Shown here: positions 1-36,662 of the stretch, piece by piece
Numbering within the stretch: position 1 is the first letter of the stretch
Layout: the number at the start of each line of letters is the position of its first letter
Source of the DNA: a bacterium
GTDB lineage: Bacteria; ARS69
Assembly: GCA_025774805.1 (NCBI GenBank)
Contig: JALGZR010000026.1
Coordinates: 1-36,662, forward strand
Reading direction: 5' to 3'
Length of the DNA stretch: 36,662 bases
Notes under the pieces: model-generated
The model's database searches: none
Told to the model about the DNA's origin: nothing
The model's input: only the letters and a program-made list of their open reading frames with translations
Program-made: the position numbers and the translations under genes

Positions 1-863
1 GCCATGCCCCCGCCGTCGTTGGCCGAGGTGCAGTCGACGAATCGGTCATCCTCGAAGGTGGCGACCGAACGGTCCCGAACGTACACACCTCCTCCGAAGG
101 CCCCGAAGCAGTCGTCGTATGTGTTGTTCCGGAACGAGGAGCCGGACATGCTCGACTGAAGGAGCACCCCTCCGCCACCGCCACCGGACGCCTCCTGGAC
201 GGTGCAGTTGCGGAACACGTTGGAGGTGCACGCGACCGAGGAGCCGACGGCATACAGGCCGCCTCCGAAGTTCACCGCGTGGTTGTTCTCGAAGGTATTG
301 CCGACCAGGACTGCGTTGGAGAATTCCACGCGCATCCCCCCCCCCGAGCCGAGGGAGGAGTTGTCTCGGATCTCGTTGTTCTCGAATCGAGCGTTCGATC
401 CGCTGTGCACGTACACGCCGCCGGCGACACCGGGATCGAGGTTTCCCGTGATCAGGTTGTTCGTGAAGACGGGAGCTCCCCCCTCGACGAGAACGCCGAC
501 CCCTTGGGGTCCCCCTCCGCCCGTGAAGATGAAGCGATCCACGAGCGTGCTGTCACTGACCATGGGATCGGAGATCAGGGCGGGACCGACCCCGAGCCCG
601 TCGATCGTCGTCACGACGCCGAACGTGTCGCGGTTCGCATCGGTGAACGTGGCGTCGTAGCCCCCCAGGAGCTGCACGCCGTCGACCAGAAGCACGGTTT
701 CGGTGTAGGTGCCGGCCTGGACCAGCACACGATCGCCGGGGACGGCCCCGGCGAGTGCCGCCGTGATGGACTGCCCGGTCGAGACCGTGATGTCGTCTCC
801 GAGTGCGGCGGTGGGGCAGAGGAGCAGGAGGAGTCCGTAGGTCACCAAATCCCGTTTCATCAT
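1..863 (-). CDS. Secreted parallel beta-helix repeat protein (C-terminus outside window)
   Basis: The reading frame starts at ATG 863 and stays open to the window edge, giving 287 codons. A GGAGG ribosome site (873-877) lies 9 bases upstream of the start. The N-terminus is a signal peptide (MMKRDLVTYGLLLLLCPTAALG). It is followed by the opening typical of right-handed beta-helix proteins (GDRVLVQAGTYTETVLL, then LLGGYDATFTDANRD). Degenerate rungs of about 25-30 residues then repeat with the pattern F-x-N-N...GGG-x-Y/R, for example FTNNLITGN, FENNEIRDN, FRNCTV and FRNNTYDDC, each followed by a Gly-rich turn. This resembles Pmp/DUF1565-type proteins of the cell surface. Substrate or partner is unknown. 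It could be a polysaccharide-acting or adhesive protein, and the missing C-terminus may carry a sorting domain. The call as a beta-helix protein is firm; its function is not. Confidence 0.8.
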   Translation of the reverse strand, partial: MMKRDLVTYGLLLLLCPTAALGDDITVSTGQSITAALAGAVPGDRVLVQAGTYTETVLLVDGVQLLGGYDATFTDANRDTFGVVTTIDGLGVGPALISDPMVSDSTLVDRFIFTGGGGPQGVGVLVEGGAPVFTNNLITGNLDPGVAGGVYVHSGSNARFENNEIRDNSSLGSGGGMRVEFSNAVLVGNTFENNHAVNFGGGLYAVGSSVACTSNVFRNCTVQEASGGGGGGVLLQSSMSGSSFRNNTYDDCFGAFGGGVYVRDRSVATFEDDRFVDCTSANDGGGM

Positions 864-1083
864 CCCCGGGAGCCTCCATTCAGTCGGCCGGGACCCACCA
901 GAAGCGCCGCAGCGTAGCACAGCACCCAAGTCCTTGCAACCGGACGCCTTGCGGCACGTGCCCCGGTGGCCGACCCGGGCCTTCCCCCGACGGCCGTTGG
1001 CGGGGGCAGACCCCGATCCATTGCCTCTATGGACCTCCGGGGCCGAAACGTCAACCGACCTCTCCCCGGAGGGTGATTTGGGG

Positions 1084-1112
1084 TGGACAACTAGACGTGC
1101 GTTTAGTATATT
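1084..1112 (+). promoter_or_regulatory. Sigma70-type promoter upstream of the lexA leader
   Basis: TGGACA (1084-1089) and TATATT (1107-1112) are separated by exactly 17 bases in an A/T-richer island of an otherwise GC-rich intergenic region. Transcription would start near 1119, about 425 bases before the lexA start codon. The promoter could therefore serve a long lexA leader, a separate small RNA, or both. No obvious LexA operator (such as an inverted GAAC/GTTC pair) was found around it. Confidence 0.5.
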
Positions 1113-1118
1113 CGCCGT

Positions 1119-1300
1119 CGTGAACCACGACCGGAGAAGACGGATGGGGCGACAAGGGAACCGAGGAGGTCGGCGGACGGCGCTCAATCCAAAGACGGTC
1201 TTCCCCTGGGACCTCGGGCTTCGGCCCTCCTCCGGGAGGCCGCCCGTCGGGCCGCGGGCTCTCGCCCCGAAGGAGACCGACCCCGCGACAGGGGAAGGCC
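1119..1300 (+). ncRNA. Candidate structured RNA or long lexA leader
   Basis: This non-coding stretch directly follows a good promoter and folds strongly on paper. Bases 1197-1208 pair with 1289-1300 as a 12-bp stem containing one G-U pair. Inside it lies a GGGC-TTCG-GCCC hairpin (1216-1227) with the very stable cUUCGg loop. A further GGGC-TCTC-GCCC hairpin is also visible (loop near 1260). I compared it by eye with RNase P RNA, tmRNA, SRP RNA and 6S RNA and saw none of their conserved boxes. It could be an unrecognised small RNA, a cis-acting leader of lexA, or simply GC-rich DNA that folds by chance. The rest of 864-1544 holds nothing else I can support. Confidence 0.3.
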
Positions 1301-1544
1301 CCGACGAGACCCCGGACAGCGCGGGTCCCGGTGGGGGCAGGGGGGGGCATCTCTGAGGTCATCGCATCGGGTCGGAGGGCGGTAGGTCACCTTTCCCGCT
1401 TCACATCATGCTTGCCCACACTCCGAGGCCGCCGCCCTTCGTCCCGAATCGGTGACCATCGTCCGGGTCCGGGCTGGACAGATCGTCCGGATCCATGGGA
1501 ATCCTGACGTCGGGAGCCGAGCGCTCCCGGGGAGGGGCCGCGCG

Positions 1545-2159
1545 ATGACCGAGCATTCGCTCACGGCGAGGCAGGCCGAGATTCTCGACTATCTTCGGGA
1601 CGAGATCGACGGGCGGGGGCTCCCGCCGACGATTCGCGAGATCGGAGAGCGTTTCGGCATCCGATCCACCAAAGGGGTCGAGGACCACCTGGCGGCGCTC
1701 GAGAGGAAGGGCTTCATCCGCCGTGAGAAGGGCAAGTCCCGGGCGATCGAGATCGCCGACCGGCCCGATCTGCGCGGAGCCCGACTGGTGCCGCTGATCG
1801 GTCGCATCGCCGCTGGGATGCCGGTACTCGCGGTGGAGAATCACGCCGGGTCCTTCGTGCTCGACGAGGGCCTGGTGGGGAGCGGGGAGACCTTCCTCCT
1901 CCGCGGGGAAGGAGACTCCATGCGGGACGCCGCGATCCTCGACGGGGATCTCGTCATCGTTCGCTCTCAAGAGACCGCCCGGGTCGGAGAGATCGTCGCC
2001 GCCCGACTCGGCGAGGAGGCAACGGTCAAGCGGTTCCAGAGCGATTCCACCGGGTTCTGGCTGCACCCCGAGAACCGGGCCTTCGATCCCATCCGCGTGG
2101 ACGATCGCGAGGACTTCCAGATCATCGGCAAAGTGATCGGCGTCTACCGGCAGATGTAG
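1545..2159 (+). CDS. lexA: LexA repressor, SOS regulator with autoprotease domain
   Basis: This 204-residue protein has the full LexA plan. A winged helix at residues 1-70 (LTARQAEILDYLRDEIDGRG, then PPTIREIGERFGI) binds SOS operators. The S24 peptidase domain follows. The self-cleavage site is A90-G91 (IAAGMPV), the serine nucleophile is S125 in GEGDSM, and the lysine base is K162 in ATVKRF. RecA filaments on single-stranded DNA are known to trigger self-cleavage in this family, which derepresses DNA-repair genes. I chose ATG 1545 because it is preceded by GGGGAGGGG at about 8 bases and matches the family N-terminus. An in-frame start at 1452 would add 31 unrelated residues. The gene stands alone between the beta-helix gene and tRNA-Glu. 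Autoregulation is usual, but I could not find a clear operator. Confidence 0.95.
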   Translation: MTEHSLTARQAEILDYLRDEIDGRGLPPTIREIGERFGIRSTKGVEDHLAALERKGFIRREKGKSRAIEIADRPDLRGARLVPLIGRIAAGMPVLAVENHAGSFVLDEGLVGSGETFLLRGEGDSMRDAAILDGDLVIVRSQETARVGEIVAARLGEEATVKRFQSDSTGFWLHPENRAFDPIRVDDREDFQIIGKVIGVYRQM

Positions 2160-2281
2160 GTCCTTCGCAGTCGGTAGGGGCCGACAGCGCCCGACGGTGC
2201 GGTGTCGGATGAGATCCCCGAGGTGCGGCGGAAACGGCCGCGCGGCGTCGGAAGCGGAGCCGGACGCGCGACCGGATGTGC

Positions 2282-2397
2282 GGCGCGACATCTGCGGCCC
2301 CGGTGGACCTTCTCGCTCGTGACGGGTGGCGCGACATCTGCGGCCCCGGTGGACCTTCTCGCTCGTGACGGGCGGCGCGACATCTGCGGCCCCGGTT
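2282..2397. repeat. 46-bp tandem direct repeat, two full copies and a partial third
   Basis: Copy 1 (2282-2327) and copy 2 (2328-2373) differ only at their last base. Copy 3 (from 2374) matches for about 22 bases and then changes so that the TGGACC of the repeat becomes TTGACA, the -35 box of the downstream tRNA promoter. There is no coding frame here. The array fills the gap between lexA and tRNA-Glu. Two spacer-less near-identical copies do not make a CRISPR array. Recent duplication of the tRNA promoter upstream region, or a cluster of protein-binding sites, are both possible. Confidence 0.85.
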
Positions 2398-2425
2398 GAC
2401 ACTCCTCCGAAGGCGCTGGTAGTTT
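2396..2425 (+). promoter_or_regulatory. Promoter of tRNA-Glu
   Basis: A consensus -35 box TTGACA (2396-2401) and a -10-like TAGTTT (2420-2425) are separated by 18 bases. The predicted start near 2432 leaves about 50 bases of 5' leader before the tRNA, which is ordinary for a stable-RNA gene. The -35 box lies at the end of the third 46-bp repeat copy. Confidence 0.6.
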
Positions 2426-2483
2426 CCATCGGTTCGGGCGGGCGGGATTGTCCCCGACGACCCCGACGCGCCCACCCTGAGGC

Positions 2484-2559
2484 GTCCCCATCGTCTAGAG
2501 GCCTAGGACACCGCCCTTTCACGGCGGCAACACGGGTTCGACTCCCGTTGGGGACGCCA
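2484..2559 (+). tRNA. tRNA-Glu (anticodon UUC)
   Basis: The 76-base cloverleaf is complete. The acceptor stem GTCCCCA pairs with TGGGGAC. The anticodon arm CCGCC-CTTTCAC-GGCGG exposes TTC. The T-arm is CGGGTTCGACTCCCG. The discriminator G (2556) is followed by an encoded CCA (2557-2559). It decodes GAA and GAG glutamate codons and, in many bacteria, also feeds tetrapyrrole synthesis. No integrase or duplicated 3' end was seen, so there is no sign that it is used as an integration site here. Confidence 0.97.
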
Positions 2560-2938
2560 AACCGGTATCCGCCTCCTGGAGATCGCGTAACCCCTCAAGG
2601 AATGATGCGGTTACGGGTGTTCGAAATTTTTGCCCGGCAAAAGCCACGCCCTCGGGGAAGATCGAATCCTGGAACATGCGCTTCTTCTCGGGGCTGAGCT
2701 GCCGCTACATCTTGGCCGGATCGATTGCAGATCCAGAAGCTCCGGGTGGGAGGGAAGGGTGGCTCCCCGGCAGCGCCTGGCTCGGCCCAACCGACCGCGG
2801 GTGCGGCCCAAGTTTTTCGTCCGAATTGGGCCGAGAATTGGGCCGGAGTTGGGCCAGGGGTCGCGCCGTCATCCCTTGACCGCCATCTGCGTAAGAATGG
2901 AGATTCCCTTCCCTGGCGAGTCGGCTCCCTCACGGCCC
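2560..2938. other. Intergenic region between tRNA-Glu and the tonB gene end
   Basis: No supported gene lies in this stretch. It holds an A/T-rich palindrome TTTTGCC-C-GGCAAAA (2628-2642) that could end tRNA-Glu transcription. It also holds an 8-bp inverted repeat CGGCCCAA/TTGGGCCG (2804-2811 and 2826-2833), which could fold at the 3' end of the minus-strand TonB operon. Three tandem 11-12 base units GA(A/G)TTGGGCC start at 2823, 2835 and 2846. Frames that cross it in either direction have no recognisable product. Confidence 0.5.
2628..2642. terminator. Possible terminator palindrome after tRNA-Glu
   Basis: TTTTGC-CCG-GCAAAA forms a short 6-bp stem with a 3-base loop about 70 bases after the tRNA. 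The T and A runs are symmetric, so it could act in either direction. The stem is weak compared with the GC-rich background, so the call is tentative. Confidence 0.3.
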
Positions 2939-3709
2939 TCACTGCATCCGGAACGTCACCGGCATGAGAATCCACACTTCGACAGGCCGGTGCTGCAGGA
3001 GCGCGGGGCGAAAAACGGCCGTGCGCGCGCTCACCAACGCCGCCTCGCGCAGAACCTCCGGCCCCTCGACCACGAAGCAGTCGTGGACACGACCGTCCTT
3101 GCCGACGAGCGCCCGCACGAGAACCGTTCCCGCGATCTCGGCCGCCTGCGCGAGTTCGGGATAGATCGGAGGGTCGATGCTGATCCGTATCGGTTCCTCC
3201 TCGACCGCGACGAACTCGTCCGGGGTGGGGGATGAAGCGATGTCGAGATCGACCACGAGGGAATCGCCTCCGCCCAGCCCCAGATCCTCGAGGGTGATCG
3301 GGACGAGAGCTTCCGCCATCTCGGCGACGGTCGCGATCGTGCGGCTCGTCGCGAGCTCGTCGGGAACGGGCTCGGGAACGCCGATCTCGGGGGGCGGCGC
3401 GACCCGGGCCACGGCCTCGGCGACGTTGATCTGCGGCGCCGCCGGCTTGGCAATGGACGGGGGCACGCCGAGCTCGGTGTAGCGGACGATCCGGATCTCT
3501 CTCGGCGGAGACGGCTCCGGGCGGAAGTGGGTCCAGAACCACCACGCGCCGAACAGGACGAGACCCACTGCGACAGCACTGCCATTCGCCCACCCGAGCC
3601 ACTTCGGCGCCTCCCGCCGGAGAGGGTGGGCATCTCCCGTGATGGGCAGATGCGGCGCGTCCGCGAGCGAGAACGCCCACGGTATGTGCATCGGGTCGCG
3701 CCCGCTCAT
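2939..3709 (-). CDS. TonB-family energy transducer
   Basis: This 256-residue protein has the TonB layout. A cytoplasmic N-terminus of about 40 residues leads into one membrane anchor (residues about 43-61, GSAVAVGLVLFGAWWFW). A Pro/Glu-rich periplasmic stretch follows. The C-terminal TonB domain from about residue 175 contains PIYPELAQAAEIAGTVLVR, VGKDGRV, and a closing FRPALLQHRPVEVWILMPVTF. It would carry proton-motive energy from ExbB/ExbD to TonB-dependent receptors in the outer membrane. The ATG at 3709 overlaps the upstream exbD stop (ATGA) and has GGAGGG 6 bases before it. It is the last gene of its operon. The linker is short and acidic (residues 130-175), unlike the classic long Pro-Lys repeat of enterobacterial TonB. 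Confidence 0.9.
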   Translation of the reverse strand: MSGRDPMHIPWAFSLADAPHLPITGDAHPLRREAPKWLGWANGSAVAVGLVLFGAWWFWTHFRPEPSPPREIRIVRYTELGVPPSIAKPAAPQINVAEAVARVAPPPEIGVPEPVPDELATSRTIATVAEMAEALVPITLEDLGLGGGDSLVVDLDIASSPTPDEFVAVEEEPIRISIDPPIYPELAQAAEIAGTVLVRALVGKDGRVHDCFVVEGPEVLREAALVSARTAVFRPALLQHRPVEVWILMPVTFRMQ

Positions 3710-4203
3710 GGCGATCCCTCCGGCCGCGGCATGTCGTCCTCGTTCTGGGGGATCAGGCTGAACCGCTGCATTCCCGCATCCTCGAGCGTGTCCATCATGT
3801 CGACCATCCGCTCGTAGCGCGCCGCACGGTGGATCTTCACGAGGATGACGAGCTCGGGGTTTTCCTCGGCCGCGGCGCGAAAGAGCGGATCGAGCCCGTC
3901 CCAGACCATCGCGGTCGGCGTCCGCTTGCCGTGTCGAACGACGAGGCTCTCGTCCTCGGCGATCCAGACGGTCATCACGTTCGACTCGGCGACTTCGACC
4001 TTGGCCCCGGGCTCGGGCATGTTCACTTCCATCGCGAGCGGTCGGCGGAACACGGTCGTGACCATGAAGAAGATGAGCAGCAGGAACGCGACGTCGACCA
4101 TCGGGGTCATGTCGATGCGGATTCCCGGGCGCTTCCGCCGGGGCGGCGGTCCGAACTCGTCGTCGGGTGCCGGATTCTCGCGCGGCTCGAAATCGGCGCT
4201 CAT
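3706..4203 (-). CDS. ExbD/TolR-family biopolymer transport protein (copy 1)
   Basis: This 165-residue protein has one N-terminal membrane helix. The conserved motif MTPMVDVAFLLLIFFM spans residues about 32-47, and its Asp (D37) is the proton-binding residue of the family. A periplasmic domain with the ExbD pattern of alternating strands follows. Together with ExbB it forms the stator that energises TonB. ATG 4203 was preferred to GTG 4206 because GAGGAG lies at a better distance; either start overlaps the preceding exbD stop. Before the motif it carries an unusual 30-residue charged, Pro-rich cytoplasmic tail that copy 2 lacks. The two copies therefore probably form a hetero-dimer or have separate roles. 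Confidence 0.9.
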   Translation of the reverse strand: MSADFEPRENPAPDDEFGPPPRRKRPGIRIDMTPMVDVAFLLLIFFMVTTVFRRPLAMEVNMPEPGAKVEVAESNVMTVWIAEDESLVVRHGKRTPTAMVWDGLDPLFRAAAEENPELVILVKIHRAARYERMVDMMDTLEDAGMQRFSLIPQNEDDMPRPEGSP

Positions 4204-4661
4204 CACCCTCTCCTCGATTCGTCCGCGTCCGAGACCTCGGGCGGCGGGGTCCGCCGCTCGAAATCCGTCATCAGATTGAAGCGGAGAGTCTTCGCCTCGG
4301 CGAGCGCGTCCATGACGTCGGCGATCGTCCCGAAGTCGACATCCTTGTCGCCCTTCACCACGACCACCGCAGCCGGGTTGCGACCCCGCCAGGCCACCAC
4401 GGTGTTGAGGACGTCGTACCGTCCGAGCTCTTGCGCGTCGACGCCGGCCTCGGACGAGATGAAGATCCGTCCTGCCTCGGTGACCGTGAGGATAATCGTG
4501 CCCGTCTCCGGGACGTGGATCTCGGAGCGCGACGCCGGGAGCTCTACCGCTACGTGCTCGGCCGGTTTGAACTGTGTGGTCGACATGAAGAAGATCAGCA
4601 GCAGAAACGCCACGTCGACCATCGGAGTCATATCGATGCGAACTCCGGATCGTCTGGCCAC
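4203..4661 (-). CDS. ExbD/TolR-family biopolymer transport protein (copy 2)
   Basis: This 152-residue ExbD has a short N-terminus, and the motif MTPMVDVAFLLLIFFM (proton-binding D16) begins at residue 11. The periplasmic part (AEHVAVELPAS, then VVKGDKDVDFGTIADVMDALAEA) is the usual ExbD fold. The start is GTG 4661, with AGGAG about 9 bases upstream and only 3 bases after the exbB stop. Its stop overlaps the start of the next exbD. Two consecutive exbD genes are common in Bacteroidota-type TonB operons. Confidence 0.9.
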   Translation of the reverse strand: MARRSGVRIDMTPMVDVAFLLLIFFMSTTQFKPAEHVAVELPASRSEIHVPETGTIILTVTEAGRIFISSEAGVDAQELGRYDVLNTVVAWRGRNPAAVVVVKGDKDVDFGTIADVMDALAEAKTLRFNLMTDFERRTPPPEVSDADESRRG

Positions 4662-4664
4662 GGC

Positions 4665-5390
4665 CTACGACTCCTTTCGCGACTCCAGGAGTCGGACGAC
4701 CGTGAACGACGTCTCGTCCATCGTGTCGCGGAAGGCGTCCACCCGGGTCGCGAAGTAGTTGTAGAGGACGGTGCCGACGACGGCCGTCGTCAGGCCCAGA
4801 GCCGTGTTGACGAGCGCCTCCGAGATTCCCAGTGCGAGCTGAGTCGCGTCCGGCGCGCCGGCGTGCGACATCGCCCGGAACGCGCGGATCATGCCGATCG
4901 TCGTCCCCAGCAGCCCGACGAGCGTCGCGATCGAGGCGATCGTCGAGAGGGCGGTGAGATTGCGCTCGAGAAGTGGGGTCTCCAGCGCACTCGCCTCCCG
5001 GATTGCGCGACGCGTCTCGTCGATCCGCTCCTTCGGGTCGCCCGCCTCATCGTCGGTCTCCGCGAAACGCTCGAGCCCCGCCCCTACGACGTTGGCGAGG
5101 CACCCCCCCTGACGACGACAGGCTTCGATCGCAGCCGACAAGTCCCCACCGTGCACCGCCTGCTTGACGTTCCGGATGAACTGCGGCACCCCGCCCCGAC
5201 CCCCGGCCCGCCAGAGCACGAGAAGCCGCTCGAGCCCGAACGTGAACGCCAGGAACAGGAGGGTGAGGCCGAAGACGAGCAGCGGTCCACCCTGCCGGAT
5301 GTACTCGGGGGAGCGATCCCATATGAACCACGAGATGACGACCGAGATCACGAAGACCACGATCAAGATCCAGTTCCGAAATCCGGACAT
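4665..5390 (-). CDS. ExbB/TolQ/MotA-family proton channel protein
   Basis: This 241-residue membrane protein has four likely helices: residues about 7-22, 35-56, 143-165 and 178-206. The last pair contains the family signature, TVGLLGTT-like (ATLVGLLGTTIGMIRAF) and ALGISEALVNTALGLTTAV. It would form the pentameric channel that houses the ExbD dimer in the inner membrane. ATG 5390 has AGAGGAG about 10 bases before it. An 83-base gap, in which I see nothing special, separates it from the TPR gene. An extra N-terminal helix places it in the MotA/TolQ group of FCB bacteria rather than enterobacterial ExbB. Confidence 0.9.
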   Translation of the reverse strand: MSGFRNWILIVVFVISVVISWFIWDRSPEYIRQGGPLLVFGLTLLFLAFTFGLERLLVLWRAGGRGGVPQFIRNVKQAVHGGDLSAAIEACRRQGGCLANVVGAGLERFAETDDEAGDPKERIDETRRAIREASALETPLLERNLTALSTIASIATLVGLLGTTIGMIRAFRAMSHAGAPDATQLALGISEALVNTALGLTTAVVGTVLYNYFATRVDAFRDTMDETSFTVVRLLESRKES

Positions 5391-5473
5391 TCCAGCTTAC
5401 TCCTCTCGATCGACCGGCGGTGAACCGGTCGCTGCCCTCCGAAACCTGCGACTTGCGCCGTGAGACCGCCCGG

Positions 5474-7285
5474 TCACTCCGATCCGGACTTCGGCGCCGC
5501 CTGCTCGAGAAGCTCGCGCCCCCTCTTCAGGGCGATGTTGTTCGGATCGATGGCGGCGGCGCGCTCGTATGCCGCGCGCGCGCCATCCCACTGCTCCATT
5601 CCCAGCCGGGCGTTCCCCAAGCCGGCCCACCCGTCGGCGTTGCCGGGATCCGCCGTCGTTGCGGCCTGGTAGAATCCGGCTGCCCGCTCGTAGCTGGCCC
5701 GCCGGATTGCGCAGAAGCCGCGGCCGCGGAGCGCCTTCGCTTCGTCGGGGTCCGCCTCCAGTACCCGTGCGTACTCGGCGTCGGCCTCGTCGATCGAGCC
5801 GCGCACGGCGAGCGCCTGGGCGAGCAGCAGCCGTGCCGCGTTTAGATCGCTTCGTCGCTCGACCGCGGCTCGAAACGCCGCGATGGCCTCGGGGAGATGC
5901 GACGCCTGGTAGTGGGCAATGCCGAGGTTCATGTGATCGATCGCGGAATCGGGTCTGAGCTCGGCAGATTTCCCGAAGCCGGCGATCGCGGCGGCGGAAT
6001 GGCCGGAGCGCATTGCGATCATGCCGAGCTGGAAGTACGCGTCCGCGTTCTCCGGATCGAGCTCGATCGCCCGCCCGAGGTCCTCGCGGGCCGTGTCGAA
6101 ATCTCCTCGCTTCATCCGCCACTTCGCGAGTGAGACGAGATCGTCGGGGGAGACCTCCGCGTCGGCGGGCAACTGCGCGAAGAGAGCGGCGGCGCGGTCC
6201 CGGGCCTCGTCGTCGCCCGATCGGAGTCCGGCGCGCGCGTATGCGAACCGGACGTCGGCCCGGTCGGGTGCGAGCGCGCGCGCCGTCTCGGCCGCCTCGA
6301 GCGCCTGCCCCGGGCGACCGATCTCGAGGCACGATTCAGCCAGCGCCACGAGCGCGTCGACGTCCTCCCGCTCGAGCAGGACGTACCGCAGATAGGTGCG
6401 CGCCGCCTGATCGTGTCGATTCGCGCGACGAAAAAGGTCGGCCAGATCGCGGAGTGCGGGCGCGTACGTGGAGTCGATGGCGGCCGCGCGCTGGTAGCGA
6501 TCACGCGCCTCGTTGTACCGTTCCACCTTGGCGTAGAGGCGTCCGAGCGTGTGCATCATCGGGGCGGTCGGCACGGTGCCCGGCACCGCGAGCGCTTTCT
6601 CGTACGCGTCGATCGCGAGGGAGGGCGACCCCTTCCGCTCGGAGATGCGACCGACGAGGGCGGCGTACTCCGGCTCCGCCGCGTTGAGATTCAGAGCGCG
6701 CAGCGCGGAGATCTCCGCACCGTCGACGTCTCCCTCGCTGAGTCTCAGCCGGGCGAGGGCGAAGTGGTAGCGATCCTCCCCCTCACGCATGCCGCGGGCG
6801 CGCTGACCCCGTTCGACGCGTCGGCGGGCTTGAGGCCACCGCTCGGCGTCGAGCTCGAGTCGGGCCAGGCCGTAGTGCGCGGCCCAGAGATCACCGTCGC
6901 CCTCGAGAGAGCGCTCGAGCTCCTGACGCGCCTCGGCGTCCCGGCCGAATCGCAGGAGGAGCAAACCGAGCTCGGCTTGCGCCTCGGGGTAGGCGCGATC
7001 TCCCCGCGCGGCGATCGCTTCCCGAAGGAGCGGCTCCGCGTCGACCCACCGACCCTCGAGGACCGCGACGCGCGCCAACCCCAGCTTCGACTCGGGGATT
7101 CTGTACTCCTCGGCGACCGCGCGCTCCAGCAGTGCGCGCGCCTCGCCGAGACGACCCTCGTCGAGCGCCTTGCGGCCGAGACGAACGGGGTCCTCGTCGA
7201 GGCCGTAGGTGCGGGACGCGGCGGACGCGCCCCCCGCACCACCGACGAGGAGCAACGTGGCCAGAAGGAACAGGCTAGCTCTCAT
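5474..7285 (-). CDS. Periplasmic tetratricopeptide-repeat protein of the TonB operon
   Basis: This 603-residue protein starts at ATG 7285, chosen for its strong AAAGGAGCCC ribosome site and the signal peptide it exposes (MRASLFLLATLLLVGGAGGASA). Almost all of the rest is TPR: units of about 34 residues with the W/L-G-Y/A-F-A-P pattern, for example LGLIYAKVERYNEARDRYQRA-like, AYFQLGMIAMRSGHSAAAIA, and AWAGLGNARLGMEQWDGAR-like at the end. I estimate 12-15 units. TPR proteins scaffold complexes, and here the partner is probably the TonB machine or the PBP-like protein encoded just upstream. Its start overlaps the upstream stop (ATGA). The longer open frame towards 8539 is only a by-product of high GC. 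Confidence 0.85.
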   Translation of the reverse strand: MRASLFLLATLLLVGGAGGASAASRTYGLDEDPVRLGRKALDEGRLGEARALLERAVAEEYRIPESKLGLARVAVLEGRWVDAEPLLREAIAARGDRAYPEAQAELGLLLLRFGRDAEARQELERSLEGDGDLWAAHYGLARLELDAERWPQARRRVERGQRARGMREGEDRYHFALARLRLSEGDVDGAEISALRALNLNAAEPEYAALVGRISERKGSPSLAIDAYEKALAVPGTVPTAPMMHTLGRLYAKVERYNEARDRYQRAAAIDSTYAPALRDLADLFRRANRHDQAARTYLRYVLLEREDVDALVALAESCLEIGRPGQALEAAETARALAPDRADVRFAYARAGLRSGDDEARDRAAALFAQLPADAEVSPDDLVSLAKWRMKRGDFDTAREDLGRAIELDPENADAYFQLGMIAMRSGHSAAAIAGFGKSAELRPDSAIDHMNLGIAHYQASHLPEAIAAFRAAVERRSDLNAARLLLAQALAVRGSIDEADAEYARVLEADPDEAKALRGRGFCAIRRASYERAAGFYQAATTADPGNADGWAGLGNARLGMEQWDGARAAYERAAAIDPNNIALKRGRELLEQAAPKSGSE

Positions 7286-8271
7286 GACGGGCTCCTTTCC
7301 TCGACCGGGTCCCGGTTCAAAAGGATCTCCCGGGCCGTCCGCCGGGCGGGAAGCCGGCCGGCGCGTTCGACCTGTCGTTGCCCGGCGTCGCTCACGAAGT
7401 GGGTCACGAGCATCGCCGCCTGAATGTCCTCGCCAGGGAGGCAGGCGACGAACAAGCGGTGATGGAGCGGATACGCGCCGGTTCCGATCGTCTCGTAGTC
7501 CGGAGGCACGGGCGGGCTCCCGGGGCGGACGCTCAGCGGCAGGGCCCGCGTGCCCGCGGGGGGAAGCTCGGCCAGGGCAAGCGTGGAGACCAGGCCGACT
7601 CCCGCGGGTTCGGCCCGGATCGTCTCCACCACCTCGGCCGGTCCGCGCAGAAACGTCACTCCCGGGTGTCTCGCGGGCTCGTCCTCGCCGGGGACCGGAC
7701 CGTTCCCTGCCAGGGCCGCGCGCAGAGCCGCCCAGGTTCCCCGGTTCGGGTCCGCGGCGAAGAGGCGCGGAGCTCGCGGGGACGGCACGCCGCGCACGAG
7801 ATCGAGGAGCTCGCCCGTGTCGAGCGACTCCATGGTCGAGATCTCGGCGACGAGCAGGACGAGGCCACCGACCGCCACCGGGAACCAGAGAACCGTATCG
7901 CCCCGAGCCTCGCGAAACCGGGCCTGCTCGTCGGGAGTCGGCGGGCGGGAGAGGAACGCCGCACCGGTCCGGCCGGCCCCCAGGGCTTCGAGGGCGCGGT
8001 TGGTCCCCCCGGAGCGGGATTCGATCGACAGGCTCGGGTGGTCGCGGCCGTACTGCTCGAGCAAGCGCGGAATGAGATCGGGGGCGAGATCGCCCCCGGT
8101 GACCACGAGCGACGCGGCCGGAGCCTGCGATGTCCCGCCGGTCCGCCCGGGAATCCAATCGGGAAGAGCCCGTCCGCCGCCGGGACGGTAGATCCAGATG
8201 ATCAGGACGATGGCGGCGTAGATCCCCCAGCGGACCCACCGCCATGCGCGTCGTCCTCTTCCCTCCGTCAT
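7282..8271 (-). CDS. PstS-like periplasmic binding protein, membrane anchored
   Basis: This 329-residue protein has an N-terminal anchor (residues about 11-28, RWVRWGIYAAIVLIIWIY) with no cleavage site or lipobox. A PBP-like fold follows. SLVVTGGDLAPDLIPRLLEQY is the usual first strand and helix, SRSGGTNRALEAL the anion-loop region, and AAFLSRPPTPDEQ and LVARAE-type strands come next. Known relatives bind phosphate, but in Bacteroidota-type TonB operons such proteins recur beside exbB/exbD/tonB, as I recall. Here there is no pstCAB. A structural or sensing role for the TonB system is therefore likelier than phosphate import. It is the first gene of the minus-strand operon and overlaps the TPR gene by 4 bases. 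Confidence 0.75.
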   Translation of the reverse strand: MTEGRGRRAWRWVRWGIYAAIVLIIWIYRPGGGRALPDWIPGRTGGTSQAPAASLVVTGGDLAPDLIPRLLEQYGRDHPSLSIESRSGGTNRALEALGAGRTGAAFLSRPPTPDEQARFREARGDTVLWFPVAVGGLVLLVAEISTMESLDTGELLDLVRGVPSPRAPRLFAADPNRGTWAALRAALAGNGPVPGEDEPARHPGVTFLRGPAEVVETIRAEPAGVGLVSTLALAELPPAGTRALPLSVRPGSPPVPPDYETIGTGAYPLHHRLFVACLPGEDIQAAMLVTHFVSDAGQRQVERAGRLPARRTAREILLNRDPVEERSPS

Positions 8272-8306
8272 GGGTCGTTCTCCTCCCGCGCTTCCCCGGA
8301 TTGGGG

Positions 8307-8336
8307 TTGCGCGATCTCTCGGACAGCCCCGAGAAT
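8307..8336 (+). promoter_or_regulatory. Weak candidate promoter for the GH144/ABC operon
   Basis: TTGCGC (8307-8312) and GAGAAT (8331-8336) stand 18 bases apart in the 71-base gap between the divergent PBP and GH144 genes. Transcription would begin almost at GTG 8343, so the message might be nearly leaderless. Both boxes are poor, and I rate this as a guess based on position. Confidence 0.2.
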
Positions 8337-8342
8337 CTGCCC

Positions 8343-9854
8343 GTGTTGCCGAGATTCCACCTCCCCGAGGCCCGCGCCGGCCGTCGCTCCACCCGGGGAC
8401 GAGGCCGGCCGCTTCTCGCGCTCGTCCTCGCCGGCGTCTCCGGGTGCGGGGGGCCGGGGTCGGGGGATTCCGTACCCGGGGAGGAGTCGACCCCCGGCGC
8501 GGGACGATCTTCTCGCGTAATCCATGAAACCGGTTTCATTCATACCCTAGAAGAGCGCACATTCCAATACTTCCTCGACACGACCCATCCCGAAACCGGA
8601 CTCGCCCCCGATCGGGCTCCCACGGAATCTTTCGCCAGCGTCGCCGCCACCGGGTTCGCGCTGAACGCGTGGCCAATCGGCGCGGAGCGGGGTTGGATCT
8701 CCCGGGAAGAGGCCCGGGACCGCGTCCTCCGAACCCTGCAATTCCTCTGGCGGGCACCCCAGGACTCGTCGGATGTCCGGGCCACGGGCACCCACGGTTT
8801 CTTCTATCACTTCCTGGAGCCGGGGACCGGTCACCGATTCGGCACGGTCGAGCTCTCGACCGTCGACACGGCGCTGCTGCTCGCCGGGGCGTTCTTCTGC
8901 CAATCCTGGTTCGTCGGCGACGATCCCGATGAGATCCGGATCCGTGCGCTCGCCGACTCCCTCTACCGCCGGGTCGACTGGAGATGGGCCTCCGTGCGCC
9001 CGCCGACGATCGGCCATGGCTGGACCCCGGAGCGCGGGCATCTTCCCTACGACTGGCGAGGCTACAACGAGGCGATGCTCGTCTACCTGTTCGCGCTGGC
9101 GTCTCCGACCCACGCCGTCGACGCCTCCGCCTGGCAGGCGTGGACCGCCGGGTACCGCTGGGGAGAGTTCGAGGGGCGGGAGCAGCTCGGCTTCGCGCCG
9201 CTGTTCGGGCATCAGTTCACCCACGTCTGGGTCGACTTTCGGGGGATCCGGGATGCGTTCATGCGGAAGAGAGGCTCCGACTACTTCGAGAACTCTCGGC
9301 GCGCGGTGCTCTCTCAGCGCGACTACGCCCGCGAGAATCCCGGGGAGTGGGTCGGTTACGGGGACGACCTCTGGGGACTGACCGCGTGCGACGGACCGGT
9401 GCACGGGGAGTTCGAAATCGACGGACGCATCCGCGAGTTTCGGACGTACTGGGCGCGCGGCGCCTCGTTCACGGAAATCTCCGACGACGGAACGATCTGT
9501 CCGTCCGCAGCCGCCGCGTCCATCGCGTTCGCCCCGGAGATCGTGGTGCCGACGCTCACCGCGATCGTCGAACGGTACGGCGAGAACGTGTACGGAGAGT
9601 GGGGGTTCCTTGACGCGCTGAATCCGACGTTCACGCTCGACGTCCCCGTTCAGCACGGCCGCGTCGATTCCGCACTCGGCTGGTTCGACACCGACTGCCT
9701 CGGGATCGACCAGGGGCCGATTCTCGCGATGATCGAGAACCACCGCTCACGGCTCGTCTGGCGCACGATGCGGAGCAACGAACACGTCGTGCGCGGCCTT
9801 CGGGCGGCCGGGTTCGCAGGGGGGTGGCTCGACTCGATTCCGGAGTCGCTTTGA
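8343..9854 (+). CDS. GH144-like (Pfam 'Glycoamylase') lipoprotein, probable beta-1,2-glucanase
   Basis: This 503-residue lipoprotein has a signal with lipobox LAGVSGC and lipid Cys35. An (alpha/alpha)6 domain of the Pfam 'Glycoamylase' family follows. The family includes GH144 endo-beta-1,2-glucanases and domains of cyclic beta-1,2-glucan synthases. Visible signatures are RTFQYFLDTTHPETGLAPDR, VELSTVDTALLLAG (E170), GYNEAM, LFGHQFTHVWVDFR (289-300), YFENSRRAVLSQRDYA, and GIDQGPILAMIEN. It would cut beta-1,2-glucan in the periplasm or at the membrane. The start is uncertain: GTG 8343 or TTG 8346 fit the signal, while 8244 would run into the divergent gene. Unlike its two relatives downstream it has no C-terminal sorting domain. 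It heads an operon with the sugar ABC transporter. An exo- or transglycosylating activity cannot be excluded. Confidence 0.8.
   Translation: MLPRFHLPEARAGRRSTRGRGRPLLALVLAGVSGCGGPGSGDSVPGEESTPGAGRSSRVIHETGFIHTLEERTFQYFLDTTHPETGLAPDRAPTESFASVAATGFALNAWPIGAERGWISREEARDRVLRTLQFLWRAPQDSSDVRATGTHGFFYHFLEPGTGHRFGTVELSTVDTALLLAGAFFCQSWFVGDDPDEIRIRALADSLYRRVDWRWASVRPPTIGHGWTPERGHLPYDWRGYNEAMLVYLFALASPTHAVDASAWQAWTAGYRWGEFEGREQLGFAPLFGHQFTHVWVDFRGIRDAFMRKRGSDYFENSRRAVLSQRDYARENPGEWVGYGDDLWGLTACDGPVHGEFEIDGRIREFRTYWARGASFTEISDDGTICPSAAAASIAFAPEIVVPTLTAIVERYGENVYGEWGFLDALNPTFTLDVPVQHGRVDSALGWFDTDCLGIDQGPILAMIENHRSRLVWRTMRSNEHVVRGLRAAGFAGGWLDSIPESL
8524..8539. promoter_or_regulatory. 16-bp perfect palindrome resembling a LacI-family operator
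   Basis: ATGAAACCGGTTTCAT is a perfect 16-bp palindrome with the AACCGGTT core typical of LacI-family operators. It lies inside the GH144 lipoprotein gene, about 180 bases after its start, at codons for HETGF. It may be an intragenic roadblock operator for the LacI protein encoded at 21843, or a chance product of codons. The two promoter-proximal sites near 21.6-21.7 kb share its AACCG-TT core. Confidence 0.3.
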
Positions 9855-11152
9855 GATCCCCGCGCGGGCCGATCGCGTTCCCGGCGGTCGCCCTCGTCGT
9901 TGCGCTTGCCGTGTCCGGTTGCGGATCACGCGGTGACGACGAGGCCGTGACCGTGAGGTTCTGGGCGATGGGGCGCGAAGGTGAGGTCGTGCGGGAGCTC
10001 GTCCCCGACTTCGAGCGGGAGAATCCCGGTCTTCGCGTGGATGTCCAGCAAATCCCCTGGTCGGCGGCCCACGAGAAGCTCCTCACGGCCCACGTCGGTC
10101 GCGCGACTCCCGACGTCGCGCAGCTCGGAAACACGTGGATCGCCGAGTTCGTCGCGTTGAACGCCATCCGGCCGCTCGAGCCGCTGGTCGCGGACCCCGC
10201 CACGTTCTTCCCCGGCATCTGGGAGACGAACGTGGTCGAGGGCGTCACGTGGGGCGTACCCTGGTACGTCGACACGCGCGTGCTGTTCTACCGGAGCGAT
10301 CTCTTCCGGCGGGCCGGTCATGAGGTGTTCCCGACGACATGGGACGCGTGGCGGCGCGCGCTCGAGGACGTCCGCGCGGTCCTCGGCGAGCGGGACTACC
10401 CGGCGTTCCTGCCCGCGAACGAGTGGCCGCTTCCCGTCATCCTCGGGCTTCAGGCCGGCTCGCCGCTGCTTGCGGAGGGAGACACGCGCGGCGCGTTCTC
10501 CGAACCCGCCTTCCGGCGAGCGTTCGACTTCGCGCTCGACCTGTACCGGAGGTGTCTCGCGCCCGCGATCGGCAACGCCGAGATCGGGAATCTCTACCAG
10601 GAGTTCGGACGGGGGCACATCGCCTCGCTCTTGACGGGACCGTGGAACCTCGGCGAGCTGGCGCGACGCCTGCCTGATTCACTCGCGGGCGCGTGGTCGA
10701 CCGCGCCCGTGCCGGGCCCGGAGGGCCCCGCGTCGGGAGTCTCCTTGGCGGGAGGCGCAAGCCTCGTGGTCTTCCGCGGGGCGCGGCACCCCGAGGCGGC
10801 CTGGCGGTTCATCACGTACCTCTCGCGGCCCGACGTCCAGTTGCGCTTCTATCGTCTGACCGGCGATCTGCCCGCCCGCGTCGAGCCGTGGGAGGAGCGG
10901 GAGCTCGCCCGCGATTCCCGCATCGCCGCGTTCCGCGAGCAGCTCGGGCGCGTCGTTTCCACCCCGAAGATCCCCGAATGGGAGCAGATCGCCTTCCGGG
11001 TGCAGAGCCGAGCCGAGGAGGCGATCCGGGGGGAGGCGACGGCCGAGGAGGCGCTCGCCCGCCTCGATGCCGACGTCGATCGGTTGCTGGAGAAGCGCCG
11101 TTGGTTGCTCCGGCGCCGGGCTGCGGAATCGGCCGAGGAAGGCACCTCGTGA
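9851..11152 (+). CDS. Sugar ABC transporter substrate-binding lipoprotein
   Basis: This 433-residue protein is of the MalE/UgpB type (SBP_bac_1). It has a lipoprotein signal with the lipobox LAVSGC, then VTVRFWAMGREGEVVRELVPDFERENP, PDVAQLGNTWIAEFVALNAI, GVPWYVDTRVLFYRSDLF, LLTGPWNLGEL, and GGASLVVFRGARHPEAAWRFI. These are the strands and hinge of an oligosaccharide-binding protein. I prefer TTG 9851, which overlaps the upstream stop (TTGA) and has GGAG 5 bases before it. GTG 9824 in frame is the alternative. From context its ligand is probably a beta-1,2-linked glucooligosaccharide, as for the sophoro-oligosaccharide-binding protein of Listeria; sequence alone does not show this. It is followed with overlap by two permease genes. 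Confidence 0.88.
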   Translation: MRSPRGPIAFPAVALVVALAVSGCGSRGDDEAVTVRFWAMGREGEVVRELVPDFERENPGLRVDVQQIPWSAAHEKLLTAHVGRATPDVAQLGNTWIAEFVALNAIRPLEPLVADPATFFPGIWETNVVEGVTWGVPWYVDTRVLFYRSDLFRRAGHEVFPTTWDAWRRALEDVRAVLGERDYPAFLPANEWPLPVILGLQAGSPLLAEGDTRGAFSEPAFRRAFDFALDLYRRCLAPAIGNAEIGNLYQEFGRGHIASLLTGPWNLGELARRLPDSLAGAWSTAPVPGPEGPASGVSLAGGASLVVFRGARHPEAAWRFITYLSRPDVQLRFYRLTGDLPARVEPWEERELARDSRIAAFREQLGRVVSTPKIPEWEQIAFRVQSRAEEAIRGEATAEEALARLDADVDRLLEKRRWLLRRRAAESAEEGTS

Positions 11153-12039
11153 TCGACACGCTCGAGCGCAGGCGCCGGCGCGCGGGGTGGACGTTCGTGG
11201 CCCCGGCGCTGCTGTTGATGGCGGTCTTCTTCGTCGGGCCGGTGACGTCCGGACTGCTTCTCAGTCTCACGGACTTCGATGTGTATGCGATCGGGTCCCC
11301 GTCCACCGCGCGATTCGTCGGGTTGAAGAACTACGCGACGGCGCTCGTCGATCCCGGATTCTGGCGCGCCGTCCAGAACACCCTGTTCTTCGTCGTCGTC
11401 GGTGGACCGCTAACGGTGGTCGTGTCGCTCGCCGCCGCGCTTCTCCTGAACGCCCGCGCGGTCCGCTTCCGCGGCTTCTTCCGCACCGTCTACTTCGCAC
11501 CGGTCGTCACGACGCTCGTGGCGGTCGCGGTCGTCTGGCGCTACCTCTATCACCCGCACTACGGGCTCCTGAATTACGCGCTCGGTTGGATTGGCGTCCC
11601 CCCGATCGACTGGCTCGGCGATCCCCTTTGGGCGATGCCGGCGATCGTGCTCCTCGCCGTGTGGAAGAACTTCGGCTACGCCATGCTCATCTTCCTCGCC
11701 GGGCTGCAGACGATCGAGGAAAGCCTGTACGAAGCCGCCTCCGTCGACGGCGCCGGTTCCTGGCGCCGGTTCCTGCACGTGACCCTGCCCGGGCTCGGCC
11801 CCACGTTCCTGTTCGTGACCGTCACGACGATGATCGGGCACTTCCAGCTCTTCGCGGAGCCGTACGTCATGACGCAGGGCGGCCCCGTGGGAGCCACGCG
11901 CAGTCTCGTCCTGCTCATGTACGAGGAGGGCTTTCGATGGTGGCGGATCGGGGAGGCTTCGACGATTGCGGTGCTGCTCCTCGGGATCACGCTGATCGGG
12001 GCGATCGTGCAGATGCGTTTCGCGGGGCAGCGGAGATGA
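11149..12039 (+). CDS. Sugar ABC transporter permease, MalF/UgpA type
   Basis: This 296-residue inner-membrane permease has six helices. The conserved cytoplasmic EAA loop reads EAASVDGAGSWRRFLHVTLP, the docking site for the ATPase. Other family marks are FVGLKNYATALVDPGFWRAV near residues 60-80 and TQGGPVGATRSL near the end. GTG 11149 overlaps the binding-protein stop (GTGA) and has GAGGAAGG 7 bases upstream. Its stop overlaps the next permease. With the second permease it would form the channel for the oligosaccharide held by the binding protein. No ATP-hydrolysing subunit is encoded in the window. Confidence 0.92.
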   Translation: MIDTLERRRRRAGWTFVAPALLLMAVFFVGPVTSGLLLSLTDFDVYAIGSPSTARFVGLKNYATALVDPGFWRAVQNTLFFVVVGGPLTVVVSLAAALLLNARAVRFRGFFRTVYFAPVVTTLVAVAVVWRYLYHPHYGLLNYALGWIGVPPIDWLGDPLWAMPAIVLLAVWKNFGYAMLIFLAGLQTIEESLYEAASVDGAGSWRRFLHVTLPGLGPTFLFVTVTTMIGHFQLFAEPYVMTQGGPVGATRSLVLLMYEEGFRWWRIGEASTIAVLLLGITLIGAIVQMRFAGQRR

Positions 12040-12878
12040 GCGCGGGCGTCATCGGGCCCCGTCGCCGGCTGCGGAGCGCAGGGAGGTTTCTCGTGCTCGG
12101 GCTCGGAGCCGTCATCACGCTCGCCCCGCTCGCCTGGATGGTCTCGGCGTCGTTCATGGTCGCGGGAGAGTCGACGGTCGTGCCGCCGCGCTTCTGGCCC
12201 CGGCACCCGACGCTCGAGCACTATGTCCATCTCTTCACCCGGCTCGATCTCGCACGGCACTTCCTGAACAGCGCCGTGATCGCCGTCTCGGCGACCGTGC
12301 TTTCGGTGCTCATCAATTCCCTCGCGGGGTACGCGTTCGCGAAGCTGCCGTTCGCGGGACGAGACCGTGTGTTCCGCGGAATGGCGCTCGCGCTCGTCGT
12401 TCCGGCCCAGGTGGGAATGCTCCCGCTGTTTCTGCTGCTGCGTGAGATGGGGCTCGTGAACACGTGGACCGGGGCCATCGTGCCGTACCTCGCGAGCGTC
12501 TTCGGCATCTTCATGGTCCGCCAGTATGCGCTGACGATTCCCGATGAGCTCCTTGATGCGGCCCGTGTTGACGGAGCGGGGGAGTGGCGATTGTTCGCGA
12601 CGATCGTGCTTCCGGTCCTGGCGCCCATCCTGGCGACGCTGGCCACGTTCACGTTCCTGAGCGCCTGGAACGATTTCCTGTGGCCGCTCATCATCCTGAG
12701 CGACTCGGCCCGTCACACGCTGCCCGTGGCGCTGGCGAACCTGTCCGGCGAGCACGTCCAGGACGCGGAGCTGATGATGGCGGGCTCCGTGCTGACGATT
12801 CTCCCCGCGATGGTGGTGTTTCTGATTTTCCAGAGAGCCTACGTGCGGGGGATCCTCTCCGGAGGTCTCAAGGAGTGA
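12036..12878 (+). CDS. Sugar ABC transporter permease, MalG type
   Basis: This 280-residue permease has an N-terminal helix (LVLGLGAVITLAPLAWMVSASF), then NSAVIAVSATVLSVLINSLAGYAFAKLPF. The EAA-like loop DAARVDGAGEWRLFATIVLP binds the ATPase, and the SAWNDFLWPLI signature near the end is typical of MalG/LacG proteins. ATG 12036 overlaps the malF-type stop (ATGA). It ends with the usual short cytoplasmic tail (YVRGILSGGLKE). A 20-base gap leads to the following lipoprotein gene, which therefore shares the operon. Confidence 0.92.
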   Translation: MSAGVIGPRRRLRSAGRFLVLGLGAVITLAPLAWMVSASFMVAGESTVVPPRFWPRHPTLEHYVHLFTRLDLARHFLNSAVIAVSATVLSVLINSLAGYAFAKLPFAGRDRVFRGMALALVVPAQVGMLPLFLLLREMGLVNTWTGAIVPYLASVFGIFMVRQYALTIPDELLDAARVDGAGEWRLFATIVLPVLAPILATLATFTFLSAWNDFLWPLIILSDSARHTLPVALANLSGEHVQDAELMMAGSVLTILPAMVVFLIFQRAYVRGILSGGLKE

Positions 12879-12898
12879 CGGGTGACCGGAGGAGCGCG

Positions 12899-15800
12899 AT
12901 GATGACGCGACGCGGGGCGGGACTGCCTCGCCGGAGGAGTGTGCGACACGCGGCGGGGACCCTGGCCGCGGCGATCGCGACCCTGGCGATGGTCGCGGGC
13001 TGCGCCGGCCCGCGAGTCGGCGGCGAGCGGGGGCCCGGGGGCGGGGCGGTCCGGATGATCGATGACTTCGAGGCCGAGTCCGAGTGGACCACCCACCCGG
13101 CGGACGGTGTGCAGATGCGCCTGAGCGACGGCCCGGGCTGGGAAGGATCGGCGCTCCGCTTCGACTTCTCCTTCACCGGCGGCGGCTACGCGATCGCGCG
13201 ACGCGAGCTGGATCTCGAGCTCCCGGAGAACTGGGCGATCGACTTCCGTCTCCGCGGTCGGGGGGGACCGAACCATCTCGAGCTCAAGCTCATCGACGAG
13301 ACGGGAGAGAACGTCTGGTGGAGCGTGCGTCGCGACCTGGAGCTGCCCGAGGAGTGGACGCGCCTCACGACGAAGAAGCGACACGTCGAGTTCGCCTGGG
13401 GTCCGGCGGGCGGTGGGGAGATCCGCCGCATCTCCGCGATCGAGCTCGCGGTCACCGCGGGAAGCGGGGGGACCGGTACGGTCTGGATCGACGATCTGAC
13501 GATCCGCACGCTTGCGGTCGTCGTCGGCCCGCCTCCGGAGCCGATCGCGTTTGCGTCCTCGCCCGCCGACACGGGAGAAGAGGCGGTGGCGGGGCGCGCG
13601 ATCGACGGCGATCTCGACACGTGCTGGCGTCCGATGGCGACCGACCGGCGTCCCTGGCTCGCGCTCGATCTGGGAACCTCGCGCGAATTCGGCGGTCTGG
13701 TTGTCGACTGGCGCGACGGGGAGGCGTGGAGCGAGTACACCGTCGAGATCTCCGACGATCGTGAGACCTGGCGGGTGGTCCGGCGCGTGCGCGGGGGGAA
13801 CGGCGGCCGCGATCCCCACTTCCTGCCCGAGACGGAGTCGCACTACGTTCGCATCGCCGCGCCGCCGGGTGAGGGCACGGAGGCCGTCGGCCCGCCTAGG
13901 GGCGCGGTCGCGGAGCTGTCCCTTCGCCCGCTCGCGTGGTCGGCGAATCGGGAGGCGTTCTTCGCGGCGCTCGCCGCCGACGCGCCCCGCGGCACCTATC
14001 CACGGGGGATGCTGGGGGAGCAGTCCTACTGGACGCTCGTCGGCACGGACGGCGGCGTGTCGGAAGGGCTGCTCGACGAGGACGGCCGACTGGAACCGGG
14101 ACCGGGCTCGTTCTCGATCGAGCCGTTTCTTCACGTCGACGGCGAGCTCGCGACCTGGAGCGACGCGCTCGGCACAACATCGCTCGCGGAAGGTTCGCTT
14201 CCCATCCCGTCGGTCGCGCGTCGATTCGGCGATCTTGAGCTGCGCGTCGAGGCGTTCGCCGTCGGACCGTCCGAATCGCCGACGATCGTCGCGCGCTACC
14301 GGGTCGCGAACCTCGGCCCGGAATCGCGCGCGGCGACGCTCTTCCTCGCGCTGCGACCGTTCCAGGTGAACCCGCCATCGCAGACGTTGAACCTCCGCGG
14401 CGGGACGGCGCGCATCCGGCGGATCGAGGGAGGTCCTGTCGTGGCACGGGTGGAGCCCGGGGGAAGCGTGCGCTGTCTTCGCCCGGCGGCCGTGTTCGGA
14501 GCGGTCGCGTTCGACGGCGGCGAGCTCGTGAACGACTTCCTGCGGCACGGGGAGGTTCCACCCGCCTCGGGCGTCGAGGATCCGTTCGAGGCGGCGTCCG
14601 CGGCCTGGTCCCATCCGCTCGAGATCGCGTCGGGCGACACGGCCGAGGTGGCGATCGTCGTATCAACCCCGCCGGGTGCCGATCCCCTCGACGCCCCCTC
14701 CCTCGGACTCCCCGTACCGGGCGAAGGGGAGAGCCCATCCCGTGAATGGGTCGAGAGGAAGCTCGAGGCTGTCCGGGACGAGTGGCGCGCGACGCTCGAC
14801 CGCGTCGTCCTCCAGGGGCCCGCCGCCGCGACCCGGGTGCTCGAGACGCTTCGGGCCCAGCTCGCCTGGATCCTCGTGAACCGTTCCGGTCCCGCGATCC
14901 GACCGGGCTCGCGGTCCTATCGGCGTTCGTGGATTCGCGACGGCGCGCTCACGTCGATCGCTCTGCTGCGGATGGGACACGGCGATGCCGCGCGCGAATT
15001 TCTCGATTGGTACGCGCCCCACCAGTACCCGAACGGCAAGGTCCCTTGCGTCGTGGATGATCGCGGCGCCGACCCGGTTCCTGAGCACGACAGCAGCGGT
15101 GAGCTCATCCATCTGATCGCGGAGATCTACCGTTTCGAGGGCGATCGCGATCGCCTTCGGAGCCTGTGGCCGCGCGTCGCCTCGGCCGCCGACTGGCTCG
15201 ACACGCTGCGCCGGCAGAGATTGGGCGAGGAGTGGCGCACCGAGGAGCGCCGCCCGTTCTTCGGGATTCTCCCGCCCTCGATCAGTCACGAGGGGTACTC
15301 CGCGAAGCCGATGCACTCCTACTGGGACGATTTCTTCGCCTTCCGGGGATTCGAGGATGCGGTCTTCCTGGCGCGGGAGCTCGGGCACGAGGAGGAAGCG
15401 AAACGTCACGACGGGATCCGGCGCGAGTTCCGGCGCGATCTGGCGGCTTCCGTCGCCGCGGCCACGGATCGACACGGCATCGACTGGATCCCGGGCTGCG
15501 CGGATCTTGGAGACTTCGATCCGACCTCGACGACGATCGCGCTCTCCCCGACGGGGGCGGCCGAGATCCTGCCGCGGGAGATGCTGGAACGCACGTTTGA
15601 GCGCTACTGGGAGTTCTTCCGCGAACGCCGGGACGGCGCCCCGTGGACGGCGTTCACGCCGTACGAGGTCCGGAGCATCGGAGCGTTCGTCCGACTCGGC
15701 CGGCGGGACCGGGCGCTGGCGCTGATCGAATTCTTCCTCGACCACCGTCGTCCCGCCGGTTGGCGGCAGTGGCCCGAGGTCGTGAGAAGCGATTTGCGCG

Positions 15801-16195
15801 AAGCGGCGTTCCTCGGCGATCTCCCGCACGGCTGGGTCGCGTCGGACTGGATCCGGTCGATCCTCGATCTGTTCGCGTACCGGTCGACCGACGGCTCGAA
15901 GCTCGTGCTCGCCGCCGGGATTCCCGCGGACTGGCTCGTGCCGGGAGAGCCGGTGCGCGTGCACGGTCTGCGGACGGCCTGGGGATCGCTCGACTACACA
16001 CTCGAGACCGACGGGGAAACGGTGGAGCTCCGGATTGCAGGGACGCTTCGCGTGCCTCCCGGCGGCATCGTCGTCGATCCGCCGCTCCCGGTCGAGATGC
16101 GCACGGTGACGATCGCAGGGATCAAGCGGGGGCTCGATGCCCGGGTGCCGGTCATCGTGCGACGGGTGCCGGCGGAGGTTTGCTTCGCGCCCTGA
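12899..16195 (+). CDS. Large lipoprotein with CBM-like, F5/8-type and (alpha/alpha)6 glycosidase-like domains
   Basis: This 1,098-residue protein starts at ATG 12899 with GGAGGA just before it. It has a lipobox LAMVAGC near residue 30. Domains I can see are: residues about 44-205, a CBM11/CIA30-like sandwich (IDDFEAESEW...WIDDLTIRTL); about 214-345, a discoidin/F5-8C-type domain (AIDGDLDTCWRP, VEISDDRETWRVV); about 350-610, a second beta-sandwich; about 614-985, an (alpha/alpha)6 toroid with RSWIRDGALTSIALLRMGH, SYWDDFFAFRGFEDAVFLARELG and DWIPGCADLGDFDPTSTTIALSP; then a C-terminal beta domain. This is the six-hairpin glycosidase superfamily, and I cannot assign a CAZy family. It lies at the end of the GH144/ABC operon, so a role in trimming beta-glucan oligomers or side groups in the periplasm is likely but unproven. 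Confidence 0.75.
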   Translation: MMTRRGAGLPRRRSVRHAAGTLAAAIATLAMVAGCAGPRVGGERGPGGGAVRMIDDFEAESEWTTHPADGVQMRLSDGPGWEGSALRFDFSFTGGGYAIARRELDLELPENWAIDFRLRGRGGPNHLELKLIDETGENVWWSVRRDLELPEEWTRLTTKKRHVEFAWGPAGGGEIRRISAIELAVTAGSGGTGTVWIDDLTIRTLAVVVGPPPEPIAFASSPADTGEEAVAGRAIDGDLDTCWRPMATDRRPWLALDLGTSREFGGLVVDWRDGEAWSEYTVEISDDRETWRVVRRVRGGNGGRDPHFLPETESHYVRIAAPPGEGTEAVGPPRGAVAELSLRPLAWSANREAFFAALAADAPRGTYPRGMLGEQSYWTLVGTDGGVSEGLLDEDGRLEPGPGSFSIEPFLHVDGELATWSDALGTTSLAEGSLPIPSVARRFGDLELRVEAFAVGPSESPTIVARYRVANLGPESRAATLFLALRPFQVNPPSQTLNLRGGTARIRRIEGGPVVARVEPGGSVRCLRPAAVFGAVAFDGGELVNDFLRHGEVPPASGVEDPFEAASAAWSHPLEIASGDTAEVAIVVSTPPGADPLDAPSLGLPVPGEGESPSREWVERKLEAVRDEWRATLDRVVLQGPAAATRVLETLRAQLAWILVNRSGPAIRPGSRSYRRSWIRDGALTSIALLRMGHGDAAREFLDWYAPHQYPNGKVPCVVDDRGADPVPEHDSSGELIHLIAEIYRFEGDRDRLRSLWPRVASAADWLDTLRRQRLGEEWRTEERRPFFGILPPSISHEGYSAKPMHSYWDDFFAFRGFEDAVFLARELGHEEEAKRHDGIRREFRRDLAASVAAATDRHGIDWIPGCADLGDFDPTSTTIALSPTGAAEILPREMLERTFERYWEFFRERRDGAPWTAFTPYEVRSIGAFVRLGRRDRALALIEFFLDHRRPAGWRQWPEVVRSDLREAAFLGDLPHGWVASDWIRSILDLFAYRSTDGSKLVLAAGIPADWLVPGEPVRVHGLRTAWGSLDYTLETDGETVELRIAGTLRVPPGGIVVDPPLPVEMRTVTIAGIKRGLDARVPVIVRRVPAEVCFAP

Positions 16196-16245
16196 TCCGG
16201 CCGGGGGATCTCAGGGGTGCTCTCCCGATCCGGACCCCGGCACTC

Positions 16246-17637
16246 TCACGGATCGCCCCGCGGCGCCGCGTCGAGAACGGCGCCTCGTGTCCGGACGACG
16301 TCCCGGTAGAAGAGGGCGCTCTCTTTGAGGGTTCGCCGCTGCGTGGCGTAGTCCACGTGGACAATGCCGAACCGTTTCGACGTGCCGTGCGTCCACTCGA
16401 AGTTGTCGAGCAGTGACCAGACGAAGTACCCACGGAGATCGACTCCGCGCCGCCGCGCCTCCCGCGCGGCCCGTAGATGATCGCGGAGATACACGACGCG
16501 ACGTGGATCGGGAAGAGGTTCGACGTCCACGGCGGGCGGGTCGGGAAAGGCGGCGCCGTTCTCCGTCACGTAGATCGGGACGTCGCCGTAACGATCCCGT
16601 ACGTCGGTCAGCGCTCGCGTGAAGCTCGGGGCATGGATCTCCCATCCCAGATCCGTCACCGATCCCGGAGGTTCGACGGAGCACGCCCGCGTGGGGAACT
16701 TGTCGTCGGCGTGCGTGGTGACTCCGCGCGAGTAGTAGTTGACGCCGAGGAAATCGATCGGCTCGGCGATCGCCGTCCAGTCGGCATCCGGGAAGCGGGG
16801 CCAGTATTCCCCGTACATGTCGGCCAGCCCGTCCGCCGGACGCCCGAAGAAGACCGGATCGAGGGCCAATCGGTTCATGGCGATATCGGCACGTCGTGCC
16901 GCGTCGAGATCCTCGGTGGACCGGGACGCGGGGTCCTTCGGCTCGAGGTTGACGACGAGACCGATCTGCCCGCGGGCCTCCGCCCGGAAGACGCGGACCG
17001 TGTCGGCGTGCGCGCGGAGCAGACGAAATGCCACGGTCGCGGACTCTCGAGGATCGCGGTGGCCGGGCGGATGCGTCCCCTGGCCGTGCCCCGCTTCGAC
17101 GATGACCCACGGCTCGTTCAGGGTGATCCACGATCGGACACGGTCCCCGAGCGCACGGAACGCGACGGCGGCGTAGTCCGCGAACCAAGATGCCGAATCG
17201 GGGTGGATCCATCCCCCACGATCCTGGAGCGCCGCCGGAAGATCCCAGTGGTAGAGCGTGATCCAGGGTTCGATGCCCTTCGCCAGGAGAGCGTCGACGA
17301 GCCGATCGTAGAAACCGATCCCGGGCGCGTTCGGGCGGCCCCGACCCTCCGGCAGGATCCGGCCCCACGCGAGGCTGAACCGGTAGGCGCCGAGCTCCAG
17401 CCGTTCGAGAAGCGCCACGTCCTCCGGGAATCTCCGATAGTGGTCGCACGCGATGTCGGCCGTCTCGCCGTCGTGGATGCGCCCCGGGATCCGCTCGAAG
17501 TGGTGCCAGATGCTCGGGCCCGCCCCGTCGGCCAGAGGTGATCCCTCGATCTGATGGGCGGACGTGGCCGCGCCCCAGACGAAGTCCTCCGGGAAGAGCT
17601 CCGGCGAGGGGGCCTCGGGCGCACGCGTCCCGCTCAC
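16246..17637 (-). CDS. GH1 beta-glucosidase, cytoplasmic
   Basis: This 463-residue protein is a typical full-length GH1 TIM barrel without a signal peptide. The N-terminal FPEDFVWGAATSAHQIEG is the family start. E175 in TLNEPWV is the acid/base and E359 in YVTENGAA is the nucleophile. The sugar-binding WSLLDNFEWTHGTSKRFGIVHVDY is present near the end. It hydrolyses terminal beta-glucosyl residues. Beside the GH94 phosphorylase its natural substrate may be sophorose or short beta-1,2-glucooligosaccharides (inference). GTG 17637 overlaps the GH94 stop (GTGA). It is the last gene of a two-gene operon and converges with the lipoprotein gene 50 bases away. Confidence 0.93.
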   Translation of the reverse strand: MSGTRAPEAPSPELFPEDFVWGAATSAHQIEGSPLADGAGPSIWHHFERIPGRIHDGETADIACDHYRRFPEDVALLERLELGAYRFSLAWGRILPEGRGRPNAPGIGFYDRLVDALLAKGIEPWITLYHWDLPAALQDRGGWIHPDSASWFADYAAVAFRALGDRVRSWITLNEPWVIVEAGHGQGTHPPGHRDPRESATVAFRLLRAHADTVRVFRAEARGQIGLVVNLEPKDPASRSTEDLDAARRADIAMNRLALDPVFFGRPADGLADMYGEYWPRFPDADWTAIAEPIDFLGVNYYSRGVTTHADDKFPTRACSVEPPGSVTDLGWEIHAPSFTRALTDVRDRYGDVPIYVTENGAAFPDPPAVDVEPLPDPRRVVYLRDHLRAAREARRRGVDLRGYFVWSLLDNFEWTHGTSKRFGIVHVDYATQRRTLKESALFYRDVVRTRGAVLDAAPRGDP

Positions 17638-20600
17638 GGTGATCCCCCGTTCGACGCCGCTCCGAGCCGGATCTCGACGCGGTGCACCCGATCGTCCCGA
17701 GTCCAAGGAATCCGCGCACCGCCGTCTTCGACGGGCAGGGAGTCGCCGTCCAGCGTGGCGCTCACGATCGTCTCGGAGATTCCCGTCGGGTTCGAGACGC
17801 GGACGTCGTAGCGACCGAGCCCTCCCGGCGGCGCGAGACGCACCCGGTATCCCGGCCATTCGTCCGGAATGCACGGCCGGATCTCGTAGGCCTCTCCCGC
17901 GACCGCACGGATGCCGAGCAGGGACTCGATCGCGACCCGATACATCCACCCGGACGATCCCGTGTACCAGGTCCAGCCTCCCCGACCCACGTGGGGCGGC
18001 TCCCCGCAGAGATCGGCGGCGATCACGTAGGGCTCCACGCCGTAGACGGCCACCTCCTCGGGCGTGCGCGCGTGAAGGACGGGATTGAGGAGATCGAGCA
18101 GTGCCGCGACACGGTCGCGGCGACCCAGTCGGGCGAGCGCGCTCACGAACCAGAGCGCCGCGTGGGTGTACTGCCCTCCGTTCTCCCGAACTCCCCGCAC
18201 GTAACCTTTGATGTACCCCGGATCGTGGGAAGTGCTCTCGAACGGAGGAGCCAGGAGACGGATGATCCGGTCTCGCTCCGAGACCAGGTGTTGCTCCACC
18301 GCGTCGAGAGCGCGCTCGACACGCTCTCGCGGGGCCGCTCCCGAGAGGGCGGACCAGGCCTGGACGAGGGCGTCGATCCGGCACTCTCGGCTCTGCGCCG
18401 TTCCGAGCGGAGTTCCGTCGTCGTAGTACCCGCGGCGGTACCACTCTCCGTCCCAGCCGGCGGTCTCCAACGCGTCGCGCAGCGCGGTGCGGTACTCGCG
18501 ATACCGTCTCGCGAGTTCCTCGTCGCCGCGCTCCCCCACGAAGGGAAGGAAATCGCCCAGGGTTCGGTGCAGGAAGAACCCGAGCCAGACGCTCTCCCCC
18601 CGCCCGGCCCGTCCGACCCGGTTCATGCCGTCGTTCCAGTCGCCGGCGCCGAAGAGAGGCAGGCCGTGAGCCCCTCGCGTCAGCGAGCGGTCGAGCGCGC
18701 GGGTGCAGTGTTCGTAGAGGTCCGCCGTCTCGCCCGAGGGGTGGGGACGCACGAACGCTTCTTGCTCGCCGGGATCGAGGCTTCGGGCGGTGAGAAAAGG
18801 GGCGGACTCGCCGAGGATCGAGCGATCCCCGGTCGCCGCGACGTAGTCCGCCGTCAGGAACGGCAGCCAGAGAAGATCGTCGGCGAAACGCGTCCGAATG
18901 CCCGCGCCTCCCGGGGGATGCCACCAGTGCAGCACGTCACCCTCGACGAACTGATGGGCCGCATGGAGGAGAATCTGATCGCGAGTGATCCGGGGACGAA
19001 GATGGGTAAAGGCCGAGGCGTCCTGGAGCTGATCCCGGAAGCCGTAGGCTCCGCCCGATTGGTAGAACGCCGTGCGTCCCCAGATGCGACAGCTCAGCGT
19101 CTGGTAAGGGAGCCACGTGTTCACCATGCGATCGAGCGCGGGAGAGGGGGTCTCGATCTGCAGTCCCGATCCGAGCTCGCGCCAGCCCTCGACGGCCTCC
19201 CGCTCGCCGACGGCGACGGCCTCGGGCCGCGACCAGCGCTCCAGGAGCACGCGAGCCGACTCGGCGTTCTCGGCATCCCCGAGCGCGAACGCCACCTCCA
19301 CGGTCTCGTCCGGCTCCACCCCGATCTCCACCTGAAGCGTCGCGCACGGAGCGAGCCCGGCGCCGACGGGTCCCGGTAGGGGTCCCGGGCGGCGGAGTGC
19401 GATCGGAGCGGCGAGGTCGCCCCGCGGCCCGAGAAACGTCGCCCGGTCGCCTCCGCAGTGGACGGAGGCGTCCGCCGGCGACGCGACGACGGCCGCGAAC
19501 GCGACCCGCCCGGCCAGCTCGCCCCCGAAGCGGTTTCGGGCGAGGACCGCTCGCCGGGGAGCGTCGATCTCGGTGATCACGTTCAGGCCGGACACCCGCG
19601 GGGTCGACCCCAGGACCCATTGGGTGAAGGAGACCACGGAAAGGCGTCGGGTGCGTTCTGTTCGATTGTGCAGGCGGATGGTCGTGATCCGTAAAGGGTC
19701 GCGCGACGCCAGAAACGTGACGGTTTCGTGATCGATCCCACTCTCGCGGACGCGGAAGATCGATCGCCCGGGCCCGTGCCGTACCTCGTGATCCCCCCAA
19801 CCGGTCGTCGGTCCCGGCTGTGGCCCCCAGGTCTCCCGCGTCTCCTCGTCGCGGATGTAGAGAGCCTCTCCCCTCCCGTCGAGCAGCGGGTCGTTGTGCC
19901 ACGGTGTCAGACGATGCTCCCGACTATTCACGCTCCACGTACAGGCCGCGCCCGTCTCTCCGACGAGGCAGCCGAGCTTCTCGTTCGCGAGGACGTTGAT
20001 CCAGGGGCGGGGCGGGCGCCGCACGCGTCCGTGTCCGTCTCGTGAGAGACGCATCACGTACTCGTGTCCCTCGGCGGAGAACCCGCCGAACCCGTTGAAG
20101 AACTCGAGAGGTTCTCCCGTCGACGGATACGGGGGGGCCTGGGGCAGCGGGACGACGCGAGGGGGAATCGAGGGGGGCAGATCGGGTGCGTCCGGGCCGG
20201 ATGGATCCGCGTCGGTGGAGAGGTCGGGCCATGTGCCGTCGATCACCACCCCGGCTCGCGCCTCGAGGAAGTCGATCTCGTCCGGGGACAGCTCATCGGC
20301 GGCGAACGTTCGAAGCGCGCGGTCGTACGCACGGGTGTCCGAGGACACGGCGGTCGCTCGCAGCACCAGGCTCTGCAGAGGGAGCTTCCGGGCGCTCCAG
20401 GTGCTCTGGGCGCGGGCGAGCACCTCGAGAAAGGCCTCTCCACCCGGGCGGTCGGCTCGGAGGAGGACCATCACGTTCTCACCCTCGGGGAGAAGCTCGC
20501 GAGGAAGCCCCGACCGGTGGTGGGCGCGCGTGCGTGTCTCGGGGGATGCGCCGAGCCCGGGGTGACCGTAGAGGGCCGCGCCGGCCAGCGCCTGGAAGGC

Positions 20601-21530
20601 CTCGTCCTCCGCGGGGTCCGCTCCCGCCGCCCGCACGAACTCGCGATCCCTTCTTTCCTCTCCGAGGAGAATCTCGTCGATTGCCTCCGGGGGTGAGAGG
20701 TCTCGGATCGTGCGGAGCGCTTCCTCGCGGTGAGGCGCGACCCCCAGGAGGAAGGTGAGCGTGGTCACCCCTCCCGGCTCGAGCTCCACCGTCCGGCGAA
20801 ATGAGAGGGCGGGATCGAGCACGTTGCCGACCGACCCCGTGAGCCTCCCGGCGACGGGAATCGGAACCGGATCGCCGGCCAGCCGCGAGCGTCCGGGATA
20901 GAGCTCCCGATCCGACTCGAACTCGTAGGCGCCCGTTCCCGGAAGCGCGAAGAACAGAACGGGAAACGTCTCGTTCTCTCCCCGCGGCCGCCGGTTTGCG
21001 ATGAGGGCTCGCGTCCCCGGATCATGGTCCGTCTGAAGGAAGAGCTTCGAGAAGACCGGGTGCGCCTCGTGCGCGGCGCCGTCGTGGAGAACCACCTCGG
21101 CCGAGGTCGTGATCTCCACGACACGCGATCGGTCGGAGCGGTTCGCGAGGTAGAGCCGGCGGATTTCGACCGGATGGTCGGGGGCCACCGACGCCTCCAG
21201 ACGACTCTCGAGATCCCGGTGCCGTCGGCGGATCACGACGCGGCCGGGTTGCCACGTCGCGTCGCCCTCGTCGTCGGGACCTGGCCGGAGCGGGATTCCC
21301 GCCGACCAGGCGTGCCCCTCCGCGGGCTCCCGAAAGTGGGTGAGGACGCCATCCCGGTCCTCGAGAGGATCCCCGGCCCAGGCGGTCAGGAGGAGGTCTC
21401 CGGCCCGGACGAACCCGGTCCCCGCGGCGGTGATCACGCTCGTGATCGCTCCGCTGGAGAGGAACCGGGTCGGAGGCGTGGCGCCGGCCAGGCGCCCGAA
21501 AGGAGGCGGAGGGGGGAGGAGGGAGGTCAC
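17634..21530 (-). CDS. GH94 phosphorylase, 1,2-beta-oligoglucan phosphorylase/cyclic-glucan-synthase type
   Basis: This 1,298-residue cytoplasmic protein has no signal peptide. It consists of two GH94 beta-supersandwich parts (roughly residues 1-330 and 460-770), an (alpha/alpha)6 catalytic domain (about 780-1190) and a C-terminal beta domain. The catalytic signature DWND (964-967), in GAGDWNDGMNRVG, is followed by GESVWLGFFL. SHDPGYIKGYVRGVRENGGQYTHAALW and GGWTWYTGSSGWMYR complete the family marks. The DWNDGMNRVG and ESVWLG wording is that of 1,2-beta-oligoglucan phosphorylases and of the C-terminal part of cyclic beta-1,2-glucan synthases, not of cellobiose phosphorylase. It has no glycosyltransferase domain. 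It would split beta-1,2-glucooligosaccharides with phosphate, giving glucose 1-phosphate. At about 1,300 residues it is longer than the roughly 1,100-residue Listeria-type enzymes. GTG 21530 has GGAG 6 bases upstream. Confidence 0.85.
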   Translation of the reverse strand: MTSLLPPPPPFGRLAGATPPTRFLSSGAITSVITAAGTGFVRAGDLLLTAWAGDPLEDRDGVLTHFREPAEGHAWSAGIPLRPGPDDEGDATWQPGRVVIRRRHRDLESRLEASVAPDHPVEIRRLYLANRSDRSRVVEITTSAEVVLHDGAAHEAHPVFSKLFLQTDHDPGTRALIANRRPRGENETFPVLFFALPGTGAYEFESDRELYPGRSRLAGDPVPIPVAGRLTGSVGNVLDPALSFRRTVELEPGGVTTLTFLLGVAPHREEALRTIRDLSPPEAIDEILLGEERRDREFVRAAGADPAEDEAFQALAGAALYGHPGLGASPETRTRAHHRSGLPRELLPEGENVMVLLRADRPGGEAFLEVLARAQSTWSARKLPLQSLVLRATAVSSDTRAYDRALRTFAADELSPDEIDFLEARAGVVIDGTWPDLSTDADPSGPDAPDLPPSIPPRVVPLPQAPPYPSTGEPLEFFNGFGGFSAEGHEYVMRLSRDGHGRVRRPPRPWINVLANEKLGCLVGETGAACTWSVNSREHRLTPWHNDPLLDGRGEALYIRDEETRETWGPQPGPTTGWGDHEVRHGPGRSIFRVRESGIDHETVTFLASRDPLRITTIRLHNRTERTRRLSVVSFTQWVLGSTPRVSGLNVITEIDAPRRAVLARNRFGGELAGRVAFAAVVASPADASVHCGGDRATFLGPRGDLAAPIALRRPGPLPGPVGAGLAPCATLQVEIGVEPDETVEVAFALGDAENAESARVLLERWSRPEAVAVGEREAVEGWRELGSGLQIETPSPALDRMVNTWLPYQTLSCRIWGRTAFYQSGGAYGFRDQLQDASAFTHLRPRITRDQILLHAAHQFVEGDVLHWWHPPGGAGIRTRFADDLLWLPFLTADYVAATGDRSILGESAPFLTARSLDPGEQEAFVRPHPSGETADLYEHCTRALDRSLTRGAHGLPLFGAGDWNDGMNRVGRAGRGESVWLGFFLHRTLGDFLPFVGERGDEELARRYREYRTALRDALETAGWDGEWYRRGYYDDGTPLGTAQSRECRIDALVQAWSALSGAAPRERVERALDAVEQHLVSERDRIIRLLAPPFESTSHDPGYIKGYVRGVRENGGQYTHAALWFVSALARLGRRDRVAALLDLLNPVLHARTPEEVAVYGVEPYVIAADLCGEPPHVGRGGWTWYTGSSGWMYRVAIESLLGIRAVAGEAYEIRPCIPDEWPGYRVRLAPPGGLGRYDVRVSNPTGISETIVSATLDGDSLPVEDGGARIPWTRDDRVHRVEIRLGAASNGGSP

Positions 21531-21618
21531 TTCGGGCTCCAGGGGCCGAGAGGATCCGAATCACGCCGGGGGGCGCTCCGGCCCCGCGAGGGGAGCGATC
21601 GGGAGACCGGTGAGTTCA

Positions 21619-21654
21619 TGGAACCGTTTACGCACCTTTCCCCGGCCATGCCAA
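21619..21654 (-). promoter_or_regulatory. Operator and candidate promoter of the GH94-GH1 operon
   Basis: On the minus strand TTGGCA (21654-21649) stands 18 bases before TAAACG (21630-21625), a weak -10. The latter lies inside the LacI-type operator TGGAACCGTTTACG (21619-21632 on the plus strand). An operator over the -10 box fits repression when inducer is absent. The leader to GTG 21530 would be about 90 bases. Confidence 0.4.
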
Positions 21655-21660
21655 GGAAAA

Positions 21661-21673
21661 CCCGCAAGGCGGG
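21661..21673. other. Short GC hairpin with T-run on the minus strand
   Basis: CCCGC-AAG-GCGGG (plus strand) forms a 5-bp stem. Read on the minus strand it is followed by TTTTCCTT and looks like a small terminator. It lies just upstream of the GH94 promoter, so it may block stray antisense transcription from the lacI side. The stem is short. Confidence 0.25.
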
Positions 21674-21706
21674 CAGCAGGTTATTGCCCAGAATCTACCC
21701 ATTCGC

Positions 21707-21741
21707 TTGACAAGAAGGGCGCAGTTGTGTAACCGTTTCCA
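21707..21741 (+). promoter_or_regulatory. Promoter and operator of the lacI-CBM9-TonB receptor operon
   Basis: A consensus -35 box TTGACA (21707-21712) is followed after 17 bases by TAACCG (21730-21735), a poor -10 embedded in the operator-like TGTAACCGTTTCCA (21728-21741). The operator shares AACCGTTT with the one at 21619, and 5 of its 7 half-site positions are symmetric about a central CG, as in LacI-family sites. It suggests autoregulation by the LacI protein encoded 100 bases downstream. Confidence 0.45.
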
Positions 21742-21842
21742 CCGAACGCGAACGAGCCGACCGAGAATCCGCACCTCTCCCTTTTTCGGCCGAATCTCGC
21801 TCGATCGCCGTCCCCCGTCACCTGCACCGGACAAGGAGGTAC

Positions 21843-22943
21843 GTGGCAACCATCCGAGACGTGGCGCGGGCCGCCGGGGTCTCCATCGCGACGGTGTCCC
21901 GCGTGTTCAACGGGAGCTCGCGGGTGAGCCAGCGCGCGGAGGACCGGGTCTGGGAAGCCGCGCGCGAGCTCGACTACTGGCCCCACGGCGGAGCCCGCAG
22001 CCTCACCACGAACCGTACCGATGCGCTCGGCGTCCTCCTTCCCGATATTCACGGCGAGTTCTTCTCCGAGGTGATTCGGGGGATCGATCAGGCCGCGCGT
22101 CGTGACGGCTTCCATGTCCTCATCTCCAGCTCGCATGCCGATGCCGACGGCGTGGTCGTCGCATCCCGCGCGATGCACGGTCGCGTCGACGGGATGATCT
22201 TGATGTGCTCCGACGAGGCGTCGGCGGAGGCGAGCGTCCAGGTCTCGCGCCAGTTTCCGCTCGTTCTCCTGAATCCCCGCTCCTCGCCCAACGGTTGCAG
22301 CTCGATCTCGATCGCGAACTACGAAGGCGCGTACGGTGTCGTGTCGCATCTCATCCGACTCGGTCACCGGGAAGTCGCGATCTTGTGCGGTCCGAACGGC
22401 AACGGCGATTCCGACGAGCGGGTGCGGGGCTACCTGCGCGCGCTGGCCGACGCGGGCATCGAGCCGCACCCCGGACTCAGCGTATCGGGAGACTTCACCG
22501 AGTCGTCCGGCTATCGCTCAGCATCGCTCCTTCTGCGGCACGATCCGCGTCCCACCGCGGTCTTTGCCGCAAACGACTCGATGGCGATCGGACTCCTCTC
22601 GGCTCTCGGCAACGCGGGCGTCGAAGTGCCGCGGGACATGGCGGTTGCCGGCTTCGACGACATTACCATCGCGCGCTACCTCCGCCCCCCCTTGACCACG
22701 GCCCACGTCGATGCGTTCGAGCTCGGCGAGCGCGCCGTCCGCCTCTTGGTCACCAGTATCCGCATGCCCGATTCGGGTGTCGTCAGCCACGAGACGCTCC
22801 CGGTGACGTTCGTCGTCCGGCAATCCTGCGGATCACCGCTTCCCCCGCGGGAGACGATGCTCGGGATCGACTCCCCCGGTCGAGGTTCCGTCCGACCGGG
22901 GGGCGCTGCGGCAATCCCCACCAGAAGGAGACGTCAGCAATGA
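21843..22943 (+). CDS. LacI-family transcriptional regulator
   Basis: This 366-residue regulator begins with the LacI helix-turn-helix (TIRDVARAAGVSIATVSRVF) and the hinge (ARSLTTNRT). A periplasmic-binding-type effector domain follows (ALGVLLPDIHGEFFSEVIRGI, FAANDSMAIGLLSAL, VAGFDDITIARYLRPPLTT). The effector is probably a sugar made from the substrate of this locus. It very likely controls the divergent GH94-GH1 operon and its own operon through the two operators at 21619 and 21728. GTG 21843 gives the canonical MATIRDVA start. The ribosome site AAGGAGGT ends only 2 bases before it, unusually close, so translation may be modest. It carries a C-terminal Arg-rich tail of about 40 residues not usual in the family. 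The next gene overlaps its stop (ATGA). Confidence 0.93.
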   Translation: MATIRDVARAAGVSIATVSRVFNGSSRVSQRAEDRVWEAARELDYWPHGGARSLTTNRTDALGVLLPDIHGEFFSEVIRGIDQAARRDGFHVLISSSHADADGVVVASRAMHGRVDGMILMCSDEASAEASVQVSRQFPLVLLNPRSSPNGCSSISIANYEGAYGVVSHLIRLGHREVAILCGPNGNGDSDERVRGYLRALADAGIEPHPGLSVSGDFTESSGYRSASLLLRHDPRPTAVFAANDSMAIGLLSALGNAGVEVPRDMAVAGFDDITIARYLRPPLTTAHVDAFELGERAVRLLVTSIRMPDSGVVSHETLPVTFVVRQSCGSPLPPRETMLGIDSPGRGSVRPGGAAAIPTRRRRQQ

Positions 22944-24829
22944 GATTCAGAACCGCAATTCATGTGGGAATCCTCCTCGCGTCGATTGCCGTGGTCTCTT
23001 CCGCCTCGGCCCAGGCGGCTCGCGAGGACGTTGTTTGGGCACGCAATGCGTCGGGCCCGATCACGCTCGACGGCGTGCTGAACGAGTCATCGTGGGCTCA
23101 GGCCGAGCAGGTGGTCATCGTCTACGGTGAGAATGCCGGCGATCCGGGGAGCGGCTGGAAGATCGAAGGCGGTACCGCGAACCCGGACGATCCCGTCACC
23201 GCGACGCTGAGCTTCCTCGTCGAGGGGAACCAGCTCTATCTTGGGGCCGACGTGCAGGACGCGTCGGTCGGTGGTTCGGACGTCTTCAATCGTCACGACG
23301 GCTTTCTGATGTCGATGAAGGACCACGGACTGGGCGTCTATCCCGCGCCGATCGCCGAGTATCTATATTCTTGGTGGTATCCCGAGGGGCCGATTCCGCT
23401 GCCTCCGGGATACCCGCCGGGATTCATCGGGAGCTGGGCGACCTTTCCTCCGGGGACTCCCAGGGACTCCACGCAGATCGCGAACTGGGACGCGGTCACC
23501 GTCGTGCACGGTCTCGCGAACGCCGACTCGGTCGCCGACACCGGGTACACGTTCGAGATGCGGTTCAACCTCACGGCCATGGGATACGACGTGACCCAGC
23601 CGGGCGGTGACATCATCGAGTGGGGCGTCTCGATCTACGACTGTGATTGGCTCTGGCCGCTGATGGGCAACGTGAGCTTCAAGCGGGTGTGGTGGCAGTC
23701 GCCGTGGGGCAACGCGATCTGGTACCACCAGGTGCAGATCCACGCTCGCCCCGACGTCACGGTGTCCTCCGGGCCGGCTCCGACCGTTGCCCCCGATCTG
23801 ACGATCACCGAGACGGCGGCCGCGGCACCGGTCATCGATGGTCAGCTCTCGGACGGGATCTGGACCGACCCGAACACCTACTCGTTCGACATCCGCTGGG
23901 ATGACGCTGCGCTGCGACAGACGTATCCGTCGGTCGGGCCGTATCGGTCCGGCCAATTCCAGCCCACGGTCGCGGGAGGAACCGCGCTCGTTCTCGATCC
24001 GGCCGACGCGACGGTCAAAATGGCCTTCCGAGGCGACATTCTCTACATGGGGTTCGACGTCAACGATCAGGTGGTCCAGTACCATCCGGATTTCGATCGC
24101 TGGGACGGATTTCTCCTCCTCATGAACGAGCGGGGGGTGCGGGGTCCGGACCACCAAATCCTCGGTCGCCGTCTCGGATTCCAGGTCGCCTCCGACGGCA
24201 GTGCGCTGGCCCAGGACTACCTCACGACGCTGGTTGCCGCGAACGACGCCGAGATTGCCCTGGCCCTCAAGCCGGGCACGACCGTCGACACGCTCGGCAC
24301 GCAGGCGGACGCCGGCTACACGGCAGAGCTCGCCATCGACCTGAAGGGAATGGGCTATCCGCCGGGCCTATCGGCCGGGACGCTCTATCTCGGCGTGAAT
24401 CATCTCGACGGCGACTCGTTCATCCCGACCACCGACAGCTACGGAACGCGTACCTGGTGGTTCCGGGAGTACGAAGGGGATTGCTGCCCGGCGTGGATCT
24501 ACCTGAATGCCGGCAACACGGGAGTGGAGGAGATCGCAGGCGCGGCCGCGCAGTACGGTCTCGTGAGGACGATCGGCAACCCGTCCGCCGAACCGAGAAT
24601 CCGCTTCTCGCTTCCGGCCGACAACCGCGTCTCTCTCGAGATCTTCGACGTAGCCGGTCGCCTCGTGGAGAGCCGAGAGCTCGGCATCCAGCCGGCCGGC
24701 GTGCGCCAGGTCGATTTCGGCGGCTCGAACAAGCCCGCCGGCGTGTACATGTATCGTCTCAAGCTGGTCGATCCCGAGACGGGGACGCTTCGTTCGGCGC
24801 TCCACGGGAAGGCCGTCTTGATCAAGTGA
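22940..24829 (+). CDS. Secreted protein with two CBM9-like domains and C-terminal sorting domain
   Basis: This 629-residue protein has a signal peptide (MRFRTAIHVGILLASIAVVSSASA). Two CBM9/DOMON-like domains follow, each opening with the signature IDG-L-ESSW: ITLDGVLNESSWAQAE in the first (residues about 29-267) and VIDGQLSDGIWTDPNTYS in the second (about 286-523), with YLGADVQD and YMGFDVND as matching strands. The tail (about 537-629; NPSAEPRIRFSLP, VSLEIFDVAGRLVESRELG, PAGVYMYRLKL) is a FlgD-like/T9SS type A sorting domain, so it is probably displayed on the cell surface. It may bind glucan and hand it to the TonB-dependent receptor encoded next. ATG 22940 overlaps the lacI stop and follows AGAAGGAG at 9 bases. 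Confidence 0.85.
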   Translation: MRFRTAIHVGILLASIAVVSSASAQAAREDVVWARNASGPITLDGVLNESSWAQAEQVVIVYGENAGDPGSGWKIEGGTANPDDPVTATLSFLVEGNQLYLGADVQDASVGGSDVFNRHDGFLMSMKDHGLGVYPAPIAEYLYSWWYPEGPIPLPPGYPPGFIGSWATFPPGTPRDSTQIANWDAVTVVHGLANADSVADTGYTFEMRFNLTAMGYDVTQPGGDIIEWGVSIYDCDWLWPLMGNVSFKRVWWQSPWGNAIWYHQVQIHARPDVTVSSGPAPTVAPDLTITETAAAAPVIDGQLSDGIWTDPNTYSFDIRWDDAALRQTYPSVGPYRSGQFQPTVAGGTALVLDPADATVKMAFRGDILYMGFDVNDQVVQYHPDFDRWDGFLLLMNERGVRGPDHQILGRRLGFQVASDGSALAQDYLTTLVAANDAEIALALKPGTTVDTLGTQADAGYTAELAIDLKGMGYPPGLSAGTLYLGVNHLDGDSFIPTTDSYGTRTWWFREYEGDCCPAWIYLNAGNTGVEEIAGAAAQYGLVRTIGNPSAEPRIRFSLPADNRVSLEIFDVAGRLVESRELGIQPAGVRQVDFGGSNKPAGVYMYRLKLVDPETGTLRSALHGKAVLIK

Positions 24830-24920
24830 CCGTTCGGTGCCGGAGACGGTCGGGTCCTGGCGGGCGGCGAGCCGAGCTCTCGCGCCCGCCGTCCCCGGCT
24901 CTCCGGGAGGACGCGTTGTC

Positions 24921-27593
24921 GTGATCCCTCGCCTCGATCCCGGGCGCCTCCCCCGGGGGCGATTCGCCCTCGGGATTCTCGGCCTTCTTCTCGGCTCGGG
25001 GGCGACCGACGTGCTGGCCGGCACGACGGGTCGGATCCTGGGATCGGTGCTGGACTCCGAGGGCAGGCCCATCGTCGCCGCGACCGTCCGGGTGGTCGGA
25101 ACGAGCTTCGGGGCCTACTCGGACGAAGAGGGTCGATTTCACGTGCTCAACGTCCCCTCGGGGGTCTACGAGATCGGCGTGAACCGGCTCGGCTACGGGG
25201 CGACCGTCATCCGCGAGGTGCTCGTCTCCGCGGATGAAACGACGAATCTCGAGGTCCGGATGCCCGGGGAGGCCGTCGAGGTCGAGGAGGTCGTCGTCAC
25301 CGCGACGCGACCGCCGGTCGAGATCCGCCGCACGAGCTCGAAGGCCACCGTGACCAGCCGGGACATCGAGGCACTCCCCGTGCAGGAGCTCAGCGACATC
25401 GTCGATCTGCAGGCCGGCGTGGTCGACGGGCACTTCCGGGGCGGTCGCATCGGCGAGGTGCAGTACCAGGTCGACGGAGTGAGCGTGAACAACGCGTTCA
25501 ACAACGAGTCGAGCCTGAAGATCGATCGCTCGCTGCTCCAGGAGGTCCAGGTGATCAGCGGGACCTTCGACGCGGAATACGGCCAGGCCATGAGTGGAGT
25601 CGTCAACGCCGTGCTCAAGCAGGGCACGCCGGACTTCCGCTGGGAGGCCGAGGCGTTGGTCGGGGGGTACTTCTACCCGGAGAGCAACGACCGGATCGTG
25701 GACGATCCCATCGATCCCACCGACATCCAGAACTACCAGGTCACGCTGCGGGGGCCTCTCCCGCTGAAGTCCACGTACTTCCTCGTGAACGCCCGGCGGT
25801 CCACGTTCGACGACTACATCACGGCCGAGAGGCGGTTCCGGCCGAGCGACGACGTCGCGCCCGGCACCGCCGACTTCCTTCCGTCCGGAGACGGGGGCGA
25901 GGAGCCTCTTGCGTACAACCGCGAGTGGTCCGGCGCCGCGAAGCTGACGACGACCGCGATCGGCGGTTTGAAGCTCAACTATCAGGCGATATTCAACCGG
26001 AGACGGTCCCGCCCCATGGATGGAGCCTGGGCGTTCCGTTACAACCCGGAGGGACTCTCCAAGCAGCGCGAGTTCTCCGTCGCCCACGGCTTCGACGCGA
26101 CGTGGACGGTCTCCCCGACGACGTACTGGGATCTCAGCGGCCGGCAGAACTACCTGAACTACGAGGATTTCGTCTACGAGTCCGCGTGGGACCCGCGCTA
26201 CGACGAGGCGGGCCCGGCGCTGCCCGACGATCGATACGAGCCCGGCGCCGTCGTGCAGGGCGTCGAGTTCACGCGTTTCCGTCAGGTGACGGACAACCTC
26301 CTCCTCAAGTCCTCCCTCGTCAGCCAGATCACTCCGGAACATCTGGTGAAGGTGGGCGGCGAGCTCAGCATGCCGCACGTCGAGTTCGGGACCCCCGGTC
26401 ACCTCGTCTACACGCAGGTCGGCCAGCAGGCGATCCTCAACCGGTACGTCGACCGGCCACCGGATTACCCCGGAGTCCGGGACTACGAACCGGTCCTCGG
26501 GGCCGCCTTCCTCCAGGATCAGATGGAGTGGCCCGATCTCATCGTCCGGGCCGGGCTGCGGCTCGAGTACTTCAACGCGAAGGCATACCTCCCGAGCGAT
26601 CTGTCGAACCCGGCGAACACGATCGCGGGGGCCCCCGAGTCCCACCCCGTCGCGGTCCCGCGCAAGGCCTATCTCTCGCCCCGGCTCGGCGTCTCGTACC
26701 CGATCGAGGACTACGCCGCGATCCACTTCTCTTACGGTCACTTTCGCCAGTTCCCGGCCCTGACCGACATGTACTCGAAAGCCGACTACAGCGAACTGGC
26801 GACCCTCCAGGCGGGTGTCGACCCGGGCATCTTCGGCAATCCGGATCTCGAGCCCGAGCTGACCGTCCAGTACGAGATCGGTTTCACCCATGCGCTCGAC
26901 GAAAACCTCGGGTACGACGTGACGATATTCTACAAGGACATCCGGGATCTCCTCGGCATCGAGTACATCCCCACGTACAACGACGCCCGGTATCCGCGGT
27001 TCACGAACACCGACTTCGGCGACGTCCTCGGAACCACGTTCTCCCTGGAGCATCGAGAATTGGGGCCGCTCCGGCTCGCTCTCGACTACTCCTGGCAGCG
27101 CGGGATCGGGAACGCGAGCGATCCGGAGGAGACCTACAATCGGGAGGAGGCCGGGGAGGACGCCCGCCCCCGCCTCGTTCCGTTCGACTGGGACCAGCGA
27201 CACACGTTCAACGCGACGGTGTCGTGGAATCGCCCGGGCGCGTCGATCAGCTCCGTGATCCGGCTCGGCAGCGGGAGACCCTTCACCCCGGTCCTCGACT
27301 CGGGCTTCGGCAACGGCCTCGAAAAGAACGCAGATCGCAAGCCCTACGGGATGCTCGTGGATCTCCGGGGGCATCAAGACGTTCGGATCGGCGGCCGCGG
27401 CGTCCAGTTCTTCGCTCGGGTGTTCAACGTCTTCGACACCCGCTACTTCGGCGACCACGTCTTCGCGAGCACCGGAACGACGGAGTACTCACGCTTCCCG
27501 TTCGCGGACCGCATCACGCTCGCGGATCCGACGAGGTTCAAACCGCCCCGCAAGGTCGAGATCGGAATCCGTCTGGATTCGGAGGTCTGGTAG
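24921..27593 (+). CDS. TonB-dependent outer-membrane receptor
   Basis: This 890-residue receptor has a signal peptide, then a carboxypeptidase-regulatory-like domain (residues about 35-115: GRILGSVLDSEGRPIVAATVRVVGTS, YSDEEGRFHVLNVPSGVYEIGV). A TonB-box-like VEEVVVTATR (about 118-128) comes next, followed by a plug with LSDIVDLQAGVV and VISGTFDAEYGQAMSGVVNAV. The 22-strand barrel has FQDQMEWPDLIVRAGLRLEYF-like strands and ends in a terminal Trp. This is the SusC-like group that imports oligosaccharides using TonB. I chose GTG 24921 because GGGAGG lies 10 bases before it and it exposes a signal; GTG 24837 is the longer alternative. No SusD is next to it: the neighbours are the CBM9-like protein and a large FN3 protein. 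Its substrate is probably a glucan oligomer (inference). Confidence 0.92.
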   Translation: MIPRLDPGRLPRGRFALGILGLLLGSGATDVLAGTTGRILGSVLDSEGRPIVAATVRVVGTSFGAYSDEEGRFHVLNVPSGVYEIGVNRLGYGATVIREVLVSADETTNLEVRMPGEAVEVEEVVVTATRPPVEIRRTSSKATVTSRDIEALPVQELSDIVDLQAGVVDGHFRGGRIGEVQYQVDGVSVNNAFNNESSLKIDRSLLQEVQVISGTFDAEYGQAMSGVVNAVLKQGTPDFRWEAEALVGGYFYPESNDRIVDDPIDPTDIQNYQVTLRGPLPLKSTYFLVNARRSTFDDYITAERRFRPSDDVAPGTADFLPSGDGGEEPLAYNREWSGAAKLTTTAIGGLKLNYQAIFNRRRSRPMDGAWAFRYNPEGLSKQREFSVAHGFDATWTVSPTTYWDLSGRQNYLNYEDFVYESAWDPRYDEAGPALPDDRYEPGAVVQGVEFTRFRQVTDNLLLKSSLVSQITPEHLVKVGGELSMPHVEFGTPGHLVYTQVGQQAILNRYVDRPPDYPGVRDYEPVLGAAFLQDQMEWPDLIVRAGLRLEYFNAKAYLPSDLSNPANTIAGAPESHPVAVPRKAYLSPRLGVSYPIEDYAAIHFSYGHFRQFPALTDMYSKADYSELATLQAGVDPGIFGNPDLEPELTVQYEIGFTHALDENLGYDVTIFYKDIRDLLGIEYIPTYNDARYPRFTNTDFGDVLGTTFSLEHRELGPLRLALDYSWQRGIGNASDPEETYNREEAGEDARPRLVPFDWDQRHTFNATVSWNRPGASISSVIRLGSGRPFTPVLDSGFGNGLEKNADRKPYGMLVDLRGHQDVRIGGRGVQFFARVFNVFDTRYFGDHVFASTGTTEYSRFPFADRITLADPTRFKPPRKVEIGIRLDSEVW

Positions 27594-27596
27594 GCG

Positions 27597-30500
27597 ATGG
27601 AGCATCGACAGGGAGCCGGGAACGTCGGATCGGGACGGCGGGAGCACGCGGTCGCCGGATCGTGGCTCGCGGTCGCACTCGGCGTCGCACTGTCGGTCGG
27701 CCCTTCGGGACCCGGACGGGCCGACGTGATCACGCCGGTTCCAAAGGACGAGCGCGGGACGCTCGACGCCGAGCGTTCGGGGTTCCACGACGCGAACAAC
27801 ATGCGCACCGTCTTCTGGAACTACGGAATGGTCGGCGACTATCCATCCGATCCCGGCAACGTCGATCTCAGTATCTTCCACTCCGTGGAGGTTCCGAGGG
27901 GCAGCGGGATGAACTACAGCGACGGGGTCACGCCGTTCGTCCTCGCCGAGATCACCCTGGCGGACGGCTCGACCGCCCACATCATGGAGACCGGATTCCG
28001 CGAACGGCAGGGCGTCAGTCCGTTCTTCGACCGCGTCATGCGTTTCGAGCCCCGGCCGGGGTACTTCCAGCCCGACCCGGGAATCAACGCGGGTCGGTCT
28101 CCCGCGCTCAGCAACGATCCCCGGACGTGGCCCGCGTCCTGGCCCGATCGTCTCGACGATCCGGACGATCCGGGGTGGCCGGCATCCTGGAACGGGTACT
28201 TCGGGAAGGCGATCGTCGCGGATCAGGAGAGCTACATGGTTCTCGACGATGACTTCTACGATGCATGGGACTTTCGTCCCGATTCCCGCGACACGACGCG
28301 CCGGGGGCTGGGGCTCCGAATCGAGGTGCGCGGCTTCCAGTGGGCGAACCCCCAGGCGCGCAATGTCATCTTCTGGCATTACGATATCACGAACGAGGGC
28401 ACCACCGACTACGACGACAACATCATATTCGGCCTGTACATGGACTCGGGGGTCGGGGGATCGGCCCTGTCGTGCGACGGGATCTTCGAGTCGGATGACG
28501 ACAACGCATTCTTCAATCGCTCGTTCGACGAGAACGTCATCAATCTCGTGTACACGTGGGATCGCTTCGGCCACGGGCGCGATCTCTCCGGACCGTGCGG
28601 GACGACCGGCTATCTCGGGTATGCGTACCTCGAGACGCCCGGCAACTCCTTCGACGCGGTCGACAACGACGAGGACGGGATCACGGACGAGTTACGGGAT
28701 GGCGGACCGGGGCAGCACGTCGTGGGGCTGACGGAGATTGACGCCTACCTCGGCGCGAACTACGACGTCCCGCGGTTCGAGGCCACGTACGGGCCCCTCG
28801 CCGATCGGCCGGCCTACCGGAACGAATCCTGGTGGACGGGGGACGAGGACATGGACTGGGTCCCCGAGCTCCACGACACCGGTGCCGACGGGGTCTTCGA
28901 GACGGGAGACACGGGGGAAAACGACGGCGCGCCCACCGAGGGCGAGCCGAACTTCGACGGTACGGACCTGAACGAGTCGGATCAGATCGGGCTCACGGGA
29001 TTCAAGATCAACCGGATCCGGCCGGGTCAGGGCAATCCCGACCAAGAGACCGATGCCATCGTCTTCTTCACGAACAACGACGAGTGGCCCCGGCGCCTCT
29101 ACGAGCAGTTCTCGGACCCCGACTCCTCGGTCCGGTTCGGGGAGCCGATCGCATCGAACTACAACATCGGATTCCTCTTCGCATCCGGCCCGTTCCGGCT
29201 GGAAGCCGGGCAGACCGAGCGCTTCAGCCTGGCCCTCGCCTTCGGGGCGGATCTCAGCGAGCTGCGGCGAACGGTCCAGACCGTCCAGCAGATCTACGAC
29301 TCGAACTACCGGTTCGCGACGCCGCCGAAGCCTCCCACCGTCACGGCCGAGACGGGAGACGGTTTCGTACGTCTCTCCTGGAACGACGTCGCCGAGCGGA
29401 GCGCCGATCCGGTCACGGGAGAGTTCGATTTCGAGGGATATCGCATCTACCGATCGACCGATCCCACGTTCCTCGACCCGCAGGTGATCACGACGGGAAC
29501 CGGATCGGGACCCATCGGCAACGGGCGGCCGATCGCCCAGTTCGATCTCATCAACGGGCGGCAGGGGTTCTCTGAGCAAACGGTCGAAGGAGTCTCCTAC
29601 TACCTGGGCACCGACAGCGGAATCACCCACACCTGGACCGACTACGGCGTAACGAACGGTCAGCGCTATTACTACGGGGTCACCGCGTACGATCGGGGAA
29701 CGGAAACCGTTTCGGGGGCCCCCGCCTTCTATCCTTCCGAGAACTCCGTCAGCGTCTCGGTCACTCCCCGCGGCGGTACGATTCTGCCGACGAACGTGGT
29801 CGAGGTGCGGCCGAATCCGAAGGTGGCGGGATGGCTGCCGGCCGAGGCCGGCGAGGTAAACCAGACGGCGGGGCGGGGTGTCGGAACCGTCGCCGTCGCC
29901 GTCGTGAACTCCGGGCTCATCCCCGACGGCCACGTGTTCGAGATCACGTTCGCCTCCCCCTCCCCCGACAGCTTCCGGGCGTGGACCTACGCCCTGATCG
30001 ACAGCACGGCCGGGACCGTGCTCTTCGAGACGGGCAACGACCTCGACGGCGCCGGGATCGGGACGACCGGCGGGGGCCTTCTTCCGATCGTCGCGACGGC
30101 GTCCGAGGTGACGATCGACTCGTCCTCGACGGGGATGACTCCGGGATCAACCACGGACGGGCGCTTTCTGTTCACGTACCAGACCGCCCTGCCCATCAAT
30201 CAGCGGCGGCCGGGCTACCCCGATGACGTCTCGATCGTCTTCGCGGATGCCGTCGTCGACACGGGACTGGACATGTTCCCGATCCCCCCGAACCCCGCGA
30301 AGTTCAAGGCCTACGCCCATGCCGACACCGGGGACGTCCCGCTCGACTTCCGATTCCGGGATATCGACGGGGACGGGACACTTACCCGGGGTGACGAGTT
30401 CATCGATCTCGTGACGTACGCCCGGACCGATCCCGTGACGCCGCACGTCACCTGGCGCCTCCAGCTCGACACGGCGGCGGGGCCCGACTCACTCTTGGAC

Positions 30501-30926
30501 TCTCCCGGGGCGGGTGACGTCTACCAGGCGGCCCTCGTCCGACCTCTCTCGCGCGAAGACCGCTTCCGGTTCGTGACGAGCGGGGAGTCGATCGACTCCG
30601 ATGCGGCGCGGCGCGGCTTCACCCCCTACGTCGTGCCGAATCCGTACGTGGCATCCGCGAGCTTCGAGCCGGAGCGGTTCAACATCTCGGGCCGCGGGGA
30701 ACGCCGTCTCGAGTTCCGGGGACTGCCGGCCGCTAGCGTGGTGAGGATCTATACGGTGCGAGGGGAGCTCGTCGAGACCTTGCACCACGACGGCGGGGCC
30801 GAGGGTTGGGTCGAGTGGAACATCCGGACACGGGAGAATCTCGACGTCGCCCCCGGGCTCTATGTCTTCCATGTCGATGCCGGTGCGCTCGGCTCGAAGA
30901 CCGGCAAGTTCGCGATCATCAAGTGA
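27597..30926 (+). CDS. Large secreted surface protein with FN3 domain and sorting domain
   Basis: This 1,109-residue protein begins 3 bases after the receptor stop, with GGAGGT 10 bases before its ATG. It has a signal peptide (AVAGSWLAVALGVALSVGPSGPGRA). An N-terminal half of about 570 residues is of no family I can name. It is rich in Asp, Asn and Trp (SESDDDNAFFNRSF-like, DAVDNDEDGITDEL with EF-hand-like Asp runs that may bind calcium). A fibronectin type III domain spans about 575-723 (FVRLSWNDVAE, FEGYRIYRSTDPTF, YYYGVTAYD). The C-terminal sorting domain (about 1014-1109: PNPYVASASFEP, RLEFRGLPAASVVRIYTVRGELVETL, GLYVFHVDAG) is T9SS-like. Its place after the receptor suggests it takes the role of a surface lipoprotein partner such as SusD. 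This is inference only. Confidence 0.8.
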   Translation: MEHRQGAGNVGSGRREHAVAGSWLAVALGVALSVGPSGPGRADVITPVPKDERGTLDAERSGFHDANNMRTVFWNYGMVGDYPSDPGNVDLSIFHSVEVPRGSGMNYSDGVTPFVLAEITLADGSTAHIMETGFRERQGVSPFFDRVMRFEPRPGYFQPDPGINAGRSPALSNDPRTWPASWPDRLDDPDDPGWPASWNGYFGKAIVADQESYMVLDDDFYDAWDFRPDSRDTTRRGLGLRIEVRGFQWANPQARNVIFWHYDITNEGTTDYDDNIIFGLYMDSGVGGSALSCDGIFESDDDNAFFNRSFDENVINLVYTWDRFGHGRDLSGPCGTTGYLGYAYLETPGNSFDAVDNDEDGITDELRDGGPGQHVVGLTEIDAYLGANYDVPRFEATYGPLADRPAYRNESWWTGDEDMDWVPELHDTGADGVFETGDTGENDGAPTEGEPNFDGTDLNESDQIGLTGFKINRIRPGQGNPDQETDAIVFFTNNDEWPRRLYEQFSDPDSSVRFGEPIASNYNIGFLFASGPFRLEAGQTERFSLALAFGADLSELRRTVQTVQQIYDSNYRFATPPKPPTVTAETGDGFVRLSWNDVAERSADPVTGEFDFEGYRIYRSTDPTFLDPQVITTGTGSGPIGNGRPIAQFDLINGRQGFSEQTVEGVSYYLGTDSGITHTWTDYGVTNGQRYYYGVTAYDRGTETVSGAPAFYPSENSVSVSVTPRGGTILPTNVVEVRPNPKVAGWLPAEAGEVNQTAGRGVGTVAVAVVNSGLIPDGHVFEITFASPSPDSFRAWTYALIDSTAGTVLFETGNDLDGAGIGTTGGGLLPIVATASEVTIDSSSTGMTPGSTTDGRFLFTYQTALPINQRRPGYPDDVSIVFADAVVDTGLDMFPIPPNPAKFKAYAHADTGDVPLDFRFRDIDGDGTLTRGDEFIDLVTYARTDPVTPHVTWRLQLDTAAGPDSLLDSPGAGDVYQAALVRPLSREDRFRFVTSGESIDSDAARRGFTPYVVPNPYVASASFEPERFNISGRGERRLEFRGLPAASVVRIYTVRGELVETLHHDGGAEGWVEWNIRTRENLDVAPGLYVFHVDAGALGSKTGKFAIIK

Positions 30927-30940
30927 GAGCGAGAAGAGAG

Positions 30941-31960
30941 ATGCGACGGCTCATCTTCCTGGCGATTCTCCTGACGGTGGCAGGGCCCCTCGCGACGCGC
31001 CCGGCGGCCGGCCAGAGCAAAGTCGGAACGACGGTCGCGCAGTTTTTGGGGATCGAGCCGAGCGCGCGCAATGCGGGTATGGGAAACGCCGGCGTCGCGT
31101 TACCGGAAGGGATCGAAGCCGTCTACTTCAACGTCGGGGCGATCGGGACCATCGATCGACCGACGGTCCAGTTGACCCACAGCGAGTGGTTCGCGGGGAT
31201 CGATTTCGACTACGCGGCGGGGGCCCTGCCCATCGGTCGATGGGGGACCCTCTTCGCGAGCCTCACCGCGTTGAACTCGGGGGATATCCTGGTGCGAACC
31301 GTAACCCAGCCCGAGGGCACGGGTGAGAGGTACACCGTCGGCGACGTCGCCCTGGGCCTCGGATACGGGCGGCGGATCACCCGGCGGTTCTCGGCCGGCA
31401 TCCGGGCGAACTGGGTGCACCAGAGAATCTGGCACACGACCCTGAACGCGGGCACGATCGACCTGGGCACGGTCTACCGGTTCCGGGAGAACGGTCTCAC
31501 GATCGGGTCGAGCCTCTCGAACGTCGGGACGCGCAGCCGGTTCACCGGGCGGGATCTCGCGATCCAGTACGACGCGGACGCCGACACCTTCGGCGGCAAC
31601 AGCACGCTGCCGGCGGAGCAGTTCACGAACCAGTATCCGATGCCCCTGCTATTCCGGGTGGGAATCAGTTATCCTCTACGGATCAGGGGCGATGCCGAGA
31701 TGCTATTTCTGCTCGATGCGCTCCACCCGAATGACAACTCGGAGAGCATCGATGTGGGCCTGGAGTGCAGCCTGCGGCGCCGGCTCTGTCTGCGCGCCGG
31801 CTATCAGAATCTCTTTCAGGACGAATCGGAGGTCGGCTGGACCCTGGGCGTCGGATTGAGGGGCGGCGTCGCGGAGAGGAGCTTCCAGGTCGACTACGGA
31901 TGGGGGAGCCATGACCACCTGGACGAGACCCATCGCCTGACGCTCGTCTTGGAGCTTTGA
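30941..31960 (+). CDS. PorV/PorQ-family outer-membrane beta-barrel protein
   Basis: This 339-residue protein starts at ATG 30941 with an AGAAGAGAG ribosome site. A signal peptide (MRRLIFLAILLTVAGPLATRPAAG) precedes the PorV-type opening: FLGIEPSARNAGMGNAGVALPEGIEAVYFNVGAI. Alternating beta-strands follow (GLSYPLRIRG-like, VGLECSLRRRLCLRAGYQ, FQVDYGWGSHDHLDETHRLTLVLEL). PorV of the type IX secretion system picks up cargo carrying C-terminal sorting domains and hands it to the PorU sortase. PorQ-like relatives have less clear jobs. Here it sits between surface proteins that carry such sorting domains, so a cargo-handling role is likely. No other T9SS gene is in the window. Confidence 0.8.
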   Translation: MRRLIFLAILLTVAGPLATRPAAGQSKVGTTVAQFLGIEPSARNAGMGNAGVALPEGIEAVYFNVGAIGTIDRPTVQLTHSEWFAGIDFDYAAGALPIGRWGTLFASLTALNSGDILVRTVTQPEGTGERYTVGDVALGLGYGRRITRRFSAGIRANWVHQRIWHTTLNAGTIDLGTVYRFRENGLTIGSSLSNVGTRSRFTGRDLAIQYDADADTFGGNSTLPAEQFTNQYPMPLLFRVGISYPLRIRGDAEMLFLLDALHPNDNSESIDVGLECSLRRRLCLRAGYQNLFQDESEVGWTLGVGLRGGVAERSFQVDYGWGSHDHLDETHRLTLVLEL

Positions 31961-31987
31961 TCGAAGGAGTCCAGAGGGAGTGACAAC

Positions 31988-33652
31988 ATGAAGAAGGCAC
32001 ATCGATTTCGAGCGATCGGCACGCGCGCGGCGCTTCTCGGGGTCGCCATCTCCCTCCTCGGAGGGGCGCCGGTCGCCTCGGCGGGGGACGACGGGGGACT
32101 CGCCCCCGGGCTGCCGCCGCCGATCGAACGCACCACGCTGACGACGGCAGCGCTGCTCGACACGCTGCAGCACACGGCCTTCGACTTCTTCTGGGAACAG
32201 GCGAATCCGTCGAATGGACTGATCCGGGACCGCTGGCCGACGCCCTCGCCCTGCAGCATTGCCTCCGTGGGATTCGGGCTCTCGGCCATCTGCATCGGCA
32301 TCGATCACGGGTGGATCACCCGGGAGGAGGGGCGGGACCGAGTCCTGACGACTCTCGACACGTTCTGGACGTATCCCCAAGGCCCCGAAGCCTCCGGAAA
32401 GATCGGCTACCAAGGACTGTTCTATCACTTTCTCGACATGAACACCGGCGAGCGGGTCTGGAACTGTGAGCTCTCGACGATCGATACGGCCCTGCTGTTC
32501 GCCGGGATCATCGACGCGCGCGAGTACTTCGACGGGGGCGACCCCGAGGACGTCCAGGTGCGCGCGCTGGCCGACTCGATCACCCACCGCGCCGACTGGG
32601 ACTTCATGCGCAACGGAGGCGCCGGGATCCGGATGGGGTGGAAGCCGGGGACCGGGTTTGCGGGATTCGGCGAGTGGGTCGGTTACAACGAGGCGATGAT
32701 CCTCTATCTCCTGGCGATCGGGTCCCCCACGCACCCGGTGCCGGCCGCGACGTGGATCATCTGGACGAGCGGGTATAGCTGGCAGACCCAGTACGGCTAC
32801 CAGTACGTCATCTTCCCCCCGCTCTTCGGTCACCAGTACTCGCACTGCTGGATCGACTTCCGGAGCATCCAGGACTCCTACATGCAGACCAAGGGGATCA
32901 CGTACTTCGAGAACTCGCGCCGGGCGACGCTCGCCCAGCGGGAGTACTGCATCGCGAATCCGGGCGGGTGGACGGGCTACGGGCCGAACGTCTGGGGGAT
33001 CACGGCCTCGGACACGCCGACCGGCTACATGGCCCGGGGGGCCCCGCCGCCGCAGAACGACGAGGGCACGATCACGCCGACCGCGGTCGCGGGATCGATC
33101 CCGTTCGCTCCCGGGGTGACGATTCCGACCCTCCATCACTGGTATGATACGTACCGACCGCAGATCTTCTCCGTCTACGGGTTCGTCGATGCCTTCAACC
33201 TGACGGTGAACTGGTGGGATCTCGACTACATCGGGATCGACCAGGGGCCCATCGTGATCATGATCGAGAACTACCGGACGGGTAAAGTCTGGGAGCGGTT
33301 CATGGGGAACGCGGACGTTCAAGCCGGGCTGCTGGGAGCCGGGTTCGCGCCAGCGACGGACGTGCCTTGGGCGTCGGAGGAGCGTGGGAAGCGACTCGTC
33401 TTGCGGCAGAATGCGCCGAATCCCATCCAGCGATCCGCCCAGATCGCCTACCACGTGCCGACGGCAGGACCGGTGTCGCTGGTTCTGTACGACGTGGCGG
33501 GCCGGAGGGTGCGAACGCTCGTGGACGAGCGACAGTCGGCGGGGGAGCATGTCGCGATGCTGCGCGGAGAGGGCCTCCCGAGCGGCACGTACTTCTACCG
33601 GCTCGAAGCGAACGGCGAGCGTGAAGGGAAGCAGTGCGTGATCATCAGGTGA
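31988..33652 (+). CDS. GH144-like (Pfam 'Glycoamylase') secreted enzyme with sorting domain, probable beta-1,2-glucanase
   Basis: This 554-residue protein has a signal peptide (TRAALLGVAISLLGGAPVASA), then the (alpha/alpha)6 domain (about 50-440) seen in GH144. It contains TAFDFFWEQANPSNGLIRDR, CELSTIDTALLFAG (E161), GYNEAM, FGHQYSHCWIDFRSIQ (281-296), YFENSRRATLAQREYCI, GYGPNVWGITASD and YIGIDQGPIVIMIEN. The C-terminal FlgD-like tail (about 466-554: RLVLRQNAPNPIQRSAQIAYHVP, LVLYDVAGRRVRTLV, PSGTYFYRLEA) is a surface-sorting domain. It would cut beta-1,2-glucan outside the cell, ahead of the TonB receptor. It shares long blocks with the lipoprotein at 8343 and still more with the broken copy at 34704, which suggests duplication. 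The family also includes cyclic-glucan-synthase domains, so specificity needs testing. Confidence 0.85.
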   Translation: MKKAHRFRAIGTRAALLGVAISLLGGAPVASAGDDGGLAPGLPPPIERTTLTTAALLDTLQHTAFDFFWEQANPSNGLIRDRWPTPSPCSIASVGFGLSAICIGIDHGWITREEGRDRVLTTLDTFWTYPQGPEASGKIGYQGLFYHFLDMNTGERVWNCELSTIDTALLFAGIIDAREYFDGGDPEDVQVRALADSITHRADWDFMRNGGAGIRMGWKPGTGFAGFGEWVGYNEAMILYLLAIGSPTHPVPAATWIIWTSGYSWQTQYGYQYVIFPPLFGHQYSHCWIDFRSIQDSYMQTKGITYFENSRRATLAQREYCIANPGGWTGYGPNVWGITASDTPTGYMARGAPPPQNDEGTITPTAVAGSIPFAPGVTIPTLHHWYDTYRPQIFSVYGFVDAFNLTVNWWDLDYIGIDQGPIVIMIENYRTGKVWERFMGNADVQAGLLGAGFAPATDVPWASEERGKRLVLRQNAPNPIQRSAQIAYHVPTAGPVSLVLYDVAGRRVRTLVDERQSAGEHVAMLRGEGLPSGTYFYRLEANGEREGKQCVIIR

Positions 33653-33670
33653 GTCGCGAGGTCGCGACTC
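33651..33670 (+). other. Perfect 8-bp hairpin at the end of the GH144 gene
   Basis: GAGTCGCG-AGGT-CGCGACTC begins at the second base of the stop codon. No T-run follows, so it is a poor intrinsic terminator. It may protect the mRNA 3' end or pause ribosomes. The strong ribosome site of the following small frame begins a few bases later. Confidence 0.4.
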
Positions 33671-33700
33671 GAATCGGAGGAAGGAGGTGTACCATTAGAG

Positions 33701-33745
33701 ATGTGCTCAGCTTGTGATCGCATGAACACCAACCTAAGGAGATAG
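33701..33745 (+). CDS. Possible 14-codon leader peptide upstream of the unknown secreted protein
   Basis: ATG 33701 opens a frame for MCSACDRMNTNLRR and ends at TAG 33743-33745. A strong ribosome site AAGGAGGT (33681-33688) precedes it at about 12 bases. Its stop lies just after the GGAG ribosome site of the next gene and 6 bases before that gene's ATG. Translation of one could therefore be coupled to the other. It contains a CxxC pair. It may be a chance frame, because the distance to the ribosome site is rather long. Confidence 0.25.
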   Translation: MCSACDRMNTNLRR

Positions 33746-33751
33746 ACAACC

Positions 33752-34567
33752 ATGCGAAACACCTTCAACGAAAAGGTCGTCGGGACAGCGGCGCTCGTGG
33801 CCGTTGCGATGATGCTCGTGTCGAGCCCCGTTGCGGCGACACCGCTCATCAACAGCGCCGTCATCCAGACGCGCATCTTCGACGACTGCCCGACGTCGAT
33901 CCTCACGACGACCAACAGCTATCCCGGGATGATTTCGATCTTCGACGATGTCCTGGACTGCGGCGGGTTCGCGAACCTGCACATCTGGAGGCTTTCGGAC
34001 GACGGGATCACGCCCGCCTTGTTCGCCAACGCGTCGGCGTTCAAGTTTTCCGCGAACCTGACGATCGCGGGGACGGCCGAGGGTGAAGCCGGGCTTCAGA
34101 TTGCTCCGTGGTGGTCGCAACAGGTCGACGGGCGGTTCAACGTCCGGACGACGGACGGCGAGATCGCGTGCTTCGGAGGTCGGCTGCCGTTCTACTCTTT
34201 CACGGCCACGGACGGCGTCACGTACGTGAAGGGAACGGCGATTCGTCTCACGGTGGAGTACCTGCCGAACGATCTAAATGAGGCGAACCCGGCAACGATC
34301 GAGTACCGGATTCTCTACAACAACACGAAGTACTCGAGCGGGCCGATCCCGTTCGACATGGGGAATCCGGACGAGGATCCGCCCTACGGACTCTGGGGGA
34401 TGCTCAACGACGCTCAGGTCGGCGCGCACTTCCAGGTGTTCCTGCAGGCCGGGAATCCCGATGCGGGCTTGGAAGCCGTCTGGAACGAGATCAAGTTCAT
34501 CAGTCTGAAGGGGCCCATCGCGACGGAGTCGGAGTCGTGGGGCCAGATCAAGGCGCTCTATCACTAG
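33752..34567 (+). CDS. Secreted protein of unknown function between two GH144-like genes
   Basis: I do not recognise this 271-residue protein. It has a clear signal peptide (KVVGTAALVAVAMMLVSSPVAA). The rest alternates short hydrophobic strands (LHIWRLSDDG, FKFSANLTIAG, GEAGLQIAPWWSQQVDGRFNV, IRLTVEYLP, HFQVFLQAG) with Asn/Asp loops, ending in EAVWNEIKFIS. This pattern suggests an all-beta sandwich, perhaps lectin- or concanavalin-like (inference). It has three cysteines. There is no sorting domain, in contrast to its neighbours, so it may stay periplasmic or be released. AAGGAGAT lies 9 bases before ATG 33752. A strong hairpin about 60 bases after the gene probably ends the transcript. Its position between two copies of one enzyme suggests a glucan-binding helper, but that is a guess. 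Confidence 0.75.
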   Translation: MRNTFNEKVVGTAALVAVAMMLVSSPVAATPLINSAVIQTRIFDDCPTSILTTTNSYPGMISIFDDVLDCGGFANLHIWRLSDDGITPALFANASAFKFSANLTIAGTAEGEAGLQIAPWWSQQVDGRFNVRTTDGEIACFGGRLPFYSFTATDGVTYVKGTAIRLTVEYLPNDLNEANPATIEYRILYNNTKYSSGPIPFDMGNPDEDPPYGLWGMLNDAQVGAHFQVFLQAGNPDAGLEAVWNEIKFISLKGPIATESESWGQIKALYH

Positions 34568-34623
34568 TGACCCGTGAGGGAAGAGCCGGCATCGACCCCC
34601 CGGCCTCTCCCTCCGACGGCACC

Positions 34624-34657
34624 ACGAGCCCCGCGGGTCCAGACCTGCGGGGCTCGT
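34624..34657. terminator. Strong terminator-like hairpin after the unknown secreted protein
   Basis: ACGAGCCCCGCGGGT and ACCTGCGGGGCTCGT pair as a 15-bp stem with one G-U pair and the loop CCAG. TTCG follows, so the U-run is weak, and the symmetric stem could act in both directions. It lies 57 bases after the stop of the unknown gene and 46 bases before the best start of the third GH144-like gene. That gene therefore may lie outside the main operon. Confidence 0.6.
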
Positions 34658-34703
34658 TTCGATGTTCCTGACGATGTCGCTTCCTCCATCCCGGATCGCT
34701 TTC

Positions 34704-36314
34704 ATGACTGCGAATCGCCGCGCATTGACGGCCGGCACGAAGATCCTCGCGTGGCTCGTTCTCCTGGCGGTGGGGAGCCCCGCGTGTCCCGCCGGGGCGG
34801 ACTCGCTGAGCACGGAGGAGCTCCTGGACGAGCTCCAGCACCGGGCCTTTCTCTATTTCTGGAACGAGGCGAATCCCGCGAACGGGCTGGTAAAGGATCG
34901 GAGCACGACGTGGGCTCCGGGCAAGATGGCGGCCACGGGGTTCGGGATGTCCGCGATCTGCATCGGGATCGACCACGGTTGGGTGACCCGCGAGGCGGGC
35001 CGGGACCGAATCCTCACTGCACTGCAGACGCTCTGAACCGGGTCGCAAGGGCCTGAGCCGGAGGGGAACATCGGGTACCAGGGCTTCTTCTACCACTTCA
35101 TCGATCTGGACACCGCCGAGAGGACGTGGCAGAGCGATCTGTCGCCCATCGACACGGCGATTCTCTTCGCGGGAATGATCGACGCCCGGGAGTACTTCTC
35201 GGGGAGCGATTCGCTGGACGTGACCCTACGGAGCCACGCCGACTCGATCCTGCACCGGACCGACTGGACCTTCATGTACAACGGACTGGGCATCCCCCTG
35301 GCCTGGACGCCGGAGGGTGGTTTCCACGAGACGACCTGGCTGGGCTACAACGAAGCGATGATCATGTACCTCCTGGCCATCGGCTCTCCGACCCATCCGA
35401 TTCCCTCGTTCTCCTGGTTCACCTGGACGGCCGGGTACGACTGGTCGACTCACTACGGCCACACGTTTGTGACGTTCCCGCCGCTTTTCGGACACCAGTA
35501 CACGCACTGCTGGATCGACTTCCGCTTCATCCAGGACGTCTACATGCAGTCCAAGGGAATTACGTACTTCGAGAACTCGCGGCGGGCCACCCTCGCCCAA
35601 CGCGAGTACTGCATCGACAATCCCGGCGGATTCATGGGGTACGGACCGAACGTCTGGGGGCTCACGGCCAGCGATGATCCGTTCGTCGGTTACCTTGCAC
35701 ACGGTGCGCCCCCGGCTCAGAACGACAACGGGACGCTCACGCCGACCGCCGCCGCAAGCTCGATCCCCTTCGCCCCCGACGTCGTCATTCCCGTTTTACA
35801 CGAGCTGTACGAGACCTACGGCGCTCAACTCTGGTCGACCTACGGCTTCAAGGACGCCTTCAATCCCACTCAGGGTTGGTTCGGCCCGGACTACATCGGA
35901 ATCGACCAGGGCCCGATCATCCTCATGATCGAGAACCACCGGACGGGTTCGATCTGGAACCGGGTCATGCAGAATGCAGACGTGCAGCGAGGACTCAGCC
36001 TCGCAGGATTCGAAGCCGCGACAGGAGTCGACATCCTATCGGGCGAGTCCTCCCGATCGGTTCTGTTTCAGAACGCACCGAATCCGATTCGGAGATCATC
36101 CACGATCCGTTACGAATTGGCCGAGAGCGGACCGATCAGGCTGGATCTCGTTGACGTTTCGGGACGAATCGTGCGCCATCTCGTGGAAGGCGTGAAAGAC
36201 GCGGGCGGGCACGAGATCGCTCTGAGTGCGGAGGGGCTGCCCGCCGGGGTGTACTTCTACCGGCTGGAGACTGTCGATTCGGTGACGAGTCGCAAGATGC
36301 TCGTGCTCAGGTGA
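34704..36314 (+). pseudogene. Third GH144-like gene, interrupted by an in-frame TGA
   Basis: The two halves lie in one frame and are separated only by TGA at 35034-35036 (codon 111). The position is Trp (TGG) in the copy at 31988 (LDTFW against LQTL-stop), so one base change explains it. Without the stop it would be a 536-residue secreted enzyme. It has a signal (KILAWLVLLAVGSPACPA), AFLYFWNEANPANGLVKDR, GYNEAM, FGHQYTHCWIDFRFIQ, YFENSRRATLAQREYCI, YIGIDQGPIILMIEN and a C-terminal sorting domain (FQNAPNPIRRSSTIRYELAES). The acidic residue of the ELST(I/V)DT motif is Asp145 here instead of Glu. ATG 34704 gives the best signal; 34662 and 34674 are in-frame alternatives. A sequencing error could also explain the stop. 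A downstream re-start at ATG 35175 would lack the first third of the fold. Confidence 0.8.
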
Positions 36315-36662
36315 TCTGAGGCGGTACCGTCAAAGGCGATTCACCTTCGCCCGAACACCTTGTCCCCGTCGAATCGGCCGTTCTCGATGAAGATCTCCGA
36401 GACCTTCGTTCCCCCGGCGAGGCTTCCGACGACGTGGACGCCCGGCACGTTCGTCTCGAGGGCGGTGCACGAGCGTGACCCGGGCTGTGGTTCCCGAGAA
36501 GTGTGCCACGAACGGCGATAGAAGGAGGTCAGAAGAGACCAACTGAAATCAGCCTTGCTGCATGGAAGATGGGGGTGGGCCCCCCGAGTACGGGTTGCAG
36601 GACCAGTTCTCAAACCACCCGGCGCTGCGTGGGGATGAGATCCCAGGTGGTGAGCGGACCGG
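36315..36662. other. Window end: gene remnant and non-coding sequence
   Basis: After the GH144-like stop I see only the reductase remnant described separately (36341-36480, minus strand). From 36481 to 36662 neither strand has a frame I can support. A plus-strand ATG at 36562 stays open to the window edge but lacks a well-placed ribosome site. The strong GAAGGAGGT at 36521-36529 is 32 bases away from it and precedes no other good start codon. Confidence 0.4.
36341..36480 (-). pseudogene. C-terminal remnant of a YpdA-like flavin-dependent reductase
   Basis: The minus strand encodes ALETNVPGVHVVGSLAGG, then KVSEIFIENGRFDGDKV and a stop at 36341. This is the C-terminal FAD-binding segment of YpdA-like/thioredoxin-reductase-like proteins (the usual form is ETN-PG-YVAG..., IFIENGRFHG). 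Upstream of the ETN motif the same frame has no family features. The neighbouring minus frame shows ARVTLVHR, which resembles the second NAD(P)H-binding motif and hints at a frameshift or deletion. A complete gene would need about 800 bases more, so it is a decayed 3' fragment. Confidence 0.6.

What the first reader, a model, noticed from the sequence alone, without database searches (positions are those of the whole stretch)
8343..36314. A probable beta-1,2-glucan utilisation locus in an FCB-type bacterium
Three GH144-like genes, a GH94 of the 1,2-beta-oligoglucan phosphorylase type, a GH1 beta-glucosidase, a sugar ABC importer, a LacI regulator, a TonB receptor and a CBM9-like surface protein lie together. 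The Pfam 'Glycoamylase' family is known to include GH144 endo-beta-1,2-glucanases, and the Listeria sophoro-oligosaccharide operon has the same cytoplasmic half (GH94, beta-glucosidase, binding protein, permeases, LacI). Adding an outer-membrane route with T9SS-like surface display gives a combined Gram-negative layout that I have not seen described. Substrate assignment is inference from family and context.
Basis: partly seen in the sequence, partly recalled or inferred. Interest (0 to 1): 0.75.

Follow-up and report, generated by a model that had tools for sequence, protein, structure and literature searches.

The report
Beta-1,2-glucan locus with unknown enzyme partner
This is a real set of genes for eating beta-1,2-glucan, a rare bacterial sugar polymer; the layout is already known and widespread, but one gene that almost always travels with it encodes a sugar-cutting-type enzyme that matches no curated family here and is worth testing.

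Summary
The finding is real and the substrate assignment is well supported. All three PF10091 proteins are GH144, closest to the proven Xanthomonas endo-beta-1,2-glucanase XcSGL, and keep its catalytic residues; the third gene is broken by an in-frame TGA. The binding protein is closest to a Xanthomonas sugar SBP and then to the sophoro-oligosaccharide binder Lin1841. [quoted passage not shown] (2) The combined Gram-negative layout is described for Ignavibacterium album (PMC8861115), and the same gene order occurs in Krumholzibacteriota, Gemmatimonadota, Acidobacteriota, Duganella and Xanthomonas. Its homologues have GH144 nearby in 41 of 46 loci with adequate flanks, and its acidic active-site candidates are invariant. 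It is a candidate new glycoside hydrolase family. Overall: new member of a known kind, with one uncharacterised, testable component.

The parts
8343..9854 (+). GH144 endo-beta-1,2-glucanase a, lipoprotein (lipobox VSGC)
   Evidence: PF10091 260 bits; catalytic residues kept
9824..11152 (+). ABC sugar-binding lipoprotein
   Evidence: Best PDB 3uor (Xanthomonas) 402 bits, then Lin1841 221 bits, next 126
11149..12039 (+). ABC permease 1
   Evidence: PF00528 61 bits
12036..12878 (+). ABC permease 2
   Evidence: PF00528 59 bits
12899..16195 (+). 'P15': lipoprotein with CBM11-like + CBM32 + beta-supersandwich + (alpha/alpha)6 barrel; candidate new GH family
   Evidence: CBM domains by profile; model pLDDT 93, pTM 0.93; fold neighbours GH15/GH65/GH94/GH116; conserved partner of GH144
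16246..17637 (-). GH1 beta-glucosidase, no signal peptide
   Evidence: PF00232 476 bits; best PDB 6jfp 537 bits
17634..21530 (-). [quoted passage not shown]
21620..21631 (+). LacI-type operator-like site GGAACCGTTTAC
   Evidence: similar palindromes upstream of lacI in L030, L037, L038, L040, L042
21729..21740 (+). LacI-type operator-like site GTAACCGTTTCC
21843..22943 (+). LacI-family regulator
   Evidence: PF00356 and PF13377
22940..24829 (+). Secreted protein with CBM9-like and C-terminal FlgD/T9SS-like domains
   Evidence: conserved position after lacI in L030, L033, L037, L040, L042
24837..27593 (+). TonB-dependent receptor with N-terminal CarboxypepD_reg domain
27597..30926 (+). 'P9': 1109 aa secreted protein of no known family, T9SS-like tail; among the best conserved proteins of the locus
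30941..31960 (+). PorV/PorQ family outer-membrane protein
   Evidence: NF033709 170 bits, cut-off 90
31988..33652 (+). GH144 endo-beta-1,2-glucanase b with T9SS-type tail
   Evidence: PF10091 277 bits; XcSGL 392 bits, CpSGL 231 bits; residues; TIGR04183
33752..34567 (+). 'P12': 271 aa secreted protein of no known family
   Evidence: 45% identical homologues beside GH144 in two Phycisphaerales loci L086, L099
34662..36314 (+). GH144 c with T9SS-type tail, interrupted by in-frame TGA at 35034-35036

Best explanation
A beta-1,2-glucan utilisation locus. Inferred pathway: surface GH144 enzymes (b, with T9SS tail) cut extracellular linear or cyclic beta-1,2-glucan into sophoro-oligosaccharides. The TonB receptor, perhaps helped by the surface proteins P9, CBM9-like and P12, brings them into the periplasm. 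Lipoprotein GH144a and the lipoprotein P15 trim them there, P15 acting on something GH144 leaves, most likely a linkage or end that the cytoplasmic enzymes cannot use. The SBP and two permeases, with an ATPase encoded elsewhere, import them. In the cytoplasm the synthase-type GH94 phosphorolyses them to glucose 1-phosphate and GH1 hydrolyses the remainder. LacI represses the divergent GH94/lacI region. Shown here: gene content, families, catalytic residues, conserved gene order. Inferred: substrate, localisation, order of steps, and the role of P15.
For: GH144 membership and residues; XcSGL and CpSGL are experimentally beta-1,2-glucanases (PMC12102758); SBP second-best PDB match is Lin1841, the sophoro-oligosaccharide binder of Listeria (PMC12369401); GH94 of the synthase type, whose reported activity is phosphorolysis of beta-1,2-glucan (PMC11842490); a GH1 acting on sophorose is known from a comparable cluster (PMC12369401); same gene order across phyla; no synthase in the genome, because all PF10091 and GH94 copies are in this window; SprA present.
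Against: No biochemistry on any of these proteins. GH94 chain-length preference and GH1 linkage specificity were not testable. GH1's best PDB match is an ordinary beta-glucosidase. One GH144 is interrupted. Localisation by signal peptide and lipobox was read by eye.
Confidence: 0.87

Rival explanations
1. P15 is a GH15-like inverting alpha-glucosidase that removes alpha-1,6 joints left when GH144 opens alpha-1,6-cyclised beta-1,2-glucans of the Xanthomonas/Ralstonia type.
For: Best VIA matches are GH15 dextran dextrinase (Z 31.4, 569 aligned, 3.7 A) and bacterial glucoamylase (Z 29.5); the WxRDG motif aligns with GH15 (hhalign E 2e-5 over 84 columns); E798 and E960 sit in the loops before inner helices 6 and 12, where GH15 has acid and base (motif reading, inference), and are invariant in 68 sequences; such glucans exist in nature (PMC11842490).
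Against: Sequence identity 13%; GH65, GH116 and GH78 score within a few Z; a shared fold does not give specificity; PF00723 finds no match in the genome.
Confidence: 0.2
2. P15 is an exo-acting or debranching enzyme on beta-linked glucans (exo-beta-1,2, or beta-1,6 side-chain removal from OPG-type glucans).
For: Association with GH144 (41 of 46 loci); the supersandwich plus barrel is shared with GH94 and GH116, which act on beta linkages.
Against: Has acidic residues at both GH15-like positions; no sequence match to any beta-acting family above cut-off.
Confidence: 0.4
3. The locus makes or remodels the cell's own periplasmic glucan rather than degrading foreign glucan.
For: The GH94 type is otherwise found as a synthase module; the Pfam family includes the synthase cyclase domain.
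Against: No synthase: all three PF10091 and the single GH94 of the genome are these stand-alone genes; importer, LacI and TonB receptor fit uptake.
Confidence: 0.05
4. The locus targets another glucan (starch, cello- or laminari-oligosaccharides).
For: Annotation pipelines call GH144 'glucoamylase'; GH1 is generic.
Against: GH144 residues and closest enzymes are beta-1,2 specific; GH94 lies outside the cellobiose and chitobiose phosphorylases; SBP matches Lin1841.
Confidence: 0.06

Closest known systems
Ignavibacterium album IaSGT gene cluster (PMC8861115)
   Different: Has a GH35 glucosyltransferase and, by its authors' discussion, no beta-glucosidase homologue in the cluster; GH94s of Ignavibacteriales loci here are short (about 800 aa), the window's is 1298 aa
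Listeria innocua lin1839-1841 cluster (PMC3960220, PMC4757417)
   Same: GH94 phosphorylase, beta-glucosidase, SBP and permeases for sophoro-oligosaccharides
   Different: GH94 there is SOGP, a type to which this GH94 is only remotely similar (LpSOGP 30 bits); beta-glucosidase is GH3; Gram-positive, no outer-membrane parts
Xanthomonas sacchari plasmid locus NZ_CP010410, genus of XcSGL
   Same: LacI, TonB receptor, GH144, SBP, permease, permease, P15 homologue in the same order
   Different: No GH1/GH94 annotated beside it; Entner-Doudoroff genes follow; no T9SS-type parts
Streptomyces griseus SGR_2422-2427 cluster (PMC12369401)
   Same: GH1 beta-glucosidase acting on sophorose beside a sophoro-oligosaccharide-type SBP and permeases
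   Different: Endoglucanase is GH193; no TonB or T9SS parts

Membership tests
GH144 | Sequence homology to characterised GH144 (XcSGL, CpSGL) | tested here: met
   392 and 231 bits for GH144b; the related-family (GH194) structure 8xuk only 30 bits
GH144 | General acid Glu (XcSGL E239/CpSGL E211), F286/F268, Y367/Y330 and acidic residue at CpSGL E142 | tested here: met
   All kept in a, b and c; E142 is Asp as in XcSGL
GH144 | Endo-hydrolysis of beta-1,2-glucan | not testable with these tools
   No assay
[quoted passage not shown]
   LpSOGP 5h3z 30 bits against 845 for the synthase and 270 for chitobiose phosphorylase; SOGP itself was not in the tree
[quoted passage not shown]
   About 40% identity over 98% to plasmid-borne synthases; UFBoot 100 with synthase modules
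[quoted passage not shown]
   1298 aa stand-alone ORF; no further PF10091 or GH94 in the genome
GH94 | Catalytic Asp (ChBP D492) and conserved R333, H644, T709 positions | tested here: met
   D967, R819, H1123, T1190; the roles of these ChBP residues are from memory
T9SS substrate | C-terminal type A sorting domain and a T9SS in the genome | tested here: met
   TIGR04183 28.4 bits (cut-off 23) on GH144b; SprA 510 bits
Sophoro-oligosaccharide GH1 (SGR_2426 type) | Q229/W291 at subsite +1 | not tested
GH15 (for P15) | Match to PF00723 above cut-off | tested here: not met
   No match in G000; no PF00723 hit for the window protein
GH78/GH65/GH94/GH116 (for P15) | Same fold with clearly best structural match | tested here: inconclusive
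   Many families within a few Z; weak PF17389, 21-23 bits for the window protein against cut-off 24.5, up to 31 bits in distant homologues

The most novel reading that the evidence does not exclude
P15 founds a new glycoside hydrolase family: a periplasmic or surface inverting enzyme that completes beta-1,2-glucan breakdown by removing what GH144 leaves (an alpha-1,6 joint, branch or chain end), and it is a near-constant part of these loci in many Gram-negative phyla.
Probability: 0.4. Interest if true: 0.65.

Novelty: new member of a known kind. Interest (0 to 1): 0.45.

Why it matters
Beta-1,2-glucans are symbiosis and virulence factors of rhizobia, Brucella and Xanthomonas, yet few degraders are known. 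The locus is not a new system, but comparison of 80 related loci shows one uncharacterised enzyme-like protein to be a near-constant partner of GH144, which makes a missing step of this pathway directly testable. It also shows that the synthase phosphorylase module has a sister clade of stand-alone enzymes linked to glucan use.

Tried and rejected
GH192 for the PF10091 proteins: rejected after reading that XCC2207 (XcSGL) is GH144. SOGP for the GH94: rejected. A frameshift in GH144c: rejected, both halves are in one frame and a single TGA separates them. UGA as Trp: rejected, TGA ends most genes here. P9 structure: model too poor to use (pLDDT 41). Strict CG-core palindrome scan of intergenic DNA found nothing; the LacI-like sites were then found by eye and tested in other loci. 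No paper mentioning P15 was found in the open-access library. Whether P15 is already numbered in CAZy could not be checked, nor the supplementary figure of PMC8861115.

Full report
OBSERVATION. The window is one whole contig (C125) of a 5.1 Mb genome assembly in 284 contigs, 96% complete, from a phylum of which only five genomes are held. Three corrections. The third GH144 gene is interrupted by an in-frame TGA at 35034-35036, at the place where GH144b has Trp, while TGA is the ordinary stop codon of the neighbouring genes. No ABC ATPase is in the locus; one MalK-type ATPase lies elsewhere in the genome, as is usual for such importers (own knowledge). A 1098-residue gene at 12899-16195, between the permeases and GH1, was not mentioned.

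GH144. The best solved relative of GH144b is XcSGL of Xanthomonas campestris (8xul, 392 bits), then 'putative glucoamylases' and CpSGL (231 bits). XcSGL and CpSGL are GH144 endo-beta-1,2-glucanases, and XcSGL has narrow specificity for beta-1,2-glucan (PMC12102758). The residues that define the clan (XcSGL E239, F286, Y367) and the acidic residue at CpSGL E142 are present in a, b and c. GH144a has a lipobox; b and c have T9SS-type tails, and the genome encodes SprA.

GH94. [quoted passage not shown] Two stretches align: residues 22-333 with the first subdomain of the synthase phosphorylase region and 422-1257 with the rest; the Rossmann-like insert described for the synthase (PMC10901819) falls between and partly within these stretches. 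tblastn against plasmids gives about 40% identity over 98% to synthase genes. A maximum-likelihood tree places the window protein in a clade of stand-alone enzymes from GH144 or P15 loci, most about 1260-1320 aa; this clade is sister to synthase modules (UFBoot 100), short (about 800 aa) GH94s of Ignavibacteria, Bacteroidota and Acidobacteria come next, and chitobiose and cellobiose phosphorylases lie outside. Catalytic D967 and the R819, H1123 and T1190 positions are kept. SOGP itself could not be put in the tree.

IMPORT AND CYTOPLASM. The SBP is closest to Xanthomonas 3uor (402 bits) and then Lin1841 (221 bits); the next hit is 126 bits. GH1 is a clear GH1; its linkage specificity is unknown, although a sophorose-active GH1 from a comparable cluster was described in 2025 (PMC12369401).

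P15. The central gene encodes a lipoprotein. Profile search finds CBM11-like and CBM32 domains and, among the 60 best matches shown, nothing for the catalytic part. AlphaFold2 with 68 homologues gives pLDDT 93 and pTM 0.93. Residues 322-1043 of the model match the supersandwich plus (alpha/alpha)6 fold: GH15 dextran dextrinase Z 31.4, bacterial glucoamylase 29.5, GH65 and GH116 about 29; Foldseek ranks cellobiose phosphorylase first. Sequence identity is 10-17% and no Pfam cut-off is reached over the catalytic part of the window protein. W678, R680, D681, E729, D731, E798, D810, D872, D874, E960, D974 and H977 are invariant in all 68. By motif, E798 and E960 sit where GH15 has its acid and base; this is inference. 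hhalign to three GH15s aligns only the WxRDG region.

CONTEXT. Within them GH144 occurs in 56, the SBP in 61, permeases in 61-62, GH1 in 38, LacI in 37 and GH94 in 29, although many contigs are short. Of 46 loci with at least 5.5 kb upstream and adequate downstream sequence, 41 contain GH144 and 36 have it within 6.5 kb upstream. L040 and L042 repeat the window's order GH144-SBP-permease-permease-P15-GH1(-)-GH94(-)-LacI-CBM9-TonB. Duganella has LacI-GH144-SBP-permease-permease-P15-GH1-GH94. X. sacchari has LacI-TonB-GH144-SBP-permease-permease-P15 homologue; its P15 reading frame appears broken in that record. The loci were chosen by similarity to P15, so they do not measure how often GH144 loci lack it; Spirosoma, for example, has GH144 beside SusC/SusD genes and no P15 among the annotated neighbours.

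SURFACE PARTS. P9 has no family match at all, is 57-75% identical across Ignavibacteriales, Kryptoniota, Krumholzibacteriota, Eisenbacteria and the sister genera, and within this phylum its long copies occur only in the genomes that also have GH94 and P15. In the Ignavibacteriales locus it is better conserved (57%) than GH94 (32%) or P15 (37%). It may be the surface partner of the TonB receptor; the structure model is unusable. P12 has relatives beside GH144 in two Phycisphaerales loci.

REGULATION. Two GKAACCGTTTMC sites lie between the divergent GH94 and lacI genes; palindromic versions (such as GTAACCGTTTAC) lie just upstream of lacI in L030, L037, L038, L040 and L042. The motif was found post hoc.

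NOVELTY. PMC8861115 already describes an Ignavibacterium album cluster with two GH144, a GH94 related to the synthase C-terminal module, a sophoro-oligosaccharide SBP and a proposed TonB step. The layout is therefore known. What is not described in the papers that could be searched is P15, and to a lesser degree P9 and P12. Verdict: new member of a known kind, containing a candidate new enzyme family.

Noticed in passing
27597-30926: P9, a 1109 aa secreted protein with no family match, is among the best conserved proteins of the locus across several phyla, and within this phylum its long copies occur only in genomes that have the locus.
   Followed up: partly
33752-34567: P12, a small secreted protein of no known family, has relatives beside GH144 in two Phycisphaerales loci; possible glucan-binding module.
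   Followed up: partly
35034-35036: In-frame TGA at a conserved Trp position in the third GH144 gene: nonsense mutation or sequencing error.
   Followed up: partly
36571-36662: Start of a group II intron (RF01999, 73.5 bits) runs off the contig end, a likely reason the assembly breaks here.
   Followed up: no
2939-8271: A TonB-ExbD-ExbD-ExbB cluster, followed by a TPR protein and a binding protein of the PBP superfamily, lies on the opposite strand just upstream and could energise the TonB receptor.
   Followed up: no
L015 and L014 (G004:C740, G003:C291): Sister genera hold a second, more distant GH94-like gene (36% identity), in G003 on the same contig as P9.
   Followed up: no
L026 7572-10445 and L027 7545-10418: Methylocystaceae plasmids carry distant P15 relatives (30-32%) with a shortened N-terminal region and without GH144 annotated nearby, so the family is wider than beta-1,2-glucan loci.
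   Followed up: no

Follow-up and report, generated by a model that had tools for sequence, protein, structure and literature searches.

The window, a stretch of 36,662 nucleotides, raises the question of what a 1,098-residue protein does when its gene follows those of a beta-1,2-glucanase and an ABC importer (Table 1). The original prediction placed this gene at the end of their operon and proposed a new activity, such as debranching or removing substituents from glucan oligomers. The gene is real: its frame reads through to a stop, GGAGG lies upstream of the ATG, and 20 bp separate that ATG from the malG stop (12878). Gene order and spacing are the basis on which co-transcription with the upstream genes is suggested. 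XcSGL, the closest solved GH144 structure, is a proven beta-1,2-glucanase (PMC12102758), and beta-1,2 bonds are therefore already covered at the locus. No GH186 (MdoG) was found in the genome that the window comes from, so the bacterium probably eats foreign glucans.

Table 1 Features of the locus and of the 1,098-residue protein, in window coordinates.
Feature	Position	Strand	Basis
GH144-type beta-1,2-glucanase (Pfam Glycoamylase)	8244..9854	+	Pfam; closest PDB 8XUL (XcSGL); start uncertain
ABC solute-binding protein	9824..11152	+	relatives 3UOR and sophoro-oligosaccharide-binding Lin1841
ABC permease (MalF type)	11143..12039	+	start approximate
ABC permease (MalG type)	12036..12878	+	start approximate
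Exported GH15-like protein, 1,098 aa	12899..16195	+	translation, relatives, structure model
Signal sequence with lipobox-like VAGC, Cys35	12899..13003	+	read directly from translation
CBM11/CIA30-like beta-sandwich, residues 47-213	13037..13537	+	structure matches
F5/8 type C (CBM32-like) domain, about residues 214-346	13538..13936	+	Pfam and structure match
Beta-sandwich domain ahead of barrel, about residues 346-605	13934..14713	+	model, structure comparison
Helix-loop-helix and (alpha/alpha)6 barrel, about residues 611-992	14729..15874	+	model, profiles, alignment
W678-I-R680-D681, likely subsite -1 motif common to GH15	14930..14941	+	profile alignment, conservation
E798, candidate general acid, loop alpha5->alpha6	15290..15292	+	80/80 rows; role inferred
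D810-D811, alternative acid, start of helix alpha6	15326..15331	+	80/80 rows; role inferred
E960, candidate general base, loop alpha11->alpha12	15776..15778	+	78/78 rows; role inferred
C-terminal beta domain, residues 993-1098	15875..16192	+	model
GH1 beta-glucosidase	16246..17607	-	start approximate
Neighbouring gene	17634..21530	-	
LacI-type regulator	21843..22943	+	
TonB-dependent receptor	24837..27593	+	
Second GH144-type protein	31988..33652	+	weak Por_Secre_tail match

Relatives of the protein occur at no fewer than 283 loci, and we judged their distribution from the nearest 80; 74 relatives share 35-57% identity with it over nearly their full length. Among 45 relatives' loci of at least 20 kb, a GH144 glucanase gene was present in 42 and an ABC importer in 40, so the predicted link to glucanase and importer stands as a conserved association. 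Two of the 45 (L047 and L072) had none of the beta-1,2-glucan genes looked for, and Pfam gave GH30, other or no domains for two genes near each. A close homologue was present in 57 of 119 genomes from one family; each of the 57 also had a strong GH144 match, linked within 12 kb in 54. This count did not score as strong GH144 five genomes with a weak GH144-type match only (G003, G012, G023, G095 and G111; four of these matches lie in frames of roughly 2,500-3,000 codons and one in a 147-codon fragment), nor as close homologues two genomes carrying only a 36% paralogue (G017 and G092). Neighbours were clustered from codon-position gene calls; raw stop-to-stop frames were confounded by antisense frames in GC-rich DNA. 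A GH15 gene was near only two of 82 stretches (about 8 kb away at L073, where the gene beside it is presumably otsA, and adjacent at L117) and is therefore not a component of the locus. In Xanthomonas sacchari the genes stand in the same order and the frame, of 1,150 codons, is intact; Xanthomonas campestris makes the cyclic glucan C-beta-G16-alpha (PMC11228985). We found no description of this recurring locus component in the open-licence papers searched.

The protein begins with a signal sequence in which residues 32-35, VAGC, are lipobox-like. Of 76 relatives whose N-terminus could be read, however, a simple test found a lipobox in only 15 (three others are cut by contig edges), and for the family 'exported' is for that reason a safer word than the lipoprotein of the original prediction. 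Behind the signal sequence, both accessory domains foreseen from the sequence were recovered. Residues 47-213 matched the CBM11 structure 6r3m (Z 19.0, 162 aligned, 3.4 A) and the complex I assembly entry 7zkq (Z 16.3), and residues 211-346 matched the CBM32/F5-8C structure 4zz5 (Z 18.0, 123 aligned, 2.3 A), in a region with a Pfam F5_F8_type_C match of 1e-15. The structure model of residues 346-1098 (mean pLDDT 94.9, pTM 0.95) is predicted to comprise a beta-sandwich, a helix-loop-helix and an (alpha/alpha)6 barrel, in line with the six-hairpin toroid first proposed.

To which family does this catalytic part belong? Searches of Pfam and NCBIfam placed it in no family above cut-off, and RefSeq names the relatives 'discoidin domain-containing protein'. 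As far as these libraries reach, the view that the protein fits no named GH family was upheld; no characterised family matched clearly. PF00723 (GH15) did not match the window protein, and of seven further members only L072 matched, at 17.7 bits against a cut-off of 22. In 40 genomes, none of the listed PF00723 matches fell at a place listed for this protein's family. The best NCBIfam matches of the window protein and three of four further members, all far under cut-off, were TIGR01577 and TreH1, which are GH15-type. PF17167 (GH94) was absent from the matches of the window protein (E up to 1) and of the seven members, as was PF10091 (GH144). By these tests the family lies outside GH15, yet it is close to it.

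This closeness was apparent in profile-profile comparison, where the barrel matched GH15 at 76-97% over 337-355 columns, whichever of the two directions or modes was used. In the comparison with nine families, no pair outside GH15 exceeded 72%, and the stronger ones spanned only part of the domain. The second-best barrel profile, amylo-alpha-1,6-glucosidase (Pfam GDE_C, one sequence), reached 64-72% over 188-190 columns locally, and its structure 7vma gave Z 26.3; however, that local alignment covers the first half of the barrel only, and global modes gave 0.1-2.5%. GH65 and GH125 gave 0.0-0.7% (small, shallow sets of 7 and 5 sequences). GH144 and the clan GH-S beta-1,2-glucanases belong to the (alpha/alpha)6 fold class as well (PMC12102758) and occur at these loci, but showed no profile similarity to the barrel (0.0-0.6%). 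A PDB profile search with the 80-row alignment ranked isomaltose glucohydrolase (GH15) best at a non-significant E of 0.2. In the VIA structure comparison, the GH15 dextran dextrinase 9ju0 came top (Z 31.8, 571 aligned, 3.8 A), followed by glucoamylase 1lf6 (GH15; Z 29.4, 555 aligned, 3.7 A), isomaltose glucohydrolase 5z3c (GH15; Z 29.0, 319 aligned, 3.2 A) and 1ug9 (Z 28.7, 557 aligned), with GH116 and GH65 tying with the 1lf6 and 5z3c rows. Of the GH15, GH65, GH94 and GH144 toroids proposed for comparison, profile, loops and motif thus favour GH15, whereas Foldseek put the beta-phosphorylase family GH94 first (E 4.6e-18), and GH94 matched at 65% over 555 columns when the catalytic region was compared as a whole. 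The window protein shares with GH15 the same succession of beta-sandwich, helix-loop-helix and barrel, but differs in its additional CBM11- and CBM32-like domains and in a family setting among beta-1,2-glucan genes.

We then located candidate catalysts. Alignments of 75, 80 and 70 rows were used, from which L005 was dropped (10 unknown residues); the 75- and 70-row sets leave out five close Duganella-type rows or similar, and the latter some more. In the 80-row alignment of the window protein and its relatives, RSWIRDG and SYWDDF are invariant or near-invariant and D872 and D874 of the PGCADLGDFD motif are kept in 79 of 79 rows, bearing out the conserved acidic motifs reported earlier. W678, R680 and D681 are present in all 80 rows and align with the W-I-R-D of GH15, whose counterpart in dextran dextrinase is W540, R542 and D543 (PMC12446779). 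In GH15 enzymes loop alpha5->alpha6 carries the general acid and loop alpha11->alpha12 the general base, both of them Glu, and dextran dextrinase has an O6-binding Glu in these loops (PMC12446779). We assigned the acid and base positions by loop topology and profile alignment. With helices taken from the model, Glu798 is the sole invariant acid of loop alpha5->alpha6, and loop alpha11->alpha12 holds Glu960 and Asp974; the paired acidic residues expected in the cleft would accordingly be an invariant Glu pair in the two loops that bear the GH15 catalysts, and both are kept in seven of seven paralogues (34-37% identity). The hhalign alignment did not bring E798 onto the GH15 acid, D810 and D811 are as invariant as E798, and the candidate acid stands in a His-Glu-Gly context versus Trp-Glu-Asp in dextran dextrinase. 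As a lead only, W916 (77 of 79 rows) lies 44 residues ahead of E960; in glucodextranase the base, Glu628, comes 46 residues after Trp582. Trp582 is the alpha-1,6 specificity Trp of that enzyme (PMC12446779).

The closest likeness is to enzymes that clip alpha-linked glucose, and the protein may therefore remove a bond that its neighbours cannot. The reading we lean towards, tentatively, is an exported GH15-like exo-alpha-glucosidase, most plausibly one that cuts the alpha-1,6 bond of alpha-1,6-cyclised beta-1,2-glucans. W678-x-R680-D681 would hold the terminal glucose in subsite -1, Glu798 would protonate the leaving oxygen and Glu960 would activate water, inverting the anomer. Alpha-linked glucose beyond the reach of GH144, the importer, GH94 and GH1 would be removed in the periplasm or at the outer membrane. 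The best candidate bond would be the single alpha-1,6 linkage of rings such as C-beta-G16-alpha of Xanthomonas, after GH144 has cut them. An exo-acting enzyme would need the non-reducing end to carry the alpha-linked glucose, and cutting the ring does not by itself produce such an end. The initial suggestion of debranching or substituent removal now appears too broad, as sequence and model point to a GH15-like alpha-glucosidase over GH65, GH94 and GH144. In a bolder version, conceivable though doubtful, the protein founds a new GH family next to GH15 and breaks the alpha-1,6 closure bond, either as ring opener or as exo-enzyme after GH144.

The main rival, which we consider rather unlikely, would have the protein trim sophoro-oligosaccharides ahead of their import as an exo-type hydrolase (or phosphorylase) specific for beta-1,2 bonds, akin to the sophorose-releasing GH144 exo-enzyme or the GH3 enzyme found in other clusters. 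The rest of the locus is beta-1,2-glucan machinery, fold comparison places GH94 and GH116 high, and there is an exo-type GH144 enzyme that releases sophorose (PMC11842490). GH94, which has a gene in the window locus and a similar beta-sandwich and barrel, nevertheless already covers beta-1,2 cleavage together with GH1 and GH144, and the barrel profile that reaches 76-97% with GH15 gives only about 4% with GH94 and under 1% with GH144. An exo-alpha-glucosidase for some other alpha-linked glucose or sugar on beta-1,2-glucans would share all of the catalytic evidence, and natural substituents are described as incompletely known (PMC11842490); as alpha-1,6 is the only alpha-glucosidic bond of these glucans that the review section consulted names, we regard this as unlikely.

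An alpha-L-rhamnosidase-type (GH78-like) enzyme, with which the protein shares a six-hairpin barrel, is suggested by PF17389 (Bac_rhamnosid6H), which matched the window protein at 2e-4, under cut-off, and rose above it in two of seven further members and in several members in the genomes scanned. These matches are partial, spanning about 145-190 of 339 positions, the profile-profile match was 0.1-6.5% (one GH78 sequence), and no rhamnose-related gene was prominent among recurring neighbours, most clusters of which had no Pfam annotation; we find a rhamnosidase improbable. Two carbohydrate-binding-type domains would suit a non-catalytic surface glycan-binding protein, but the barrel acids are invariant and kept even in distant paralogues, making this the least credible reading.

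Exploring such loci has yielded beta-1,2-glucan enzymes before. Were the alpha-1,6 assignment false, the family would still be large, conserved, unnamed and hydrolase-like, and its substrate class could be put to a sharp test. If true, the protein would complete degradation of the alpha-1,6-cyclised glucans that Xanthomonas, Ralstonia and Cereibacter make, and would be of use in analysing them. Should it indeed found a new family with that role, bacteria of many phyla could eat or recycle osmoregulated periplasmic glucans, one of which is linked to Xanthomonas virulence.

The window protein is encoded by a single-copy gene in its own genome (threshold E 0.001), and the open reading frame of the original prediction proved sound in its ribosome-binding site and its spacing from the permease gene. 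Structure models of the product (mean pLDDT 92.7 for the N-terminal part and 94.9 for the catalytic part) bore out the CBM11-like and discoidin-type domains and the (alpha/alpha)6 barrel that had been read from the sequence.

Layout of the window-protein gene and of the domains of its product
Feature	Position	Detail
ORF	12899-16195 (+)	1,098 residues; preceded by GGAGG, Shine-Dalgarno-like
Gap between MalG-type permease gene and ORF		20 bp
N-terminal signal		lipobox-like VAGC
CBM11-like sandwich	residues 47-213	6r3m Z 19.0, 162 aligned, 3.4 A
CBM32/F5-8C domain	residues 211-346	4zz5 Z 18.0, 123 aligned, 2.3 A; Pfam 1e-15
Beta-sandwich	residues 346-605	predicted model
Helix-loop-helix and (alpha/alpha)6 barrel	residues 611-992	predicted model
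Small beta domain	C-terminal to residue 992	

Searching Pfam and NCBIfam with the window protein returned 0 GH models above cut-off, in agreement with the earlier statement that it could not be placed in a named GH family. Fold comparison of the catalytic model, as originally proposed, placed GH94 first by Foldseek (E 4.6e-18; TM by query 0.59); GH116 and GH15 entries also lay among the first 22 rows. By VIA structure comparison, GH15 came first, with dextran dextrinase (Z 31.8, 571 aligned, 3.8 A) and glucoamylase (29.4, 555, 3.7 A), then isomaltose glucohydrolase (29.0, 319, 3.2 A) and glucodextranase (28.7, 557, 3.5 A); GH116 (28.8, 5.5 A) and GH65 (28.8, 4.7 A) were level with the last three GH15 rows at larger rmsd. 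To tell these fold matches apart, we compared profiles with GH15, GDE_C, GH94, GH78, GH37, GH65, GH125 and GH144. The barrel profile scored 76-97% against GH15 (22 sequences; 337-355 columns, four runs), 64-72% against GDE_C, the amylo-alpha-1,6-glucosidase family (one sequence; 188-190 columns, local mode), 0.1-4% against GH94 (23 sequences), 0.1-6.5% against GH78 (one sequence) and 0-1.2% against GH37 (8), GH65 (7), GH125 (5) and GH144 (55). Under the same procedure, known families scored at most 71% against one another, and their best pairs covered few columns (GH65-GH94 72-75, GH15-GH94 131-132); judged by profiles, the window-protein family is thus closer to GH15 than the sampled known families are to one another. 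However, the entire catalytic region scored 65% against GH94 over 555 columns.

Invariant barrel acids (80 rows, gaps set aside) include D681, E729, D731, E798, D810, D811, D874, E923, E960 and D974. GH15 enzymes are described as having their acid in loop alpha5->alpha6 and their base in loop alpha11->alpha12 (PMC12446779). In our model, E798 is the sole invariant acid of the former loop, and the latter holds E960 and D974, 14 apart. Dextran dextrinase uses R542 and D543 to bind O4 and O6, its W540 stacks against the sugar, and E874, 16 residues past E858, binds O6 (PMC12446779). W678-x-R680-D681 of the window protein aligned with the GH15 motif, and hhalign matched E960 to a Glu, taken as base, in the A-E segment of GH15; E798 was not aligned with the GH15 acid. 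On the model, the two families would share acids in the same two loops as well as the W-x-R-D motif. The mode of action of the window protein is most likely that of GH15 enzymes, and we leave it out of that family because the Pfam model PF00723 fails to recognise it.

A scan of genome contigs gave 365 pattern matches, at least 283 of them relatives, and we retained the best 80 of the 283 for alignment and locus counts (74 aligned, 35-57% identity). Relatives occur in Gemmatimonadota, Krumholzibacteriota, Eisenbacteria, Acidobacteriota, Planctomycetota, Ignavibacteria, Opitutaceae and others, and among Proteobacteria in Duganella, Lysobacter, Luteimonas and Dyella. Partial matches passed the cut-off of Bac_rhamnosid6H, a GH78-type model, in 2 of 7 members and in several more from a further genome set. 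RefSeq labels three of four plasmid-borne relatives "discoidin domain-containing protein"; the fourth has no RefSeq gene listed, yet an intact 1,150-codon frame is present. On Methylosinus plasmid pMSC49c (L168, 4124-12097), the surroundings of a 35% relative include a gene annotated as GH15, one for phosphoenolpyruvate synthase and a cluster encoding an F-type ATP synthase; another relative (L169) sits amid mobile elements.

The order GH144, solute-binding protein (SBP), MalF, MalG, window-protein homologue, GH1/GH94 recurs across phyla. Among the best 80 of 283 loci, GH144 neighbours the homologue in 61, ABC genes in 65, GH1 or GH94 in 57 and any of these in 75; among the 45 loci of at least 20 kb the counts are 42, 40, 35 and 43. 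The earlier interpretation held up in part. The predicted placement with a beta-1,2-glucanase and importer recurs (42/45 and 40/45 loci); "debranching or removing substituents" was too broad and is narrowed to a probable GH15-like alpha-glucosidase activity. GH144, ABC, GH1 and GH94 genes are all missing from two of the long loci, L047 and L072, although each has a full-length relative, and L072 has a GH30 gene nearby; in one genome (L117, 5813-10922) a true GH15 gene lies immediately 3' of the homologue in the same direction. Across 119 genomes from the family of Luteimonas mephitis (source of L073), 60 carried a strong GH144, and 57 of these also a close homologue; three had GH144 alone, none the homologue alone, and 59 had neither. 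Fisher's p of 8e-31 overstates this association because the genomes are related. The two genes lay within 12 kb in 54 of 57 genomes and on separate contigs in three. Xanthomonas sacchari has LacI, TonB, GH144, SBP, two permeases and the homologue, followed on the opposite strand by edd, pgl, glk and zwf.

Some genomes encode a paralogue (34-37% identity) that keeps E798, D810, D811 and E960 in 7/7 and changes at W678, D720, D725 and W958. GH144 is absent from six of the seven stretches and present in L162. Retained candidate catalytic acids and a mostly absent GH144 fit one chemistry on differing substrates. The paralogue probably has a related activity on another substrate. Six copies (L159, 7560-10745; L160, L161, L163, L164, L165) carry an F5/8C domain and lie in stretches free of GH144; in L159 and L160 the paralogue lies upstream of two large genes, one of which, judged by eye, resembles a flavoprotein gene.

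In the window, the solved structure nearest to the upstream GH144 protein is XcSGL from Xanthomonas campestris (8XUL, E 2.7e-157), a demonstrated beta-1,2-glucanase (PMC12102758). The SBP is nearest to 3UOR from Xanthomonas citri, listed with unknown specificity (PMC7676653), and second to Lin1841 (E 2.8e-64), which binds sophoro-oligosaccharides (PMC12369401). Downstream lie a GH1 beta-glucosidase, a LacI regulator, a TonB receptor and more GH144 genes. A third GH144-type gene (34662-36314, +) apparently occupies two frames (34662-35036, matching the second window GH144 at 48%, and 35175-36314), through a frameshift, pseudogenisation or an assembly error. The GH144-type proteins at 31988-33652 and 35175-36314 each match Por_Secre_tail (type IX sorting) weakly, one at cut-off, near a protein taken as PorV-like without a Pfam match, which hints at type IX secretion in the phylum (5 genomes searched). 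TonB, ExbD-type and ExbB genes followed by a TPR protein (2939-5390, -) form an energising system near the glucan locus. Two large proteins (22925-24829 and 27597-30926), one with CBM9-like and FlgD-type matches and the other without a Pfam match, recur next to the TonB receptor in some relatives.

A linear beta-1,2-glucan should need GH144, importer, GH94 and GH1 alone. Natural beta-1,2-glucans are reported also to bear acyl groups, phospho groups and beta-1,6 side chains, and in Ralstonia, Xanthomonas and Cereibacter the cyclised glucans contain one alpha-1,6 bond (PMC11842490); C-beta-G16-alpha, the alpha-1,6-cyclised glucan of Xanthomonas, has exactly one (PMC11228985). Because the window protein is GH15-like, exported and co-inherited, the alpha-1,6 bond would be its best-fitting target. 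Were it an exo-enzyme, it could act only on an alpha-linked unit that lies open at the non-reducing end. Extracellular GH144 would cleave the glucan, the TonB receptor import it and periplasmic GH144 shorten it; the window protein would then take off the alpha-linked glucose, before the ABC importer and then GH94 and GH1 act.
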